In this document: positions 1 through 64,000 of the stretch, one piece after another
Position numbering within the stretch: position 1 is the stretch's first letter
Layout: every line of letters begins with the position of its first letter
Assembly (NCBI RefSeq): GCF_002278135.3
Contig: NZ_CP029425.2
Coordinates: 4,998,001-5,062,000, forward strand
DNA length: 64,000 nt
Direction of reading: 5' to 3'
Source of the DNA: Bradyrhizobium ottawaense
GTDB lineage: Bacteria > Pseudomonadota > Alphaproteobacteria > Rhizobiales > Xanthobacteraceae
Notes under the pieces: model-generated
Seen by the model: only the letters and a program-made list of their open reading frames with translations
What the model was told of the DNA's origin: nothing
Databases searched by the model: none
Position numbers and translations under genes: made by a program

Positions 1-233
1 ATGCCGGTGTTGCCTCCCTGCGGCACGATCGCGAGCTGCCTTGCCGCACAGAATTTGACGACGGCGGCGACCTCGGCGGTGGAGCCGGGCTTCACCACCG
101 CGACCGCGCGGCCGTGATAACGCCCGCGCCAGTCTACGACGTAGGCTTCCTGGTCAGCTCCGGACGCAATGACGTGCTTGTCGCCGACGATCGCGGCAAG
201 CCCGGAGAGCGCGTCCTGGAAGGAATCTGACAT
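1..233 (-). CDS. FAD-binding oxidase (GlcD/D-2-hydroxyacid dehydrogenase type), N-terminal part only
   Basis: The gene runs off the left edge, so only about 77 N-terminal residues are visible. Read on the minus strand they begin MSDSFQDALSGLAAIVG and continue through a VKPGSTAEVAAVVKFC segment to PQGGNTG, the start of the PP-loop of the FAD_binding_4 (VAO/PCMH) fold. This points to a flavoprotein that oxidises a 2-hydroxy acid, as in glycolate, lactate or 2-hydroxyglutarate dehydrogenases. The substrate cannot be told from this piece. The start lies 24 bp after the stop of the aldolase-family gene, so the two are probably co-transcribed and may act on the same sugar-acid or hydroxy-acid route. 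Confidence 0.8.
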   Translation of the reverse strand, partial: MSDSFQDALSGLAAIVGDKHVIASGADQEAYVVDWRGRYHGRAVAVVKPGSTAEVAAVVKFCAARQLAIVPQGGNTG

Positions 234-257
234 CGGATCGCCTCGTCGTCGCGCCGC

Positions 258-1178
258 CTACAAAGCGACTGCGAATGCCGCAGCATTCGCGAGCAGCTCT
301 TTCACCTGCTCCGGCGGCAAGCACTCCAGCGGCGGTCGCAGGCTCTGCCATCCGGCATGACCGGTGCGCTCGGCCACCAGTGTCTTCAGCGAGGCCATCT
401 GCGGGAAGCGCGAGACCAGCTCGCGCGCTTTCACGATGCGCGCCTGCGCCGTCTTGAGCGCCGCGTCGTCGTCGCTATCGCGAAAATGCTTGTAGACATA
501 AGCAAGGTCCCGCGCGACCAGATTGGAGGTCGCCGTGATGCAGCCGGCGCCGCCCTTGCGCTGCAGCGGCAGCAGCAGTGGATCGGCTCCGACCAGGACC
601 GAAAAGCCGGGGAAGCGCTCGACCATCGCGGTCATGTTCGCGAAGTCGCCGGAGGAATCCTTGATACCCACGAACGTTGCCGGATAAGCCGTTCGCAGCC
701 GCTCGATCAGCGCATGCGAGATCGGCTGCGCCGACATCTGCGGGATGTGATAGAGCACGACCTTGAGCCTGGCATCGCCAATGCGCTGCACGATTTCGCT
801 ATAGGACGCGTAAACGCCATCGTCCGTGACACCCTTATAATAAAACGGCGGCAGCATCACGACGGTGTCGACGCCGACTGAAAGCGCGTGGCGCGTCAGG
901 GCGATGGTCTCGCTGAACGCGGCAACGCCGGTGCCCGGCAAAAGTCGTTGCGGCGCGATGCCGGCGGCCACCACCGCCTCGAGCAGCGCCATGCGCTCGG
1001 CCGCGGAGAAGGAGTTCGCCTCGCCTGTCGTGCCGAGCAGCGCGATACCGTCGCAGCCCTCATCGAGGAGATAGCGGCAATGCGCGATGAAGCGCGCATG
1101 ATCGGGGGCGAGCTCGGCGTCGAGCGGAGTCAGCGCGGCGGAGAACACGCCATGAGGGTGCAGTGATGGTGTCGACAA
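258..1178 (-). CDS. DHDPS/N-acetylneuraminate lyase family class I aldolase or dehydratase
   Basis: The product is about 306 aa, the usual length of the DapA/NanA family. It has the GTTGE motif (residues 49-53), the catalytic-relay Tyr in VLYHIPQ (about 143) and the Schiff-base Lys in GIKDSSG (about 173). Family members split or dehydrate 2-keto acids; the substrate is unknown, and the IclR neighbour and following oxidase suggest sugar-acid or keto-acid catabolism rather than lysine synthesis. I place the start at the TTG at 1178 because GGAGG lies 4 nt upstream. The in-frame ATG at 1220 would put the operator palindrome inside the coding region and has no ribosome site. Confidence 0.85.
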   Translation of the reverse strand: MSTPSLHPHGVFSAALTPLDAELAPDHARFIAHCRYLLDEGCDGIALLGTTGEANSFSAAERMALLEAVVAAGIAPQRLLPGTGVAAFSETIALTRHALSVGVDTVVMLPPFYYKGVTDDGVYASYSEIVQRIGDARLKVVLYHIPQMSAQPISHALIERLRTAYPATFVGIKDSSGDFANMTAMVERFPGFSVLVGADPLLLPLQRKGGAGCITATSNLVARDLAYVYKHFRDSDDDAALKTAQARIVKARELVSRFPQMASLKTLVAERTGHAGWQSLRPPLECLPPEQVKELLANAAAFAVAL

Positions 1179-1202
1179 ACTTCCTCCGATCGTCAAATCT
1201 GT

Positions 1203-1219
1203 TGTTCGGAATGCGAACA
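1203..1219. promoter_or_regulatory. Operator-like palindrome, probably for the adjacent IclR regulator
   Basis: TGTTCGGAATGCGAACA has perfect 6-bp arms (TGTTCG/CGAACA) around a 5-nt spacer. It sits between the aldolase gene and the divergent IclR gene, directly upstream of the regulator's -35 box. IclR-family proteins bind short palindromes in such divergent regions, so the regulator probably controls both itself and the aldolase operon from here. That assignment is inferred. Confidence 0.5.
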
Positions 1220-1220
1220 T

Positions 1221-1249
1221 TTGTTATTGGCTTGCACCAGTCGTAAAAT
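1221..1249 (+). promoter_or_regulatory. Sigma-70-type promoter of the IclR gene
   Basis: TTGTTA (1221-1226) and TAAAAT (1244-1249) are separated by exactly 17 nt. Transcription would begin near 1256, leaving a short leader before the IclR start. The palindrome at 1203-1219 abuts the -35 box, consistent with autoregulation. Confidence 0.5.
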
Positions 1250-1282
1250 CAGCTTGCCGCCGCGTCAAGGGCGGTGGCTGTC

Positions 1283-2134
1283 ATGGCAAGGCATTCGAGC
1301 ATGGCCAAGGTCGAAAAGAAGGCCACGAAGCGCAAATCGGAATCGTCCCCGAAAAATCCCAAAAATCATGTCGCGTCCGTCGGCAAGGCCTTTGCCGTGC
1401 TCAAGAGCTTCAGCAGCGAAGCCTTTGAGCTCACCCTGAGTGAGATTGCCGCACGGGCGGATCTCGATCGCGGAACGGCGTTCCGGCTGATCCAGACCCT
1501 GACCGAACTCGGCTATCTGCAAGCCGTGCCGCAGAGCCGCCGGTTCCGCCTCGGCGTTGCCTGCCTCGACCTCGGCTACACCGTGCTGTCGCACGGATCG
1601 CTAAGGCCGATGGTCGAGCCGTTGCTGCGAGATCTCGTGCCCGATGTCGGCGATGCGGCTTCGCTCGGCATCCTCGACGGCGGTGACGTGGTCTATCTCG
1701 CGCGCGTCGGCGCGGGCCTCGACCGCCACAAGATGGATCGCCGGCCCGGCACGCGCATTCCCGCCTATAGCGCCGCGCTCGGTCATGTCATGCTGGCACA
1801 TCTGGCGCGGGACGAGCAGATCGAGCGACTGGAATCGCGCCCTCGCGTCAAACTGTCGGAACGGACGCTGACCGATCTCGATGCCCTGCTCGCCCGGCTC
1901 GATCAGGTGAAAAAGAAAGGCCACGCCGTCTCCGACGGGGAGAACGCCTACGGCCTGCGCACGCTGGCAACGCCGATCTTCGACGCCCAGGGCCTCGTGA
2001 TCGGGGGATTGAGCATCACGGTCGATGCCATGCGCATGGACATGCCGACGTTCCGTGACCAGGCGCTGCCGCGGCTGATGGAGCTGACCAGCCAGGTGCA
2101 GGATCTCGCGATCAAGTCGGGATTGACGAGCTGA
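1283..2134 (+). CDS. IclR-family transcriptional regulator
   Basis: About 283 aa. After a Lys-rich N-terminal tail comes a winged helix (SVGKAFAVLKSF, then LTLSEIAARADLDRGTAFR and the wing TELGYLQ), followed by the IclR effector domain with RRPGTRIPAYSAALGHVMLA and the closing region GLVIGGLSITV. Such proteins sense small organic acids and repress or activate a neighbouring catabolic operon, here most likely the divergent aldolase/oxidase genes. The start is uncertain: GTG 1274, ATG 1283 and ATG 1301 are all in frame, and I chose 1283 for the AAGGG-like site about 10 nt upstream. Confidence 0.88.
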   Translation: MARHSSMAKVEKKATKRKSESSPKNPKNHVASVGKAFAVLKSFSSEAFELTLSEIAARADLDRGTAFRLIQTLTELGYLQAVPQSRRFRLGVACLDLGYTVLSHGSLRPMVEPLLRDLVPDVGDAASLGILDGGDVVYLARVGAGLDRHKMDRRPGTRIPAYSAALGHVMLAHLARDEQIERLESRPRVKLSERTLTDLDALLARLDQVKKKGHAVSDGENAYGLRTLATPIFDAQGLVIGGLSITVDAMRMDMPTFRDQALPRLMELTSQVQDLAIKSGLTS

Positions 2135-2254
2135 GCGATCTCTTCGCGGATGTCCCGTGCGACCTCACAGCTGACGATCTGCATTCGAAGATCATTGTGA
2201 AAAAGCTTTCGCGACCTATATCCTCGAGGCTTCCTTCCGAAACCCGATCTCCCC

Positions 2255-2998
2255 TTGCGAAGAGCCGTGCTCATTTTCTTCCTGCTCCTGTTCGTGCCGA
2301 TCGGCCTATCGGCCGCGCGGTACTATTGGCTTGGAGATGGCCGCGGCAATTGGCAGACGGCTGACCGTTCCAGCGCGGGCCTGCTGCCGCCGGCTTCTTC
2401 CCATCCCGACGCCCTGATCCGGGTTTATGCGGCCCGGACGGTCCGGTGGCGAAGCATCTTCGCCGTCCACACCTGGATCGTCGTCAAGGAAAAGGATGCG
2501 ACCAGCTACAGCCGATACGACTACACCGCGTGGGGCGAACCGATCCGGAGCAATGGCTTCGCCCCCGATGGAAGGTGGTTCGGCGCCCTGCCGGAAACCG
2601 TCGTCGCCGTAGATGGGTCACGGGCCGAGCTCCTCATTCCCAGGATTCGGACTGTGATCGAGACCTACAAGTTTCGAACCTGCGGCGACTACAGCGCCTG
2701 GCCGGGACCGAATTCAAACACCTTCGTTCAAGCCGCGCTCGATGCCGTGCCGGAACTCCGCGCGGTTCTGCCGCCGACCGCGATCGGCAAGGATTATCCC
2801 TATTCCGGGGAATGGATTGGGCTGACCGCCTCGCGCACCGGCTTCTATGCCTCGCTCTTCGGCTATCTCGGCCTGACCCTCGGATGGGTTGAAGGCCTCG
2901 AGGTCAACTTCTTCGGCGCCGTGCTCGGCCTCGACATCCGCCGGCCCGCCGTCAAGCTGCCGGGCATCGGCCGCCTCGGTGTTGCCGCCGGTCTGTAG
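2255..2998 (+). CDS. DUF3750 domain protein, membrane-anchored
   Basis: About 247 aa. It opens with a hydrophobic segment (AVLIFFLLLFVPIGLSAA) that is either a signal anchor or an uncleaved signal. The rest matches my recollection of DUF3750, with the stretches ALIRVYAARTVRWRSIFAVH and FRTCGDYSAWPGPNSNTF. The Cys, His and Asn residues in those stretches resemble a papain-like layout, but no function is established. The start is TTG 2255; GTG 2267 is an alternative. It stands alone between the IclR gene and the convergent metallohydrolase. Confidence 0.7.
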   Translation: MRRAVLIFFLLLFVPIGLSAARYYWLGDGRGNWQTADRSSAGLLPPASSHPDALIRVYAARTVRWRSIFAVHTWIVVKEKDATSYSRYDYTAWGEPIRSNGFAPDGRWFGALPETVVAVDGSRAELLIPRIRTVIETYKFRTCGDYSAWPGPNSNTFVQAALDAVPELRAVLPPTAIGKDYPYSGEWIGLTASRTGFYASLFGYLGLTLGWVEGLEVNFFGAVLGLDIRRPAVKLPGIGRLGVAAGL

Positions 2999-3032
2999 AG
3001 CCGGCCGAGACGGCGATGTCTCGTCGCGACGG

Positions 3033-3938
3033 CTAGATCACGACGTGATCGAAGTCGGCGGCAATCCGGCTGTTCGGAAAGATCCGCGCCGCCTCCGCGA
3101 AAATCTCTTCGTCCTCATAGCGTCCCGACATATGGGTCAGCACGAGCTGCTTCACATTGCTCGCCGCCGCAAACGACGCCGCTTCTGCCGCGGTGAGATG
3201 GCCGTAATCCCGCGCGGTTGGCGCGTCACGATCGAGGAACGTTGCCTCGATCACCAGCATGTCGGCGTCAACGACGTGTTGCGCCAGCCCCTCGGTGGTT
3301 TCGGTGTCGCCGATCACGACGAGTTTCCTGCCGCCGCTCCGCGGCCCCAGGACGTCTTCCGGATCGATCGTTTGATCGCCCTCGATTACGACTGCCCGGC
3401 CTGCGGCCAGCTCGCCGCGCAAGCGACCGTCGGGAACGCCAAGCGCCGCCAGCCGATCCGGCTGAAGGTGGCGGCGAGCGGGGCTTTGGAAGACGAATCC
3501 AAAACTGTCGGTGTCGCGATGGCGGACCGGAAAGCAGTCGATGGTGAAATCACCGGCGTCGACGAACCGTCCTGCGGCCAACGAGGCGAACTCCACTGGG
3601 AGCGGCGCCCTGCCCGCGCCCCACAAGCCGGCCAGCATCTGGATGACCGTATCAAGCGTCGATGGGCCACCATGAACCATCATCACCTCGGCGCTCTGCC
3701 GCAAACGCAGCGTCGAGAACAGGCCGGGGATGCCGAGCACATGATCGAGATGGGCATGCGTCAGTAGAATGCGGTCGAGCCGTCGAAAACCTGCGCCACT
3801 GCGCAGCAACTGACGCTGCGTGCCCTCGCCGCAATCGACCAGCATGCGCTGTCCGGCAGCCTCGATCAGCAGGGCCGGATGGTTGCGTTCCGCGGAGGGA
3901 ACGCTCGCCGAGGTGCCGAGGAATGTCAGGGCAAACAT
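3033..3938 (-). CDS. Ribonuclease Z-like metallo-beta-lactamase-fold hydrolase
   Basis: About 301 aa, close to RNase Z length. Zinc ligands are visible: HAHLDH at 61-66, GDTE in the middle and LTHMSGRY near the end. The N-terminal LTFLGTSASVPS and LLIDCGEGTQRQL-like segments are typical of the tRNase Z branch. It may process tRNA 3' ends or be a related phosphodiesterase/arylsulfatase-like enzyme. The ATG at 3938 is chosen because the homology begins exactly there. It follows the ABM-domain gene by 52 bp and could be the last gene of the same transcript. Confidence 0.8.
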   Translation of the reverse strand: MFALTFLGTSASVPSAERNHPALLIEAAGQRMLVDCGEGTQRQLLRSGAGFRRLDRILLTHAHLDHVLGIPGLFSTLRLRQSAEVMMVHGGPSTLDTVIQMLAGLWGAGRAPLPVEFASLAAGRFVDAGDFTIDCFPVRHRDTDSFGFVFQSPARRHLQPDRLAALGVPDGRLRGELAAGRAVVIEGDQTIDPEDVLGPRSGGRKLVVIGDTETTEGLAQHVVDADMLVIEATFLDRDAPTARDYGHLTAAEAASFAAASNVKQLVLTHMSGRYEDEEIFAEAARIFPNSRIAADFDHVVI

Positions 3939-3990
3939 GGTCGTCGATGTCCAGCGACCGCCCCTCTCCGCGACGGTACGGTGGACGGTC

Positions 3991-4974
3991 TCACCGTCCC
4001 CAATGCCACGCGAGCAACAACGCGTACAGCCCCATCGAAGCGGCGTAGAGCGCGGCAAGAAGTGCATAGCCCGCGATCTGGCGACTGATCGCCGCCTTCG
4101 GCGCGACCCACCAGTCGAGTGCCCTGAAGGCCGCGGGCACGAGCCACCAGCCGAGCAGCTGGGTGCTGACGAGATTGCCGACAAACAGCGACAGCCAGAT
4201 CGGTACGCCATGGCTGTCGATCAGGGGCCGGCTGACGAAAGTGCCCCAGAGATAGACCACGGGGTAGAGCACCAGGAGGACGATGAGGTTGCTCTTCCAG
4301 ATCATGGCCGGGCCCTGCTCGGGAGCCCCAGTCTTGCCGGCCGGGAACCAGAAATTGAAGCCGTAGCTCGCGCGCTTCACGTTCATGCCGGCGTTGAAGC
4401 GCTCGCCCTCTTTCAGCAGGGTCTGACGGACGGGTGAGCCAAGCCATGCATTGAGGTTGGCATCGCTGTCGAACGACAGGATGACGATCCATTCGTCGCG
4501 CAAGCCTGGAATCGGCCGCTCGATCTTGTGACGCAAAAATCCCTTGAACTCGGCCTCCGCGGCCTGGATGCGCTGCTGCCATTTCAGAAACGCGTCCTCG
4601 AGTCCATCCGGCACCTTGAAGGAGATGACGGCCGACACCGCGCTGTCACGCTGAACGCCGGTGTCGGGCAGGATGTGGACATCCTCCGAACCGACGAAGA
4701 AGCGCTGCACCTCAGCGATCAGCTTCGCCCGCACCTCGCTCTGGAGCCAGGCGCGCGCCGCGGCCGGACTGGCGAAACGCAAAATCGTCACCCAGTCGAC
4801 ATGCGCCGGCGGCTGCGGCGGCACCACCTCCTGCCCCAGGAAACCGGGCCAGGCCTTCAGCGCCTCGCCCACCTCGCCGTTCCACCGCGCGAACGCGGCA
4901 AAGCCCTCGTCAGCGATGCGGCGTTGGATGACGAGGGCGACCGGCTGGCCGGCCGTGTCAGGAGATGTGCTCAT
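3991..4974 (-). CDS. Tandem antibiotic-biosynthesis-monooxygenase (ABM) domain protein with C-terminal membrane segments
   Basis: About 327 aa. Two ABM-like ferredoxin-fold repeats are visible: residues about 10-100 (ALVIQRRIADEGFAAFARW, WVTILRFASPAAARAWL) and about 110-205 (VSAVISFKVPDGLEDAFLKW, WIVILSFDSDANLNAWL). A C-terminal region follows with about three hydrophobic helices (NLIVLLVLYPVVYLWGTF onwards). ABM domains act on quinone-like or other small aromatic substrates, or are structural. The anchored tandem form suggests action at the inner membrane, substrate unknown. It starts 10 bp after the guanine deaminase stop, so they share an operon. Confidence 0.75.
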   Translation of the reverse strand: MSTSPDTAGQPVALVIQRRIADEGFAAFARWNGEVGEALKAWPGFLGQEVVPPQPPAHVDWVTILRFASPAAARAWLQSEVRAKLIAEVQRFFVGSEDVHILPDTGVQRDSAVSAVISFKVPDGLEDAFLKWQQRIQAAEAEFKGFLRHKIERPIPGLRDEWIVILSFDSDANLNAWLGSPVRQTLLKEGERFNAGMNVKRASYGFNFWFPAGKTGAPEQGPAMIWKSNLIVLLVLYPVVYLWGTFVSRPLIDSHGVPIWLSLFVGNLVSTQLLGWWLVPAAFRALDWWVAPKAAISRQIAGYALLAALYAASMGLYALLLAWHWGR

Positions 4975-4984
4975 CGCGGCGGCT

Positions 4985-6382
4985 TCAGCCTTTTTTGTAG
5001 AGACGCTTGCCCATCACCCAGGTCTCGTCGACGCAGCGATCGTCGCCGACCATCATCACGGCGAACAGCATGCTCGCGGCCTCGTCCATCGTGCGCGGGC
5101 CGGCGCCCTCGGCGATCAGCGATTGGTGCCACGCTTGGGCGATCTGCCCGCCGTTCGGATCGAGCGCAACGAAATCGGCTTCTTTGCCGGGCTCGAAATT
5201 ACCGAGCTTGTCGTCGATGTAGAGGCCCTCGGCACCGCCAAGCGTGATCGACCAGAAGCCGCGATAGGGCGAGAGCTTGTTGCGCTCGGCTTCCGCAAGG
5301 TCCTTCCGCGTGGGATCGATGCTGCCGTCGAGCAGCGTGTTGTTGCACATGCCGACCTTGTAGGCGTCGTCGAGCACGGAGATCATCGAGAAGCGGTTGC
5401 CGCCGCCGACATCGGTGCCGAACGACATCTTCACGCGATGCTCCGGATCGGTGGCGCGGCCGAGGCGGAACAGGCCGCTGCCGAGGAACAGGTTCGAGCA
5501 CGGACAGAACACCACCGCCGCGCCCTTCTTCGACATGCGCCGGAATTCGTTGTTCGAGAGATAGACGCCATGGCCGCCTGAGAACTTCGGCCCGACGAGG
5601 TCGAACTTCTCGTAGACGCCGAGATAGTCCTCGCAGTCCGGATGCTCGACCAGCACGCCACTGCATTCAGCCGGGTTCTCGGAGATGTGGGTGTTGACCC
5701 AGCAGTCCGGATGCTCGTGCTTGAGGCGCTGGCACGCCTTGAGCAATTCCGGCGAGGCACCGAAGGCGAAGCGCGGCGTGATGGCGTAGAGGTTGCGGCC
5801 CTTGTTGTGATACTCTGCTATCAGCCGCTTGCTGTCGCGATAGAAATTCTCCGGGGTATCGATGAAGTCCGCCGGCGCGTTGCGATCGATGCCGGTGAGG
5901 CCCGCGATGACGCGCATGTTGCGGCGGGCCGCTTCCTCGAACAGTTCCTCGGTTGAAACAGGCGAGGAGCTCGTGAAGGCCTGGCAGGTGGTGGTGCCGG
6001 ACGCGAGCAACGCGTCGAGGAAACGCTTGACGCCCTCCCGCGCGTAGTTGCGATCCCGGTATTTGAGCTCTTCCGGATAGACCCATTTCTGGAGCCACGG
6101 CAGCAGCTGCTCGCCATAGGCCCCGAGCACGCGGGTCTGCGGCAGATGGATGTGGCCGTCGATGAAGCCCGGAACGATGATGCGGTCCTTGATGTGGGTG
6201 ATCTCAACGCCGGGATGGGCGGCGGCGATCGTCTCGTAGGGTCCGAACGCCTTGATGACGCCATCGGTGACGATCATGAGACCGTCCTGGTGAAAGCGCG
6301 CGGCGGCTTGCTCGTTGCCGACATGCTTCCAGGGATCGTCGACGAAGTCGAAGAACGTGCCGCGAATACCGACCGTGGTCAT
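4985..6382 (-). CDS. guaD: Guanine deaminase
   Basis: 465 aa, the normal length. It deaminates guanine to xanthine in purine salvage and catabolism. Amidohydrolase metal-site motifs are in place: PGFIDGHIHLPQT (HxH), NTHISENPAE, the CPCSNLFLGSGLF segment and GTDVGGGNRFSM with the catalytic Asp. The segment LLPWLQKWVYPEE is characteristic of the GuaD branch. The start at 6382 has a GGAAGGG site upstream. It lies 15 bp after the MFS gene and 10 bp before the ABM protein gene, so it is the centre of a probable three- or four-gene operon. Confidence 0.92.
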   Translation of the reverse strand: MTTVGIRGTFFDFVDDPWKHVGNEQAAARFHQDGLMIVTDGVIKAFGPYETIAAAHPGVEITHIKDRIIVPGFIDGHIHLPQTRVLGAYGEQLLPWLQKWVYPEELKYRDRNYAREGVKRFLDALLASGTTTCQAFTSSSPVSTEELFEEAARRNMRVIAGLTGIDRNAPADFIDTPENFYRDSKRLIAEYHNKGRNLYAITPRFAFGASPELLKACQRLKHEHPDCWVNTHISENPAECSGVLVEHPDCEDYLGVYEKFDLVGPKFSGGHGVYLSNNEFRRMSKKGAAVVFCPCSNLFLGSGLFRLGRATDPEHRVKMSFGTDVGGGNRFSMISVLDDAYKVGMCNNTLLDGSIDPTRKDLAEAERNKLSPYRGFWSITLGGAEGLYIDDKLGNFEPGKEADFVALDPNGGQIAQAWHQSLIAEGAGPRTMDEAASMLFAVMMVGDDRCVDETWVMGKRLYKKG

Positions 6383-6397
6383 GATTGGGTCCCTTCC

Positions 6398-7615
6398 TTA
6401 AGACTGTGTGGCTTGGCGCACTGACGGCAGCGACATCGCGAGCAGCGTGCCCGCGATGGCGCAGAGGCCGAGATAGAGCCATCCGATCGGCGCCTGCGTT
6501 GCCTCAGGCAACACCGCCGCGATCGCCATGGCGCCGCTCACGGCGAGATAGCAGAGCGCGCTGATCAGACCGCCGATCAGGCCGTGGTCGCGCTCGAACA
6601 GGCCGAGCGCCATGCCGTACATCATCGGGCACAGCACGCCGCAGCCGCCGAGCACCAGCGCACCGCCGATCGTGATCGACGCGAAATCGAGACCGACGAC
6701 CATGCCTGTTACGGTCAGCACGGCGGAGCCGGCGAGAAACAGCGCGAAGGCACCGAAGCCCAGCAGGCGCGCCGGCATGAAGCGCGCAAAATGCGCGCAG
6801 CCGAGCTCGCCGGCGAGATTGACCCCGCCGAGGCCGAGCGCGACGAGGCCGTAGATCGCCGCCGAGTAACCGAGGCCGGTCTGGTAGAAGAACGGCGCGA
6901 CGACGCCGAACGCCAGCTGCGCGCTCGCCGCCGCGGCGAAGACCAGCACGAAAGCCAAAAAGCCTGGACGGACCAGCGCCTCGCGCAAGATACCCGCCGT
7001 GCGGCGCGGATCGAACGGCGCGCGCCGCTCCGACGGCAATGTCTCGGGCAGAAGAAAAACGACGATCGCAGCGACGATGGCCGCGGCAATCGCAATGATG
7101 ACGAAGACACCGCGCCAGGACGTCAGCTCGACGATGAAGCCGCCGGCCGCGGGCGCGAGCACCGGCGCCAGCCCCCAGGCCGCGCCAAGCAGGCCGGAGA
7201 TCGCGGTGAGCTCACGGCCGCGATAGCAATCGGCCGCAACCGCATAGGCCACGACGAGGCAAGTGCAACCGCCGATCCCTTGCAGGAAGCGCAAGCCCAG
7301 CAGCAGCGAGGCGCTGGTGGCGAGCGCGCAGGCGATGCTCATCGCGATCAGCATCGACAGGCCTGCGAGCAGGACGTTGCGGCGGCCCAGCGTGTCGGAG
7401 GCGATGCCGACCGGCACCAGCGCCAGACTCATGCCGAGCATGTAGGCGGTGACGGTGTTCTGCATCGAGGCGGGATCGGCGGCGAGATCCACCACCATCT
7501 GCGGCAGGCCGGGCGTATAGGCATCGAGCGGAATCTGGCTGAACGGCACGACGCACAGCAGGATCGGCACGATCCCGCGCTTCGCGCAACCGGCGTCCGA
7601 AGCAAGTGCGGTCAT
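6398..7615 (-). CDS. MFS transporter, Bcr/CflA-like drug:proton antiporter family
   Basis: About 405 aa with 12 predicted membrane helices. The DHA1 signature is present: LDAYTPGLPQMVVDL in TM1, GIASDTLGRRNVLLAGL in the loop 2-3 motif A, and GLRFLQGIGG. Bcr/CflA proteins export drugs or metabolites. Placement at the head of a guanine deaminase operon makes a purine-related substrate possible, but the sequence does not prove it. The start at 7615 is set by AAGGGGG 8 nt upstream; longer readings upstream lack a site and are not transporter-like. Confidence 0.85.
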   Translation of the reverse strand: MTALASDAGCAKRGIVPILLCVVPFSQIPLDAYTPGLPQMVVDLAADPASMQNTVTAYMLGMSLALVPVGIASDTLGRRNVLLAGLSMLIAMSIACALATSASLLLGLRFLQGIGGCTCLVVAYAVAADCYRGRELTAISGLLGAAWGLAPVLAPAAGGFIVELTSWRGVFVIIAIAAAIVAAIVVFLLPETLPSERRAPFDPRRTAGILREALVRPGFLAFVLVFAAAASAQLAFGVVAPFFYQTGLGYSAAIYGLVALGLGGVNLAGELGCAHFARFMPARLLGFGAFALFLAGSAVLTVTGMVVGLDFASITIGGALVLGGCGVLCPMMYGMALGLFERDHGLIGGLISALCYLAVSGAMAIAAVLPEATQAPIGWLYLGLCAIAGTLLAMSLPSVRQATQS

Positions 7616-8134
7616 GAGCAACGCCCCCTTGATCTCCGCGGGCCCCGTCTTTTCGTGCGCGCAGTGAGACGCGACGATGCAGGTTGCGGGAACTTTGACG
7701 CGCGGGAGCGTGCCAGAACTGTGTGTAAGAATTCTTAGGAGCGCCCGTATCGATACGGCCTTTGATGATGCTCTGGCCGGGGGACGCCCAAACAAAAAAC
7801 GCGAAAACAACCCCATGCAAAGTACAAATCATTGAAGAATTTCGCGCCGCACTCCGCCAAGGCCTGCCCGCGCGGACGTTTGACACGTCGGGCAAAGCAG
7901 GCGCTGACTCGCCTGATGGCCGATTGTGGATCCCGCCAGCGCGCCGGTCCGTTAACGGGGCGGAAGGCATAGCTGCTTCGAAGCCCGGGCCTCCGCACCG
8001 GTGCCCCCGGCAAGCAGATCTGGTGCCCGTTGCGCCGCCTCCTCATCCCCCTTTCAAAATCGCATGTTCGGTGCCCCGAGCGATCTGCAGCGGGGATAGT
8101 GTAGATGCCGCGATGAGAGACATTGGAGTTCGTG
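7616..8134. promoter_or_regulatory. 519-bp intergenic region with two operator-like palindromes upstream of the MFS/guaD operon
   Basis: No gene is seen here. Two perfect palindromes lie close together: TAAGAATTCTTA at 7726-7737 and CCGTATCGATACGG at 7745-7758, about 115-140 bp upstream of the MFS start. They probably mark the promoter and an operator of the purine operon. No regulator gene lies next to them, so the cognate protein is unknown. The right half of the region carries only the leader of the amidase remnant, with GGAG just before its ATG. Confidence 0.4.
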
Positions 8135-8617
8135 ATGACCGCAGATGCTGCTGACCTGAACTACGGCTCGATCAGAGCACTGGCGAGCGCCCTGCACGCG
8201 CGCAAGATATCTGCCTCGGAATTGCTCGAACACACGATCGCGCGCATCGAGGCACTGGACGGGCGGATCAACGCGGTCATCGTGCGCGATTTCGACCGCG
8301 CGAGAGCGGCCGCGCGCACCGCCGATGCCGCGCTTGGACGCGGCGAGCAACGGCCATTGCTCGGCATCCCCGTGACCTTGAAAGAACCCTTCAACGTCGC
8401 GGGCCTGCCGACGAATTGGGGCTTTCCGCATTTCAGGGATTTCCAGCCGGCAGAGGATGCCCTCGTCGTCTCGCGGTTGAAGGCGGCCGGCGCCATCGTC
8501 ATCGGCAAGACCAACATTCCGATCGGGCTCAGGGATTTCCAGAGCTACAACGAGATCTACGGGACGACCAACAACCCCTGGGACCTCGGCCGGTCGCCCG
8601 GCGGTTCCTCGTCCGGC
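8135..8617 (+). pseudogene. Amidase (amidase-signature family), 5' fragment only
   Basis: The first 161 residues are a normal amidase N-terminus: start at 8135 with GGAG six nt upstream, catalytic Lys in LGIPVTLKEPFN, then SPGGSSSG from the amidase signature. Homology ends there. The following codons are the antisense of the neighbouring AraC gene and do not resemble an amidase. The part carrying the nucleophilic Ser (GSDxGGSxR) and the whole C-terminal two thirds are missing, so the product cannot be active. It was cut by the deletion or rearrangement that also truncated the convergent AraC gene. Confidence 0.85.
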
Positions 8618-9241
8618 CAGCTCCCGCGCTTCTCCGGTGGCACCGAGGACGAGCGCCAGCAGATCGTGCAGATGCCCGACCCCGAGCTGCCGCAGCACGG
8701 GCGTCGCGAACGCCTTCTCCCGCACCAGCGTCACCGCGTAGTCGACCAGCAGCCTAAGTCCGGCGGAGCTTTCAGGCATGATGCGCATCACGGCATCGTC
8801 GACGTCCACGATCATTGGCGCCAGCACGCGCCTCGGCACGCGCAGCGAGAAGCAGCTTCCCAGCAACAGCCGCTCGAACGTCGTGACGTCCTCCGCGCTC
8901 GTCAGCACCGCCTCTCCTGCATGAAGCCTCAGATCGTGTCCCCGCTCGGATATGCCGAGAACGCCGGACCTGTTCACGATCAGGGCGAGGCTGTCGTCGC
9001 CATCGGCCACCAGTTGCTTGGTGCGAATGACCCGCGCTCCGCACAGCCCCCCGATCAACAACTGGGCTTCCGGCAGGACATGAGAGGTGAAGCTCGCCGC
9101 GGCCGGCTTTCCATCCCTTGCCTCGACCTCCGCCTTCAGCACCCCGCGGCAATAGAAATCGCGAAGCAACGGGATGCGCTCGTTTTCGGGAATTTCGTTC
9201 GTTGAAACATTGAGAACGGAAAAATCAACCATGCTGCTCAC
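8606..9241 (-). pseudogene. AraC-family regulator lacking its DNA-binding domain
   Basis: Start GTG at 9241 with GGAGAG six nt upstream (ATG 9232 is an alternative). About 210 residues match the N-terminal sensory domain of AraC_binding_2-type regulators, ending HLHDLLALVLGATGEARELAG. In intact relatives the two-helix-turn-helix AraC domain begins just after this point. Here the reading frame continues into the antisense of the amidase remnant, so the DNA-binding half is gone. It is probably a dead gene; the isolated sensor domain could at most act as a dominant-negative partner. Confidence 0.82.
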
Positions 9242-9471
9242 TGCAATCTCTCCAGCCGACGAGCAGACCCGGCCACGCGCTGTCGTTTCCTCCACACGCG
9301 CGTTCGATGCCGTTGTGGCAAGCTTCGCGGCGCTCGCTGCTCTTCAATTATCAGAAGCGCGATATACGAAAGTCTCGAATGAATCGCGTCCTGCATTCGG
9401 ATGACCCGCGAGCGCCGATCATCACAATGGATTGAGAACGCGGCACGTAACATCGAGGCATGTGAAATGAA

Positions 9472-10623
9472 TCACGCGGCGCCGTCATCGCCGCTCGTTC
9501 GCCGCGCGAACGGCACGGCAAAGCCGGCGGCGATCTTCACCAGATCAGCCTGCCTGCCGGCGCCCGTCTTCTCGAACAGGCGACCGAGATGCGTCTTCAC
9601 CGTCGTCTCGGCGACGCCGAGTTTTGCGGCGATGTCGGGAACACCGCCGGTCTCGATGATCGCCATCAGCACGCGCAATTCAGACGGCGTCAGCCTGAAG
9701 GCTGCTGCGATCGCGTCGGCTGCGAGCAGCGGCAGCATGGAAGCTCTTTGAACGAAGAGCATCGTGGCTGCAATGTCCCGCGGCAGGCTGCGATCCCGCT
9801 TCAGCGGAAAAGCATGGAGCAGATAATGCTGCCCATCGGCCGACGTCGCAAGTTCGATCTGACGACGAGCGGCAGAATGTGTGCCTTCATCGAATTCGCA
9901 CAGGCTGCGGAATATTTTATCGGTCTGGGTGTTGCGGGCCACGATCCGGTCACCGACGATCGCAAGCAGATTGGCATCGGCGAACAACTGGCGGCATGCC
10001 GCGTTGGCATGAACGACGCGGCCGTCCGCATCGAGCAGGCAGATCGCCGTGTTCAATCCGTCGAGGACGTCGGCAAGGTCGTCCACCGTATGCGAGCGCG
10101 CCCTGATCTGCCGGCCCATGATCTGCGACCGATGGATGTGCGGAGCGAGCAGCCGCATGCGCTCGCGCATCGCATCGTCGACGGTTCCACGGGAGCGGTG
10201 GCGCAACACCTGCAGGATCGTGGTGCGCGCGGCCGTCTTCTCGAGCGCGACGGTCGCGAGGTCTATCGCCCCCTGCGGTTCCACCCACTCGCGATGGAAG
10301 CTCGTCTCGAGAAAATCAGCATGGGACATGATGTCGGTCACGCCGATCGTCTGTTCGGACGCGAGGGTGAGGTGACGGTCGAGCAGAGGATCGAGCTCCA
10401 CATACCGGTCGCGATAAAGCTGGCGGAAGCGGGCGTCGGTTCCAAAATGCTGCTGAATCTCGATCGTAAGCCGTGCTGAATCCCTGGACAGGATCATCGC
10501 GGCGCAACCACCGACGAACTGCGAAACCTGTTCCAGCGCGCCGCTGCGCAAGGCGGGGTCAACCGCCGCGTCGTAAATCTCGCCGATGAGAGACGAGAAC
10601 CGGTTTGCCTGATGGGTCGTCAT
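9472..10623 (-). CDS. LuxR-type helix-turn-helix transcriptional regulator
   Basis: About 383 aa. The C-terminus has a LuxR/FixJ-type HTH (LTPSELRVLMAIIETGG, then DIAAKLGVAETTVKTHLGRLFEKTGA). The middle (about 180-280) looks PAS-like (LNTAICLLDADGRVVHANAACRQLF). The N-terminal 170 residues form an uncharacterised sensory region. There is no receiver domain or autoinducer motif, so it is probably a solo sensor-regulator. Its target is unknown; it stands between the amidase/AraC scar and an uncoupled secreted protein gene. The last residues overlap no neighbour. Confidence 0.85.
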   Translation of the reverse strand: MTTHQANRFSSLIGEIYDAAVDPALRSGALEQVSQFVGGCAAMILSRDSARLTIEIQQHFGTDARFRQLYRDRYVELDPLLDRHLTLASEQTIGVTDIMSHADFLETSFHREWVEPQGAIDLATVALEKTAARTTILQVLRHRSRGTVDDAMRERMRLLAPHIHRSQIMGRQIRARSHTVDDLADVLDGLNTAICLLDADGRVVHANAACRQLFADANLLAIVGDRIVARNTQTDKIFRSLCEFDEGTHSAARRQIELATSADGQHYLLHAFPLKRDRSLPRDIAATMLFVQRASMLPLLAADAIAAAFRLTPSELRVLMAIIETGGVPDIAAKLGVAETTVKTHLGRLFEKTGAGRQADLVKIAAGFAVPFARRTSGDDGAA

Positions 10624-10926
10624 CGGACGGACGACGCGATCTGCGTGCGGCCCGTCCGAGACGGAGAGCTCGCGATCCGGGAACTGACGGAGAAGACGGG
10701 CCGGTCAATTGCCGCCTTCGACGAGGAAAAAACGTTGCAGCCAGATGCTGGAATATCGAACATCGTCCTTGCGTAACGTCAACCGCAGGGTGCGGCTTGG
10801 ACTGTTTCGCCAAAGACTAGGATAAATGCGAACAGCGCGCGGACTGTGTGCGATGAGTCACGCGCCGGTTCGCTGCCGCCCGCTTCGTTGCCACGTCCTG
10901 CCCGCTTCACGGCCGGCAGCGGCAAC
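10624..10926. other. Intergenic region, 303 bp, nothing recognised
   Basis: It lies upstream of the LuxR-type gene and downstream of the next minus-strand gene. It should hold the LuxR promoter and perhaps a terminator, but no convincing boxes were found. An 8-bp inverted repeat (10871-10878 with 10914-10921) has a 35-nt loop and no T-tract, so I do not call it a terminator. Confidence 0.4.
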
Positions 10927-11427
10927 CTATTTCCGATTCTCCTCGCAGAACTTCAACGCGGCCAGCGCTTCGCCGGCACGCGGTACCTGCATCTCGATAC
11001 TGTCGTCGTCATCGTCCTCGAAATCGAGCGTCAGGCGTCTCGCCTTCGACAGGCGGTCCATCATCGACTGGTCGTACTCGAAGATGCCGCGCACGGTGGT
11101 CTTGTCCATGACCTCCCACTTCGCCTTCTTCATGATGTCCGCATCGTCAGTGCCGACATCGGCCCGAAGGATCTCGCCGACCTTCTCCCATTCCCAGCCA
11201 TCATAGATCATCACGATCACGATCGCCTTCTCGGAATAGGTGATCACGATGACGTAGTCGCGGTTCTCGTCCTCCTTGTCCTTGTAGCCACGGCTCGCAT
11301 TGCAATGCGTGTCCTGCGTGCGCTTTTCGATGGTCCAGTCGCCGACCTTGGATTGTTGCGCAAGCGCCGGTCCGGCGCTTAAGGCGCCCGTCGCGATCAG
11401 CAAAGCGGCAAGAAGGAATCGTTTCAT
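10927..11427 (-). CDS. Secreted hypothetical protein
   Basis: About 166 aa. It has a clear Sec signal peptide (MKRFLLAALLIATGALSAGPALAQ, cleavage after ALA). The mature part is charged, with an acidic run (DFEDDDDDSIEM) near residue 137 and two Cys that may pair. No family is recognised. The start at 11427 is fixed by GGAGG eight nt upstream. It is a single gene, with the MaoC gene next on the same strand 90 bp upstream. Periplasmic location is inferred from the signal peptide only. Confidence 0.75.
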   Translation of the reverse strand: MKRFLLAALLIATGALSAGPALAQQSKVGDWTIEKRTQDTHCNASRGYKDKEDENRDYVIVITYSEKAIVIVMIYDGWEWEKVGEILRADVGTDDADIMKKAKWEVMDKTTVRGIFEYDQSMMDRLSKARRLTLDFEDDDDDSIEMQVPRAGEALAALKFCEENRK

Positions 11428-11517
11428 GTCAGCCTCCAGCGCGTTCCCCGGGCCGAGATGACCACCTCCGCGGGAGGGCCGCAAGGGCTTACCCCGGCAG
11501 AACGGCGGCGCCCGTGC

Positions 11518-11964
11518 CTATCCCCGCCGCGGCACGATCGCGATGGGAGTGAAGGTGTAAACCTCCTCGCCGCTCTGGTTGAACATGGTCCATTTCACCA
11601 GCGCGATACCCTGCGGCTTCGACTTCGAGGGCGTCAGGCTCATCACCTCCCCAACCAGATGCAGGCGGTCATTGGGCCGTACCGGCATCGTCCAGCGCAG
11701 GCCGTCGACGCCGGCGCCGATCAGCGGATGCGGGCCGAACGGGCGTGTCTGGATCGCGAGATTCATGGCTATCGCCGCGGTGTGCCATCCCGATGCCGCC
11801 AGGCCCTTGAACAGGGTCGCCTTGGCCGCCTCGTGGTCGAGATGCATCGGCTGCGGATCGAACTCGGCCGCGAAGCGCTTGATGTCGGCCTCGGTGACCT
11901 CGACCTCGGGGGACCTGAACCGCATTCCGATCGCCAGATCGTCGAACCATTCGACCTGCGCCAT
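11518..11964 (-). CDS. MaoC-family (R)-specific enoyl-CoA hydratase/dehydratase
   Basis: About 148 aa, a single hot-dog domain. The hydratase-2 motif is present as FAAEFDPQPMHLDHEAAKAT (Asp and His of the catalytic pair), followed by GLAASGWHTAAIAM. It would hydrate a 2-enoyl-CoA in an acyl-CoA degradation route. The start at 11964 is where family homology begins (MAQVEWFDDLAIGMRF). No acyl-CoA partner gene is adjacent, so the pathway is not defined here. Confidence 0.85.
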   Translation of the reverse strand: MAQVEWFDDLAIGMRFRSPEVEVTEADIKRFAAEFDPQPMHLDHEAAKATLFKGLAASGWHTAAIAMNLAIQTRPFGPHPLIGAGVDGLRWTMPVRPNDRLHLVGEVMSLTPSKSKPQGIALVKWTMFNQSGEEVYTFTPIAIVPRRG

Positions 11965-12151
11965 GATTTTGCCTCGCAATGTCGTGCGCCGCCTTCGAAG
12001 AGACGGCCAAAGGGCTCCAGCAATGGCGGGACCGCAGCGCACAAAACCAGCCCCGAGGTTCCCCGCGAAACCCCTTTCCCGAGGCGACGAAACACCGCTG
12101 AAACAGATGGCCGCTTAAGTCGTTGTCAAAATAAATACAGGGACGGCTACC

Positions 12152-12235
12152 ATGCAATTCCTTCTCGACCTGATCTACGACTATTCCTGCTGCCGCAACC
12201 TCGTTGCCCATTCAATACGGGAGGACGAGCTATGA
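12152..12235 (+). CDS. Very small ORF (27 aa) coupled to the next ORF
   Basis: The ORF reads MQFLLDLIYDYSCCRNLVAH and ends in TGA within an ATGA overlap with the next start. It contains the next gene's ribosome site (GGGAGGA), as expected for a translated upstream ORF that couples expression. Coding status is inferred from this arrangement; no homologue is recognised. Confidence 0.4.
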   Translation: MQFLLDLIYDYSCCRNLVAHSIREDEL

Positions 12236-12324
12236 TCGAGCTGATCTCGGGCCTGCTCGCCCTTTGCAGCGCCGGTGTCTTTGCGGCGCACGCGCTGGAC
12301 GCCTACCGCACCACACATCACTAA
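12232..12324 (+). CDS. Small membrane peptide (30 aa)
   Basis: The product (MIELISGLLALCSAGVFAAH, then a short LDAYRTTHH tail) is one hydrophobic helix plus a short basic/His tail. GGGAGGA lies 5 nt upstream. Tiny proteins of this form (hydrophobic segment ending AHALDAYR) are, as far as I recall, scattered through Bradyrhizobium genomes. Function unknown; perhaps an inner-membrane regulator peptide. Confidence 0.5.
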   Translation: MIELISGLLALCSAGVFAAHALDAYRTTHH

Positions 12325-12351
12325 TCACTGACCGCTTCACCGTTTCAGCCG

Positions 12352-12774
12352 CTAAAAAGGCCGCCGGTAGAAGTGCTCCGAATGCGTTGCCGGCGGAAAC
12401 CGGTTGGCAAGAGCGAGCGCGCCTGTCTCGTCGGTCTCGAGCGCGATCTTCTGCGCCAGCATGACGTCGCCCGGCACCAGGAAGCCTGACGGGACGAAGC
12501 ACCATCCCATCGTGGCGCGGCCTTCGCCGTCAATTTCATGGACATTGGCGGCGGTGCCGTAGTGAATGCGATAGGTCTTGCCGGTGTCGCATCCAATGAC
12601 GTCGAAATACCGGTGCTCTTCGAATTGGGCGCGCTGTGCGGGCGAGAGCCAATCGAAGAGCAGCCGGCGACCACGGGCATCCGGCGTGTTCTCGCCGAAG
12701 AAGCGCCGATACAGTTCACGCAGCGCATGCAGACGCGCACGCGCCGGCGCGCGGAGCCAAACCGCCGTAATCAT
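12352..12774 (-). CDS. Conserved hypothetical protein
   Basis: About 140 aa. The centre (HRYFDVIGCDTGKTYRIHYG, then MGWCFVPSGFLVPGDVMLAQ) looks like a small beta-rich domain with conserved Cys, Gly and Trp. I do not recognise a named family. It is soluble, without a signal peptide, and starts 12 bp after the stop of the 73-residue gene upstream, so the two form a pair. The start ATG 12774 has only a weak GAG site. Confidence 0.6.
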   Translation of the reverse strand: MITAVWLRAPARARLHALRELYRRFFGENTPDARGRRLLFDWLSPAQRAQFEEHRYFDVIGCDTGKTYRIHYGTAANVHEIDGEGRATMGWCFVPSGFLVPGDVMLAQKIALETDETGALALANRFPPATHSEHFYRRPF

Positions 12775-12786
12775 GAGCAGCTCAGA

Positions 12787-13008
12787 TCAACCGCCGACCA
12801 GGCGGGGATAGAACAGCGTTTCCTGCGCGGTCGGGTCGAACGATCTGATACGAGTGACTTCGCCGGGTCCGTTGCGAAGGGCCGCGGTGAAGCCGGCTCC
12901 AGTCAGCTCCCGAAAGCGCCGTTCGGCTCGCGCCAGCGCTTCGGCATTGCCAGGATCAAACTCGTGGCGCGTATCGCCAGTCTGGTCCATCACGATCTGG
13001 GTTGCCAT
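12787..13008 (-). CDS. Small hypothetical protein
   Basis: About 73 aa (MATQIVMDQTGDTRHEFDPG...). The start at 13008 is set by AGGAGA seven nt upstream. Soluble, acidic N-terminal half, with a basic stretch AERRFRELTGAGFTAALR. It is the first gene of a two-gene unit with the 140-aa protein. The name and role are unknown. Confidence 0.6.
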   Translation of the reverse strand: MATQIVMDQTGDTRHEFDPGNAEALARAERRFRELTGAGFTAALRNGPGEVTRIRSFDPTAQETLFYPRLVGG

Positions 13009-13150
13009 GTTGAGTCTCCTCATGCCCAGCCCTGAATCTGATCAAAGCAAACCTCGTGCCCTCGGTTCCTGATGGCAACAACTTTCTCATGTCGGCGCAT
13101 CACGCCTTGCTGAGCAGGAGCGTTTTTCGAGCGAAGTGGACGGGTTTTCG

Positions 13151-13969
13151 TCAGCGCGAGGCCGCCGCTCCGCCGCCCTCGTCGATCTGCCGGCCCATCA
13201 GCGCGATCGCCTTCTGATAAACGCCGGCCGCATTCCAGGCCTCGATGGCGACGAAATTCGGCTCGCCCGGCTGGTAACCGGCTCCTGCTTTCCAGCCATG
13301 ACCTTTAAGGAAATTCGCGGTCGAGTTCAGCGCGTTGGCGGCCACCTCGAGGTTGCCGGTGCCATAGGCCAGGATGTTCTTGGGCATGAACTGGGTCTGG
13401 CCGACCTCGCCATGCATGGAGCCGCGGGTCGCCCCCGACAGCGTGCCGCGGTCGACCAGCTTCAAGGCCGCGTAGAGCTGGTCGGTGAAGAATTCAGGAC
13501 GGCGGCAGTCATAGGCCAGGGTTGCGATCGACGACAGCATGTTCTGGTTGCCGCGCTGGCTGCCGAAACCGGTCTCCATGCCCCAAATCGCGATCAGCGG
13601 GCCGGGCGGGACGCCATAGCGCTGCTGGATGGAGGCGAACAAGGCAGCCTGCGACTGCTTGAGCTGGCGCCCCTTGGCGACGATAGTGGTGGCGCCGCGC
13701 TTGGCGAGAAACTGGTCGAGCGTCAGCGAAAAGCTGCGCTGGCCGCGGTCGGCCGCGATGGTGGCACTGGCGTAGTTGGTCTGCATCAGCGCCGAGAGCG
13801 CGGTCTGGCCGATGCCCTTGCCCTGCGCCTCTGCGCTGAACTCTCGTTTCCAGGCCTCAAAACCCGCCGGCGAGCTGCCGCATTGCGCGGCCGCGGCGGC
13901 GGACGCCAGGCACCCGAGCAGCGCCATCGCACCAACAACCGCTCCCGCAACAGCCCTGCCCGTGGTCAT
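13151..13969 (-). CDS. Lytic murein transglycosylase, MltB-like
   Basis: About 272 aa with a signal peptide (AVAGAVVGAMALLGCLASAAAAA), so it acts in the periplasm. The SLT_2/MltB fold is visible: catalytic Glu in IAIWGMETGFGSQ, ALKLVDRG, then GSMHGEVGQTQFMPKNILAYG and NSTANFLKGHGWKAG. It cleaves peptidoglycan glycan strands to 1,6-anhydro products. There is no peptidoglycan-binding domain at the C-terminus. The start at 13969 has GGGAGA six nt upstream; the TTG two codons earlier is unlikely. Confidence 0.88.
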   Translation of the reverse strand: MTTGRAVAGAVVGAMALLGCLASAAAAAQCGSSPAGFEAWKREFSAEAQGKGIGQTALSALMQTNYASATIAADRGQRSFSLTLDQFLAKRGATTIVAKGRQLKQSQAALFASIQQRYGVPPGPLIAIWGMETGFGSQRGNQNMLSSIATLAYDCRRPEFFTDQLYAALKLVDRGTLSGATRGSMHGEVGQTQFMPKNILAYGTGNLEVAANALNSTANFLKGHGWKAGAGYQPGEPNFVAIEAWNAAGVYQKAIALMGRQIDEGGGAAASR

Positions 13970-14005
13970 ACCCAATCTCCCGTCCTGTAACCGATCGGCG
14001 CAACC

Positions 14006-15859
14006 TTACCCGGAGGAACGCGCCGACTCCATGGCCTGATCATAGGACAATTCGAGGCCGTCCAGATTGCCTTCCTTCCGCCATTTGTCGAGCAGCCGCA
14101 GGAAGGCCACCGGCCCGCGCCAATATTGGCTGTTTCTTGCCGCGATCGGATCGAACACGCCCTCGTTGTTGTAGTAACCGGGCGTGCATTCGGCGAGATA
14201 GGTCTGGCGGCCGAGCGCGGCCTTGACGACCTCCTCGACCCAGGCGTTTTCCGCGGCCAGCGTCGGCTCCAGCGTTCGGGCTTTGCGCTTGCGCGCTTCG
14301 GCGATCACATAGGCGATGTGCTGTGACTGCTCGTCGATGATGTGGGGGAAGTTAGCGCTCTGGCCGGCCTGCACCGTGACGATCAGGAAGCAGTTCGGAA
14401 AGCCGCGGCTGTAGAACCCATGCATCGTCTTGACGCCGCCCTGCCAGCGCTCGGTCAGGCTCATGCCGTCGCGGCCGTAGACCTCGAAGCCCATGCGGCG
14501 GGCATAGTCGGTGCCGACCTCGAAGCCGCTGGCATAGATCAGGCAGTCGAGCTCGTAAGCCTTGCCGCCGGCCATGACGGCGTTCTCGGTGATGCGATCG
14601 ACACCCTGCCCTTTGGTGTCGACGAGATGCACGTTGGGACGATTGAAGACATCGAGATATTCGTCGTGGAAGCACGGCCGCTTGCAGAACGCCTTGTACC
14701 ACGGCTTGAGCGCGTCCGCGGTCGCCGTGTCCTTGACCACCGCATCGACGCGGGCGCGGATCTCCTCCATCTTGCGGTAGTCGGCCTGCTCGATGACCTT
14801 CAGTGCCTCTTCCATCGAGGTCACCGGCTGCGGCTGACGACGCGGCGCCAGCAGGATCTCGCCGAGCAGGCCGGTCCAGCCGTCCTGCACCAGGTCCCGT
14901 TCGACCGGCTCGCCGGAGATCACGGCAGTGAAATTGTCCATGCGCTCGCGCTGCCAGCCGGGCTTGAGGCTCTGCGCCCAGTCTTGATCCGTCGACCGGT
15001 CGTCACGCACGCCAATCGCTGACGGCGTGCGCTGGAAGACATAGAGCTCCTTCGCAGCGCGGCCGAGATGCGGCACGCATTGCACGGCGGTGGCGCCGGT
15101 GCCGATGATTCCGACGCGCTTGTCGGCAAGTCCGGTCAGTCCACCATCCGCATTGCCGCCGGTATAGCCGTAATCCCAACGACTGGTATGGAAGCTGTGA
15201 CCTTTGAAGGTCTCGATGCCTGGAATGCCCGGCAGCTTCGGTCTGCTGAGCGGACCTCCGGCGAGAATGACGAAGCGTGCACGGATGCGATCGCCCCGAT
15301 CGGTCTCGACCAGCCATCGCGCCTCCTGCTCCTGCCATGCCATCCGCGAGATGACGGTCTGAAACAGCGCGCGATCGTAGAGATCGAAATGGCGGCCGAT
15401 GCGGCGGGAGTGCTCGTAGATCTCCGGGGCGCGCGCATATTTGCGCACCGGCATGTAGCCGGTCTCTTCCAGCAGCGGCAGGTAGATGTAGCTCTCGGTA
15501 TCGCAGGCCGCGCCGGGATAGCGATTCCAGTACCAGGTGCCGCCGAAGTCCGCAGCCTTTTCCACGATACGGAAATCATCGATGCCGGCCTCGCGCAGAC
15601 GCGCGGCACAGAGAAGCCCGCCAAAGCCGCCACCGACGACGAGCACTTCAGTCTCTTCACTGACAGGTGCGCGCGCAAATCCGGGATCGGCCCAGGGGTC
15701 GTCGAGGTAGCGGCCGAATTCCCCTGTTACCTCGACATACTGAGCCTTGCCCTCGGCACGCAAACGGCGGTCGCGCTCGTCACGGTAGCGCGCGCGGAGG
15801 GCTGCAATATCAACGGTAGGTTCGCCGGCTGCACCGGTCTTGTGTCTTTCCGCTGACAT
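14006..15859 (-). CDS. Flavin-containing / Baeyer-Villiger monooxygenase
   Basis: 617 aa. The FAD site [18 protein letters not shown] and the NADPH site [14 protein letters not shown] flank a segment [13 protein letters not shown] that fits the Baeyer-Villiger fingerprint FxGxxxHxxxW. It probably inserts oxygen into a cyclic or linear ketone with NADPH and O2. About 100 N-terminal residues precede the FAD site, as in the cyclopentadecanone/phenylacetone-type subgroup. The start at 15859 has GGAGGA seven nt upstream. It is divergent from the acyl-CoA ligase, which could activate the acid released from the lactone or ester. Confidence 0.87.
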
Positions 15860-16035
15860 GCATTTCCTCCACGGAGAACGCTGCTTCGCCGGCAGCTCGG
15901 ATCAGTTAGCCCTGAAAAAGTGACGCATGCAATCGCGTCCAATGTTTTTTGCGTGAACGCCGCGTGACGTTCCGCTAACCTCGCGCACAAATCACAAGCG
16001 CAACGCCACGCAACGACGTGGCCGTGGAGGAGACC

Positions 16036-17661
16036 ATGCAGGGATTGATGATGGACATGCCGCTTCTGATCAGCGGCCTGATCCAGTATGCCGCGGACTA
16101 TCACGGCGAAGCCGAGATCGTCGCGCGCGAGATCGAGGGCGACATTCATCGCTACACTTATGCCGATGCCCATCCGCGCATCAAGCGCATGGCGCTGGCG
16201 CTGAAGCGGCTCGGCATGAATCCGGGCGATCGCGTCGGCACGCTGGCCTGGAATACGCATCGTCATTTCGAGATGTTCTATGCCGCGCCGGGCATGGGCT
16301 ATGTGCTGCACACCGTCAACCCGCGGCTGTTTCCCGAGCAGCTCGTCTACATCATCAACCATGCCGAAGACCGCCTGCTGTTCATCGACCGCGCCACGCT
16401 GCCGATCGTCGAGGCGATCGCGCCGCAGCTCAAGACGATCGAAGCTTATGTCGTGATGTCGTCGCGCGAGCGGATGCCCGAGACCAAGCTCGCCAACGTG
16501 CATTGCTACGAGGAGCTTCTCGACAAGGAGAACGAGGCCGGCTTCACCTGGCCGGAGTTCGACGAGAAGTCCGCCTCCACCATCTGCTACACGTCGGGCA
16601 CGACCGGCAATCCCAAGGGCGTGATCTATTCGCACCGTGCCGCGATCCTGCAGACCATGACCTGCTGCAATTTCGACTTCCTGCCGGGACATGTCGAAGG
16701 CGTGCGCGAGGTGATGATGCCGATGGCGCCGCTCTTCCATGGCAATGGCTGGAACATGCCGTTCACGGCTCCCTACACCGGATCGAAGCTGGTGCTGCCC
16801 GGCCGCAACTACGAGCCCGACAAGCTCTATGAATTGCTCGAAGGCGAGAAGGTGACGCTGTCGGCGGGCGTGCCGAGCTTCTGGCTGATCCTGCTCGACT
16901 GGCTGGGCCGCACCGGCAACAAATTCTCCACGCTGCGGGCAACGTTGTCGTCGGGCTCGGCGCCGCCGCGCGCCATGGTCGAGAAACTGAAGCGCGACTA
17001 CCATATCGACTACATCCAGGCATGGGGCATGACCGAGGCGCTCGGCTGCTCGATGCCGGGCTTGAGGCCCGGCTCGGAGCATCTCGGCGACAAGGAGAGG
17101 TTCGACCGGCGCCAGGTATCTGGCCGCGCCTGCTTCGGCACGAGCTTGCGCATCGTCGACGACAGCGGCGCCGAGTTGCCACGCGACGGCAAGTCCGTCG
17201 GCCATTTGCGCGCCCGTGGCCCCTGGGTCGCCTCCGGCTACATGAAGCTAGACGAAGGGCTCGACCGCGACGGCTGGCTGATCACCGGCGACATGGCGGT
17301 GATCGACCCACAGGGCCACGTCACGCTCACCGACCGCTCCAAGGACGTGATCAAGTCCGGCGGCGAATGGATCTCCTCGATCCAGCTCGAGGACGTCGCC
17401 TTGTCTCACCCCGACGTGCTTCAGGCAGCCGTGGTCGCGATCAACCATGAGAAATGGCAGGAGCGTCCCCTCCTCCTCGTCGTCCGCAAGAAGGGCGCGA
17501 CCGTCGACGGCAAGACGCTGCTCGACCATATGCGCCCGAAAATCGCGAGCTGGTGGATGCCGGACGCGGTCGAATTCCTCGACGAATTCCCGATGACGGG
17601 GACCGGCAAGGTGTTGAAATCGGCTCTGCGCGAGAAGTTCAGGGAGTATCGCGTCGCGTGA
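16036..17661 (+). CDS. Medium/long-chain fatty acyl-CoA ligase (AMP-binding)
   Basis: About 541 aa. The AMP-binding signature [20 protein letters not shown] lies near residue 180, with WGMTEALG, the hinge region [22 protein letters not shown] and the C-terminal Lys in [14 protein letters not shown]. It activates a carboxylic acid to its CoA thioester with ATP, and resembles the FadD/AlkK-type group of about 540 aa. The start at 16036 is chosen for GGAGG five nt upstream; GTG 16018 is in frame but lies across that site. The divergent monooxygenase suggests ketone or fatty-acid breakdown. Confidence 0.9.
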
Positions 17662-17685
17662 GCCGCGCGCAGAGGCGTCGACCTT

Positions 17686-17720
17686 GTAGCCCGGATGGAG
17701 CGCAGCGCAATCCGGGCTAC
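17686..17720. repeat. Palindromic intergenic repeat
   Basis: GTAGCCCGGAT (17686-17696) and ATCCGGGCTAC (17710-17720) form perfect 11-bp arms around a GC-rich 13-nt loop. Elements with this wording are, as I recall, very common between genes in Bradyrhizobium and Rhodopseudomonas. It may also end transcription of the ligase gene. Confidence 0.7.
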
Positions 17721-17822
17721 GAAGGCGGACATCGGTCGTCTTCCCTGACGCCATCATCTTCACCTTTTGGTCAATTCAGCGACGATATATCGGGAGGTCG
17801 CTAACCCCGCATCGAGGACATC

Positions 17823-18935
17823 ATGGCGTTTTCCGGATTGGGCCTGCATCTCGGCAATCTGTCGCGCCTGTCGAACGCGCAGACGCGTTCGATCAGCCCC
17901 GAGAACTTCACCGGCGAGAAGGGCAAGGGCGGCATGTCCGTCGATGGCCCCGCCGCCCGCCAGGCCCGCGATCTCGGACAGGGCTGGAAGGTCTCGCCCT
18001 ACGTCGTCATCGAACCGGGCACGACCTTCACGCTCGGCGACATCGCCGGGCAAGGCGCGATCCAGCAGATCTGGATGACGCTGGCGCGCGGACGGCTGCG
18101 GCATTCGATCCTGCGCATCTACTGGGACGACCAAACGCTGCCGAGCGTCGAGTGCCCGGCCGGCGATTTCTTCGCCTGCGGATGGGAAGAGTTCGCGCAG
18201 GTGTCCTCCCTCGCGGTCTGCGTCAATCCCGGCCGCGCCTTCAACTGCTATTGGGAGATGCCGTTTCGCAAGCGCGCGCGCTTCACGCTCGAGAACCGCA
18301 GCGAGGAGCAACTCACCGCCTACTACCAGATCAACTACACCCTGACCGACGTGCCGGAGGACTGCGCCTACTTCCATGCCCAATTCCGCCGCACCAACCC
18401 GCTGCCTTACAAGGAGGTCTATACCATCCTCGACGGCATCAGCGGCGCGGGCCACTATGTCGGCACCTACATGGCCTGGGGTGTCAACAACAACGGCTGG
18501 TGGGGCGAAGGCGAAATCAAGTTCTTCATCGACGGCGACGGTCACTTCCCGACGATCTGCGGCACCGGCACCGAGGACTATTTCTGCGGTGCCTATAATT
18601 TCGATCCCTATGTCGCCCATTCCGGCCAGGGCCAGCAATCGCGCTACCAGGAATTCACCACGCCCTATGCCGGCCTGCCCCAGGTGATCCGCCCCGACGG
18701 CGTCTACAAATCGCAGCAACGCTTCGGCATGTATCGCTGGCACATCCCCGATCCCGTGCGCTTCCGCTCCGATCTGCGTTTGACGATCCAGGCGCTGGGC
18801 TGGTTGTCGGGCACCAAGGAGGCCAAATACCTTCCGCTGCAGGACGACATCGCCTCCGTCGCGTTCTGGTATCAGACGCTGCCGACGGCGCCCTTCCCGG
18901 AATTGCCCGGCCCGGATTATCTCGAAATCGGCTGA
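17823..18935 (+). CDS. DUF2961 / glycoside hydrolase family 172-like protein
   Basis: 370 aa with no signal peptide, so cytoplasmic. It shows the DUF2961 hallmarks: early IQQIWMTL and LRIYWDDQTLPSVECPAGDFF, then WGEGEIKFFIDGD and CGTGTEDYFCGAYNF, where the Glu is a likely catalytic residue. GH172 enzymes described so far act on difructose anhydrides or arabinofuranosides as multimers. The substrate here is unknown. It is followed after 30 bp by an acyl-CoA dehydrogenase, an unexpected partner for a glycosidase, which leaves room for another role. Confidence 0.8.
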   Translation: MAFSGLGLHLGNLSRLSNAQTRSISPENFTGEKGKGGMSVDGPAARQARDLGQGWKVSPYVVIEPGTTFTLGDIAGQGAIQQIWMTLARGRLRHSILRIYWDDQTLPSVECPAGDFFACGWEEFAQVSSLAVCVNPGRAFNCYWEMPFRKRARFTLENRSEEQLTAYYQINYTLTDVPEDCAYFHAQFRRTNPLPYKEVYTILDGISGAGHYVGTYMAWGVNNNGWWGEGEIKFFIDGDGHFPTICGTGTEDYFCGAYNFDPYVAHSGQGQQSRYQEFTTPYAGLPQVIRPDGVYKSQQRFGMYRWHIPDPVRFRSDLRLTIQALGWLSGTKEAKYLPLQDDIASVAFWYQTLPTAPFPELPGPDYLEIG

Positions 18936-18965
18936 TCCTGCCGCCGATCAATAAGGAGACCAGAG

Positions 18966-20177
18966 ATGCTTTACCCGATGTCGCCAAAAGTCGTCGAACT
19001 CAAGCGCAAGCTCGAGAGCTTCATGGACCGGCACATCTACCCGAACGAGGAGCGCTTCTATCGCGAGGCGGAAGAGCTGGGGCCCTGGAAGGTCTATCCC
19101 GTCGTCGAGGAGTTGAAGCCGCTGGCGCGTGCGGAAGGTCTCTGGAATCTGTTCCTGCCGGAGTCCGGCCATGGCGCAGGCCTGACCAATCTCGAATACG
19201 CGCCGCTCTGCGAGGTGATGGGCCGATCGCATCTGGCGCCCGAAGTGTTCAACTGCTCGGCGCCCGATACCGGCAACATGGAGGTGCTGGAGCGCTACGG
19301 TTCGGAGACGGACAAGGAGCGTTGGCTGAAGCCGCTGCTCGCAGGCGAAATCCGCTCCTGCTTCGCCATGACGGAGCCTGCGGTCGCCTCATCCGATGCG
19401 ACCAACATCGAGAGTTCGATCCTGCGTGACGGCGACCATTACGTCATCAACGGCCGCAAATGGTACACGACCAATGCGACCGACCCGCGCTGCAAGATCT
19501 GCATCTTCATGGGCAAGACCGATCCTGACAATCCGGACCGCCACAAGCAGCAATCGATGATCCTGGTGCCGATGGACACGCCTGGCATCGAGGTGAAACG
19601 CCCCCTGCCCGTGTTCGGCTTCTACGGCGTGCCTGACCGGGCGTCCGAAGTCGTCTTCACCAATGTGCGGGTCCCCAAGGAGAACATGCTGCTCGGCGAA
19701 GGCCGCGGCTTCGAGATCGCGCAGGGCCGCCTCGGCCCCGGCCGCATCCACCATTGCATGCGGCTGATCGGCCTTGCCGAACGCACGCTGGAGAAGATGT
19801 GCCGCCGCGTGCGCAGCCGCGTCGCCTTCGGCAAGCCGGTCTCCGAGCAAACGGTGACGCAAGAGCGCATCGCGGAATCCCGCATCATGATCGAGCAAGC
19901 CCGGCTGCTGACGCTGAATGCGGCCTACGCGATGGACACGGTCGGCAACAAGGTGGCGAAGGCCGAGATCGCAATGATCAAGGTCGCGGTGCCCAACATG
20001 GCCTGCCAGATCATCGACTGGGCGATCCAGGCCCATGGCGGCGGCGGCACCTCGAACGATTTCGGTTTGACCCAGGCCTATGCGACCGCGCGTTTGCTGC
20101 GGCTTGCCGATGGACCGGATGAGGTGCACCGAAACCAGATCGCCCGGTTCGAGCTGAAGAAATATTCGAACGCGTAG
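18966..20177 (+). CDS. Acyl-CoA dehydrogenase (ACAD10/11-like)
   Basis: 403 aa. FAD-dependent alpha,beta-desaturation of an acyl-CoA. Visible family marks are [17 protein letters not shown] for flavin binding, [10 protein letters not shown], the helical C-terminal domain and [14 protein letters not shown] followed by [12 protein letters not shown], the form seen in the ACAD10/11 branch. AAGGAG lies 8 nt before the ATG. It sits 30 bp downstream of the DUF2961 gene and is the last plus-strand gene before a terminator-like hairpin. Confidence 0.9.
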
Positions 20178-20190
20178 ATCCGGTGTTCGC

Positions 20191-20223
20191 CGAGAGCGCG
20201 CGGGTCGTTTCCCGCGCGCCTCG
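20191..20223. terminator. Bidirectional hairpin terminator between convergent genes
   Basis: GCGCGCGGG (20196-20204) pairs with CCCGCGCGC (20211-20219) over a 6-nt loop, extended by CGAG/CTCG outside a one-base bulge. It lies 13 bp after the dehydrogenase stop and 12 bp before the 3' end of the convergent binding-protein gene. There is no strong T-tract. Confidence 0.55.
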
Positions 20224-20234
20224 GCGCCCTCGCC

Positions 20235-21143
20235 TCAGTTCGCCAGATACACGTCCGGATCTGCGCTCCAGCTCGGTTTCTTGAAGGCGTTGCGCAGGGC
20301 GGGCGACATCGGGACGTTGTAGTTGAGGCCGTTCGGCGGCGTCGGGGACTGCAGCCATTTCTTGTAGAGCACCTCGATCTCCGGGCTTGCATAGAGCTCC
20401 GCAGTCGCACGGTCGGCGAGCGCCTTGAACGGCGCATCCTCCCGCCGCAGCATGATGCCGTAGGGCTCCGGCTTGGAGAACGCCTCCTCGCTGATCATGA
20501 AGGCTTGCGGCTCCTTCGAGCGCGCGATCGCGACCGCGAGTTGCACGTCGTCGAGTGCGTAGGCCTGGGCGCGGTCGGTTTCCAAGAGCAGGAAGGCCTC
20601 GGCCTGGTCCTTCGCCGGCATCAGGCTGATGCCGAGATTGCGTTCCGTATTGACCTTGGCGAGCTGCGTCAGGTTGACCGAGCCGGCCACGGCCGTGACC
20701 GCCTTGCCCTTGAGATCGTCGATGGTGTTGATCTTCGTGGCCTTCTTGGCTGCAAATCGGGTCGCACTGAGGAAATGCGTGTTGGTGAAGGCGACCTGCT
20801 TCTGGCGATCGGCGTTGTTGGTGGTCGCGGAGCAGTGCAGGTCGAGCGTGCCGTTGACCATCAGCGGGATCCGGTTCGACGAGGTCACCGCGAGCGTGTC
20901 GACGGCGATGTCGGGCATGCCCAGCTGCTTCTTCACGGCATCGACGATCCTCAGGCAGATCTCCATGGCAAAACCGACCGGCTTCTGGTCGCCGTCCAGA
21001 TAGCTGAACGGGACCGAGGCCTCCTGATAGCCCAGGGTGATCTTCTTGGTCTCCTTGACCTTCTGGAGCGTGCCCGACAGATCTTCGGCTGAGGCTGCGC
21101 CGGCAAGACATGTGAGGGCCAGGATAACGGTGGGTAGACGCAT
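20235..21143 (-). CDS. Amino-acid ABC transporter periplasmic binding protein (GltI/family 3)
   Basis: 302 aa with a signal peptide (VILALTCLAGAASA). The SBP_bac_3 features are ITLGYQEASVPFSYLDGDQKPVGFAMEIC, then MVNGTLDLHCSATTNNADRQKQVAFTNTH. Such proteins deliver glutamate, aspartate or related acids to an ABC importer. No permease or ATPase gene is adjacent, so it is an orphan receptor. AGGAG lies six nt before the start. Confidence 0.87.
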   Translation of the reverse strand: MRLPTVILALTCLAGAASAEDLSGTLQKVKETKKITLGYQEASVPFSYLDGDQKPVGFAMEICLRIVDAVKKQLGMPDIAVDTLAVTSSNRIPLMVNGTLDLHCSATTNNADRQKQVAFTNTHFLSATRFAAKKATKINTIDDLKGKAVTAVAGSVNLTQLAKVNTERNLGISLMPAKDQAEAFLLLETDRAQAYALDDVQLAVAIARSKEPQAFMISEEAFSKPEPYGIMLRREDAPFKALADRATAELYASPEIEVLYKKWLQSPTPPNGLNYNVPMSPALRNAFKKPSWSADPDVYLAN

Positions 21144-21303
21144 CGGCTGCTCCTAGAGGGGGCTCGCGCCTCCATGCCGGGCGCAATCGCGGAACTTGAT
21201 AGCGCAGGGGCGCGACGGCCGCCAGACAGGCTAGCGCCTATCAGCTATCGCAGCTTTCGATATGACGAGCGGCCGTTCGGCTCCGCCTGTGGCGTGACGG
21301 ACC

Positions 21304-21723
21304 TTACGCGTCGATGCCGCGCTGGACCAGGATGCGCTCGGCGCTATCGTTCCAGACATCCATCCTGGTGATCTTGCCATTGCGCACAACGAAGCGGTCG
21401 ACGTAACGGTTGCCCTCGAACGGGGTCCCATCCTTCCATTCGCCGTAGAGCGTGCCGACGCTGTAAACCACGGTCTCGCCGTCGCCGGGGCAGACGTCGA
21501 ACCGGTCCATCTTCTTCTTGACCCAGCGGTAGCGCTTGGCGTTGAAGCCGGTCGGGCCGCGCGGATGATCGAACTCGCGCCCGCCGGTGAAGGTGATCAC
21601 GGTGCCCGGCGCCATATAGGTCGCCGCAGCGTCGGGATCGGGAATCATCGATGCCGTGAGATAGGCCTCCACGATCGCGGCGTCGGACAAATGAGCAGTT
21701 TCGGCTCTGGCGGCAACGGACAT
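21304..21723 (-). CDS. SnoaL/NTF2-like small protein
   Basis: 139 aa. A cone-shaped alpha+beta NTF2-like domain is indicated by AAIVEAYLTASMIPDPDAAATYM followed by strands TVVYSVGTLYGEW and NRYVDRFVVRNGKITRMDVWND. Members are polyketide cyclases, isomerases or simple ligand binders. The specific role is unknown. The start has GGGGAGA nine nt upstream. It is divergent from the cytosine-deaminase-like gene. Confidence 0.75.
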   Translation of the reverse strand: MSVAARAETAHLSDAAIVEAYLTASMIPDPDAAATYMAPGTVITFTGGREFDHPRGPTGFNAKRYRWVKKKMDRFDVCPGDGETVVYSVGTLYGEWKDGTPFEGNRYVDRFVVRNGKITRMDVWNDSAERILVQRGIDA

Positions 21724-21866
21724 GGCAGGCTCTCCCCGGTTCGCGAGATACTACCGCCACGGTCACGGAATCCATGCATATATTTTGAACATTTGCCTCG
21801 CTACACTGCCGACAATCTGGAGCCGCCGATCCCCGCTGATTGCTCGAAATTCCGTCCGTAAGAACC

Positions 21867-23108
21867 ATGATCACCCAGCCCGCCTTCGACCTGATCTTCC
21901 GTAACGCGCTGTTGCGGTCATCCGCCGCGCCCGTCGACATCGGCGTGAAAGCCGGCCGGATCGCCGCAATCGCGCCAAAGCTCGCCTGCGAAGCGGTCGA
22001 GGTCGATATCGGCGGTCACCTCGCCCTGCCCGGCTTCGTCGACACCCACATCCATCTCGACAAGGCCTGCCTGCTCGACCGCTGCGGCCACGATCACGGC
22101 AGTCTCAGTGACGCCATCCGAGCCGTATCGGCGATGAAACGCGACTTCACCGTCGAGGACGTCTACGCCCGCGGCGCCAAGGTGCTCGAACGCGCGATCG
22201 TGCACGGCACGACGCACATGCGCACGCATGTGGAAATCGATCCGCGGATCGGCCTGCGCAGCTTCGAGGCGGTGAAGGCGCTGAAGCGCGACTATGCGTG
22301 GGCCCTCGACCTGTCGCTCTGCGTGTTCCCGCAGGAGGGGCTCACCAACGATCCCGGAGCCGAGGAGCTGCTGGTCCGGGCGCTACGCGACGGCGGCGAG
22401 ACGATCGGCGGCTGTCCCTATACCGACACCGATCCGACCGCGCATGTTGCGCGCATCTTCGACCTCGCCCAGGAATTCGACGTCGACGTCGACCTCCATC
22501 TGGATTTCGATCTCGATCCCTCCTGGTGGCATCTCGACGAGGTCTGCCGCCAGACCGAGCGGCGCAACTATCATGGACGGGTCGCGATCGGCCATGCGAC
22601 AAAGCTCTCGGCATTGCCGCCCGAACGGATGAAGGCTGCCACCGCACAACTGGCAAGAGCCGGCGTCGCCGTCACCGTGCTGCCCGCGACCGATCTCTAT
22701 CTCATGGGGCGCGAAGCCACCCACAACGCTCCGCGCGGGCTGACCCTCGCCCACAAGCTCGCGGGCGACGGCGTGGTTTGCTCGGTCGCGACCAACAACG
22801 TCCTCAATCCCTTCACCCCGTTTGGCGACGCCTCATTGCTGCGGATGGCGAACTTCTACGCCAATGTCGCACACGCTTCGGTCGGGGATTTCGACACCTG
22901 CCTCGATCTCGTGACCGAGCTGCCCGCGCGGCTGATGAACCTCGACGATTACGGCATCAAGGTCGGCAATCCCGCCGATCTCATCGTGCTTGATACGCAA
23001 GACAGCCGCTTCGCCATCGCCGAGCTGCCCGACGTCATGATGGGCTTCAAGGAGGGCCGACAGACGTTTGCACGGCAGCGGCCCACTCTGTTCCGGCCTG
23101 GGGCCTGA
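21867..23108 (+). CDS. Amidohydrolase, cytosine-deaminase (CodA/AtzC)-like
   Basis: About 413 aa. It has the HIHLDK metal motif at the end of strand 1, HMRTHVEID, DVDLHLDFDLD and GHATKLSALP, arranged as in CodA and AtzC. One difference is notable: where those enzymes have an HDD or SDN motif supplying the catalytic Asp, this protein reads TNNVLNPFTPFGD, so the Asp position appears to be Asn. It may deaminate a different ring, use another Asp, or be a variant subgroup. The start is ATG 21867; no transporter is adjacent. Confidence 0.78.
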   Translation: MITQPAFDLIFRNALLRSSAAPVDIGVKAGRIAAIAPKLACEAVEVDIGGHLALPGFVDTHIHLDKACLLDRCGHDHGSLSDAIRAVSAMKRDFTVEDVYARGAKVLERAIVHGTTHMRTHVEIDPRIGLRSFEAVKALKRDYAWALDLSLCVFPQEGLTNDPGAEELLVRALRDGGETIGGCPYTDTDPTAHVARIFDLAQEFDVDVDLHLDFDLDPSWWHLDEVCRQTERRNYHGRVAIGHATKLSALPPERMKAATAQLARAGVAVTVLPATDLYLMGREATHNAPRGLTLAHKLAGDGVVCSVATNNVLNPFTPFGDASLLRMANFYANVAHASVGDFDTCLDLVTELPARLMNLDDYGIKVGNPADLIVLDTQDSRFAIAELPDVMMGFKEGRQTFARQRPTLFRPGA

Positions 23109-23242
23109 ACGCGTTTCCGGTCGAATCTCCAACGGTAAAATCGTCGGGAACAGGGCTGATCGTCGGACCGTTTCGTACCGATTCACGGCCGATACGTCCC
23201 CAGATCCGAGCCCGGTAGAATCCCGGACCGTAGCTGTGCGCA

Positions 23243-23299
23243 TTGCGCAACGGGTCGTCCGGATCATACTAAGGGGACGCACTGAACGAGCTGTTCAGT
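23243..23299 (+). promoter_or_regulatory. Promoter with downstream operator palindrome
   Basis: TTGCGC (23243-23248) and CATACT (23265-23270) are 16 nt apart. Just downstream, ACTGAAC (23281-23287) and GTTCAGT (23293-23299) form perfect 7-bp arms with a 5-nt spacer, ending 8 nt before the start codon. A repressor bound here would block both transcription start and translation; a TetR-like protein is a reasonable guess. Confidence 0.45.
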
Positions 23300-23307
23300 G
23301 GGGAAGT

Positions 23308-23661
23308 ATGTATATGTTCAGCGCATTCAGTAGCATCGATTATCGCTCCATTCGGGCCAACTCGCCGGCTGAAACCGCCGTCAAGCGACTGAATGGTATT
23401 GGCGAAGTCCTATCTGGCCTCGATATCTCGGCGATCCACACGCAGGACGACATGACCCGCGCGCTCTGGACGCTGGATACCGCCGACAAGTGCATCCGCA
23501 TGATTCTCACCGAGTTCCGCACCGCGCCCGCCAAGGAGCAAGTCGTCCGCGAGGCCAAGCGCCTGGTCGACCTGATCGAGCTCGCCCGTGACGAAATCTC
23601 GAACTATCGCGACAGCGACAGGGTTTTGAGCTCAACCCACGCGTTCGGCGTCAGCGTTTGA
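23308..23661 (+). CDS. Hypothetical helical protein
   Basis: About 117 aa, all-helical in appearance, without signal peptide or membrane segment (FSAFSSIDYRSIRANSPAE, later AKEQVVREAKRLVDLIELARDE). GGGGA lies just upstream; ATG 23308 and ATG 23314 are both possible. No family is recognised. The 3' end overlaps the convergent dehydrogenase gene by 11 bp. The palindrome in its leader suggests tight repression. Confidence 0.55.
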   Translation: MYMFSAFSSIDYRSIRANSPAETAVKRLNGIGEVLSGLDISAIHTQDDMTRALWTLDTADKCIRMILTEFRTAPAKEQVVREAKRLVDLIELARDEISNYRDSDRVLSSTHAFGVSV

Positions 23662-24566
23662 TCTTGCTCAGGATTCGATCTGCCTCGGTACGCCAATCAG
23701 CGCTGCGCGCGAACTCCGCCGTGCCCCTGACGCCGAACAGACCTTCATCAGCAAGGTCAGCCACCCAGGCCTGACGCTCTGCCGTGCCCTGCGCGGACCA
23801 TGGTGTCAGTCCCGCCTCACGCACGGTCTCGGCGACCTCACGCACCTCCTCGGCGCGCCGGCGACCGTGCTCGATCACGCGCTGGAAGAAATAGGCGCCC
23901 TGCTTCTCCCAGTTGATCCCGGGGAACGTCTCCGCGAGCGAGGCCAACACCGCATCCTCGACCCCATAGGCACGCGCGGTCGTAAAACTCTCGATGACCA
24001 TCGCCTCCAGGCCCTTGATCAAGATGCTGCGGCACATCTTCACCGCGGAGGACACGCCGAGCTTGTCGCTCGCGACCTTGGCGGCAAAGCCGATGGTGTT
24101 GAGCAGCGGCTCGATCTCTCTCGCGCCGGGGCCGCCGAGCAGCAGCGGCACCTTGATGCGATACGGCGGCACCGAGGTCATCACCGCACCCTCGACATAG
24201 CGGCCGCCTCCGCCGTCGATCAGCGCAGCAGCGCGCTGCTTGGCGCCCGGAGAGGCCGAATTGAAATCAAGGAACCAGTTACCCTGGTTGATCGCAGCGG
24301 CGCAGGCCTTCGCCACCGGCACGGCCTGGCTGGCGGTGACCGCGGAGATGATGAAGTCCGATTTCGCCGTCAACTCGGCGTGCGAGGCCGCAAGCGCCAC
24401 ACCGTGTTTCGCCGCATGCTCCTTCAGCGGCGCGCCCTGCTCGCCCCCGAGCTTGATGTCATAAGCCGAGACCTTGATGTCCTGCTGGCGCAAATCCTCG
24501 GCCAAGATTTTGCCGACTTCGCCGTAGCCCAACCAGCCCGATCTGCCATCGTTTCGGATCCACCAT
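23651..24566 (-). CDS. 6-phosphogluconate-dehydrogenase-like NAD(P)-dependent oxidoreductase (DUF1932), apparently frameshifted
   Basis: The C-terminal 290 residues form a Rossmann domain followed by a DUF1932 helical domain (VKMCRSILIKGLEAMVIESF). The natural start is the ATG at 24566, which overlaps the stop of the upstream gene as TGATG. From it the frame reads MVDPKRWQIGLVG and then runs out of phase: one extra base near 24529-24535 separates it from YGEVGKILAED. Removing one T restores the classic GLVGYGEVG nucleotide-binding loop. Either the strain carries a real frameshift or the sequence has an error; a TTG at 24532 could restart but would lack the first strand. It is last in the PDC-type operon. 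Confidence 0.75.
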
Positions 24567-25435
24567 CAGTTCAATCCTCGTGTCGTCTCGTCGAACAGCT
24601 CCTCGACAGCATAGCGGCGCGGGATCAGCGCCTGCTGGAATGCGTAGTCGACGATCAGCTCCAGCGGCTTCCGGTTGGCCTCGATCCCGAACGGGACAAG
24701 GTCAGGCGTTGCCACTGCTCCCGCCTGCTCCTTGTTCCGCTTGAGCAGATCATAAACGCCTACAACGACGTCGGGCCGCGATTTCGCAAGTTGCTCGGTC
24801 ACGACCACGAGGTGATTGACCGGGACGACGCCGCGCCTCGCGTACCATCTGGCGGCCTCCGCGGCTGGATCGGAGAAGAGCGGCTTCAGCTTGGGATTGT
24901 CACAGGTCTCGCCGAGGACGGCGTCGAGCTCACCGTCGAGCAGCATCTGCAGGATCTTCTTGTCCTTCGGGGCGCGCTCGGTGGTGTCGACATATTCGGC
25001 CACGTGCGGATCCTCGAAGGTGATCCAGCGGATCGTGTCGAGATTGACGCCATAGTCGTTGGCGAGGATGCCCCTGATCCAGGCGCCGGTCGTGGTCGTG
25101 AACGAGCGGATGCCGACGCGCTTGCCTTCGAGATCGGACGGCCCGAGCATTCCCCGTGCGGGATTGTACAGCGCATAGGAATGCTGGAAGCGCCCGAGCA
25201 TGGTCGCCGGCAGCAGCACCAGCGGCTTGCCGTGCGCCTTCGCCATCAGATAGGTGACGATCGCCATCTCGCAGACCTCGAAGGCCTGCTCCCGCACCAT
25301 CGGCTTGAACGCGGTGTTGGTCGGCGTGTACGCGATGAAGTCGAGATCGAAAAGATCGGAGCGGAGTTCGCCGCCCTTCACCGCCTGCACGTGGGGGTGG
25401 CTACCGAGCACGGCCTTCAGCTTGAGACGATCCAT
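24566..25435 (-). CDS. 4,5-dihydroxyphthalate decarboxylase-like protein
   Basis: 289 aa with no signal peptide, so it is cytosolic rather than a true periplasmic receptor although the fold is of the NMT1/SBP type. The RVGIRSFTTTTGAWIRGILANDYGVNL and FEDPHVAEYVDT segments match the Pht5-like family that decarboxylates 4,5-dihydroxyphthalate to protocatechuate. Pht5 proteins are usually somewhat longer. Its place between an RraA-type aldolase and a dehydrogenase gene fits an aromatic-acid route ending in the 4,5-cleavage pathway. Substrate is inferred. GGGAG lies upstream of the start. Confidence 0.65.
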   Translation of the reverse strand: MDRLKLKAVLGSHPHVQAVKGGELRSDLFDLDFIAYTPTNTAFKPMVREQAFEVCEMAIVTYLMAKAHGKPLVLLPATMLGRFQHSYALYNPARGMLGPSDLEGKRVGIRSFTTTTGAWIRGILANDYGVNLDTIRWITFEDPHVAEYVDTTERAPKDKKILQMLLDGELDAVLGETCDNPKLKPLFSDPAAEAARWYARRGVVPVNHLVVVTEQLAKSRPDVVVGVYDLLKRNKEQAGAVATPDLVPFGIEANRKPLELIVDYAFQQALIPRRYAVEELFDETTRGLN

Positions 25436-25456
25436 CCACCCGCTCCCACCGTTGCT

Positions 25457-26140
25457 CTAGACATCCTCGGTATTGTCGACATAGACGAGCCCGGCCTTCG
25501 CCAGCGCTTCGCGCATGCCGTACATGTCGAGGCCCAGTTCGCCCGAGGCAAGGCGCGTGCGCTTGCCGCCCTCGTCCGCGTTGCGCTTCCTCGCCTTCTC
25601 GGCGACCTCGGCGGCATAGCGCTTCGGGACCACCACGACGCCATCGTCATCGGCGACGACGATATCGCCGGGGTCGACATTGACGCCGGCGCAAACGACG
25701 GAGACGTTGACCGAGCCGAGCGTCGCCTTGACTGTGCCCTTGGCCGACACCGCACGCGACCACACCGGAAACTCCATCTCGTGCAGCGCTTTGACGTCGC
25801 GGCAACCGGCATCGATGATCAACCCCTGCACGCCACGTGCCTGCAGCGAGGTCGCCAGCAATTCGCCGAACATGCCGTCGGTATTGTCGGTGGTGCAGCC
25901 GACGACGAGGATGTCGCCCTTTTTGCACTGCTCGACCGCGACATGGATCATCCAATTGTCGCCGGGCTGCGCCAGCACCGTGACGGCGGGCCCCGCAATC
26001 GACGCACCAGACCAGACCGGGCGCAGATAGGGCTTCATCAGGCCGATGCGGCCGTAAGCCTCGTGCACGGTCGAAACACCGTACTCGGCCATGTCGGCGG
26101 GATCGGCCCGCTCAATGTTGCGAACGACGACCGGCTTCAT
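25457..26140 (-). CDS. RraA-type class II aldolase, probable 4-carboxy-4-hydroxy-2-oxoadipate aldolase
   Basis: 227 aa, the length of LigK/GalC-type aldolases, longer than regulator RraA. It contains [22 protein letters not shown] and [12 protein letters not shown], which hold the Asp and Arg of the metal/pyruvate site. It would split the C6 hydroxy-oxoadipate derivative into pyruvate and oxaloacetate, the last step of protocatechuate 4,5-cleavage. The start at 26140 overlaps the hydratase stop by 4 bp (ATGA), so translation is coupled. Confidence 0.82.
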
Positions 26141-26850
26141 GCCAGCTCCTCCGCAACCGTCGGGAACAGGCGCTGATAGGCCTCGCCATAAGTCATGGGC
26201 ACGCCGGTGTTGCGGCTGCCCTGAATACCACGGTTGAGCGCGACCCGCTCGTAATAGCCCCAGAGGTGTTTTTGCGCAGCGAGAATCTGGAACGCCTCGT
26301 ACTTCTCCTTCCAGACCTCGTCGATCTTGAGGAGCAGATCCGGCTTGTAATTGCACTGCTCTGGCTGATGCGGCTCGAACAGGAACACCGGCGGCGCCGA
26401 ATATTTGTACTGCGCGCCGGGCTTGTGACCCATCGCCTGCGCGACCACGCGGGTCTCCTGCGCGAAATGCGCCGCGTTGGGATGGTCGAAATTATAGGGG
26501 TCTTCCAGCGCGTGGGTCAGCACGAAACTGGGATTAAGCTCGCGATAGATGTCGACCATGCGGTCGAAATGCGCCTCGGTGAGCTTGAGAGGATAATCGC
26601 CGCAATCGAAGAACTCGATCTCCGCGCCGAGCAGTTTTGCCGCGCGCTCCGCTTCGTCCTTGCGGCCGGCCTTTACCGATTCCAGCGTCGCGCCCTTCTC
26701 CTTCCAGGCGAACTGGCTCTCGCCGCGCTCGCCAAAGGACATGCAGACGATCTTCATGCGATAGCCCTTCTTCGCATGCAGCGCGATCGCGCCGCCGGCG
26801 CGCCAGACGAAATCGCCGGGATGGGCGGTGATGACCAGACCTGTCTTCAT
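26137..26850 (-). CDS. galB: 4-oxalomesaconate hydratase, PIG-L/LmbE family (GalB-like)
   Basis: About 237 aa. It has the zinc motif [14 protein letters not shown] near the N-terminus and FDHPNAAHF in the middle, with [11 protein letters not shown]. Most PIG-L proteins are deacetylases, but the [11 protein letters not shown] form and the neighbours (PDC lactonase upstream, aldolase downstream) match GalB, which hydrates 4-oxalomesaconate in the gallate and protocatechuate meta-cleavage routes. The start is ATG 26850, where homology begins, with GGGGAG eight nt before. It is 67 bp downstream of the carrier gene. Confidence 0.82.
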
Positions 26851-26917
26851 GGGAGAAACTCCCCTCTCTTGTTCGTAACCATCATAGGCCGCCTGCGTCA
26901 CGCCGGAAGCCACTTCA

Positions 26918-28219
26918 TCAGATTGCAGCGGCCACTTGTTCCTCGCCGTCGAGCACGCGCCTCAGGCGCTCGCCGTCGAGCGCGCCTTCCCATTTGGCAA
27001 TCGCGATGGTCGCGACCGCGTTTCCGATCAGGTTGGTCGGCGTCAAGCCCTGCGACATCAGGCGATGGATGCCGAGCACCAGCGCAACGCTCGTCACCGG
27101 GATGGTGCCGGTCGCCGACAGCGTCGCCGCCAGCACGACGAAGGCGGCGCCGGCAATCCCCGCCGCCCCCTTGGAGGTCACCAGCAGGATCAGCAAGAGC
27201 TCGATCTGATCGGCCAGCCCGAACGGCGTGTTGGTTGCCTGCGCCAGGAACACCGAGGCCGCCGCGAGGTAGAGGCAGGTGCCGTCGAGATTGAAGGAAT
27301 AGCCCGTCGGGATGACGAGCCCGACCACGCTCTTCTCGCAGCCCGCTTTCTCCAGCTTGGTCAGCATCCGCGGCAGCACCGTCTCCGACGATGTCGTGGC
27401 TATGCAGATCAGCAGCTCTTCCCAGATGTAGCGGATCAGCTTGAGCAATGAGAAGCCGCAGAGCCGCGCCACCGGGCCGAGCGCCACGACGATGAAGACC
27501 ACACAGGTGAGATAGAAGTCTCCGAGCAGCTTGCCGAGCGAGGCCAGCGATCCCACGCCGAACTTGCCGACCGTAAAGGCGATGGCACCGAAGGCACCGA
27601 TCGGCGCCGCCCACATCACGAAACCGACGACGGCGAACACCATTTTCGCAGCGATGTCGATCAGATGGACCAGCGGCGCGGCCCGTTCGCCGAGCTGCAC
27701 CAGCGCAAAGCCGCAAAGGACCGAGATGAACAGCACCTGGAGGATGTTGCCTTCGGCAAAGGCGCCGATGAACGTCGCGGGCACGATGTTCATCAGGAAC
27801 GGCACGAAGCCAATGACGCTGGTCTGCTTGACATAAGGCTCGATCGCGCTGGCATTGATGCTGGCGGGATCGATGTTCATGCCGACGCCGGGCTTGAGCA
27901 GGTTGATCGCGATGAGACCGATGATCAGCGCGATCGTGGTCATGATCTCGAAATAGACGATCGCCTTCACGGCGACGCGCCCGACCCGCGCCATGTCGGC
28001 CATATGGGCGATGCCGTGCACGACGGTGCAGAAGATGATCGGCGCGATCAGCATCCGGATCGCCTTGATGAAGGCATCCCCCAGCGGCTGCATCTTGGCG
28101 CCCGCCTCGGGACTGGCGATCCCAAGCGCGATGCCGGCGGCCATGGCGATGAGCACCTGGATCCAGAGCTCCCTCCACCAGGGCCGCCCGCGCGGCTTGT
28201 CGATTGCAAGCACGGTCAT
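26918..28219 (-). CDS. C4-dicarboxylate/amino acid:cation symporter (DAACS, DctA-like)
   Basis: 433 aa with about eight membrane helices and re-entrant loops. The DAACS substrate motifs are clear: ATTSSETVLPRMLTKLE (Ser-rich hairpin) and VIPTGYSFNLDGTCLYLA. It would bring in a dicarboxylate or a related aromatic/tricarboxylic acid with protons or sodium. Inside a PDC/oxalomesaconate operon it may import a pathway substrate rather than succinate. Its start overlaps the lactonase stop by 4 bp (ATGA). Confidence 0.85.
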   Translation of the reverse strand: MTVLAIDKPRGRPWWRELWIQVLIAMAAGIALGIASPEAGAKMQPLGDAFIKAIRMLIAPIIFCTVVHGIAHMADMARVGRVAVKAIVYFEIMTTIALIIGLIAINLLKPGVGMNIDPASINASAIEPYVKQTSVIGFVPFLMNIVPATFIGAFAEGNILQVLFISVLCGFALVQLGERAAPLVHLIDIAAKMVFAVVGFVMWAAPIGAFGAIAFTVGKFGVGSLASLGKLLGDFYLTCVVFIVVALGPVARLCGFSLLKLIRYIWEELLICIATTSSETVLPRMLTKLEKAGCEKSVVGLVIPTGYSFNLDGTCLYLAAASVFLAQATNTPFGLADQIELLLILLVTSKGAAGIAGAAFVVLAATLSATGTIPVTSVALVLGIHRLMSQGLTPTNLIGNAVATIAIAKWEGALDGERLRRVLDGEEQVAAAI

Positions 28220-29100
28220 CGGTCGAACTCGAACAGGCGCGCCGGATTGTCGACAAGGATCTTCTGCTGGAACTCGGGTTCGGGCGCGAACAGCGGAATC
28301 AGGTCGACGAGGTCGCCGTCATTCGGCATCACCTTGACGTTGGGATGCGGCCAGTCGGTGCCCCAGATGACGCGATCCGGCGCGGTCTCGACGATCTTTC
28401 GCGCGAACGGCACCGCATCGGTAAAGGGCGGACCGCTGGAGGACACCCGCTCCGAGCCGCAGATCTTGACCCAGCATTTCTCGTCGCGCTGCATCAGCTC
28501 GATCAGGATCCTGAACGGAAGCTGATCGAGCCCCTGCGCCGCCTTCACACGGCCCATATGGTCGATGGTGTAGCTGAGCGGCAGCCTGGTCAGCATGTCG
28601 GCATATTCAGGCAAATCGATCGCATCGAAATGCAGGTCGATGTGCCAGCCAAGCGGCGTGACCATCGCGATGATACGGTCGAACACGCGCTTGTCGGGCA
28701 CGCCGCCGAGATGGCGGACGAAATTGAAGCGGCAGCCGCGGAAGCCACCTTCGTGCAGCACACGGAGCTCGCGCTCGGTGATGCTGTCGTCGATATTGGC
28801 GACCGCACGGTAGGCGCCGTTGCTCTCAGCGATCGCATCAAGCGCCACACTGTTGTCGGTGCCGTGCACGCTGGCATTGACGATGACCGCACGCTCCACG
28901 CCGAGCTTGGCATGCAACGCCCTGAAATCCTCCAGCGGCGCGTCCGGCGGCGTGTAGGACCGGTCAGGCGCATAAGGGTATTTCGCACCGGGACCGAAGA
29001 TGTGGCAATGCGCGTCGCATGACAGCTTCGGCAGCTTGAACTTGGGCGTGCGCGTGTTCGGATCGGGCGGCGGAATGGTGGGCGTGTACATCATCGTCAT
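28216..29100 (-). CDS. ligI: 2-pyrone-4,6-dicarboxylate lactonase (LigI-like amidohydrolase)
   Basis: About 294 aa. It shows the amidohydrolase metal-site His pair DAHCHIFGPG (about 31 and 33) and a terminal IWGTDWPHPN with the catalytic Asp. YPYAPDRSYTPPDAPLEDF and RGCRFNFVRHLGG are typical of PDC hydrolases. It opens 2-pyrone-4,6-dicarboxylate to 4-oxalomesaconate, feeding the hydratase and aldolase encoded downstream. First gene of a six-gene operon. Several start codons are clustered (GTG 29103, ATG 29100, 29094, 29091); none has a strong site. Confidence 0.86.
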   Translation of the reverse strand: MTMMYTPTIPPPDPNTRTPKFKLPKLSCDAHCHIFGPGAKYPYAPDRSYTPPDAPLEDFRALHAKLGVERAVIVNASVHGTDNSVALDAIAESNGAYRAVANIDDSITERELRVLHEGGFRGCRFNFVRHLGGVPDKRVFDRIIAMVTPLGWHIDLHFDAIDLPEYADMLTRLPLSYTIDHMGRVKAAQGLDQLPFRILIELMQRDEKCWVKICGSERVSSSGPPFTDAVPFARKIVETAPDRVIWGTDWPHPNVKVMPNDGDLVDLIPLFAPEPEFQQKILVDNPARLFEFDR

Positions 29101-29130
29101 CACTTCAACCGTCGAGCGAGACGGCTTCTT

Positions 29131-29841
29131 TCAAGTCCTGCTGCCGACGACCGGCCGCCGCCGCGACGGCGCGACATGATCGAGCGGCGGCGCCTGGAAG
29201 GAGGCAACCGTGGCCTGCACCAGCTGCTCGATAGCGCTGGCGGCATCGCCGCCACCGGCTTCGCCGCGCGACAGGCGCGAGACGCGATCGGGCGTCACCA
29301 GCGAGTAATAAAGTGCGCCTAGCAGGAAGTGACTGCGCCAGACGATGTCGGTGCGCGGAATGTGCGGCAGGCTCTCGTGGATCGCATCGATGAAGGCGTG
29401 GCTGGTGTCGTCAAATGTCTGCGCGATGATTTTTCGCGCGACCTCGTTGCCTTCGGCCGACATCACGGCGCGCAGCCGCGTGAAGCGCGCGCCGCCGCCG
29501 GCAAGATCGCTGCCTGAGGTGAAAGCCGGCACGACATAGGCGCGCACCACCGCCTCCAGCCGGTCCTGGAGATCACGCACGCGCCTCGCGGCGGCGAGCA
29601 GTTCCGAACGGCGCAAATTCATCGGCCCGCAATGGCGGCGGTAGATCTCCAGCAGCAGGCCGTCCTTGGTCTTGAAATGATAGGTGACGCTGCCTGGATT
29701 GGCTCCGGCAGCCTGCGCGATGTCGCGCACCGAGACGGCATTGAAGCCGTTGGTGGCGAACAGCTCCTCGGCCGCGGCGAGGATCGCCTCGCGCATGTTC
29801 GGCTTGCGGGCCGTTTCCTTGCTGGTGGGCTTGCGTACCAT
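29131..29841 (-). CDS. TetR-family transcriptional regulator
   Basis: About 236 aa. The N-terminal HTH is canonical (AVSVRDIAQAAGANPGSVTYHF with FKTKDGLLLEI), preceded by a basic tail; the ligand domain has a long C-terminal extension rich in Arg and Pro. It lies 30 bp upstream of the lactonase gene on the same strand, so it may be the operon's first gene as well as its regulator. A palindrome directly upstream of its start (29845-29864) is repeated before the extradiol dioxygenase at 53286, so both are probably its targets. Confidence 0.88.
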   Translation of the reverse strand: MVRKPTSKETARKPNMREAILAAAEELFATNGFNAVSVRDIAQAAGANPGSVTYHFKTKDGLLLEIYRRHCGPMNLRRSELLAAARRVRDLQDRLEAVVRAYVVPAFTSGSDLAGGGARFTRLRAVMSAEGNEVARKIIAQTFDDTSHAFIDAIHESLPHIPRTDIVWRSHFLLGALYYSLVTPDRVSRLSRGEAGGGDAASAIEQLVQATVASFQAPPLDHVAPSRRRPVVGSRT

Positions 29842-29844
29842 GTG

Positions 29845-29884
29845 ATTTGTACTATCGTACAAAAGATCAGGTCTCGTCAACAAA
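29845..29884. promoter_or_regulatory. TetR operator and promoter module, copy 1
   Basis: ATTTGTAC-TATC-GTACAAA is an inverted repeat starting 4 nt upstream of the TetR start codon. Reading on the minus strand, TTGACG (preceded by TTGT) stands about 15 nt before TACGAT inside the palindrome, giving a promoter whose -10 lies within the operator. The 40-bp block matches 53286-53325 at 35 positions. It also lies between tetR and the divergent Bug gene, so it may control three transcripts. Confidence 0.65.
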
Positions 29885-29953
29885 AACCATGGCGGCATCC
29901 AGACGACTCGAAGACCGATGCAAGGATGCGCGCCCGCAAGGAGTGCTGGGAAA

Positions 29954-30934
29954 ATGCTGGGTTTGAACAAGACAATCGGCGGATTGATGCTGGGCGCCGG
30001 TTTGCTGCTGGCGGGCAGCGCCGCGCAGGCCGCCGACAATTATCCGAGCAAGCCGGTTCACATCCTCGTTCCCTACGCGGCCGGCGGCGCGGTCGATGTG
30101 CTCGCGCGCACGCTGGGCCAGGCGCTGGCCAAGTCTTGGGGGCAGCAGCCGGTGGTCGACAATCGTCCAGGCGCCGGCGGGATCGTCGCCTCGCAGGCGC
30201 TGACACAGGCCGCGCCCGACGGCTACACGCTGATCCTGGTCGCGAGCGGCCATCCGCTCAACCAGTTCATCTATCCGAGCGTGCCCTACGACACGTTTAG
30301 GGATTTTACCGCAATCACCGAAGTCGCCTCCTCACCGCTCGCGATCGTCGTGGCCAAGGACAGCCCCTACAAGACGCTCGGAGATCTCCTCGCTGGGGCG
30401 AAGAAGGAGCCGGACAAGCTCTCCTACGGCATGTCCGGCAATGGCACCTCGGCGCATCTGGCCGGCGAACTGTTGAAACACATATCCGGCAGCAAAATCG
30501 TCGCGATCCCCTACAAGGGCGGCGCGCCGGCGCTGACCGCCGTGATCGCAGGCGAAATCCCGCTCAGCATCAATCCGCTTGCGGAAGCGATCGGTCAGCT
30601 CGAAGGCGGTCCGGTGCGCGCACTCGCGGTGACCTCGGCCGAACGCTCCAAGGCGCTACCTGACGTCCCGACCGTCGCAGAATCCGGCGTCGCCGGTTAC
30701 GACGTTTCGGTGTGGTGGGGCGTGCTTGGTCCGGCAAAAATGCCGCCGGAGATCGTGGCGAAGCTCGAAACCGATCTGAAGGCAGCGCTTCAGGACCCGA
30801 ACGTGCTGTCGACGCTCGGCAAGATCGGCGCCGCTCCGGTCGGCTCCTCTGCCAAGGAGTTTGACGCCTACATGCACGCCGAGGCAACCAAATGGGAGCC
30901 GGTGCTGAAGGCGGCCAACATCCGCGCGCAGTGA
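29954..30934 (+). CDS. Bug-family (TctC) tripartite tricarboxylate transporter receptor
   Basis: About 326 aa with a signal peptide (GGLMLGAGLLLAGSAAQA). The mature start NYPSKPVHILVPYAAGGAVDVLAR and GQQPVVDNRPGAGGIVASQAL are hallmarks of Bug receptors. These periplasmic proteins bind carboxylates, often aromatic acids such as phthalates. No TctA/TctB membrane partners are adjacent. Divergent from the TetR gene, so it may bind the acid degraded by the neighbouring operon. The start is set at 29954, with AAGGAG ten nt upstream. Confidence 0.88.
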   Translation: MLGLNKTIGGLMLGAGLLLAGSAAQAADNYPSKPVHILVPYAAGGAVDVLARTLGQALAKSWGQQPVVDNRPGAGGIVASQALTQAAPDGYTLILVASGHPLNQFIYPSVPYDTFRDFTAITEVASSPLAIVVAKDSPYKTLGDLLAGAKKEPDKLSYGMSGNGTSAHLAGELLKHISGSKIVAIPYKGGAPALTAVIAGEIPLSINPLAEAIGQLEGGPVRALAVTSAERSKALPDVPTVAESGVAGYDVSVWWGVLGPAKMPPEIVAKLETDLKAALQDPNVLSTLGKIGAAPVGSSAKEFDAYMHAEATKWEPVLKAANIRAQ

Positions 30935-31012
30935 GCAGCAGCAGGCGGCCTTGCGCGGCGCGGTCAGGACTTCGCGCGCGTAGCAAGCCTCGGCTCAGCA
31001 ACAAGGGCCTGT

Positions 31013-32152
31013 TCAGTTGTGGGCCCTCGCCCGCATCTTCTCCGGCGTAACGGGCCGTAGGAAATCGGCATCATCGTCGGTCGACGGGATCAGGATCGCG
31101 CGCTCGCGCGGCAGCGCCTCCGGCATCTCGTCGCGGATGAAGGCCACGAGCTTTTCCCTGATCTCGCAGCGCAGGTCCCACGACTGCGGCGCGTTTCTCG
31201 CGCTGACCAGCGCGCGGAGCTCGATGGTCCGCGAGTCCGCGTCGATCACCTGGAGATTGACCACGGCACCATCCCAGAGCTTGGACTGTTTCACGGCGTC
31301 CTCCAGCCAACGCCGGATGCGCGGGACGTCGGCACGATAGTCGACGTGGAGCGCGATCACGCCGATCAGGGATGCGGTGTCGCGGGTCCAGTTCTGGAAC
31401 GGCTTCTCGATGAAATAGGACAACGGCACCACCATGCGGCGCCAGTCCCACAGCCGGATCACGACATAAGTCGAGGCGATATCCTCCACCCAGCCCCATT
31501 CGTTCTCGATGATCACGGCATCCTCGATGCGGATCGGCTGCGTGATCGCGATCTGCAGGCCTGCGATCAGGTTGCTGAGCAGCGGCCGGGCGGCAAGGCC
31601 GACGATGATGCCGGCCGCGCCGGCGGAGGCGAACAGGCTGACGCCATATTGCCTCACCGAATCGAACGTCATCAGCGCGGTGGACACCGTGATGACGACG
31701 ATGATGGTGTCGGTGACGCGCTTGAACACGCGAACTTGCGTCACGTGCTTGCGCGCGACGAAATTCTCGCTGACGTCGCGGAAATTCTGCAGATAGCGCG
31801 CCGCGCTCATGTCCACGATCCGGATCGAGATCCAGCCGATCAGGGCAATGACGGCCACGACGAACAGGCGCATCAGCGGCGTGCGGATCATGTCGTCGAG
31901 CGGGGCAAGCGGCAGGACCAATGCGACGGCCGCCAGGCAAAGCGCCAGCTGGGCCGGGCCGGCGGTGCGGTCGATGAATACGCTCAGGAGCGGAAGGCGG
32001 GTTCCGAAGGCGCGCGCGAGCAGCCATACGGCGAGCCGGTAGACGAACAGCGCAAGCAAGATCGCGCCGACAACCAGGCCGAGGCCGACAAACCACGACG
32101 GTATCCAGCCGAACATCCTGTCGATGTCAGCCATCAGGGCCTGCAAATTCAT
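31013..32152 (-). CDS. MscS-family mechanosensitive ion channel
   Basis: 379 aa. About five N-terminal hydrophobic helices precede the MscS pore region (LFASAGAAGIIVGLAARPLLSNLIAGLQIAITQPI) and the beta domain (IRIEDAVIIENEWGWVEDIASTYVVIRLWD). The C-terminal part is the alpha/beta vestibule. It opens under membrane tension to release solutes in hypo-osmotic shock. Single gene, start ATG 32152, divergent from the DUF763 gene. Confidence 0.88.
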   Translation of the reverse strand: MNLQALMADIDRMFGWIPSWFVGLGLVVGAILLALFVYRLAVWLLARAFGTRLPLLSVFIDRTAGPAQLALCLAAVALVLPLAPLDDMIRTPLMRLFVVAVIALIGWISIRIVDMSAARYLQNFRDVSENFVARKHVTQVRVFKRVTDTIIVVITVSTALMTFDSVRQYGVSLFASAGAAGIIVGLAARPLLSNLIAGLQIAITQPIRIEDAVIIENEWGWVEDIASTYVVIRLWDWRRMVVPLSYFIEKPFQNWTRDTASLIGVIALHVDYRADVPRIRRWLEDAVKQSKLWDGAVVNLQVIDADSRTIELRALVSARNAPQSWDLRCEIREKLVAFIRDEMPEALPRERAILIPSTDDDADFLRPVTPEKMRARAHN

Positions 32153-32280
32153 CGATTGTCCCCGTCATTGCATTCGCATAGCCCGCTCAACGCCTCCCGG
32201 CCGGCTTCGCTCCCCTCTCTCGTGCAACGCAGCATTCCGCAGATGCAACCGTCGCCGAACTGCGCTAATTTGTGAGCACC

Positions 32281-33531
32281 ATGACCAGACGTACCGGCAG
32301 CGCCGATCTTCCCTTGCACACCGGACGGGTTCCGCCGTGGCTCGCGAGCCGCATGGCTTCGCTGGGATCGATCGTCACGCAGGCGATCGTGCATCATTAC
32401 GGCCGCGATGCGTTTCTCCAGCGGCTGTCCCATCCATTCTGGTTCCAGTCATTCGGCGCCGTGATGGGAATGGACTGGCACTCCTCCGGCATCACGACAT
32501 CCGTGATCGGCGCACTGAAGCGCGGGCTCGGGCCGCTCCAGGACGAGCTTGGCATCTATGTCTGCGGCGGCCGCGGCCAGCATTCGCGCAAGACGCCGGA
32601 CGAGTTGATGCAGCTCGGCGACCGCGTTGGATTCGACGGCGCAAAGCTCACCCGCGCCAGCCGCCTGGTGGCGAAGGTCGACAGCGCGGCCGTGCAGGAC
32701 GGCTTCGACCTCTATCTCCACGGCTTCTTCGTGACCGCCGACGGCAAATGGACGGTGGTGCAGCAGGGCATGAACGGCGACAAGCGGCAGGCCCGCCGCT
32801 ATCACTGGCATTCCGAGGCGCTGAAGAGCTTTGTCGATACGCCGCACAGCGCGATCGACGGCCCGCAGCAAGGCGAGATCGTCAATCTCACCGACCACCG
32901 CGCCGATATCTCGCGGAGCGCGCAGCTCGAGCTCCTCAACGATCTCGGCCCCGATCGAATCCTCACTGAATTCGAGCGGCTCACCGGGCCTGCGCCCGAG
33001 CCTGCGCAGGCCATGCTGCCGCATCTGATCATGCCCGCGCATCACGATGTCCGGCCGAAGGATGTGTTCGCGCGGCGCCTGCACGGCACCCTCGCCGCAG
33101 CCGCCGAACGCGGCCCGGTCGATTTCCCGGAGCTGCTGCTGACGCCCGGCGTCGGCGCGCGCACCGTGCGCTCGCTGGCGATGGTCGCCGAGGTCGTGCA
33201 CGGCGCGCCCTATCGCTTCAGGGATCCCGCGCGTTTCTCGCTCGCCCATGGCGGCAAGGACCGGCATCCCTACCCTGTCCCGATCAAGGTCTATGACGAG
33301 ACCATCCGCGTGCTGAAGGGCGCGATCCAGAACGCCAAGCTCGGGCGTGATGAAGAGATGCAGGCGATGAAGCGGCTAGATGATCAGGCACGGCGGCTGG
33401 AACGCACCGCGCACGGCCCGTCGGTCGAGACCTACATCGCCGGCGAGCGCGCGGCGTCACCCGACCTCGACGGCCGCTCCGTCTTCGGCTGGGAGCGCGA
33501 TCTCGTGCCGACAAAAAAGCGGACCGGCTGA
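32281..33531 (+). CDS. DUF763 family protein
   Basis: 416 aa. The opening MTRRTGSADLPLHTGRVPPWL is the standard DUF763 start, so I prefer ATG 32281 over the GTG nine bases earlier. Further conserved blocks are YVCGGRGQHSRKTPDEL and QQGMNGDKRQARRYHWHSE, and a His-rich LTLSDHRAD-like segment (NLTDHRADISR). The family resembles nuclease or nucleotidyl-processing proteins in its conserved His/Arg pattern, but no function is established. The 3' end contains a hairpin used as terminator by the opposite strand. Confidence 0.8.
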   Translation: MTRRTGSADLPLHTGRVPPWLASRMASLGSIVTQAIVHHYGRDAFLQRLSHPFWFQSFGAVMGMDWHSSGITTSVIGALKRGLGPLQDELGIYVCGGRGQHSRKTPDELMQLGDRVGFDGAKLTRASRLVAKVDSAAVQDGFDLYLHGFFVTADGKWTVVQQGMNGDKRQARRYHWHSEALKSFVDTPHSAIDGPQQGEIVNLTDHRADISRSAQLELLNDLGPDRILTEFERLTGPAPEPAQAMLPHLIMPAHHDVRPKDVFARRLHGTLAAAAERGPVDFPELLLTPGVGARTVRSLAMVAEVVHGAPYRFRDPARFSLAHGGKDRHPYPVPIKVYDETIRVLKGAIQNAKLGRDEEMQAMKRLDDQARRLERTAHGPSVETYIAGERAASPDLDGRSVFGWERDLVPTKKRTG

Positions 33532-33543
33532 AGACCGGTCCGC
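33513..33543 (-). terminator. Rho-independent terminator of the minus-strand small-protein genes, embedded in DUF763
   Basis: On the minus strand a perfect 9-bp stem (GCGGACCGG/CCGGTCCGC, 33519-33527 with 33535-33543) with a 7-nt loop is followed directly by a run of six T. It lies 26 bp past the stop at 33570 and overlaps the stop codon of the convergent DUF763 gene. Confidence 0.75.
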
Positions 33544-33569
33544 AAGTTTCAGCGGGAGGAACGGCTCTC

Positions 33570-33812
33570 TCAGGTCTCGTCAGTCTCCGGCGTCTCGTCG
33601 AGCCGGTTGGCTGCATGATCCTGATACTGTTCGGTCTGAATGGACTTGCCGTCCATGCCGCGAATGTCCGAATGCTGGGCCTTGTCGCGGTTGGACAGGA
33701 CCATGTTATCGCCGATCTTGTCCTTGGGCACTTCGGTCAATGCACCGGTGCCGTCGCCCTTGCCATGCATGCCGGATCTGAAGTGCGTCTTGCTGCCGTG
33801 CCCACTTGGCAT
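33570..33812 (-). CDS. Small hydrophilic hypothetical protein
   Basis: 80 aa (MPSGHGSKTHFRSGMHGKGD...), very polar, Gly/Asp/Lys-rich with no hydrophobic core, so probably disordered. GAGGAGA lies six nt before the start. It is the last of three tiny same-strand genes and is followed by a strong terminator. Such proteins in rhizobia are often part of the general stress response; that is inference. Confidence 0.6.
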   Translation of the reverse strand: MPSGHGSKTHFRSGMHGKGDGTGALTEVPKDKIGDNMVLSNRDKAQHSDIRGMDGKSIQTEQYQDHAANRLDETPETDET

Positions 33813-33894
33813 CAGTCTCTCCTCTTGCAGTGATCGCCCGTTGAAAGCTCGGTACTCCCGTTGCACCGGCGTCGGTCGCGGCGGCCGCTGTGGT

Positions 33895-34095
33895 CTATCT
33901 GCCGCCGCCCTTGCCGGCCGCATCGTGGCGGTGATGGGAATCCTGCTCGCCTCCACCACCGGAGACGCGGCTGTGGCTTCGCTGTTCATCGTCCGCAGGC
34001 GGCTTCTTCACCTCCAGCGGCGCCTTCGCGTTCTCATGCGATGCCCCGGGGCCGCCCTGACGAATGCTGCTGGGTGTCTTGGTGGATGTCGACAT
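33895..34095 (-). CDS. Small hydrophilic hypothetical protein
   Basis: 66 aa (MSTSTKTPSSIRQGGPGASH...), with His, Gly, Lys and Glu rich stretches and a GGGGEQDSHHRHDAAGKGGG tail. Predicted disordered; the His cluster could bind metal. GAGGAGG lies nine nt upstream of the ATG. It starts 13 bp after the 61-aa gene and precedes the 80-aa gene by 82 bp. Confidence 0.55.
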   Translation of the reverse strand: MSTSTKTPSSIRQGGPGASHENAKAPLEVKKPPADDEQRSHSRVSGGGGEQDSHHRHDAAGKGGGR

Positions 34096-34108
34096 GAATG
34101 TCGCCTCC

Positions 34109-34294
34109 TCAACGGTCTTGCTGGTGTCCCTGATTGGTCGTGTTCTGCTTGATGTTGCCTTGTTGGCCCTGTTGGTCCGGATTTTCCGCGCGCTGCTGGC
34201 CGCGCGGAGTCTGATCGGCCGACGTTTGCTTAGTGTCGCCAGTTCCCTTCCGGCTCTGATTGTCCGGCGGAACATTCGGCATTTTGCTGGTCAT
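34109..34294 (-). CDS. Small Gln/Asn-rich hypothetical protein
   Basis: 61 aa (MTSKMPNVPPDNQSRKGTGD...), rich in Gln, Asn, Pro and Asp, with repeats of QQG. Predicted to be fully disordered. GAGAGG lies seven nt before the start. First of the three-gene set; a possible EcfG-type promoter lies about 75 bp upstream. Confidence 0.55.
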   Translation of the reverse strand: MTSKMPNVPPDNQSRKGTGDTKQTSADQTPRGQQRAENPDQQGQQGNIKQNTTNQGHQQDR

Positions 34295-34369
34295 GATCCA
34301 ACCTCTCTGAGAGATGGGAATCCCTGGACACGCAACTGTTCCTTCGCATGCCATCAGGTCCCGGTGGAC

Positions 34370-34394
34370 AACAGCAAGCGCCACAGGCTGTTCC
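34370..34394 (-). promoter_or_regulatory. Possible EcfG-type general stress promoter
   Basis: On the minus strand GGAAC (34394-34390) is followed after 16 nt by TGTT (34373-34370). The alphaproteobacterial EcfG consensus is GGAAC, 16-17 nt, CGTT. One base differs in the -10. It would drive the three small hydrophilic genes with a leader of about 70 nt. Confidence 0.35.
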
Positions 34395-34435
34395 GAGCAG
34401 ATCATGGTCAGCGACGATTTGCCGAAGAGAGAGCC

Positions 34436-35704
34436 TCACTCCGCCCGAACGGGAGAACGATCAGCCATCGCCGGCGCCGCAGCGGTAAATGTTCCGTGGA
34501 CCGCGGCCGTGACAGGAAGCTTCGCAATCATGCGAATCCCCGGCCGCTTGCGCCAATGGATCTGCGAGGGATCGACGGCCAGACCAAGTTTCGGCCAGCG
34601 CACGAACAGCGCTTCCAGCGCGCAGGCCGCCTCGATGCGCGCCAGCTGATGGCCGAGGCAGAAATGGATTCCTGTCCCGAACGAGAGGTGACGGTTCGGC
34701 TTGCGCTCGAGATCGAGGCTTTCGGGACGATCATGCATCGCCGGATCCATGTTTGCGGCGGCGAGCATCACCATGACACGGTCGCCCTTCTTCAAACGCA
34801 CGCCTTCGACCTCGACGTCCCGCCGCACATAGCGCGGTTTTGAAAATTGCACCGGAGAGACGAAACGCAAGAACTCTTCCACCGCAAGCCCGGCGCGGCT
34901 CCAGTCCTGTTCCAGCCAATCGTGAAGGCCGGGATTCCTGAGCAGCTCGTAGGCGGAACCGCTGATGAGATGCGTGGTCGTCTCGGAGCCGGCTGCAAGC
35001 AGCAGAAACACCATCGAGACCATTTCATCCGGCGTGATCTGAGCACCCTCGCGCTCGACCTGGACCAGTTCGGCGATCAGGCCTTCACCGCCCTGCACGC
35101 GCGCGGCCTGCAATTGCTGCTCGAGGTAGGCCCGCATCTTGCGAAAGGCCCACAGCAATCGAAAGAAGCTGACGACATTCGTCAGCGAGGACATCGCGTT
35201 GCCCCAGGCGATGAATTTGGGCCGGTCGGCCAGAGGCAATCCCAGAAGCTCGGAGATCACTGCGAGCGGCAGGATGCGCGCGTAGCGCTGGACCAGATCT
35301 GCTGGCCGTCCCTCCGCGAACAGCTCGTCGGCCAAGCCGTCGGCAATGGCACGGATGCGCGGCTCCATCGCGACGATGGCACGACGGCGAAAGGCCTCGT
35401 CCACGATGCTGCGGAGCCTCGTGTGATCTGGCTCGTCCATCGTCAGCATGTTGTTGGCGATGGTCCTGACGAAGCTCGGCATCCACCAGCGCAGACTCGC
35501 GACGTCGCCATCCTCCTTGCGCAGCGTGAAGGTGGCGCCGTCTTTCAGCACCTGTGCCGTCGCGTCATGGGTCGTGGTGATCCAGACATTGCCGACCAGG
35601 GGAAATCGCGTCGCGACGAGAGGACCGGACATGCGCAACGCCGCGATCGCCTTGGGCGGATCACGAAAGAAGGCCTCGCTTGTGAAATCGAGGCGCGCTG
35701 TCAT
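34436..35704 (-). CDS. Cytochrome P450
   Basis: 422 aa, bacterial soluble type. The I-helix oxygen-binding motif LLLAAGSETTTHLI, the EEFLRF (ExxR) helix and the haem loop FGTGIHFCLGHQLARIEA with the Cys ligand are all present. It hydroxylates an unknown substrate and needs a ferredoxin and reductase; neither is adjacent, although a ferredoxin-NADP reductase gene lies 0.5 kb upstream in coordinates beyond it. Start ATG 35704. Confidence 0.92.
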   Translation of the reverse strand: MTARLDFTSEAFFRDPPKAIAALRMSGPLVATRFPLVGNVWITTTHDATAQVLKDGATFTLRKEDGDVASLRWWMPSFVRTIANNMLTMDEPDHTRLRSIVDEAFRRRAIVAMEPRIRAIADGLADELFAEGRPADLVQRYARILPLAVISELLGLPLADRPKFIAWGNAMSSLTNVVSFFRLLWAFRKMRAYLEQQLQAARVQGGEGLIAELVQVEREGAQITPDEMVSMVFLLLAAGSETTTHLISGSAYELLRNPGLHDWLEQDWSRAGLAVEEFLRFVSPVQFSKPRYVRRDVEVEGVRLKKGDRVMVMLAAANMDPAMHDRPESLDLERKPNRHLSFGTGIHFCLGHQLARIEAACALEALFVRWPKLGLAVDPSQIHWRKRPGIRMIAKLPVTAAVHGTFTAAAPAMADRSPVRAE

Positions 35705-35794
35705 GGGATCACCGGAGTGATTGTTGGCGTCTCACCCAAATGGTATGGGCGGGCCAACGCGCAAGGGTCGGAACTGGCGCGAGGAGACGAAGAC

Positions 35795-36121
35795 CTATCC
35801 ACGCCCGGGCGAGCGCTGGCCGGTCTTGCGCTGCTGCTGGTTGGTATAGGCGTCCCAATGGCTCCAGCTGCCGTTGCTGAGGCTCTGCATGTCGGTGCCG
35901 AGCGGACGGCGCGTGCGCTTGTCGTGATCGGCGATCACGCGCTCGGACTGGGCGATCTTACGCTTGAGTTCCGCGATCGCCTTCTGGGTCTGGCCGTTCC
36001 GCTTCGAGGAGGCGATCTCACCCATCGTGAAGCGCGCGGTCTCCAGCGCCTTCAACTCGGCGCGGTTCTTCTTCAACTGGACCCGGTGCCAGGCGATGTT
36101 GCTGTCGCTGTCCGCAACCAT
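35795..36121 (-). CDS. Hypothetical coiled-coil protein
   Basis: 108 aa. The central part (QLKKNRAELKALETARFTMG, then KAIAELKRKIAQSERVIADHD) is a charged helical coiled coil; the C-terminus is polar. No known family. A GGAG site lies eight nt before the start at 36121, but start codon and site are both enclosed by a 9-bp inverted repeat, so translation or transcription may be gated. Confidence 0.55.
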   Translation of the reverse strand: MVADSDSNIAWHRVQLKKNRAELKALETARFTMGEIASSKRNGQTQKAIAELKRKIAQSERVIADHDKRTRRPLGTDMQSLSNGSWSHWDAYTNQQQRKTGQRSPGRG

Positions 36122-36149
36122 GTGGGAACTCCGCTGATTCGTTCCCACA
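36121..36149. promoter_or_regulatory. Inverted repeat enclosing a ribosome site and start codon
   Basis: TGTGGGAAC (36121-36129) and GTTCCCACA (36141-36149) are perfect 9-bp arms with an 11-nt spacer. On the minus strand the loop carries the GCGGAG ribosome site and the second arm runs into the ATG at 36121. It could be an RNA switch hairpin or a repressor operator. Confidence 0.5.
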
Positions 36150-36226
36150 GTGTATCAAGCGCCGAATCGGCGCCGCAACGGGCCCGACGCGGCGAAAATG
36201 CGGTCTTCTCAAGCAAGAATTGCGTG

Positions 36227-37000
36227 TTAGCGCTCGGCAAAGGCCTTTTCGACCACGAATTGGGCCGGCTCGCCGTGATTGCCCTCGACAAAGCCGCGCT
36301 CTCCCAGGAGCACGCGCGTATCAGCGACCAGTGCCGGGCTGCCGCAAATCATGACGCGGTCGTGGGCAGCCTCCAGCACCGGCAGGCCAATATCGGCGAA
36401 CAGCTTGCCCGTGGTGATGAGGTCGGTGATGCGGCCGCGGTTGCGGAAGGGATCGCGCGTCACGGTCGGATAGTAGATCAGCTGATTCTGAATGTACTCG
36501 CCGATCAGTTCGTCCTTCGGCAGCGTCTCGGTGATCATCTCGCCATAGGCGAGCTCCTTGACGTGCCGGCAGCCGTGCAGCAGCACGACCTTCTCGAACC
36601 GCTCGTAGGTTTCGGGGTCCTTGATCACGCTCAGGAACGGCGCAAGACCCGTGCCGGTGCCGATGAGGTAGAGGTTGCGCCCCTCCTCCAAATTGTCGAT
36701 CACCAGCGTGCCCGTGGCCTTGCGGCTGACGATGATCTCGTCGCCTTCCCTCAAATGCTGGAGCCGCGAGGTCAGCGGACCGTCCGGCACCTTGATCGAG
36801 AAGAACTCGAGCGTGTCCTCGTAATTGGCGCTGGCGACGCTGTAGGCCCGCAGCAGCGGCTTCTCCCCGACCTTGAGCCCGATCATGGTGAATTCGCCGT
36901 TGCGGAAGCGGAAGGTCGGGCTGCGGGTGGTCTTGAAGGAGAACAGCGTATCGGTCCAGTGGTGGACGCTCAAAACACTTTCCTGATTGAAATTGCTCAT
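36227..37000 (-). CDS. fpr: Ferredoxin-NADP+ reductase (FPR type)
   Basis: 257 aa, the size of bacterial subclass FPRs. The FAD motif RAYSVASANYEDTLEFFS, the NADP loop LIGTGTGLAPFLSVI and the C-terminal VEKAFAER fit the family. It moves electrons between NADPH and ferredoxin/flavodoxin. It is divergent from the enamidase gene and shares the GTATAC operator found before the 6-hydroxynicotinate reductase, so I infer that it supplies low-potential electrons for ring reduction in nicotinate breakdown. The start has GGGAAGG four nt upstream. Confidence 0.9.
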   Translation of the reverse strand: MSNFNQESVLSVHHWTDTLFSFKTTRSPTFRFRNGEFTMIGLKVGEKPLLRAYSVASANYEDTLEFFSIKVPDGPLTSRLQHLREGDEIIVSRKATGTLVIDNLEEGRNLYLIGTGTGLAPFLSVIKDPETYERFEKVVLLHGCRHVKELAYGEMITETLPKDELIGEYIQNQLIYYPTVTRDPFRNRGRITDLITTGKLFADIGLPVLEAAHDRVMICGSPALVADTRVLLGERGFVEGNHGEPAQFVVEKAFAER

Positions 37001-37051
37001 CTCACCTTCCCTGTCGCGTCCAATGCGGTTCCGAGGCGGGCAGCTATGCGT

Positions 37052-37108
37052 CGTTTGTACACGATCATTCGTATACTAATGAATAATCCTGCTTGATCCC
37101 GCGGTCAA
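37052..37108. promoter_or_regulatory. Divergent fpr/enamidase control region with GTATAC operator
   Basis: TCATTCGTATACTAATGA (37065-37082) is an 18-bp palindrome with one mismatched pair. For fpr on the minus strand, TTGACC (37108-37103) stands 17 nt before TATTCA, which overlaps the operator, so a bound repressor would block it. CGTTTGTACAC (37052-37062) matches part of the palindrome in the nicA promoter. The first palindrome is nearly repeated at 47983-48000. Confidence 0.7.
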
Positions 37109-37157
37109 GGCTGCCCAAGATCGAAAGCGTTGCAGTTAGGAATAAGGAGCCCCTTCC

Positions 37158-38354
37158 ATGGCGCATGACGCACCCCAGGCCGCCGGACCCTCGAAGCTCG
37201 TGATCCGGAACATCGGCCTGATCCTGTCCGGCGCCCTGGAAAAGCCGATCCTGGATGGCGACACGATCGTCGCCGAGAACGGCAAGATCACCGCGATCGG
37301 CCGCTTCAAGGACGTCGACATCGAAGGCGCGACCACCATTGTCGACGCCCAGGGCACCACGGTGGCGCCGGGCCTGATCGACAGCCACGTCCACCCCGTT
37401 GCGGGCGACTGGACGCCGCGACAGAACCAGATCAACTGGATCGACAGCTATCTGCATGGCGGCGTCACCACCATGATCTCGGCCGGCGAGGTTCACATGC
37501 CGGGCCGCCCCCGCGACGTCGTCGGCCTGAAGGCGATGGCCATCTTCGCCCAGCGCGCGTTCTGGACCTTGCGTCCGGGCGGCGTGAAGGTTCACGCCGG
37601 CGCGCCGGTGATCGAATGCGAGATGGTCGAGGAGGACTTCAAGGAGCTGGCCTCCGCCGGCGTCAAGCTGCTCGGCGAGGTCGGCCTCGGCGGCGTCAAG
37701 GACGGTCCCACCGCACGCAAGATGGTCGGCTGGGCACGCAAATACGGCATCCAGAGCACCATCCACACCGGCGGCCCCTCGATCCCCGGCTCCGGCCTGA
37801 TCGACAAGGACGTCGTGCTGGAGGCCGACACCGACGTGGTCGGCCACATCAATGGCGGCCACACCGCCCTTCCCGACGACCAGATCCGCTGCATCTGCGA
37901 GGGCTGCAAGCGCGGTCTCGAGCTGGTGCATAACGGCAATGAGCGCTCCGCTCTGTTCACGCTGCGCACCGCGCGCGAGATGGGTGATCTGCACCGGGTC
38001 ATCCTCGGCACCGACGCGCCCGCCGGCTCCGGCGTGCAGCCGCTCGGCATTTTGCGCATGGTCTCGATGCTGTCCTCGCTCGGCGAGCTGCCGGCCGAGA
38101 TCGCCTTTTGTCTCGCCACCGGCAACACCGCCCGGATGCGCGAACTCGATTGCGGCCTCATTGAAGTGGGACGTTCCGCCGACTTCGTCATCATGGACAA
38201 GGCCCAGCACTCGCCCGGCAAGAACATCCTGGAGAGCGTCCAGCTCGGCGATCTCCCGGGCATCGGCATGACCATCATTGACGGCATCGTGCGGACGCAA
38301 CGCAGCCGCAACACCCCGCCGGCGGGCAAGGTGCCGGAGGTGGTGGCGAAGTGA
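37158..38354 (+). CDS. ena: Enamidase-type amidohydrolase (6-oxo-1,4,5,6-tetrahydronicotinate hydrolysis)
   Basis: 398 aa; the Eubacterium barkeri enamidase is of similar size. The metal motif LIDSHVHPVAGDW (His 77, 79), THTGGPSIPGSG-like HTGGPSIPG, GHINGGHTALPDDQI and LGTDAPAGSGVQPLGI give a binuclear-zinc amidohydrolase. It would hydrolyse the reduced ring to 2-formylglutarate and ammonia. The assignment rests on similarity as I recall it and on the context: shared operator with the reductase, and NicAB nearby. AAGGAG lies nine nt before the start. Confidence 0.8.
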   Translation: MAHDAPQAAGPSKLVIRNIGLILSGALEKPILDGDTIVAENGKITAIGRFKDVDIEGATTIVDAQGTTVAPGLIDSHVHPVAGDWTPRQNQINWIDSYLHGGVTTMISAGEVHMPGRPRDVVGLKAMAIFAQRAFWTLRPGGVKVHAGAPVIECEMVEEDFKELASAGVKLLGEVGLGGVKDGPTARKMVGWARKYGIQSTIHTGGPSIPGSGLIDKDVVLEADTDVVGHINGGHTALPDDQIRCICEGCKRGLELVHNGNERSALFTLRTAREMGDLHRVILGTDAPAGSGVQPLGILRMVSMLSSLGELPAEIAFCLATGNTARMRELDCGLIEVGRSADFVIMDKAQHSPGKNILESVQLGDLPGIGMTIIDGIVRTQRSRNTPPAGKVPEVVAK

Positions 38355-38472
38355 CGCAGCCGGAGCGGCACACTGCTCCGCACCTCCCTCGATGGCGTTG
38401 AACAAGTCTGCGACCTGCTGCGTCTAACGCAGGCAGCCCCCGGTGGCGGCATTTCATTGCTGGACCATCGAC

Positions 38473-39162
38473 ATGAAGAACTCATCGCGAATAGCCCTCG
38501 GCGTTGCTGGCGCGGTGGCGGGCTATGTCGCGATCTTTGTGCTGTTTTCCCTGTTCGATTTCGGCAACCGCGCGGACCCGATCACCTCGGGTCTGTTGGG
38601 ACTGTTCGTCTACTCCCCCATCGGCGCGATCGCCGGCGCGGTGTTTGCCAACTGGCTGGTGACGCGTTCAGGCGAGGACGCAGGCAATGGCAGCGTCGGG
38701 CGCAACAGCCTGAAGTCCCTCGGCGTCGTCGTCCTGCTCTGCGTCGCCGGGATCGGCCTCTACATCGCCTACGCCTATGCGACGGCGACGCCCTGGCTCA
38801 ACCGGAACGGCGGCAATCCCCTGCTCGTATTCGAGGTGCGTTTTCCGGCCGGGGTCACGGTGCCGACATCAGCCCAGGGCATCACCATCGAATTGCAGAC
38901 CAACCTCAACACGATGCCGGGCGAAGTGACCCCGGCCGCCTTCTATCGTGACGGCGACCAGCCCGTCATCGCAGGCGAAGTCGAGCTCGCGTTTCGAACC
39001 TCGCACCGGCAGCTCGCCGTCAATATCGAGGGCCAGCCGAGCCGAACCTACCCGATCGACTTGACGGCCCGGGCGCCGCATACGCCGGAGTTCGGGACCT
39101 GGCGGCGGCTCGCCGACGGCAGCGAAATCCGCTACCGCGCCAAATGGCCAGGCAAGACATAA
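38473..39162 (+). CDS. Hypothetical membrane protein
   Basis: 229 aa. Three hydrophobic helices (ALGVAGAVAGYVAIFVLFSL, GLFVYSPIGAIAGAVFANWL, SLGVVVLLCVAGIGLYIAYA) are followed by a beta-rich soluble domain of about 110 residues (VFEVRFPAGVTVPTSAQGIT...). The soluble part probably faces the periplasm. No family is recognised. It lies 118 bp after the enamidase and probably is not part of the nicotinate pathway. Confidence 0.65.
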   Translation: MKNSSRIALGVAGAVAGYVAIFVLFSLFDFGNRADPITSGLLGLFVYSPIGAIAGAVFANWLVTRSGEDAGNGSVGRNSLKSLGVVVLLCVAGIGLYIAYAYATATPWLNRNGGNPLLVFEVRFPAGVTVPTSAQGITIELQTNLNTMPGEVTPAAFYRDGDQPVIAGEVELAFRTSHRQLAVNIEGQPSRTYPIDLTARAPHTPEFGTWRRLADGSEIRYRAKWPGKT

Positions 39163-39172
39163 GCGTTCGAGA

Positions 39173-39559
39173 TCAGCGCTTCTTCGCGATCTCGCAACGC
39201 ACATAGGTCTGGCGCTTGGCCTGCCCGACCGGTCCGTTGTCCATCACCAGCTTGCCGTCGGTTGCGATGGAGACCCGGGGATTGGAGCGAAACTTCTCGC
39301 CCTCGCCTTCGCAGGCGAGCTTCATCTTCCAGCCGAGCTTTCCGTCGGCGGTGATCTCGCCGGCGCGGCAGCGCGTCTCGTACCAGTAGAGGCGGTTGCC
39401 GCCTTCGATGCTCATGCGGTTGGGGCTGTCGTCGTCGCGGCAGTCCTTTTTGGTAGACGCCCAGAAGCCTTCGTAGGGCTGCGCGGCAAAGGCAGGCGCA
39501 CTGCCCGCCAGCGCCGCACCGAGAGTGAGGAGCATTACAAATTTCGTGGCGACTCTCAT
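39173..39559 (-). CDS. Secreted hypothetical protein
   Basis: 128 aa with a signal peptide (FVMLLTLGAALAGSAPAFA). The mature part (YEGFWASTKKDCRDDDSPNR, NRLYWYETRCRAGEI, MKLACEGEGEKF, TYVRCEIAKK) has four Cys that can form two disulfides. It resembles small periplasmic proteins common in Bradyrhizobium. Convergent with the preceding gene, 10 bp apart. Confidence 0.7.
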   Translation of the reverse strand: MRVATKFVMLLTLGAALAGSAPAFAAQPYEGFWASTKKDCRDDDSPNRMSIEGGNRLYWYETRCRAGEITADGKLGWKMKLACEGEGEKFRSNPRVSIATDGKLVMDNGPVGQAKRQTYVRCEIAKKR

Positions 39560-39624
39560 GAATAAAGACCTCGACAGACCCTTCATCGGGATTAGTCGCC
39601 AGTCCTCGCACCTTGTTCAACTGC

Positions 39625-39702
39625 CGTAGCGTGGGCAAAGCGAAGCGTGCCCACCATTGAGAAGTCGTGGGCACGGCGCTTCGCGCCTTTGCCCACCCTA
39701 CG
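39625..39702. repeat. Palindromic intergenic repeat, GTGGGCAAAG type
   Basis: CGTAGCGTGGGCAAAG at 39625-39640 pairs with CTTTGCCCACCCTACG at 39687-39702 (15 of 16 positions); nested shorter repeats (GCGTGCCCAC, GTGGGCACG) lie inside. A related element at 43605-43716 shares the GTAGGGTGGG end. Confidence 0.7.
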
Positions 39703-39720
39703 AGACCGTCTTCGGCACCC

Positions 39721-40176
39721 TCACCGCAGCTTGTTCAACAACGCCATCAGCATCTCGCGCTCCCTGGGCTCGAGCGGCGCCAGCGTCTCGCGGGTGATGG
39801 CCAGCGCGTTCGGCGCGACCTTCTCCGAAAGCTGCTGACCGGCGCGCGTCAGGCTGACAAGGAGCCGCCGACCGTCCTCGGGATCCTGGCTGGTCTCGGT
39901 CAACCCGCGCGCCGTGAGCCGATCGATCACGCCCTTGATGGTCGCGACGTCCATCGCCGTCAGCCGGCCGAGCTGGTTTTGCGAGCACGGCCCGGTCTCG
40001 GCGAGTTTCGACAATGCCGCCCACTGCGTCGGCGTCAGATTGGTGCCGATATCGCGGGAGAAGATCGAGCTGTGGCGCTGCCAGACCTGGCGCAGGATGA
40101 AACCGACCTGCTCGTCGAGCACGTAAGGCGGTTTTCCCGGTTTGACGCTCTTCTTGGCCGTGACGCTTCTCGCCAT
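39721..40176 (-). CDS. MarR-family transcriptional regulator, candidate nicotinate-pathway repressor
   Basis: 151 aa. The winged helix is clear: LTPTQWAALSKLAETGPCSQNQLGRLTAMDVATIKGVIDRLTARGL with the wing DPEDGRRLLVSLT. MarR proteins of this size often bind aromatic acids. It starts 25 bp after livF and is the last gene of the strand run that begins with the 6-hydroxynicotinate reductase. It is therefore the best candidate to bind the GTATAC palindromes at 37065 and 47983, like NicR of Pseudomonas. Start ATG 40176. Confidence 0.85.
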   Translation of the reverse strand: MARSVTAKKSVKPGKPPYVLDEQVGFILRQVWQRHSSIFSRDIGTNLTPTQWAALSKLAETGPCSQNQLGRLTAMDVATIKGVIDRLTARGLTETSQDPEDGRRLLVSLTRAGQQLSEKVAPNALAITRETLAPLEPREREMLMALLNKLR

Positions 40177-40201
40177 CCGCTCGCTGCCCCTCCCTTTGCG
40201 T

Positions 40202-40906
40202 TCACAACGACAGATGCGCGTCGCGGATATCCGGACGCGCATCGAGCTCGGCCATGGTGCCGCCGAAGCAGATGCGGCCGCGCTCGATGATGTAGGCGCG
40301 ATCCGAAATCAGCCGCGCGAAATGCAGATTCTGCTCGGAGACGACGATGCTGACGCCCTCCTTCTTCATGGTCAGGATGGCGTCGACCATCTGCTCCACG
40401 ATCTTCGGCGACAGACCTTCCGAGGGCTCGTCCAGCAGCACCAGCGACGGATTGCCCATCAGCGTCCGCGCAATCGTCAGCATCTGCTGCTCGCCGCCGC
40501 TCATGCGCCCGCCGGGACGGTTCTTCATCTCGCCGAGATTCGGAAACAGCGCGAACAGCTTTTCACGTGTCCAATGCGGCGCGTTCGGACGCTTGGGCTG
40601 CTTGCCCACTTCGAGATTTTCCTCGACGGTCAGGTCGGTGAATATCCGGCGCTCCTCCGGCACATAGCCGAGCCCCTCGCGCACGATCTCGTGGGTCGGC
40701 TTGGCCGAGACGTCCTTGCCCTCGAACATGATGCGGCCGGTTCGTTGCGCGACCAGGCCGACGATCGAGCGAAACGTCGTCGACTTGCCGGCACCGTTGC
40801 GCCCGAGCAGCGCAACCACCTCGCCCTCGCCGACCTCGAAGCCGATGTCGAACAGGATATGCGCCGGGCCATAATGGCTGTTGAGGCCCTCGACGGTGAG
40901 CTTCAT
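40202..40906 (-). CDS. livF: Branched-chain-type ABC transporter ATPase LivF
   Basis: 234 aa. Walker A GRNGAGKST near residue 36, signature SGGEQQMLTIARTL, Walker B LVLLDEPSEGL and the LivF-typical GYVPEERRIFTDLTVEEN. One of two ATPases of the HAAT-type importer encoded here. The start overlaps the livG stop by 4 bp (ATGA). Confidence 0.93.
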   Translation of the reverse strand: MKLTVEGLNSHYGPAHILFDIGFEVGEGEVVALLGRNGAGKSTTFRSIVGLVAQRTGRIMFEGKDVSAKPTHEIVREGLGYVPEERRIFTDLTVEENLEVGKQPKRPNAPHWTREKLFALFPNLGEMKNRPGGRMSGGEQQMLTIARTLMGNPSLVLLDEPSEGLSPKIVEQMVDAILTMKKEGVSIVVSEQNLHFARLISDRAYIIERGRICFGGTMAELDARPDIRDAHLSL

Positions 40907-41694
40907 ATTGATGCTCCGTCGCGATGGCGGGCATCGTAGACCAGGCCCTCGCCGAGATAGACCGCCTGCACCTGCGGATTGCCGCGCACCTCGGCCGGCG
41001 TGCCCTCGGCGATCAGCGTCCCTCGATTCAGCACGATGATGCGGTCGGCATGCTCGAACACCACGTCCATGTCGTGCTCGGTGAAGAGCACGCCGATCGA
41101 TTTCTCCCGCGCGATGCTCGCGGTCAGCCGCATCAGGTCGACGCGTTCGCGCGGCGCCATGCCGGCGGTCGGCTCGTCCATCAACAGCAGCTTGGGCTGG
41201 TTGGCGAGCGCCACCGCAAGCTCGAGCCGCTTGAGGTCGCCATAGGCAAGCTCGCCGCAGGGCCGATCGGCATAGCCGCCCATGCCGACCAGCTCGAGCA
41301 GACGGCCGGCCTCGCCGCGGTCGAACTTCGGCGCCGAGCCGAACAGATTGAACAGCTGCCTCCCGTGCGAGATCAGCGCGACCTGCACGTTCTCGCGCAC
41401 GGTCATGGTGGCGAAGGTCGCGGTAATCTGGAAGGTACGCCCGACACCCATGCGCCAGATCTCGCGCGGCTTCTTCCCGGTGGTCTCTTCGCCGAGCAGA
41501 CGGACTTGCCCGGTATCAGGCTTGTTCTGGCCGTTGAGCATGTCGAAGCAGGTGCTCTTGCCGGCGCCGTTCGGCCCGATCAGCGCCAAAATCTCGCCGG
41601 CGCGCAGCGAGAACGCGACGCCGCGCACGGCATGGATGCCGCCATAGGATTTGGTCAGACCTTCGACCGCAAGAAGTGGGGGTGCAACACTCAT
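40903..41694 (-). CDS. livG: Branched-chain-type ABC transporter ATPase LivG
   Basis: 263 aa. Walker A GPNGAGKST, signature LAYGDLKRLELAVAL, Walker B LLLMDEPTAGM and the H-loop TEHDMDVVFEHADRI. The LivG form has the insertion around GVGRTFQITATFATMTVRENV. Overlaps both neighbours by 4 bp (ATGA on each side), so the subunits are made in a coupled way. Confidence 0.93.
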   Translation of the reverse strand: MSVAPPLLAVEGLTKSYGGIHAVRGVAFSLRAGEILALIGPNGAGKSTCFDMLNGQNKPDTGQVRLLGEETTGKKPREIWRMGVGRTFQITATFATMTVRENVQVALISHGRQLFNLFGSAPKFDRGEAGRLLELVGMGGYADRPCGELAYGDLKRLELAVALANQPKLLLMDEPTAGMAPRERVDLMRLTASIAREKSIGVLFTEHDMDVVFEHADRIIVLNRGTLIAEGTPAEVRGNPQVQAVYLGEGLVYDARHRDGASI

Positions 41695-43580
41695 TCGGCA
41701 GACTCGATCGGCTTGGCGAGCAGAGGTGATCCCGGCGGCGACGCCTTCCTGCGACGCTGCGCCAGCATCTCCAGCATGCCGACAATGCCCTTGGGGAAGA
41801 CGACGACGATCAGAACGATGAAACCGCCGAGCACGAGTTTCGACAAATCGGTCTGGCTGACCAGCCAGATGTTCAAGGCCTTGTAGACGATGGCGCCGAT
41901 CACCGCGCCGGACACCGTCTCGACACCGCCGAGCAGCACCATCACCAGCGCATCGACCGAGAGCGAGATGCCGAGATTGTCAGGGAAGACGCTGCCCTTG
42001 AGGTAGGCGAACAGCGCGCCGCCGATGCCGGCGGTCGTGCCTGCGATCACGAAGGCGGTCCACTGGATGCGCTTGGCATTGATGCCGATCGCCTCCGTAC
42101 GCAGGAGCGAGTCGCGCGTGGCGCGGAGCGCGTAGCCGAATGGCGAGAATACCATGGCCCGCAGTGCGATGGTCACCAGCGCCGCAACGCCGAGCGCCAG
42201 CCAATAGAAGTGCGACGGGCTAGCCGCCCATTTTTCCGGCCAAACGCCCAAGATGCCGTTGTCACCGCCGGTGACGCTCACCCACTGGAATGCGATCGAC
42301 CACACGATCTGCGCGAAAGCGAGCGTCAGCATCGCAAAGTAGACGCCGGAGAGCTGCACGGCGAAGAAGCCGAACACGGCCGCGCCCATGCAGCCGAGCA
42401 GCGGCCCGAGCAGCAGGCACACGATCATCGGCAACCCCGCCATCTTGGCGAGGAAGGCGACGCCGTAGGCACCGAGCCCGAAATAGGCGGCATGGCCGAA
42501 GGACGCGAGCCCGCCGACCGACATCAGGAAGTGGAGGCTGACGGCAAAGATGACGAAGATCGCGATCTCCGAGCCGACGGTCAGCGCATAGTTGCCGGCG
42601 AACAGCGGCAGCGTCGCTGCGATCACGAGCGCGGCAAGCGCTGCAAGCCGCTCGTTCGACGTCAGCGGGCGCCAGGGATTGACGGTGAGACCGGGCGTCT
42701 TGCGCGCCGGCGCCTCCGGTTTGCCGAACAGACCCCAGGGTCGCACGATCAGCACCACCGCCATCACCAGGAAGACCAGGATGATGGAAATCTTGGGGAA
42801 GATCAGGATGCCGAAGGCATTGAGCTCGGAGACCAGCACCGCCGCGACGAACGCGCCGACGATGCTGCCGAGGCCGCCGATCACGACCACGACGAAGACT
42901 TCGACGATGATGCGCAGATCCATCGCGTGATGCACGGCATCCCGCGGGATCTGAAGCGCGCCGCCCAGCGCGGCGAGGAAGACGCCGACCGCGAACACCG
43001 ACGTAAACAGCCATTTCTGATTGACGCCGAGCGCTGCGACCATGTCGCGGTCCTGCGTCGCCGCGCGTACCAGGACGCCCCAGCGCGTGCGCTGGAACAG
43101 CAGCCAGAGAATGCCGAGCACGACGGGCCCGAGCACGATCAGGAACAGATCGTAGCTCGGGATGTTCTGGCCGAAGAAATCGATGGCCCCCTTGAATCCG
43201 GGCGCACGACGGCCGACGAGATCGTCGGGCCCCCAAATCAGGACGACGAGATCCTCGACCATCAAGGTCAGGCCGAAGGTCGCAAGCAGCTGGAACAGCT
43301 CGGGGGCGTGATAGATGCGGCGGAGCAGCACCATCTCGACCAGCACACCGATCATCGCCACGGCAATCGCGGCCAGCACGATACTGCCCCAGAAGCCAAA
43401 TGCGCCCGACAGGCGCTCCGTCAGCGTGAAGGCAATGTAGGCGCCGATCATGTAGAAGGCGCCATGCGCGAAATTCACGATCCGCGTCACGCCGAAGATG
43501 ATCGACAGGCCCGAGGCCACCAGGAACAGCGACGCCGCGCTGGCGAGACCGGTCAGAAACTGTACGACGTAAAAGGCCAT
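41691..43580 (-). CDS. Fused LivH-LivM permease of the branched-chain-type ABC transporter
   Basis: About 629 aa. Residues 1 to about 290 are a LivH permease (SGLSIIFGVTRIVNFAHGAFYMIGAY) and about 310 to 629 a LivM permease (GSEIAIFVIFAVSLHFLMSVGGLASFGHAAYFGLGAYG). In most systems these are two genes; here one polypeptide forms the whole channel. The start at 43580 is where LivH homology begins. A repeat element separates it from the receptor gene upstream. Confidence 0.9.
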   Translation of the reverse strand: MAFYVVQFLTGLASAASLFLVASGLSIIFGVTRIVNFAHGAFYMIGAYIAFTLTERLSGAFGFWGSIVLAAIAVAMIGVLVEMVLLRRIYHAPELFQLLATFGLTLMVEDLVVLIWGPDDLVGRRAPGFKGAIDFFGQNIPSYDLFLIVLGPVVLGILWLLFQRTRWGVLVRAATQDRDMVAALGVNQKWLFTSVFAVGVFLAALGGALQIPRDAVHHAMDLRIIVEVFVVVVIGGLGSIVGAFVAAVLVSELNAFGILIFPKISIILVFLVMAVVLIVRPWGLFGKPEAPARKTPGLTVNPWRPLTSNERLAALAALVIAATLPLFAGNYALTVGSEIAIFVIFAVSLHFLMSVGGLASFGHAAYFGLGAYGVAFLAKMAGLPMIVCLLLGPLLGCMGAAVFGFFAVQLSGVYFAMLTLAFAQIVWSIAFQWVSVTGGDNGILGVWPEKWAASPSHFYWLALGVAALVTIALRAMVFSPFGYALRATRDSLLRTEAIGINAKRIQWTAFVIAGTTAGIGGALFAYLKGSVFPDNLGISLSVDALVMVLLGGVETVSGAVIGAIVYKALNIWLVSQTDLSKLVLGGFIVLIVVVFPKGIVGMLEMLAQRRRKASPPGSPLLAKPIESAE

Positions 43581-43604
43581 CGGCGGTCCGGGTTCGGGGA
43601 ACTC

Positions 43605-43716
43605 GTAGGGTGGGTTAGCGCAGCGTAACCCACCACCTTTTCTCGTGTGGCACCGAAAGAGGTGGGTTACGCCGAGCAGATACGCTTTGCGCATCTGCAG
43701 GGCTAACCCACCCTAC
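43605..43716. repeat. Palindromic intergenic repeat, GTAGGGTGGGTTAGC type
   Basis: GTAGGGTGGGTTAGC (43605-43619) and its exact reverse complement (43702-43716) bound a 112-bp element with nested inverted repeats of the GGGTTA/TAACCC kind. It lies inside the transporter operon, between receptor and permease genes, and could lower permease expression by an RNA hairpin. Confidence 0.75.
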
Positions 43717-43727
43717 GGCAGCGGGGA

Positions 43728-44930
43728 TCAATCCTTCGGACGCAGCTTCTCGACTTCGGCATCGCTGGGCAGATAGTCCGAGCCCTTCTTGTAGGACGAA
43801 TCCACCATCACGCCCTTGCCGTCCTTCAGCGCAGTCTTGCCGACAAAGGCACCGAGCGTCGACTGATGGTCGATCTTGCGGAAGGTGATCTCGCCGAATG
43901 GCGAGGGCATCGACAGCCCCTCTGCCGCTGTGATCAGCTTCTCCGGATCAGTCGAGCCCGCCTTCGCCAGGATCGCGGCGGCCGCCTTGATGGTCTGGTA
44001 GCCAACGATCGAGCCGAGGCGCGGATAGTCGTTGTACTTGGCCTGGTACGCCTTCAGGAACGCGTCGTGCTCGGGCGTCTTGATCGAGTACCAGGGGTAA
44101 CCGGTGACGATCCAGCCCTCGGGCGTCTCGTCCTTGAGCGGATCGAGATATTCCGGCTCGCCGGTCAGGAAAGAGACAACCTCGCGCCCCTTGAACAGGC
44201 CGCGGGTATTGCCTTCGCGCACGAGCTTGACGAGGTCGGCACCGAAGGTGACGTTGAGGATCGCTTCGGGATTGGCGGCGGCAACAGCCTGTACCACGGG
44301 GCCCGCGTCGATTTTGCCCTGCGGGGGCCATTGTTCGTCGACCCACTGGATGTCAGGCCGCTTCTCCGACATCAGCTTCTTGAACACGGCAACCGCGGAC
44401 TGGCCGTATTCATAGTTCGGGGCGATCGTCGCCCAGCGCTTGGCGGGCAGCTTGGCGGCTGCTTCCACCAGCATCGCCGCTTGCATGTAGTTGGAAGGGC
44501 GCAGGCGGAAGGTGTATTTGTTGCCCTTCGACCAGGTGACGGCATCGGTCAGCGGCTCGGCCGCGAGGAAAAACACCTTCTTCTGGTTGGCGAAGTCGCT
44601 GACGGCGAGGCCGATGTTCGACAGGAATGTACCCGTCAGCATCGCGACGCCCTCGCTCGACACCAGCTCATTCGCCGCAGTCTGCGCGTCCGCCGGCTTG
44701 CCGCCGTCGTCCTTCGAGATCACGACCAGCTTCTTGCCATTGATGCCGCCGGCCGCGTTGATCTCTTCGACCGCGAGCTGCCAGCCCTTGCGATAGGGTT
44801 CGGTGAACGCCGGCAGCAGCGAATAGCTGTTGATCTCGCCGATCTTGATGTCCTGCGCCAGGGCCGAATGAGCCATGCCGCCCGCCAGAAGCGCAAAGGC
44901 CGCGCCGACGAAGTAATTTCTTGCTCGCAT
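43728..44930 (-). CDS. ABC transporter periplasmic receptor, Leu/Ile/Val-binding (LivJ) family
   Basis: 400 aa with a signal peptide (FVGAAFALLAGGMAHSALA). It has the peripheral-binding-protein family I layout: IKIGEINSYSLLPAFTEPYRKGWQLAVEEINAAGG, a PEAILNVTFGADLVKLVRE middle, and DYPRLGSIVGYQTIKAAAAIL. This family also serves aromatic acids. Given the operon (reductase upstream, MarR downstream), nicotinate or 6-hydroxynicotinate is the likely ligand; that is inference. Confidence 0.88.
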   Translation of the reverse strand: MRARNYFVGAAFALLAGGMAHSALAQDIKIGEINSYSLLPAFTEPYRKGWQLAVEEINAAGGINGKKLVVISKDDGGKPADAQTAANELVSSEGVAMLTGTFLSNIGLAVSDFANQKKVFFLAAEPLTDAVTWSKGNKYTFRLRPSNYMQAAMLVEAAAKLPAKRWATIAPNYEYGQSAVAVFKKLMSEKRPDIQWVDEQWPPQGKIDAGPVVQAVAAANPEAILNVTFGADLVKLVREGNTRGLFKGREVVSFLTGEPEYLDPLKDETPEGWIVTGYPWYSIKTPEHDAFLKAYQAKYNDYPRLGSIVGYQTIKAAAAILAKAGSTDPEKLITAAEGLSMPSPFGEITFRKIDHQSTLGAFVGKTALKDGKGVMVDSSYKKGSDYLPSDAEVEKLRPKD

Positions 44931-44974
44931 CCCAACCTCCAGTTTTTGAGTTCTATGTCTCGATCACGATCTTG

Positions 44975-45001
44975 CCGGAGAAGCTGTGCCCGCATCTCCG
45001 G
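44975..45001. other. Hairpin in the gap between the PF06684 gene and the receptor gene
   Basis: CCGGAGA and TCTCCGG form perfect 7-bp arms with a 13-nt loop, 45 bp upstream of the receptor start. There is no T-tract, so it looks more like an attenuation or processing site between two halves of the same transcript than a full terminator. Confidence 0.35.
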
Positions 45002-45009
45002 ATCATGCC

Positions 45010-45594
45010 TTATCTCAGACCGTCCTCGCCCTTTACTTCCGCGACCGTGAGCCCGCCGACGCGCGGCAGCGGACGGCCGCTGTCGGTGACGGCGACCGCG
45101 ACCATGATCTCGTTGGCGCGCGGCGCGTCGTTGATCTGCACCTCCATGCCGTCGAAATGGCTGCGCACGAACGCGGCGTCCTTGTGCCCGAGCGGAATGT
45201 CGAGCGTCGTGCCCGGCCCGCTGCGCTTCTTCGACGAGGGGATCAGCGCCGCGCCCTTGCTCAGAACTTTCCGCACCGGCGCGCCCATCTTGGGGTGGAG
45301 GATCGCGGCGGCATGCTCCAGCTCGCCGTTCTCGCCGACAGCGGCAGCCTTGCCGTAGCTCTGCGCCTTCGCGCCATCGATGCCGAGCGCCGCCACGGCG
45401 CGCTTCGACAAGAGCTCACCGAGCTCTTCCCCGATCGCGATCAGCGGCGAGAGGTCCTCGACATATTGTCCGGCAAAGGGATTTTCGATCACGGCGATCG
45501 CAGCCGCGCGCCGGGTCGGCGGCGAGACCTGGCGGCCCATCTCCATCTGCGTCTCTTCGACGACGGTGACGATCTTGCGGATGATCGCGCTCAT
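45010..45594 (-). CDS. Amino acid synthesis family protein (PF06684, DUF1185)
   Basis: 194 aa. The family pattern is seen in IIRKIVTVVEETQMEMG, AAIAVIENPFAGQYVEDLSPLIAIGEELGELL and PLGHKDAAFVRSHFDGMEVQI. Despite the family name, no reaction is firmly established. It starts 15 bp after the UPF0280 gene, in the same operon as the 6-hydroxynicotinate reductase. I infer a step or accessory role in nicotinate breakdown, such as handling the aldehyde/imine product after ring opening. Confidence 0.8.
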   Translation of the reverse strand: MSAIIRKIVTVVEETQMEMGRQVSPPTRRAAAIAVIENPFAGQYVEDLSPLIAIGEELGELLSKRAVAALGIDGAKAQSYGKAAAVGENGELEHAAAILHPKMGAPVRKVLSKGAALIPSSKKRSGPGTTLDIPLGHKDAAFVRSHFDGMEVQINDAPRANEIMVAVAVTDSGRPLPRVGGLTVAEVKGEDGLR

Positions 45595-45609
45595 GTTTCA
45601 CTTCCCTGT

Positions 45610-46506
45610 TCAGGCACAGACGGCGTTCTCCGGCAGATGCGGGCGCGTTCGTTGCTCTTCTATATCCTTAGCTCCGATGACAAGCATATCACCACAAAGC
45701 TGCAAGACGGCACCCTCGATCAATCCGCGATCGAACAATTGGCGTGCACATTCCGCGCCAGATTCGAGCGTTGTCCCGACCTCGTCCTGCGACAACTCGC
45801 CGACGTCGCGGGTGACGAGGCGCGAGCCGAGATCGCTGTCGGGCTGAAGCTCGTTTGCAGGCGTTCGGATGATGGCGGGATGCCCGGGCAGGTCGACGGC
45901 ATTGGCTATGACCGTCGCCGCCGCATCGGCCTGCGACGCCGTTGCCGCCAGCACCGTCACGGCGTCGGCAATGCCGAACGAAAAACTGCGGCCGTGGCGT
46001 CCGCTGGTCGCGATGCCCCGCACGGGGTCATCCGCATCCACCCTCATCGTTCGCATCACGCCAGCGCGATCGGGTCGGTCCATCAGGCCGACCGAAAAAT
46101 GCTCGCCCTTGCCGAGATGGAGCGCGATGTCGCCACCATTGTTGACATAGGCCTGATCCAGCGTCACAGCGCCCAGCATGGCGCCCAGAATCTCCTCAGC
46201 CACGCTACCGGCAACAGCCGCCATCGGCGTGATGAAGCAATCGGAGGCGTAAGGCGCGACCGCTGCGTGCATCCGGCGCGCCACCACGCCCCTCAGCGAA
46301 GTGCGCTTCCCGGCGGCCGTCCGCAGTTCCGGCAGCTCCGCGCAGAGTTCGTCGAGCAGTCCGGTGAAGCGGCGCGCGGCCGCCTCATAGGCCGCACGTA
46401 CATCGTCCGTGCGCCCCCTCGCCTCAACGACCAGATCGATCGGCCCATCCTGCAAATGCAGCCGCCGGCCATCAGATAGCAATGCGATTTGCGGGAGCCT
46501 TGTCAT
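45610..46506 (-). CDS. UPF0280 family protein, ApbE (flavin transferase)-like
   Basis: 298 aa. ApbE-type landmarks are visible: AYVNNGGDIALHL (ApbE NxGGDI), RGIATSGRHGRSFSFGIADAVTVLA (ApbE TSG and ADA motifs). ApbE proteins attach FMN covalently to Thr of partner proteins. The start overlaps the reductase stop by 4 bp (ATGA), so the two are made together. I infer that it may flavinylate or otherwise mature the reductase. Confidence 0.82.
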   Translation of the reverse strand: MTRLPQIALLSDGRRLHLQDGPIDLVVEARGRTDDVRAAYEAAARRFTGLLDELCAELPELRTAAGKRTSLRGVVARRMHAAVAPYASDCFITPMAAVAGSVAEEILGAMLGAVTLDQAYVNNGGDIALHLGKGEHFSVGLMDRPDRAGVMRTMRVDADDPVRGIATSGRHGRSFSFGIADAVTVLAATASQADAAATVIANAVDLPGHPAIIRTPANELQPDSDLGSRLVTRDVGELSQDEVGTTLESGAECARQLFDRGLIEGAVLQLCGDMLVIGAKDIEEQRTRPHLPENAVCA

Positions 46507-47960
46507 GCCCGCGGTACCGGGATCGGGTTCTGCCAGGGCAGCTGGCGGATATCGTCGCCGCTCTGCACCTCGGAGAGCGGCTTCACATAGTCCATGTGCC
46601 CGCCGAGCGCGGCATAGTCGGACAGCTTCATCGTGAACTCGATCGGCGCAACCAGCGCCGGCGTCGGCACGTAGCCGAACGCGCCCGCCGGCATCTGCGT
46701 CACGTCGACCATGTAGGTGATGCCGCCGCCCGGCCAGACATAGACCGGCGCGCCGCCACTGGTGACGCGCGTCAGCGCGTCCTTCACCGAGCGCGTCAGC
46801 CGCACCGGATTGTCGGTGACACCGGCGCGCAGCGAGCCGCCGGCACCGGCCATGAACAGCACCGTGCACAGCGCCGGCTCGCAATTCTCCTGGATACGCT
46901 CGACCGAGAACTTCAGGTCGTCAGGCATCTCGGTCTCGACTGGCTTCAGGGCCCCGTCGAGCACGTAATAAGACGAATGCTCGCCGGTCGTGGAGACCAT
47001 CAGCATCGAGAGACCCGGTTTTGCTTCCTTGGCGTCGAACGGCCCGAGGATCGCGAGCGGATCGGAAATGTTGGTGCCACCCCACCCCGTGCCGGGATCG
47101 GCGACCTGGAAATAGCGGCCTGGCGTCGAGCGGCGGCCCTTCATCTTGATGCCGGTGTCGGCGATGTCGAGCAGCTTGCCGGCCTGATGCTCCGAGAGCA
47201 CGCCGGTGATGTGATCGTCGACCACGACGACTTCGTCGACCTTGCCGTGCCATTGCTTGGCAAACATGCCGATCGTCGCCGAGCCGCAGCCGACGCGCAT
47301 GCGCTCTTCTTTCATGCCGTTGACGATCGGCGGCTGGCCGGCCTGGACCACGACGCTCGCGCCGCCGTCGATGGTCAGCTCGACCGCCTTGCAATTGGCG
47401 AGATCCATCAGCGTGTCGCAGGTGACGCGGCCCTCCTTCTTGGAGCCGCCGGTGAGATGATGCACGCCGCCGAGCGACAGCATCTGCGAGCCGTATTCGC
47501 TGGTGGTGACGTGGCCGACCGCCTCGCCCTGCGCGCGGACTGTCGCAGTCTCCGGCCCGAGATAGCGATCGGTGTCGATCTTCACCTTGATGCCGCAATA
47601 GGAGAAGATGCCCTCGGTGACCACAGTCACCATGTCGACGCCGTCGACCTCCGCCGAGACGATGAACGGCGCCGGCTTGTAGTCGGGATAGGTCGTGCCC
47701 GCGCCGATCGCCGTCACGAAGGTGGAAGGTTCGTGGACGATCTTGCCGTCCCAGTCTTCGGTGCGGCTGAACGGGACCAGCTTGCCGCCATGCGAGACCG
47801 TGCGCTCCAGGATCACATGCGGATCGACGCGGACGAGCTTGCCGTCGTGGTTGGCGTAGCGATCGCAGGCGCCCGCCGCGCCCGGCTTGATGTAGCACAT
47901 CACCGGACAAGCATCGCAGCGGATCTTGTCGATAGCAGCGCTCGTCGTTTCCATCACCAT
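46503..47960 (-). CDS. hnr: 6-hydroxynicotinate reductase (iron-sulfur flavoprotein)
   Basis: 485 aa, close to the Eubacterium barkeri enzyme. The N-terminus has a Cys set CDACPVMC plus a fourth Cys at 32 (C15, C18, C22, C32) suited to an iron-sulfur cluster; more Cys follow (C122, C181, C190, C225). It reduces 6-hydroxynicotinate to 6-oxo-1,4,5,6-tetrahydronicotinate with reduced ferredoxin. A GCGSATIG segment (225-230) is a possible flavin-attachment Thr site, weak by consensus. Divergent from nicAB with a GTATAC operator between them. ATG 47960 or 47954. Confidence 0.85.
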   Translation of the reverse strand: MVMETTSAAIDKIRCDACPVMCYIKPGAAGACDRYANHDGKLVRVDPHVILERTVSHGGKLVPFSRTEDWDGKIVHEPSTFVTAIGAGTTYPDYKPAPFIVSAEVDGVDMVTVVTEGIFSYCGIKVKIDTDRYLGPETATVRAQGEAVGHVTTSEYGSQMLSLGGVHHLTGGSKKEGRVTCDTLMDLANCKAVELTIDGGASVVVQAGQPPIVNGMKEERMRVGCGSATIGMFAKQWHGKVDEVVVVDDHITGVLSEHQAGKLLDIADTGIKMKGRRSTPGRYFQVADPGTGWGGTNISDPLAILGPFDAKEAKPGLSMLMVSTTGEHSSYYVLDGALKPVETEMPDDLKFSVERIQENCEPALCTVLFMAGAGGSLRAGVTDNPVRLTRSVKDALTRVTSGGAPVYVWPGGGITYMVDVTQMPAGAFGYVPTPALVAPIEFTMKLSDYAALGGHMDYVKPLSEVQSGDDIRQLPWQNPIPVPRA

Positions 47961-47982
47961 GTCAGAGCCGAGACCGCGGTTA

Positions 47983-48028
47983 TCATTCGTATACGAACGA
48001 TGGTGCGCGCGCCCCGGATGGCTGTCAA
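47983..48028 (-). promoter_or_regulatory. hnr promoter with GTATAC operator
   Basis: TCATTCGTATACGAACGA (47983-48000) is an 18-bp palindrome with one mismatched pair, sharing the first 12 bases with the site at 37065. On the minus strand TTGACA (48028-48023) lies 28 nt before the GTATAC core, 2 nt different from the spacing at fpr. The -10 (CACCAT, 17-nt spacer) is weak. A repressor here would sit over the start site. Confidence 0.65.
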
Positions 48029-48131
48029 GCGGCGGTGCAGCGCAAAAGATGCTGCTGCTGCATAAAACCTCATTTGCCTATCCGCCCTGTCCACAAAGAA
48101 GGCAGTCGCGCTGCAGTGCGGCATGCATGGC

Positions 48132-48159
48132 TTGCACGTTTGTGTACAAACGGTATCGT
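48132..48159 (+). promoter_or_regulatory. nicA promoter with palindrome in the spacer
   Basis: TTGCAC (48132-48137) and TATCGT (48154-48159) are 16 nt apart. CGTTTGTGTACAAACG (48137-48152) fills the spacer; its arms CGTTTGT/ACAAACG are perfect 7-mers around GT. The reverse complement contains CGTTTGTACAC, also found at 37052 in the fpr/enamidase region. Confidence 0.6.
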
Positions 48160-48206
48160 CGCGACGTAGATTTTCGCCATTACTGGCCGAGCGCTTGGAA
48201 ACGAGG

Positions 48207-48689
48207 ATGACGCAGACACCGATCCGCCTCACCGTGAACGGGGGGATCCACGAGGTCGCTGCAGCGCCGGAGACGCCGCTGCTCTACGTGCTGCGCAACG
48301 ATCTCGCGCTCAACGGCCCGAAATATGGATGCGGCCTCGGCGAATGCGGCACCTGCACTGTCCTGATCGACGGGGCCGCGGCCCGCTCCTGCGTGATTCC
48401 CGTCAGTGGCTGCGCCGGCCGCGACATCGTGACGCTCGAAGGGCTCGGCACGCGCGACAAGCCTGACCTCGTGCAGCAAGCCTTCATCGACGAGCAGGCC
48501 GCGCAATGCGGCTATTGCCTCAACGGCATGATCATGACCACCAAGGCGCTGCTCGCGATCAACCCGCGCCCGACCGAGCAGGAGGCGCTGGCGGCGCTCC
48601 GCTACAATCTCTGCCGCTGCGGCACACATGTCGAAATCCTGCGCGCCGTGATGCGCGCTTCCGGCCAACTCACCGAGGCCGTTGATTGA
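48207..48689 (+). CDS. nicA: Nicotinate dehydrogenase small subunit, 2Fe-2S
   Basis: 160 aa; Pseudomonas NicA is of the same size. Two [2Fe-2S] clusters are laid out as CGLGECGTCTVLIDG and, near the C-terminus, CGYCLNGMIM with CRCGTHVEIL. It passes electrons from the molybdenum centre in NicB during hydroxylation of nicotinate to 6-hydroxynicotinate. The start is ATG 48207, where homology begins; the stop overlaps the nicB start as TGATG. Confidence 0.9.
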   Translation: MTQTPIRLTVNGGIHEVAAAPETPLLYVLRNDLALNGPKYGCGLGECGTCTVLIDGAAARSCVIPVSGCAGRDIVTLEGLGTRDKPDLVQQAFIDEQAAQCGYCLNGMIMTTKALLAINPRPTEQEALAALRYNLCRCGTHVEILRAVMRASGQLTEAVD

Positions 48690-51600
48690 TGGCCTCCCCT
48701 GCCCCTGATGGATCTGAGCGCCAATCCGGTTCGCTCGTCGTCGTCCGCACCGTGGACGAGCTCACGTCCGAGACTTTCATCCGCATCGCCGCGGATGGCT
48801 CGGTCAGCGCCTATAACGGCCATGTCGATCTCGGCACCGGCATCCGTACCGCGCTCGGCCAGATCGTCGCCGAGGAGCTGGACGTGTCCTTTGCGCGCGT
48901 CGTCGTGGTGCTCGGCGACACTGCGGTGGTGCCCAATCAGGGCGCGACGATCGCGAGCGAGACCATCCAGATCACGGCCGTGCCCCTGCGCAAGGCCGCG
49001 GCGCAAGCCCGTCACTTCCTGATCGCGCGCGCGGCCGAGCGGCTGGAGCTGCCGGCGGCCGATCTCAGGATCGAAGACGGCCTCGTGCGCGGGCACGACA
49101 ATCGCAGCATCAGCTACGGCGAATTGATCGGCGACGAGACGATCCGCCTCGAGCTGGCCGACGACGTCACCGTCAAGGCGGTCGGCGATTATGCCATCGT
49201 CGGCCAGTCGATGCCGCGCGTCGACCTGCCCGCCAAGGCCACGGGCGAGCTGACTTTCGTTCACGATATCCGCGTCCCCGGCATGCTGCACGGCCGCGTG
49301 GTGCGCCCGCCCTATGCCGGCGTCGATGCCGGTCCGTTCGTCGGCACCAGCCTGATCGCGGTCGACGAATCCTCAGTGCGCAACATTCCCGGGCTTGTCG
49401 CCGTGGTGCGCATCGGCGACTTCGTCGGTGTCGTCGCCGAGCGCGAAGAGAACGCGATCCGCGCGGCGGAGCAGCTCAAGGTGAGCTGGAAGCCTACGCC
49501 TACCCTCACGGATCTCGCCGACATCGAGACCGCGCTGCGCGCCAATCCATCGACGCCGCGCACGCTGATCGACAAGGGCGACGTCGATGCGGCGATAGCA
49601 GGTGCGGCCAAGCCGATGCAGCGCACCTACGTGTGGCCGTATCAGATGCACGCCTCGATCGGCCCATCCTGCGCGGTCGCGGATTTTCAGGACGGCAATA
49701 TCCGGGTCTGGTCGGGCACGCAAAATCCGCACGTGCTGCGCAGCGACCTCGCACTTCTGATCGAGCGACCGGAAAACGAGGTCGAGGTGATCCGGCTGGA
49801 AGCCGCCGGCTGCTACGGGCGCAACTGCGCCGACGATGTCACTGCCGACGCCTTGCTGCTGTCGCGCGCGGTCGCACGGCCCGTGCGCGTGCAATTGACA
49901 CGCGAGCAGGAGCACGCCTGGGAGCCCAAGGGAACCGCGCAGCTCATCGACGTCAATGGCGGTCTGGATGCGGACGGCGGTATCGCGGCGTATGATCTCG
50001 CCACGCGTTATCCCTCGAACGCCGCGCCCACGCTGGCCCTGCTGCTCACCGGTCGCATTCCATCTGAACCTGCCGTGCTGCAGATGGGCGACCGCACCGC
50101 GATCCCGCCCTACGATTACGACCACATGCGCGTCCTCGCCCATGACATGCCGCCGATCGTCCGCGCCTCCTGGTTCCGCGGTGTCTCCGCGCTGCCGAAC
50201 ACGTTTGCGCACGAATCCTACATCGACGAAGCCGCCACCGAGGCCGGGGTCGATCCCATCGAATATCGCCTGCGCTATCTGAAGGACCAGCGCGGCGTTG
50301 ATCTCGTCAATGCCGTGGCCGAGCGCGCGGGCTGGGCGCCGCGACCGGTGCGCGAAGAGAAGGACGGCGAGATCGTGCACGGGCGCGGCTTTGCCTATGC
50401 GCTCTACGTCCACAGCAAGTTTCCCGGCTACGGCGCGGCGTGGTCGGCGTGGATTGCCGACGTCGCGGTGAACAAATCGACTGGCGATGTCAGCGTGACG
50501 CGCGTGGTTGCGGGACAGGATTCCGGATTGATGATCAATCCGGACGGCGTACGCCACCAGATCCACGGCAACGTCATCCAGTCCACCAGCCGCGCGCTGA
50601 TGGAGGAAGTCTCGTTCGAGCGCGGCGCGGTGGCGGCGCGCGAATGGGGCGCCTATCCGATCATCCCTTTCCCCGACGTGCCCAAGATCGACGTGCTGAT
50701 GCTGCCACGTCAGGACCAGCCACCGCTCGGCGTCGGCGAGTCCGCTTCGGTCCCGAGTGCGGCGGCGATAGCGAATGCGATCTTCGATGCCACCGGTGTG
50801 CGCTTTCGCGAGCCGCCCTTTACGCCCGAACGCATCCTGAGGGGATTGCACGGTGAAACATCGCCCGTGCCGCAGGCCCTGCCCGCGCCCGCCGCGCCGC
50901 CGCCGTCGCGCATCTGGGAGACTCCCTTCGCCAAACGCGCCGGCATTGTCGCGACGATTGCCGCGGTCTGCACCGCCGCGATCGGCATTGGCGCGGCGCT
51001 GCTGCCGGGGCGCGCGATTGCGCCGATCGCCCGGCCCGACGCATCGGTCTATTCCGCCGCGACGATCGCACGGGGAGAGCAGCTTGCTGCGCTCGGCAAT
51101 TGCGCGGAGTGCCACACCAATATCGACAGCGTACTCAATGCCGGCGGCCGCGCATTGGAGACGCCATTCGGCACGATCTATTCAACCAACATCACCCCCG
51201 ACGTCGAGACCGGCATCGGCGCCTGGTCCTATCCCGCCTTCGAGCGCGCAATGCGCGACGGCTTGCATCGCGACGGGCGGCAGCTCTATCCCGCCTTTCC
51301 CTACACACACTTCGCCAAGACAAACGAAGCCGACCTTCAGGCGCTCTATGCCTATCTGATGGCGCAGCCTGCAGTGCGCGCGACGGCGCCGGCGAACACG
51401 CTCGCCTTCCCGTTTAACCTGCGCCCGCTGCTCGCGGGTTGGAATGCGCTCTTCCACCAGGCAAAGGAATTCAAGCCCGACCCCACCAAGTCGGAGGCCT
51501 GGAATCGCGGCGCCTATCTCGTCGAGGGCCTCGGCCATTGCAGCGGCTGCCACTCGCCGCGCAATGCGCTCGGCGCGGAGCAACGCAAGGCCTATCTCGC

Positions 51601-52213
51601 CGGAGGCTTCGCCGAAGGCTGGGAAGCGCCGCCCCTGACCTCGCTCTCTCACGCCCCGATCCCGTGGAGCGAGGACGAGCTGTTCGCCTATTTGCGCACC
51701 GGCCATTCGCGCTATCACGGCGTCGCCGCCGGCCCGATGGCGCCTGTTGTCAGGGATCTCAAGGCCCTGCCCGATCAGGATATCCGCGCGATGGCGGTCT
51801 ATCTCAACTCGTTCAACGACACCGCAGCCGATGCGCCGGAGGTGCTCGCCGCGAAGCTGGAGAGCGCGACGCAGGTTACCATCGGCTCCTCCACCGGCGC
51901 ACGGCTCTATCAAGGCGCCTGCGCCGTCTGCCACGAAGTCGGCGGCCTGCCACTGTTCGGCAGCCGGCCCTCGCTCGCGCTCAACAGCAATCTGCACAGC
52001 GCAACGTCGGACAATCTCGTGCAGGTGATCCTGCACGGTATCGCCGAGCCGGTGTCGAGCGACCTTGGCTACATGCCGGCGTTCAGGAACAGCATGAGCG
52101 ACGCGCAGGTGGAGGAGCTCGTCAGCTTCCTGCGCGGCCAGTTCGCGCCGGACAAGCCGGCGTGGACCGGCATCCGCGAGACGATCGCGAGGGTGCGCGG
52201 CTCAATCCACTAA
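48689..52213 (+). CDS. nicB: Nicotinate dehydrogenase large subunit: molybdopterin domain fused to tri-heme cytochrome c
   Basis: 1174 aa, near the 1187 aa of Pseudomonas NicB. Residues 1 to about 730 are a xanthine-dehydrogenase-type molybdopterin domain (YNGHVDLGTGIRTALGQIVAEEL early, GVGESASVPSAAAIANAIFDATG late). A membrane helix follows at about 750-773 (GIVATIAAVCTAAIGIGAAL), then three haem c sites: CAECH (about 805), CSGCH (about 950) and CAVCH (about 1076). Electrons go from the molybdenum centre through NicA and the haems to the respiratory chain. It ends overlapping the convergent dioxygenase by 3 bp. Confidence 0.92.
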   Translation: MASPAPDGSERQSGSLVVVRTVDELTSETFIRIAADGSVSAYNGHVDLGTGIRTALGQIVAEELDVSFARVVVVLGDTAVVPNQGATIASETIQITAVPLRKAAAQARHFLIARAAERLELPAADLRIEDGLVRGHDNRSISYGELIGDETIRLELADDVTVKAVGDYAIVGQSMPRVDLPAKATGELTFVHDIRVPGMLHGRVVRPPYAGVDAGPFVGTSLIAVDESSVRNIPGLVAVVRIGDFVGVVAEREENAIRAAEQLKVSWKPTPTLTDLADIETALRANPSTPRTLIDKGDVDAAIAGAAKPMQRTYVWPYQMHASIGPSCAVADFQDGNIRVWSGTQNPHVLRSDLALLIERPENEVEVIRLEAAGCYGRNCADDVTADALLLSRAVARPVRVQLTREQEHAWEPKGTAQLIDVNGGLDADGGIAAYDLATRYPSNAAPTLALLLTGRIPSEPAVLQMGDRTAIPPYDYDHMRVLAHDMPPIVRASWFRGVSALPNTFAHESYIDEAATEAGVDPIEYRLRYLKDQRGVDLVNAVAERAGWAPRPVREEKDGEIVHGRGFAYALYVHSKFPGYGAAWSAWIADVAVNKSTGDVSVTRVVAGQDSGLMINPDGVRHQIHGNVIQSTSRALMEEVSFERGAVAAREWGAYPIIPFPDVPKIDVLMLPRQDQPPLGVGESASVPSAAAIANAIFDATGVRFREPPFTPERILRGLHGETSPVPQALPAPAAPPPSRIWETPFAKRAGIVATIAAVCTAAIGIGAALLPGRAIAPIARPDASVYSAATIARGEQLAALGNCAECHTNIDSVLNAGGRALETPFGTIYSTNITPDVETGIGAWSYPAFERAMRDGLHRDGRQLYPAFPYTHFAKTNEADLQALYAYLMAQPAVRATAPANTLAFPFNLRPLLAGWNALFHQAKEFKPDPTKSEAWNRGAYLVEGLGHCSGCHSPRNALGAEQRKAYLAGGFAEGWEAPPLTSLSHAPIPWSEDELFAYLRTGHSRYHGVAAGPMAPVVRDLKALPDQDIRAMAVYLNSFNDTAADAPEVLAAKLESATQVTIGSSTGARLYQGACAVCHEVGGLPLFGSRPSLALNSNLHSATSDNLVQVILHGIAEPVSSDLGYMPAFRNSMSDAQVEELVSFLRGQFAPDKPAWTGIRETIARVRGSIH

Positions 52214-53178
52214 GCGTGCTTCTTCACTTCCACCGGCGGCGTGCCGTGGGTGTGGAAGGACTCGATCGTCTTCAGCCCCCACGCCTGGCCCTTCTTGCGC
52301 TCCTCCTCGGTCCACACGATCGGCTTCCAGTCCGGCGCGAGGATCAGGCGCGCGCCGGCATTGGCGACTTCGACGCGGTTGCCGCCGGGCTCGTAGACGT
52401 AGAGGAAGAAGGTCTGCTGGATCGCGTGCTTGTGCGGGCCGGTCTCGATGTGGATGCCGTTCTCCAGGAAGATGTCGGCAGCGCGCAGAATTTCCTCGCG
52501 GCTATCGAGCGCATAGGTGACGTGGTGGAAGCGGCCCGGCACGCCTGAATGGTCGAGCGAATAGGCGAAATCGTAGCTCTTGTTCGACATCGTCAGCCAC
52601 ATCGCCGCTTCCCGCCCGTCATTGAGCACGATCTGCTCGGTGAGGCGGCAGCCGAGGTAGTTCTCGAAGAACTCGCGGTTGGCCTTGATGTCGACGGCGA
52701 GGCAGTTGAGATGGTCGAGACGGCGGACATTGACGCCGCGCGCGGGAAAGCGCTGCGCCTGGTTCTTCAGCGCCGGCTTCAGCTCGGGCGGCGCCTGATA
52801 CCATTCGGTCTCGTAATAGAGCTCGACGATGTGGCCGTCGGGGTCGCGGCAGCGGAAGGTCGGCCCCTGCCCCATGTCGCCGTCGATCCAGCCGATGTCG
52901 AAGCCGGAGTCCTTGAGCGCGGCCACGCGGCGCTCAAGCGCCTGCTGGCTGCGCGCGCGCAGCGCCATGTGCTCCATGCCTGAGGTCTTCGACGCCGTCA
53001 GCTTGAGCGAGTAGCGCTCGTAATCGTCCCAGCCGCGTAAGTACACCGACTCGCCCTTCTGGCCGCTGACGGTCATGCCCATGACGTCGACGAAGAATTT
53101 CAGGCTCTCATCGGGCTTGGGCGTCAGCAGCTCCATATGGCCGAGATGAGCGAGATCGAGGATCGGTTCGGGCTGCAT
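52210..53178 (-). CDS. Type I extradiol ring-cleavage dioxygenase (catechol 2,3-dioxygenase-like, VOC fold)
   Basis: 322 aa, two VOC domains. The first begins HLGHMELLTPKPDESLKFF; the catalytic second carries the iron ligands His in RLDHLNCLAVD (about 158), His in GRFHHVTYAL (about 220) and Glu in PGGNRVEVANAG (about 276). It would cleave a catechol next to the diol. The start at 53178 has GGAGGA six nt before. Its promoter is almost a copy of that before the TetR gene at 29841, so it may be controlled with the lactonase cluster. Confidence 0.88.
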   Translation of the reverse strand: MQPEPILDLAHLGHMELLTPKPDESLKFFVDVMGMTVSGQKGESVYLRGWDDYERYSLKLTASKTSGMEHMALRARSQQALERRVAALKDSGFDIGWIDGDMGQGPTFRCRDPDGHIVELYYETEWYQAPPELKPALKNQAQRFPARGVNVRRLDHLNCLAVDIKANREFFENYLGCRLTEQIVLNDGREAAMWLTMSNKSYDFAYSLDHSGVPGRFHHVTYALDSREEILRAADIFLENGIHIETGPHKHAIQQTFFLYVYEPGGNRVEVANAGARLILAPDWKPIVWTEEERKKGQAWGLKTIESFHTHGTPPVEVKKHA

Positions 53179-53285
53179 GGCTTTCCTCCAGGGCACAGCT
53201 GGCGATCCGCCGACCGGATCGCATCATCGGGAGCAAGGCTGCAACGCGCTCTGCACCCGGAGACGGTCACAAGGTCCGCCAGCCT

Positions 53286-53325
53286 ATTTGTACTAATGTA
53301 CAAATGATTAGGTCCCGTCAACAAA
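53286..53325. promoter_or_regulatory. TetR operator and promoter module, copy 2
   Basis: ATTTGTAC-TAAT-GTACAAAT (53286-53305) is a perfect 8-bp inverted repeat with a 4-nt spacer. On the minus strand TTGACG lies 15 nt before TACATT, inside the palindrome. It lies about 110 bp upstream of the dioxygenase start. The rest of the 358-bp gap (53179-53536) shows no gene and should also hold the promoter of the HerA-like gene. Confidence 0.65.
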
Positions 53326-53536
53326 TCAACCACCCCTGGATCGAAGGAAGACGTCCCCCGAACGGTGGACTGACTGGCCTGATGGTAAAATGTTCCTTAA
53401 TTGCCTTTCGGCTCCAACGGCCCGAAATTGCGCCAATTCCCCACCGTTTCCGCCAGTAAGTACGCAATCGGAATAAACCTCGCGGCCGAATTGTCGCGGA
53501 TTTAACGAAGTGCCCGCGCCCGGCGCTTAACCGTTT

Positions 53537-55336
53537 GTGCAGCCACGGCCGCGCATAGTCCGAGCAGATCCCTTGCTCTTGCCAGGTTCATTCATCGTGA
53601 CATCCTTTGGACGCGTGATTTCGGTTCGCGGATCGCTGGCCCGAGTCGGGCTGCTGGCAGAAAGCCAGATGCCTATCTCGGAAGTTCGGGCGACCGTCGG
53701 CCGCTTCGTCAGTATTCGCAGCGCCAGCTCGGTCATCGTTGCGATGATCACCGAGGTGTCCTGCGAGAACCTGTCGAGCAGCGACAGTTATATCGCGGTT
53801 GCCTCGGTCGACCTGCTCGGCGAGATCCTCAACGCCAGCGACAAGCCGAAATTCCAGCGCGGCGTCACCAACTATCCGACCATCGGCGGTTCCGTCGATC
53901 TGATTACCAGCCAGGAGCTGCGCACGATCTACGCGCCGACCGGCTCGGACCAGATCAATGTCGGCTTCCTCCAGCAGGATCGCTCGGTCGTCGCCTATGT
54001 CGATGTCGAGGAAATGCTGTCCAAGCATTTTGCAGTGCTGGGATCGACCGGCGTCGGCAAGTCCACCGGCGTGTCGCTGCTGCTCAACGAGATCCTGAAG
54101 GCGCGCCCGAACCTGCGCATCTTCCTGCTCGACGTGCACAACGAATATGGCCGCTGCTTCGGCGACCGCGCGCTGGTGCTCAACCCGCGAAACCTGAAGC
54201 TGCCGTTCTGGCTGTTCAATTTCGAGGAAATCGTCGACGTGCTGTTCGGCGGCCGCGCCGGCGTGCCCGAGGAGCTCGACATCCTGGCCGAGGTGATCCC
54301 GCTCGCCAAGGGCGTCTACACCCAATATCAGAACGCCGACCGCATCGGCCTCAAGCGCATCGATCCCAAGCAGATCGGCTACACCGTCGACACCCCGGTG
54401 CCGTACCGCCTGGTCGACCTGATGTCGCTGATCGACGAGCGTATGGGCAAGCTCGAGAACCGCTCCTCGCGCATCATCTATCATAAGCTGATCTCGCGCA
54501 TCGAAGCGGTGCGCAACGACCCCCGCTACGCCTTCATGTTCGACAACGCCAATGTCGGCGGCGACACCATGGCCGAAGTCATCAGCCATCTGTTCCGCCT
54601 GCCGGCGAACGGCAAGCCGATGACGGTGATGCAGCTCGCCGGCTTCCCCGCCGAGGTCATCGATTCCGTCGTCTCGGTGCTGTGCCGCATGGCCTTCGAT
54701 TTCGGCCTGTGGAGCGACGGCGTCTCGCCCCTGCTGTTCGTCTGCGAGGAAGCGCACCGCTACGCCTCCGCCGACCGCAATATCGGCTTCGGCCCGACCC
54801 GCAAGGCGGTGTCGCGCATCGCCAAGGAAGGCCGCAAATACGGCGTCTATCTCGGCCTCATCACCCAGCGTCCGGCCGAGCTCGACGCCACCATCATCTC
54901 CCAGTGCAACACGCTGTTCACGATGCGTCTTGCCAACGAGCGCGACCAGGCGCTGCTGCGCGCCGCGGTGTCGGACGCCGCCGCGAACCTGCTCTCCTTT
55001 GTGCCCTCGCTTGGCACGCGTGAAGTGCTGGCCTTCGGCGAAGGCGTCGCACTGCCGACCCGGTTGCGCTTCAAGGAGGTGCCACCGCACCAATTGCCGC
55101 GCGGCGAGGCTACCATCAGCAGCGTGCCTTCGGTCACCTCCGGCCATGACATGCATTTCGTCAGCGCCGTGCTCGAACGCTGGCGCGGCGCCACCTCGCA
55201 GCGCGACGTGCCGAACGACCCTGTGTTCTCGGCTCCGCCCGCCAAGACGCTCTCCAACGTCGAGGCCCCGATGCTGCAGCCCTCGATGGGGCTCGATCCG
55301 GACCGCTTCTCGCTGTTGAAGAAGCCGCTGCGGTAA
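53537..55336 (+). CDS. HerA-like ATPase (DUF87, HAS-barrel)
   Basis: 599 aa from GTG 53537; GTG 53597 (579 aa) is equally possible, no clear ribosome site for either. An N-terminal HAS-barrel (FGRVISVRGSLARVGLLAE) precedes Walker A GSTGVGKST (169-177), Walker B LLFVCEEAHRYAS and the sensor segment GLITQRPAELDATIISQCNTLFTMRL. HerA proteins form hexameric DNA pumps, usually with the nuclease NurA; no nurA-like gene is near. It may be a housekeeping repair ATPase or a lone defence component. Confidence 0.85.
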   Translation: MQPRPRIVRADPLLLPGSFIVTSFGRVISVRGSLARVGLLAESQMPISEVRATVGRFVSIRSASSVIVAMITEVSCENLSSSDSYIAVASVDLLGEILNASDKPKFQRGVTNYPTIGGSVDLITSQELRTIYAPTGSDQINVGFLQQDRSVVAYVDVEEMLSKHFAVLGSTGVGKSTGVSLLLNEILKARPNLRIFLLDVHNEYGRCFGDRALVLNPRNLKLPFWLFNFEEIVDVLFGGRAGVPEELDILAEVIPLAKGVYTQYQNADRIGLKRIDPKQIGYTVDTPVPYRLVDLMSLIDERMGKLENRSSRIIYHKLISRIEAVRNDPRYAFMFDNANVGGDTMAEVISHLFRLPANGKPMTVMQLAGFPAEVIDSVVSVLCRMAFDFGLWSDGVSPLLFVCEEAHRYASADRNIGFGPTRKAVSRIAKEGRKYGVYLGLITQRPAELDATIISQCNTLFTMRLANERDQALLRAAVSDAAANLLSFVPSLGTREVLAFGEGVALPTRLRFKEVPPHQLPRGEATISSVPSVTSGHDMHFVSAVLERWRGATSQRDVPNDPVFSAPPAKTLSNVEAPMLQPSMGLDPDRFSLLKKPLR

Positions 55337-55344
55337 GGACTCTC

Positions 55345-55499
55345 GTGTCCCGGACGCGCAGCAGCGTGAAACGCTGCTGCGCAGAGCCGGGCGCCACGCC
55401 ACAATCACGGACTCTCGGAGACATGGGCCCCGGCTCAGCAGCGCACCGCACCGAACGATGCCTCGCATCGCCGGGAGCGCTGCGCTGCGTCCGGGGCAC
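55345..55499. repeat. Palindromic intergenic repeat with strong inner hairpin
   Basis: GTGTCCCGGACGC (55345-55357) and GCGTCCGGGGCAC (55487-55499) bound the element (12 of 13 paired). Inside, GCGCAGCAGCGT and ACGCTGCTGCGC form a perfect 12-bp stem with a 3-nt loop at 55356-55382, right after the HerA-like gene, so it can act as its terminator. Confidence 0.7.
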
Positions 55500-55568
55500 C
55501 AGACGTAACGACTCCTCTGGAGCCTCTCGCCCGCATCGACTATGGTCCCCGGCCGCAAGCCGGAATCC

Positions 55569-56153
55569 ATGACCATGACACAGCCCTCACAACGTTTCCC
55601 AGCTCCCGCCCTCGACACGCTGCCCGATGACATCCGCACGCGTCTTCTCGCGGTGCAGGAGAAGAGCGGCTTCGTGCCGAACGTGTTCCTGACGCTGGCC
55701 TATCGTCCCGACGAGTTCCGCGCGTTCTTCGCCTATCATGACGCACTGATGGAGAAGGACGGCGGCCTCACCAAGGCCGAGCGCGAAATGATCGTGGTCG
55801 CGACCTCGGCCGCCAACCAGTGTCAGTATTGCGTGATCGCCCACGGCGCGATCCTGCGCATCCGCGCCAAGAACCCGCTCATTGCCGACCAGGTCGCGGT
55901 GAACTACCGCAAGGCCGACATCACGCCGCGGCAAAAGGCGATGCTCGATTTCGCGATGAAGGTCTCGGCCGACGCGCAGCGCATTTCCGAGGACGATTTC
56001 GCCGCACTCGCGCCGCACGGCTTCAGCGACGACGACATCTGGGACATCGCCGCGATCTCCGCCTTCTTTGCGCTGTCCAACCGGCTGGCGAATTTCACGG
56101 GCATGCGCCCGAACGACGAGTTCTACCTGATGGGACGCGTGCCGAAGAAGTGA
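55569..56153 (+). CDS. Peroxidase-related protein, carboxymuconolactone decarboxylase (AhpD) fold
   Basis: About 194 aa. The AhpD-like active site is CQYCVIAHG (CxxC with His), preceded by TKAEREMIVVATSAAN, all helical. Family members are small thiol peroxidases. It is 10 bp upstream of the MgtC-like gene, probably co-transcribed. The start is ATG 55569 or 55575. Confidence 0.82.
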   Translation: MTMTQPSQRFPAPALDTLPDDIRTRLLAVQEKSGFVPNVFLTLAYRPDEFRAFFAYHDALMEKDGGLTKAEREMIVVATSAANQCQYCVIAHGAILRIRAKNPLIADQVAVNYRKADITPRQKAMLDFAMKVSADAQRISEDDFAALAPHGFSDDDIWDIAAISAFFALSNRLANFTGMRPNDEFYLMGRVPKK

Positions 56154-56163
56154 CGGACAAGAC

Positions 56164-56679
56164 ATGACCGAGATGGACTGGCCCGAAATCCTGCTGCGCC
56201 TCGGCACCGCGACGCTCGCCGGCAGCGCGATTGGCCTGAACCGCGACCTGCACGGCAAGCCGATCGGGCTGAAGACACTCGGCATCGTCGGGCTCTCCAC
56301 CGCAACCGTCGTGCTGCTCGCGGTCCAGTTCGCCGAGCCCGGCAAGATCACCGATGCGGCGAGCCGTGTGATCCAGGGCATCCTGACCGGCATCGGCTTC
56401 CTCGGAGCCGGCGTCATCGTCCATGAGAGCGATCGTTTTCGCGTACGCGGCCTGACCAGCGCGGCCTGCACCTTCCTCGCCGCCTGTCTCGGCATTGCGT
56501 GCGGCGCCGGGCAATGGAAAATCGTCCTGGTCACGCTGGCCTTCACCTTCGTGCTGCTCACGATCGGCCGACGTGTCGAACGCTGGCTGCATCGGATGCT
56601 TGGCGGAAAGGATGAGAAACACGACGTCAGCCACGATATCGAAGAGCGCCACCTGTCGGAGCCGGATCGCCGTCCATAA
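56164..56679 (+). CDS. MgtC/SapB-family membrane protein
   Basis: 171 aa with four or five membrane helices. The MgtC_SapB N-domain is clear: LATLAGSAIGLNRDL-like AGSAIGLNRDLHGKPIGLKTLGIVG, GILTGIGFLGAGVIV and VRGLTSAACTFLAACLGIACG. It lacks the ACT-like C-terminal domain of MgtC and ends in a charged tail. Members help in magnesium limitation or acid stress, mechanism unclear. Confidence 0.86.
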   Translation: MTEMDWPEILLRLGTATLAGSAIGLNRDLHGKPIGLKTLGIVGLSTATVVLLAVQFAEPGKITDAASRVIQGILTGIGFLGAGVIVHESDRFRVRGLTSAACTFLAACLGIACGAGQWKIVLVTLAFTFVLLTIGRRVERWLHRMLGGKDEKHDVSHDIEERHLSEPDRRP

Positions 56680-56682
56680 GTC

Positions 56683-56892
56683 TCAGCGGGGTCGACCTGC
56701 ACGGCGCCAGCAGACAATCGCCAGAACGACCGGCAACGACAACCCCAGCCACGAAAGAGCGTCCCAGAAGCCGTCCCCGACGAGCGCAACGCCGAGCCCC
56801 GCGCCGCAGACGACGCCGACAAGGACAGGCCAGCGGAAGACATCCCAGGCGCTCCTGTGAATCCGGAGCTGGTTCCGGGCGGGAATGGCCAT
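56683..56892 (-). CDS. Small membrane protein of an iron-uptake operon
   Basis: 69 aa. Two hydrophobic helices (FRWPVLVGVVCGAGLGVALVG, DALSWLGLSLPVVLAIVCW) with a basic C-terminus. It starts 3 bp after the PepSY gene, so it belongs to that operon. Small two-helix proteins in this position have been seen beside PepSY/TonB-receptor genes; function unknown. Confidence 0.65.
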   Translation of the reverse strand: MAIPARNQLRIHRSAWDVFRWPVLVGVVCGAGLGVALVGDGFWDALSWLGLSLPVVLAIVCWRRAGRPR

Positions 56893-56895
56893 GGG

Positions 56896-58041
56896 CTAGA
56901 CGCCGACTGCCGCGGTCCGGCCCGCGTCGAGCGGCTTGCGGCGGACCGACGACTTTCGCCTCGCCACCCACAGATAGATCCCGCTGACGAGAACGATGAT
57001 CGTGATGATGTCCAGCAGCGCCCAGATGATCTTCAGTGGAAGCCCACCATAGTCGCCGAAATGCAGTGGGCGCGAGACCTGAAGCGTCTTCAGATACCAG
57101 GGCACCTCGGGTGCCGCGATCGTCTTGCCGTCATTGGCATCAACGAGCATCGGCTGGAGCATGCGCGCCGTGAAAGGCGTCGCGCCCTTGGTCCAGACGA
57201 CGAGGTGCTGCGGACTGCCGAAGCGGGCCGACGTCGGCATCGTCACCGAGGTGACCAGACGATCCGGAAATCTCGCGCGGACGAGTTCGACAGAAGCCTG
57301 AACCGACGGGATCGGAGCCACGGGCTTGCCGAGATGAGGCGCCAGCAAGACCGGGATCAGCTGCGCGCGCCACAGATCGAACAGCGGCGTCGCCAGCGTG
57401 TTGATCATGCCGGTGAGACCCACAACCATCGTCCAGGTCACGGTGACGATGCCGAGGAGATTATGGGTGTCGAGCCATTTGGCGCGTGGCGACGAGCGCC
57501 GGCGGATCGTGCCGAAATCGAGCCGCCGCATGAACGGCCAATACACGACCACACCGGATATGATCGACGCTGCGAACAGAAGACCCATCCCTCCGAGAAA
57601 CAATTCGCCGGGCAAGCCCGCGAACATGTCCTTGTGAATCCGCAATACAATGTCCATGACGTCCTGATGGGGAGCCTCCTCCCCGAGCACCTCGGCGGTG
57701 CGCGCATCAAGCGTTAGGCGATGAAAGCTGCCCGGCGCCGGGATCGCCGTCGGAGAAACCGCGACCGTGACCAGCGGCTCCGTCTGCTTGAGATTAAGGA
57801 GCAGCACGTACTGACCGGGAAAGCGCGCCTGTGCCGCCGCGATCATCCGGTCGAGCGAGAGCCGCGCCGTACCGGCCGGCATGGCGGGCGCCGCGATCTC
57901 ATCCTCGAGCAGGTCGTCGATCTCATCGTGAAAGACCAGCGGCAGCCCCGTGACGCACAGCATCAGCAGAAACAGCATGCACACCAGGGACGTCCAGGTG
58001 TGAATGCGGGACCACAGGCGAATCGTGCGTGCTTGAACCAT
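56896..58041 (-). CDS. PepSY-associated TM helix protein, probable siderophore ferric reductase
   Basis: 381 aa. About four membrane helices: the first with LWSRIHTWTSLVCMLFLLMLC, and conserved His residues in RIHTWTS, RIHKDMFAG, TRHNLLG-like DTHNLLGIVT and RPLHFGDYGG, which can bind haem. These PepSY_TM proteins sit behind TonB receptors and probably reduce ferric siderophores at the inner membrane. Start ATG 58041, 8 bp after the receptor stop. Confidence 0.86.
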   Translation of the reverse strand: MVQARTIRLWSRIHTWTSLVCMLFLLMLCVTGLPLVFHDEIDDLLEDEIAAPAMPAGTARLSLDRMIAAAQARFPGQYVLLLNLKQTEPLVTVAVSPTAIPAPGSFHRLTLDARTAEVLGEEAPHQDVMDIVLRIHKDMFAGLPGELFLGGMGLLFAASIISGVVVYWPFMRRLDFGTIRRRSSPRAKWLDTHNLLGIVTVTWTMVVGLTGMINTLATPLFDLWRAQLIPVLLAPHLGKPVAPIPSVQASVELVRARFPDRLVTSVTMPTSARFGSPQHLVVWTKGATPFTARMLQPMLVDANDGKTIAAPEVPWYLKTLQVSRPLHFGDYGGLPLKIIWALLDIITIIVLVSGIYLWVARRKSSVRRKPLDAGRTAAVGV

Positions 58042-58049
58042 GACGAATA

Positions 58050-60353
58050 CTACCAGCGATAGCTGACCGTGCCCGTGATGGTGCGCGGGCTCGTGTATTG
58101 GCAACCGCCATTCGTCGTGCAGGCAAGCGTGACGCGATCGGCGATGTTCTTCACGTTCAGCGCCAGGTTGACGCCCTTCGGCTGACGATAATGCAGGCCC
58201 GCATCCAGCACGACGTAGCCCTCGTTGACGATTGTGTTGGTCGTGTCGGCGAAGGTCGGTCCGTTGTAACGGATGCCTCCGCCAAGTCCCCAGCCGTCCC
58301 AGGTGCCGCCCTGGATCGTGTAGTCGACATAGGCCGATGCGAGCTGGCGGGCGACGAGCGTCGGCACCTTGCCGAGGTCGGTCCCGGTGCTCTGCGTCAC
58401 CCTCACATCCTGGTTGGTGTAGGTCGCCACGAAGTTCAGCCCGGGCATGATCTGCGCCAGCGTCTCGAACTCGATGCCGCGCGAGTTCACCTCGCCGAGC
58501 TGGACCGAGAAGCCGAGATGTGATGGATCGGACGTGAGCGAATTCTGCCGCGTCAGGTCGTAGATCGCCACGGTCATCAGCAGGTTTCGCGACGGCTGAT
58601 ACTTGACGCCCACCTCATGCTGCTGCGCCATCGTCGGCTTGAACGGGTTTCCCGCAAAGTTCGTGTTGGGTGTCGGCAGGAAGGATTCCGAGTAGCTATA
58701 ATAAGGCGCAACACCGGAATCGAACACGTAGGAGACGGCTCCCCGCTTGGTGAAGGCCGTGTCCTTCGTGTCGGTGGTCTTGTTGGTCGCCAAGGCGTAG
58801 GTGTTTTGTTCCGAGGCGTCGTACCGGCCACCCAGCGTGAAGATCCAGTTCTGGATCTTCATCTGATCCTGCACATAGACGCCGACCTGGTCGATCGTCT
58901 GGTTCGTCGAGGGGGTGGTGAGCGCAGTCGGAACGACGACGGCCTGGTCGTACACCGGATTGAGCTTGCTGAGCGGCGGCGCTGCTCCGGAATAAGTCCG
59001 GTCCGTCATGTTGAACGTCAGATAGTCGACGCCGGAGACCACCGTATGCTGAAGCGGCCCCGTGCTGAACTTGCTGATCAGGTGGTTGTCGGTCGACAGC
59101 GATTCGACCTGCTCCTGTATGCGCACCGCACGCCGCGGAAAGACCGTGGTCGTATCGAGCGGACTTCCGATGAACGTCAGATAGCGATAGTCGAGTTCGG
59201 TGTGGCCGTAGCGGGCCTTCGATTCGAAGACCAGATTGTTGCTGAAGCGATGCTCGAACTGGTAGCCGACACGCTCCTGCTCCTGGTCGAACTTGTTGTA
59301 GCTGGGATCGCCAAGGAAAAGCGGCAGCGCCGTGATACCGGTGATCTTCCCGCCGCTCACATGGGCCATCGACAGCGGAAAGGCGTTGCCGGTCAGATCG
59401 CGGGTATAGTCGGCGAGAATGGTCAGCGTCGTGTCATTCGTCGGCTTCCAGGTCACCGCCGGCGCGATATAGGTGCGATTGTCCTTCACGTAGTTCGAGA
59501 AGTTGGCGATCTGCGCATCGGAATCCCTGAACACACCGGTCAGCCGGTAGAGCAGCGTGCCGTCCTTGGTGGCAGGACCACCGAAGTCGAAGGCACCCTG
59601 AAACCGGTCGTAGTTGCCGAACTGCCCGACAATCTCACCGAAGGCCTTTTCGGGCGGCCGCTTGCTGATGACATCGACAAGTCCGCCCGGCGCGCCCTGT
59701 CCATACATGACCGAGCTCGGCCCCTTGATGACGTCGATGCGCTCGAAACCATAGGGCTCGTTGCGGAACAGCGAGAGGAAGTTGGGATCGCCCATCTCGC
59801 GAAGCCCGTCGCGATATGCGCCGTAGCCGTTGTTGTCGAAGCCGCGGATGAAGACATTGTCGAAGCGCGGGTCCTTACCGCCCGGCTGAATGGCGAGACC
59901 TGCGACATGCTGCAATCCTTCGACCAGTGTCGTGACGGAGCGGGCATCGAGCTGATCGCGACTGACGACGGAGACGGATTGAGGCGTCTCGAGGATCGGG
60001 ACGTCGGACTTCATCGCAGCCGAGCTGACGACAGGTACAAATCCCTTCACCGGATCCGTACCGCGCTCCATGGCGACGGCGGCGGGCTGAGAGCCGGACT
60101 GGAGCACCTGTCCTGCCGCGCGCGATCGCGCAGTTCGGGCGCTCACAGACCGGGTGGTGCGCGATCTCGTGACCTGACGCTTGTTCGCGCGGCTTTGCTC
60201 GACGACGACCGGCGGAAGATCTGATGCTGCGCTCGCGCTCTGGGCTTGCGCGTTTCCGCCAAAAGCGATCGCCGGAGGAAGCACGACAAGACCGCACAGC
60301 ATCGACACGCATCCGCGCTTCGTTGCGCGTGCGTCAAACACGAATTCCAGCAT
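58050..60353 (-). CDS. TonB-dependent siderophore receptor
   Basis: 767 aa with an N-terminal signal (LCGLVVLPPAIAFGGNAQA). The plug starts near 115 (ETPQSVSVVSRDQLDARSV, GFDNNGYGAYRDGL, IDVIKGPSSVMYGQGAPGGLVDVISKRPPEKAF) and the barrel ends in VSYRW, with the C-terminal aromatic residue. It imports a ferric siderophore, ferrichrome/coprogen-type by the plug. About 70 extra residues before the plug are basic (SRTTRSVSARTARSRAAG), unlike a signalling domain. Iron control is likely; an imperfect TAGAAT/ATTCTA repeat lies in the leader. Confidence 0.9.
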   Translation of the reverse strand: MLEFVFDARATKRGCVSMLCGLVVLPPAIAFGGNAQAQSASAASDLPPVVVEQSRANKRQVTRSRTTRSVSARTARSRAAGQVLQSGSQPAAVAMERGTDPVKGFVPVVSSAAMKSDVPILETPQSVSVVSRDQLDARSVTTLVEGLQHVAGLAIQPGGKDPRFDNVFIRGFDNNGYGAYRDGLREMGDPNFLSLFRNEPYGFERIDVIKGPSSVMYGQGAPGGLVDVISKRPPEKAFGEIVGQFGNYDRFQGAFDFGGPATKDGTLLYRLTGVFRDSDAQIANFSNYVKDNRTYIAPAVTWKPTNDTTLTILADYTRDLTGNAFPLSMAHVSGGKITGITALPLFLGDPSYNKFDQEQERVGYQFEHRFSNNLVFESKARYGHTELDYRYLTFIGSPLDTTTVFPRRAVRIQEQVESLSTDNHLISKFSTGPLQHTVVSGVDYLTFNMTDRTYSGAAPPLSKLNPVYDQAVVVPTALTTPSTNQTIDQVGVYVQDQMKIQNWIFTLGGRYDASEQNTYALATNKTTDTKDTAFTKRGAVSYVFDSGVAPYYSYSESFLPTPNTNFAGNPFKPTMAQQHEVGVKYQPSRNLLMTVAIYDLTRQNSLTSDPSHLGFSVQLGEVNSRGIEFETLAQIMPGLNFVATYTNQDVRVTQSTGTDLGKVPTLVARQLASAYVDYTIQGGTWDGWGLGGGIRYNGPTFADTTNTIVNEGYVVLDAGLHYRQPKGVNLALNVKNIADRVTLACTTNGGCQYTSPRTITGTVSYRW

Positions 60354-60567
60354 TCCCAGTCCCCGAATTTACCGGGACGACCATGCAAAGACTCCGAACG
60401 CACAATCAAAGTCTTTTGGACGTTCGTGTCGTAGAATCTATGTAGACTGGATCCATTCTAATGAAATGGCCTCAGCATCTTGCGCCGGCCCTCCACGGGC
60501 TGCATGAATTCCCGACGCTGACGATCCACCGCAGCGCGCCGCGATGACCGACCTGCCGCGTCACGAT

Positions 60568-63144
60568 CTAGAATCGCAACCGCCGGCCCCAAACCGGCTT
60601 CAGCAGTTCGAGCGCCGTGAGTACCAGCAATCCTGCGCCGAGCGTGACCATCAGATCGTCCAGGTGCAGGGGACCGAACCGGAACAGACTGGACGCCGGC
60701 GGCCAGAACAGGGCCGCGGCCAGAACGAGCGCGATCGACAGGAATATCCAGAGCAAAGCCGGATTCGGACGGAAGAACGCCGACAAGAACGACGCGCTGA
60801 AGGACCGGTTGACCAGCACCAGCGCGACGACGCAGACGACCAGCGCGATGAAAGCCAGCGTGCGCGCCTCGTCGGGTGGAATACCGGAACGAAGCGCAAC
60901 GACGAAAATCACCGCGATCAAGGCAAAGGCCATGACGCCTTGAAGAACGCTCCAGCCGACCAAAGCCCACGAGAACAGTTCCGCATCGGCTCGCCGCGGC
61001 GGGCGCGTCATGACATCGCGCTCCTCCCGCTCGGCTTCGAACACGAGCGAGCAGACCGGGTCGATGATCAGCTCCAGAAATGCAATGTGAACGGGCCCGA
61101 GAACCAGAGGCAGCCCGAAAACCAGCGGCAGCAGGGCGAGCCCCGCGATCGGAACGTGGACGGCGAAAATGAAGGCCATCGCCTTGCGGAGATTGTCGTA
61201 GATTCGGCGCCCCAGCCGGATGGATGCGACGATGGAGCCGAAATCGTCGTCGAGCAGGACGATCGAGGATGCCTCGCGGGCGACATCGGTGCCGCGGCCA
61301 CCCATCGCGATCCCGATATGGGCCGCCTTCAGGGACGGCGCGTCGTTGACGCCGTCGCCGGTCATCGCGACGATCTCGCCGTTGCGCTTCATCGCCTGAA
61401 CGATCCGCAGCTTCTGCTCCGGCAGGACCCGCGCGAACACGTTCACGTTCCTGACGAGGGCCTCCAGCCCGCTCTCGTCCGCGAGCCTGATCTGCTCACC
61501 GGTCGCGACCTCGTTGACGTCGAGCCCGGCCTGCCCGGCGATCGCCATGGCGGTCGCCGGATAGTCGCCCGTGATCATGACGACGCGGATGCCGGCCGAA
61601 CGACATTCGGCCACCGCCTCGGGGACATGCGGACGAAGCGGATCGGCCAACCCGACCAGACCGAGGAAGCGAAACGAAAAACCTTCCTGCGAGCTCGGCA
61701 GGGCCTCGCCGTCGCAGGTCGCGGCGGCCACGCCGAGCACGCGAAGACCGTCCTTGGCCATCGCCGCGACCGCATCCCGCATCGCGTCCTGGTCCGCACC
61801 ATGCAACTTGCAGAGGCGCGCAATCGCTTCGGGAGCACCTTTGGCCGAGGCGAACACTCCTTGGGACGATTGCCAAACCTGGGTCATCGCCAGCAGTTCG
61901 GGACGCAGGCCGTAGGTGCGGATCAAGGTCCGAGCATGCAGGGTTTCATCAGCCTCCGGCAGGTTCGCCTGCGCGAACGCGTGCAGGGCCTTCTCCATCG
62001 GATCGAACGGTTCGGGCGAGCTCGCCAGAGCACTGCAACGCGCCAGCTCGAAAAACTCCGCTCCCACGGGCGCCGGCTGCGAAGACACGAGGCGGACGCT
62101 CGTCCCGCCGCGTAGCCTCAGCTCCGCGACCGACATCCGGTTCTGCGTCAACGTGCCGGTCTTGTCGGTGCACAGCACCGTGGCGGAGCCGAGCACCTCG
62201 ATCGCGGCCGCGCGCCGCGTCAGCACCCGCGCCTTGGAGATCCGCCAGGCGCCCATGGCCATGAACACCGTGAGCACGACGGCAAACTCCTCAGGCAGCA
62301 TGGACATGCCGATCGCGATGCCTCCGAGCATTGCCTGCAGCCAATCCCCGCGCAACGCTCCGTAAAGCAGGACAGCCGCCAGGCTGATCGCCGCGCCGCC
62401 GAGAAAGCAAAGCCGTACGAGCCGTGCGGTCTGCTGCTGCAGCCGCGGCGGCTCCGACTGCAAACCATGCAGCGACAGTCCGATCTTCCCGATCTCGCTG
62501 CGAGGGCCGGTGGCCTCGACCTCGGCGAGGCCCTCGCCTCGCACGACCAGCGAGCCCGAATACACGAACGGCAGGTCATCGCCGCCCGGGCGATGTTCGG
62601 CCAAGGCGACCTTTTCAGTCATGGAAGCCTCGGCGACCGGCGTCTTGAGGGCCTGCTTGCGAACCGGGACCGACTCTCCGGTCAGCAGGGACTCATCGAC
62701 CGCCAGATCACGCGCACTGACGAGTACCGCATCCGCCGGAATCCGATCGCCTTCGGCCAGGACGAGGAGATCGCCGCGGACGACGTCCCGGCCCGCGATC
62801 CGCCGCCGCTCGCCATCCCTGACCACGAGCGCTCGCGGACTGGTCAGCTCCCGCAACGCCTCCAGCACGCGCTCGGTGCGGGTTTCCTGCACGATCGTGA
62901 TCACGACGGAGATGGCGCCGAATGCCAGGAGAAGCAGCGCCTCGCGGAGGTCGCCGAGCAGCAGGTAAACCAGCCCGCCACACAGAAGGAGAGCGAGCAT
63001 CGGCTCGCGCAGCACCTCGAGCACGATGCGCAGGGGCGTGCGCCGTTCGGGCCGAGGCAGCTCGTTGTAACCTTCATGTTGCAGCCGCAGCCGGGCCTCG
63101 GTTTCGCTGAGCCCGGCCGAACCGCCGCTTTCTGTCCTGCTCAC
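60568..63144 (-). CDS. Cation-transporting P-type ATPase (P2 type)
   Basis: 858 aa. LTGESVPV in the actuator, phosphorylation site VLCTDKTGTLTQ, TGDGVNDAPSLKAAHIGIAMG in the hinge and about ten helices, without heavy-metal Cys motifs; closest in pattern to bacterial Ca2+/Mn2+ P2 ATPases. It pumps a divalent or other cation out of the cytoplasm at ATP cost. Its start overlaps the small membrane gene stop by 4 bp (ATGA). Confidence 0.9.
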   Translation of the reverse strand: MSRTESGGSAGLSETEARLRLQHEGYNELPRPERRTPLRIVLEVLREPMLALLLCGGLVYLLLGDLREALLLLAFGAISVVITIVQETRTERVLEALRELTSPRALVVRDGERRRIAGRDVVRGDLLVLAEGDRIPADAVLVSARDLAVDESLLTGESVPVRKQALKTPVAEASMTEKVALAEHRPGGDDLPFVYSGSLVVRGEGLAEVEATGPRSEIGKIGLSLHGLQSEPPRLQQQTARLVRLCFLGGAAISLAAVLLYGALRGDWLQAMLGGIAIGMSMLPEEFAVVLTVFMAMGAWRISKARVLTRRAAAIEVLGSATVLCTDKTGTLTQNRMSVAELRLRGGTSVRLVSSQPAPVGAEFFELARCSALASSPEPFDPMEKALHAFAQANLPEADETLHARTLIRTYGLRPELLAMTQVWQSSQGVFASAKGAPEAIARLCKLHGADQDAMRDAVAAMAKDGLRVLGVAAATCDGEALPSSQEGFSFRFLGLVGLADPLRPHVPEAVAECRSAGIRVVMITGDYPATAMAIAGQAGLDVNEVATGEQIRLADESGLEALVRNVNVFARVLPEQKLRIVQAMKRNGEIVAMTGDGVNDAPSLKAAHIGIAMGGRGTDVAREASSIVLLDDDFGSIVASIRLGRRIYDNLRKAMAFIFAVHVPIAGLALLPLVFGLPLVLGPVHIAFLELIIDPVCSLVFEAEREERDVMTRPPRRADAELFSWALVGWSVLQGVMAFALIAVIFVVALRSGIPPDEARTLAFIALVVCVVALVLVNRSFSASFLSAFFRPNPALLWIFLSIALVLAAALFWPPASSLFRFGPLHLDDLMVTLGAGLLVLTALELLKPVWGRRLRF

Positions 63145-63308
63145 GTCTTCCGCCGCATGCTCCAGAGACTTCCAGCCCCCACGACGGCTGTCACGAGCAG
63201 GACGGCGACGAAGGTCTGGATGATGGTGAAGTTCAGGGCATCACGCGCGACGAACAACGCGGTGAGCGCGCCGGCAATGATAAAGACGATACGAAAGATG
63301 AGGCTCAT
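63141..63308 (-). CDS. Small membrane protein preceding the P-type ATPase
   Basis: 55 aa (MSLIFRIVFIIAGALTALFV..., then IIQTFVAVLLVTAVVGAGSLW). Two helices. Start 63308, with GGAG eight nt upstream; ATG 63314 is too close to that site. The ATGA overlap with the ATPase gene suggests it is a small subunit or regulator of the pump, as small proteins are for other P-type ATPases. Confidence 0.6.
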   Translation of the reverse strand: MSLIFRIVFIIAGALTALFVARDALNFTIIQTFVAVLLVTAVVGAGSLWSMRRKT

Positions 63309-63538
63309 GGTCATGTCTCCAGTCTTGCATGACTTGGAGCCCGGGCCCACGACGTCTGGGCACAACGCTGCTTCTGCAACCATGCAGAGAGACTTTAGCC
63401 CGTCACAGCGGCGCAGATTTGCGACAAGTCAAGCCTGATCCGGCCATCGCCGCATCTGGCCGGTCGACGGGTGCGACGTGATGTCCCGCCGCGAGCGATC
63501 AGCCGCGGCATCGCTCATGGTTGCAAGGCGCCGTGCCG

Positions 63539-63682
63539 CTAGCGCTTCGCCATCAACTCGAGCGCCGGAGCAAAGCGCTCCGCGAACGTCAACGACTTGG
63601 CGTGGTGAACTGCGGCAAACGATGCCGAAATTCCTGCCGAAGCGACCGCGAGCAACGCAATTACGAAAGCCAGACGGCGCAT
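63539..63682 (-). CDS. Small secreted peptide
   Basis: 47 aa. A signal peptide (RRLAFVIALLAVASAGISAS) is followed by about 25 polar residues (HHAKSLTFAERFAPALELMA). GGAGG lies five nt before the ATG at 63682. No homologue is recognised. The flanks (63309-63538, 63683-63950) show no other gene. Confidence 0.5.
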   Translation of the reverse strand: MRRLAFVIALLAVASAGISASFAAVHHAKSLTFAERFAPALELMAKR

Positions 63683-63950
63683 GTTCGCCTCCTGTGTGAG
63701 CTCGTCTACCCCATACAGATGGGACGGCTCTGTTTCAGGACGGTTTCATGGGCGCGGAAATTGATTTCACTCAAGCGCCTGTGATGGGATCCGGCTTATC
63801 TGGACGCATTCCGCAACCAACTAACAATGGTCGACGTATTTTGCAGCGGAGCCCGGCCGTGTTGGGAATTCTACGTCCGCGGACACGATCCTAAAGCACT
63901 GCGGCGACCAGCAGCATTCGCTGGAATGGGAGTCATCAAGGACTATTCAA

Positions 63951-64000
63951 ATGAAGATCGTGATCCAGAAGCTCAATGGCCTGTGGCACCTCATCGTCGG
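63951..64000 (+). CDS. N-terminal fragment of an unidentified gene
   Basis: Sixteen codons (MKIVIQKLNGLWHLIV) are visible before the right edge, with AGGA eight nt upstream of the ATG. The short beta-type start could belong to a small soluble protein; too little is seen to name it. Confidence 0.35.
   Translation, partial: MKIVIQKLNGLWHLIV

What the first reader, a model, noticed from the sequence alone, without database searches (positions are those of the whole stretch)
36227..52213. Reductive nicotinate catabolism locus: NicAB feeding an anaerobe-type 6-hydroxynicotinate reductase and enamidase
NicAB is the aerobic entry enzyme of Pseudomonas, where 6-hydroxynicotinate is then oxidised by NicC. 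Here NicAB is divergent from a 6-hydroxynicotinate reductase, and an enamidase-type gene lies nearby, as in the Eubacterium barkeri fermentation route. No NicC, NicD, NicX or NicF-like gene is seen. The mosaic joins a respiratory hydroxylase to a reductive ring route. A related reductive route was reported biochemically for Azorhizobium, as I recall; the genes here, with their accessory proteins and transporter, may be its genetic basis. The later enzyme (2-formylglutarate reductase or dehydrogenase) is missing from the window.
Basis: partly seen in the sequence, partly recalled or inferred. Interest (0 to 1): 0.87.

Follow-up and report, generated by a model that had tools for sequence, protein, structure and literature searches.

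The report
Aerobic reductive nicotinate breakdown gene cluster
A soil rhizobium carries a gene cluster, already drawn for close relatives in print, that should break down the vitamin nicotinate by first oxidising and then reducing its ring, and a protein encoded beside the ring reductase looks like an enzyme that could attach its flavin.

Summary
The window (a Bradyrhizobium-like 8.6-Mb genome) encodes NicA, NicB with three haem-c sites, a 6-hydroxynicotinate reductase (Hnr, 42% to E. barkeri Hnr), an enamidase (best PDB match 2vun, 368 bits; next 29), an ABC importer, MarR, FNR, UPF0280/COG2122 and DUF1185. The reading (aerobic NicAB feeding a reductive route) is well supported but not new: PMC3511419 (2012) draws this cluster for Azorhizobium, B. 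japonicum USDA110, R. palustris and SG-6C.

What comparison adds: (1) UPF0280 goes with Hnr: in all 21 Hnr genomes of 299 Pseudomonadota, otherwise only two noise-level fragments; beside hnr in 19 of 20 fetched loci and in E. barkeri. Its model has the ApbE flavin-transferase fold. E. barkeri Hnr carries covalent flavin (recalled), so UPF0280 may attach it; against this, the ApbE catalytic His and target motif are missing. (2) Aerobe Hnr lacks the N-terminal ferredoxin domain of anaerobe Hnr; FNR lies nearby in 9 of 20 loci. (3) Enamidase and a HyuA-type ATP-dependent lactamase are nearly complementary (9 enamidase only, 10 HyuA only, 2 both), suggesting alternative ring opening. All functions are inferred from sequence.

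The parts
36227..37000 (-). FNR (Fpr-type ferredoxin-NADP reductase), candidate electron source for Hnr
   Evidence: PDB 6rr3 387.5 bits; beside enamidase in the window and six genomes of the genus, near hnr in L047, L040, L041; one of three Fpr-type copies in the genome
37158..38354 (+). enamidase (ring opening of 1,4,5,6-tetrahydro-6-oxonicotinate)
   Evidence: 2vun E. barkeri enamidase 368 bits over residues 12-394, next hit 29 bits; HxH, GEVGLG, HTGG, HINGG and DAP stretches aligned
39721..40242 (-). MarR-family regulator
   Evidence: PF01047; MarR hit in 18 of 20 Hnr loci
40202..40906 (-). ABC importer ATPase (LivF-type)
   Evidence: at 60% or more also in L044 and L046-L048
40903..41694 (-). 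ABC importer ATPase (LivG-type)
   Evidence: named from reading the sequence; conserved in order
41691..43694 (-). fused permease (LivH+LivM-type); true start probably downstream of the listed ATG
   Evidence: named from reading the sequence; conserved in order
43728..44930 (-). periplasmic substrate-binding protein, candidate nicotinate binder
   Evidence: PF13458 236 bits
45010..45594 (-). DUF1185 / PF06684 protein, chorismate-mutase-like fold, role unknown
   Evidence: PF06684 252 bits, 2qtp 296 bits; in 19 of 20 aerobe Hnr loci and 9 of 10 anaerobe enamidase loci
45610..46506 (-). UPF0280 / COG2122 protein, proposed Hnr flavin transferase or cofactor-assembly factor; its ATG overlaps the hnr stop (ATGA)
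   Evidence: NF003322 425.7 bits; overlap read; ApbE fold; co-occurrence
46503..47960 (-). 6-hydroxynicotinate reductase (Hnr), core only, without N-terminal ferredoxin domain
   Evidence: 42% to E. barkeri Hnr; C15, C18, C22, C32, G86, Y91, P92 the same in 250 of 250 cores; no Pfam or NCBIfam match at 0.001
48123..48689 (+). NicA, [2Fe-2S] subunit of nicotinate hydroxylase (real start may be near 48210)
   Evidence: PF01799, PF00111
48686..52213 (+). NicB, molybdopterin subunit fused to a tri-haem cytochrome c
   Evidence: PF20256, PF02738, three PF00034 stretches; 8gy3 cytochrome c subunit 345 bits and large subunit 199 bits

Best explanation
This is an aerobic reductive nicotinate catabolic locus. 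Nicotinate is imported by the Liv-type ABC system, hydroxylated to 6-hydroxynicotinate by NicAB with the electrons passing through its haem-c tail to the respiratory chain, reduced to 1,4,5,6-tetrahydro-6-oxonicotinate by Hnr, and opened by enamidase to 2-formylglutarate and ammonium; the later glutarate steps are encoded elsewhere. Hnr probably receives electrons from NADPH through FNR and a ferredoxin encoded elsewhere, since the ferredoxin domain of anaerobe Hnr is missing here. UPF0280, translationally coupled to Hnr, most likely installs or matures the Hnr flavin. Shown here: gene identities, conservation, co-occurrence, fold of the UPF0280 model. Inferred: every reaction in this strain, the electron route, the roles of UPF0280 and DUF1185.
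Against: No biochemistry exists for this strain. Ten of 20 fetched Hnr genomes lack enamidase, so Hnr alone does not prove this route. FNR was not found in the fetched regions of 11 of 20 loci, is a common housekeeping enzyme (recalled), and no ferredoxin gene was found in the loci by simple motif. The covalent flavin of E. barkeri Hnr is recalled from an abstract; the paper is not held. UPF0280 has no invariant His like the ApbE catalytic one, scores below the ApbE Pfam cut-off, Hnr lacks the ApbE target motif (0 of 250), and PMC5764234 states that the COG2122 similarity to ApbE does not seem to reach the flavin-binding region.
Confidence: 0.85

Rival explanations
1. The locus degrades a different N-heteroaromatic acid; Hnr, NicAB and enamidase homologues act on a related substrate such as a substituted pyridine carboxylate.
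For: Hnr homologues occur with several hydroxylases and ring-opening enzymes, so the module is portable.
Against: Enamidase is 46% identical over 385 residues to the structurally solved E. barkeri enzyme with metal-site-like stretches kept; the same cluster was assigned in a relative that degrades nicotinate and 6-hydroxynicotinate.
Confidence: 0.1
2. UPF0280 (COG2122) is not a flavin transferase but helps Fe-S or persulfide chemistry of its partner enzymes.
For: COG2122 is required for homocysteine synthesis with HcyBio/DUF39 and NIL-ferredoxin, and a persulfide role was proposed by others (PMC5764234 passages). Two of the three divergent second copies met here (L123, L124) lie beside HcyBio and NIL-ferredoxin genes (tested by Pfam in L123; in L124 HcyBio by 86% identity and NIL by eye); the third (L122) does not. 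The ApbE target motif is in 0 of 250 Hnr cores; no invariant His.
Against: Its model has the ApbE fold over about 220 residues and the GGD, SG and ADxxAT motifs are invariant; Hnr of E. barkeri carries covalent flavin (recalled).
Confidence: 0.4
3. UPF0280 and DUF1185 are co-inherited passengers of the operon without a direct role in Hnr function.
For: Operon genes travel together.
Against: UPF0280 stays with hnr in Clostridia, a deltaproteobacterial MAG and Proteobacteria despite reshuffled order and different hydroxylases, and was not convincingly found in the 278 sampled Pseudomonadota genomes without Hnr.
Confidence: 0.07

Closest known systems
Nicotinate cluster of Azorhizobium caulinodans ORS571, Bradyrhizobium japonicum USDA110, R. 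palustris HaA2 and SG-6C (PMC3511419; passages and Fig. 4 legend seen, figure not seen)
   Different: No real difference expected for USDA110; this is another strain. Those genomes were not compared directly
Eubacterium barkeri nicotinate fermentation cluster (L051; Alhapel 2006 recalled, not held)
   Same: Hnr, UPF0280, enamidase and DUF1185 all present
   Different: Hydroxylase is the FAD-containing Ndh type; Hnr has an extra N-terminal 2[4Fe-4S] domain; the product is reduced further instead of going through glutarate (recalled)
Pseudomonas putida nic cluster (recalled)
   Same: NicAB-type cytochrome-linked entry hydroxylase, MarR-type regulator
   Different: No NicC/NicX/NicD/NicF-type step recognised here; the ring is reduced, not oxygenated
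COG2122 with HcyBio/DUF39 homocysteine synthesis (PMC5764234 passages seen)
   Same: A COG2122 protein works with a redox enzyme and ferredoxin domains
   Different: Partner enzyme and chemistry differ; Hnr-HcyBio kinship only suggested

Membership tests
Reductive nicotinate catabolic cluster | 6-hydroxynicotinate reductase homologue | tested here: met
   42% over 458 residues to E. barkeri Hnr; 108 invariant columns in 18 aerobe and anaerobe sequences
Reductive nicotinate catabolic cluster | enamidase | tested here: met
   2vun 368 bits versus 29 for the next
Reductive nicotinate catabolic cluster | molybdenum hydroxylase genes | tested here: met
   NicA and NicB domains; the substrate is not testable here
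Reductive nicotinate catabolic cluster | growth on nicotinate through 1,4,5,6-tetrahydro-6-oxonicotinate | not testable with these tools
   needs culture and LC-MS
Anaerobe subtype of Hnr | N-terminal 2[4Fe-4S] ferredoxin domain | tested here: not met
   Absent in the window protein. By motif: 0 of 113 parsable among the 120 listed close relatives (7 not parsable); among the 120 listed E. barkeri-type proteins two motifs in 107, one in 5, none in 2, 6 not parsable
Pseudomonas NicAB | [2Fe-2S] subunit plus molybdopterin subunit with three haem-c sites | tested here: met
   domains
Pseudomonas NicAB | closest kinship to P. putida NicAB | not tested
   the P. putida sequence was not fetched
UPF0280 / COG2122 | curated family model | tested here: met
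   NF003322 425.7 bits, cut-off 290; 2o34 by sequence and fold
ApbE flavin transferase | Pfam PF02424 over cut-off | tested here: not met
   20.9 bits, cut-off 25.6
ApbE flavin transferase | ApbE fold | tested here: met
ApbE flavin transferase | catalytic His (His257 in V. cholerae ApbE, PMC12052999 passages) | tested here: not met
   no His among 33 invariant columns of 19 UPF0280 sequences
ApbE flavin transferase | DxxSGA[ST]-type motif in the target protein | tested here: not met
   0 of 250 Hnr cores; the shorter [ST]GA[ST] in 7
DUF1185 / PF06684 | curated family model | tested here: met
   251.6 bits, cut-off 27

The most novel reading that the evidence does not exclude
COG2122/UPF0280 is a cytosolic, ApbE-fold flavin transferase dedicated to Hnr (and, in its other subfamily, to HcyBio), attaching flavin phosphate to an Hnr hydroxyl residue without the ApbE motif; the nearly invariant T89 (Thr 239, Ser 9, Ala 2 of 250) is my candidate. 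Hnr and HcyBio would then be remotely related flavin/Fe-S enzymes sharing one maturase. In aerobes the built-in ferredoxin domain was lost and FNR took over electron supply, and in about half of the genomes seen an ATP-dependent HyuAB lactamase stands in for enamidase.
Probability: 0.4. Interest if true: 0.75.

Novelty: new member of a known kind. Interest (0 to 1): 0.5.

Why it matters
The cluster itself repeats in another strain a route drawn in print in 2012. The useful gain is a testable function for COG2122, a family needed for homocysteine synthesis in Desulfovibrio but without an agreed mechanism in the paper seen: its steady partnership with Hnr, whose E. barkeri form carries covalent flavin (recalled), points to flavin attachment. 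The HyuA/enamidase split predicts a second ring-opening enzyme for reductive pyridine catabolism, which bears on the fate of nicotinate and of 6-chloronicotinate from neonicotinoids.

Tried and rejected
DUF1185 as the missing 2-formylglutarate decarboxylase of the glutarate route: judged unlikely, because DUF1185 also lies in the E. barkeri cluster, where the product is reduced rather than decarboxylated (recalled), and in loci without enamidase. It has a chorismate-mutase-like fold and no known function (PMC2954203 passages).

Hnr related to HcyBio: profile comparison gave no significant match. In one search I set a global option by mistake; one search repeats it locally. Three short matches are collinear; their summed score was reached by 2 of 100 column shuffles and 0 of 60 block-order permutations, while the best single score was reached by 9 of 100. 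Suggestive only.

Clostridia scan with full-length E. barkeri Hnr: 283 of 291 genomes matched, the listed ones nearly all through the ferredoxin domain; only E. barkeri and E. aggregans matched full length, with at most 5 candidates scored per genome and the list cut. I drew no co-occurrence count from it.

A fused Hnr-UPF0280 protein (P0064): the junction reads out of frame, so I treat it as a frameshift artefact.

Limits of the co-occurrence searches: at most 5 (Hnr) and 7 (UPF0280) candidates were scored per genome, the 21 genomes fall in 8 genera, and a divergent COG2122 subfamily could have been missed.

Enamidase motif check covered 15 relatives, not the window itself: 12 of 15 match all five patterns; L047 and L050 miss the DAP pattern and L060 two patterns.

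Rows dropped: from the Hnr tree L048 (frame broken), L053 and L055 (contig ends) and L058 (internal gap), where G123 and G194 were labelled HyuA although they also have unlinked enamidase; before the 250-core counts, locus proteins of 400 residues or fewer, listed proteins of 560 residues or more, and 14 of 264 sequences without the core Cys pattern.

Full report
Observation. The window lies in a single-contig genome of 8.59 Mb; its Hnr is 98% identical to one of Bradyrhizobium sp. CB1717. The cluster runs from FNR (36227) to the end of nicB (52213). Family searches identify FNR, MarR, the ABC substrate-binding protein, DUF1185, UPF0280, NicA and NicB. Hnr has no Pfam or NCBIfam match at 0.001. 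The amidohydrolase matches E. barkeri enamidase 2vun with 368 bits, the next PDB chain with 29.

Prior art. PMC3511419 (passages and legends seen) reports that the aerobe SG-6C, a Bradyrhizobiaceae, degrades nicotinate with transient 6-hydroxynicotinate, has an Hnr 42% identical to that of E. barkeri, and that the cluster is conserved in A. caulinodans ORS571, B. japonicum USDA110 and R. [quoted passage not shown] it states that the Azorhizobium pathway goes through glutarate. PMC2650096 (passages) mentions an IS50R insertion in the A. caulinodans catabolic nicotinate hydroxylase gene. The E. barkeri paper and two original Azorhizobium papers are not held.

Direct test against E. barkeri. A scan with the 2vun sequence fetched E. 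barkeri VPI 5359, nine further enamidase loci of at least 60% identity and one distant relative. In E. barkeri the order is hnr, UPF0280 (overlapping hnr by 20 bases if its first ATG is the start), a dehydrogenase, the hydroxylase genes, a transporter, enamidase, DUF1185 (names other than Hnr, UPF0280, enamidase and DUF1185 come from reading and recall). UPF0280 and DUF1185 are present in 9 of the 10 loci; in the tenth (L055) the contig ends inside hnr.

Aerobe loci. Hnr occurs in 21 of 299 Pseudomonadota genomes, the window's own included. I fetched 20-kb regions for the other 20. UPF0280 is beside hnr on the same strand in 19 of 20; in L046 a MarR gene lies between. DUF1185 is in 19 of 20 (not L044), MarR in 18 of 20. 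Searching the same 299 genomes with UPF0280 gave the same 21 genomes plus two fragments of 18-19 bits. In the window the UPF0280 start overlaps the hnr stop as ATGA.

Hnr architecture. The N-terminally complete anaerobe Hnrs (L051, L052, L054-L060) begin with a two-cluster ferredoxin domain; the window protein begins at the core. Among listed database relatives, 0 of 113 parsable aerobe-type proteins (7 not parsable) have the cluster motif before the core, against 107 with two, 5 with one and 2 with none of 114 parsable E. barkeri-type proteins (6 not parsable). An FNR gene lies beside enamidase in the window and six genomes of the genus, and near hnr in L047, L040 and L041, that is in 9 of the 20 other loci and not in the fetched regions of 11; two further Fpr-type copies at 62-63% exist in the own genome. 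No ferredoxin gene was found in the loci by motif. Positions 83 and 86 are the same in 250 of 250 cores, and position 89 is Thr 239, Ser 9, Ala 2.

Variation among aerobes. NicAB-type genes (NicA 60% or more) occur in the six loci of the genus and L047. L035-L045 and L048 instead have a FAD subunit plus a fused hydroxylase whose molybdopterin part is 37-44% identical in pieces to the anaerobe enzymes and 24-38% to NicB; L046 shows neither in 20 kb. L036-L043 and L047 also have an isochorismatase-family gene that I read as nicotinamidase-like. Enamidase of 63% identity or more is in 10 of 20 genomes (the own genome has it too), on another contig than hnr in G123 and G194. A HyuA of 61% identity or more to that of L041 is in 12 of 21 genomes; in the other nine the best match is 39% or less, or absent at 1e-100. 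Of the 21, 9 have enamidase only, 10 HyuA only, 2 both, none neither. Eight of the 12 HyuA genomes are of one genus, so the events are few; the Hnr tree needs two changes of the label. HyuA lies in the fetched region of hnr in six (L040, L041, L044, L045, L046, L048), HyuB in three of these (L040, L041, L046). HyuAB-type enzymes open other lactams with ATP (PMC8453981 and PMC11033972, titles and abstract starts in the listing), so I propose HyuAB as an alternative to enamidase.

Mechanism and limits. Steps by homology: import, NicAB hydroxylation with electrons to the haem-c domain, Hnr reduction, enamidase hydrolysis. The electron path to Hnr and the UPF0280 role are inferences. Nothing here was tested in the laboratory.

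Noticed in passing
52210-53196(-): Catechol 2,3-dioxygenase-type gene (TIGR03211 371 bits, cut-off 320) whose stop overlaps the end of nicB; kept in two close strains (L031, L049), not seen in L032-L034
   Followed up: partly
L041:13033-16811; HyuA also in L040, L044, L045, L046, L048: HyuA (and in L040, L041, L046 HyuB) hydantoinase-oxoprolinase genes near hnr in genomes without enamidase
   Followed up: yes
L117:8756-11118; L118 about 8615-10990: Enamidase with two DUF1185 genes on contigs other than the one with the single Hnr match of those genomes
   Followed up: no
L035:11650-12815 and L047:6918-8304: Two tandem DUF1185 genes beside hnr, one close to the window's (82%, 69%) and one distant (46%, 35%)
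   Followed up: no
L048:9424-10874 (G016): hnr is split by a frame change in this genome
   Followed up: no
23651-30934: Possible aromatic catabolic gene group: DUF1932 protein, PIG-L protein, a transporter-like gene (by eye), Amidohydro_2 (4-sulfomuconolactone hydrolase-like, 308 bits, cut-off 500), TetR-like regulator, TctC receptor
   Followed up: partly
32272-33531(+): DUF763 protein of unknown function (415 bits)
   Followed up: no
own genome G000:C1:5795699-5796265(+): Second DUF1185 gene, 44% identical, outside the window
   Followed up: no
L122:5885-6607(-): Divergent UPF0280-like gene not beside HcyBio or Hnr
   Followed up: no
protein P0064: Hnr-UPF0280 read as one 764-residue protein; the junction is out of frame, probably an artefact
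   Followed up: yes
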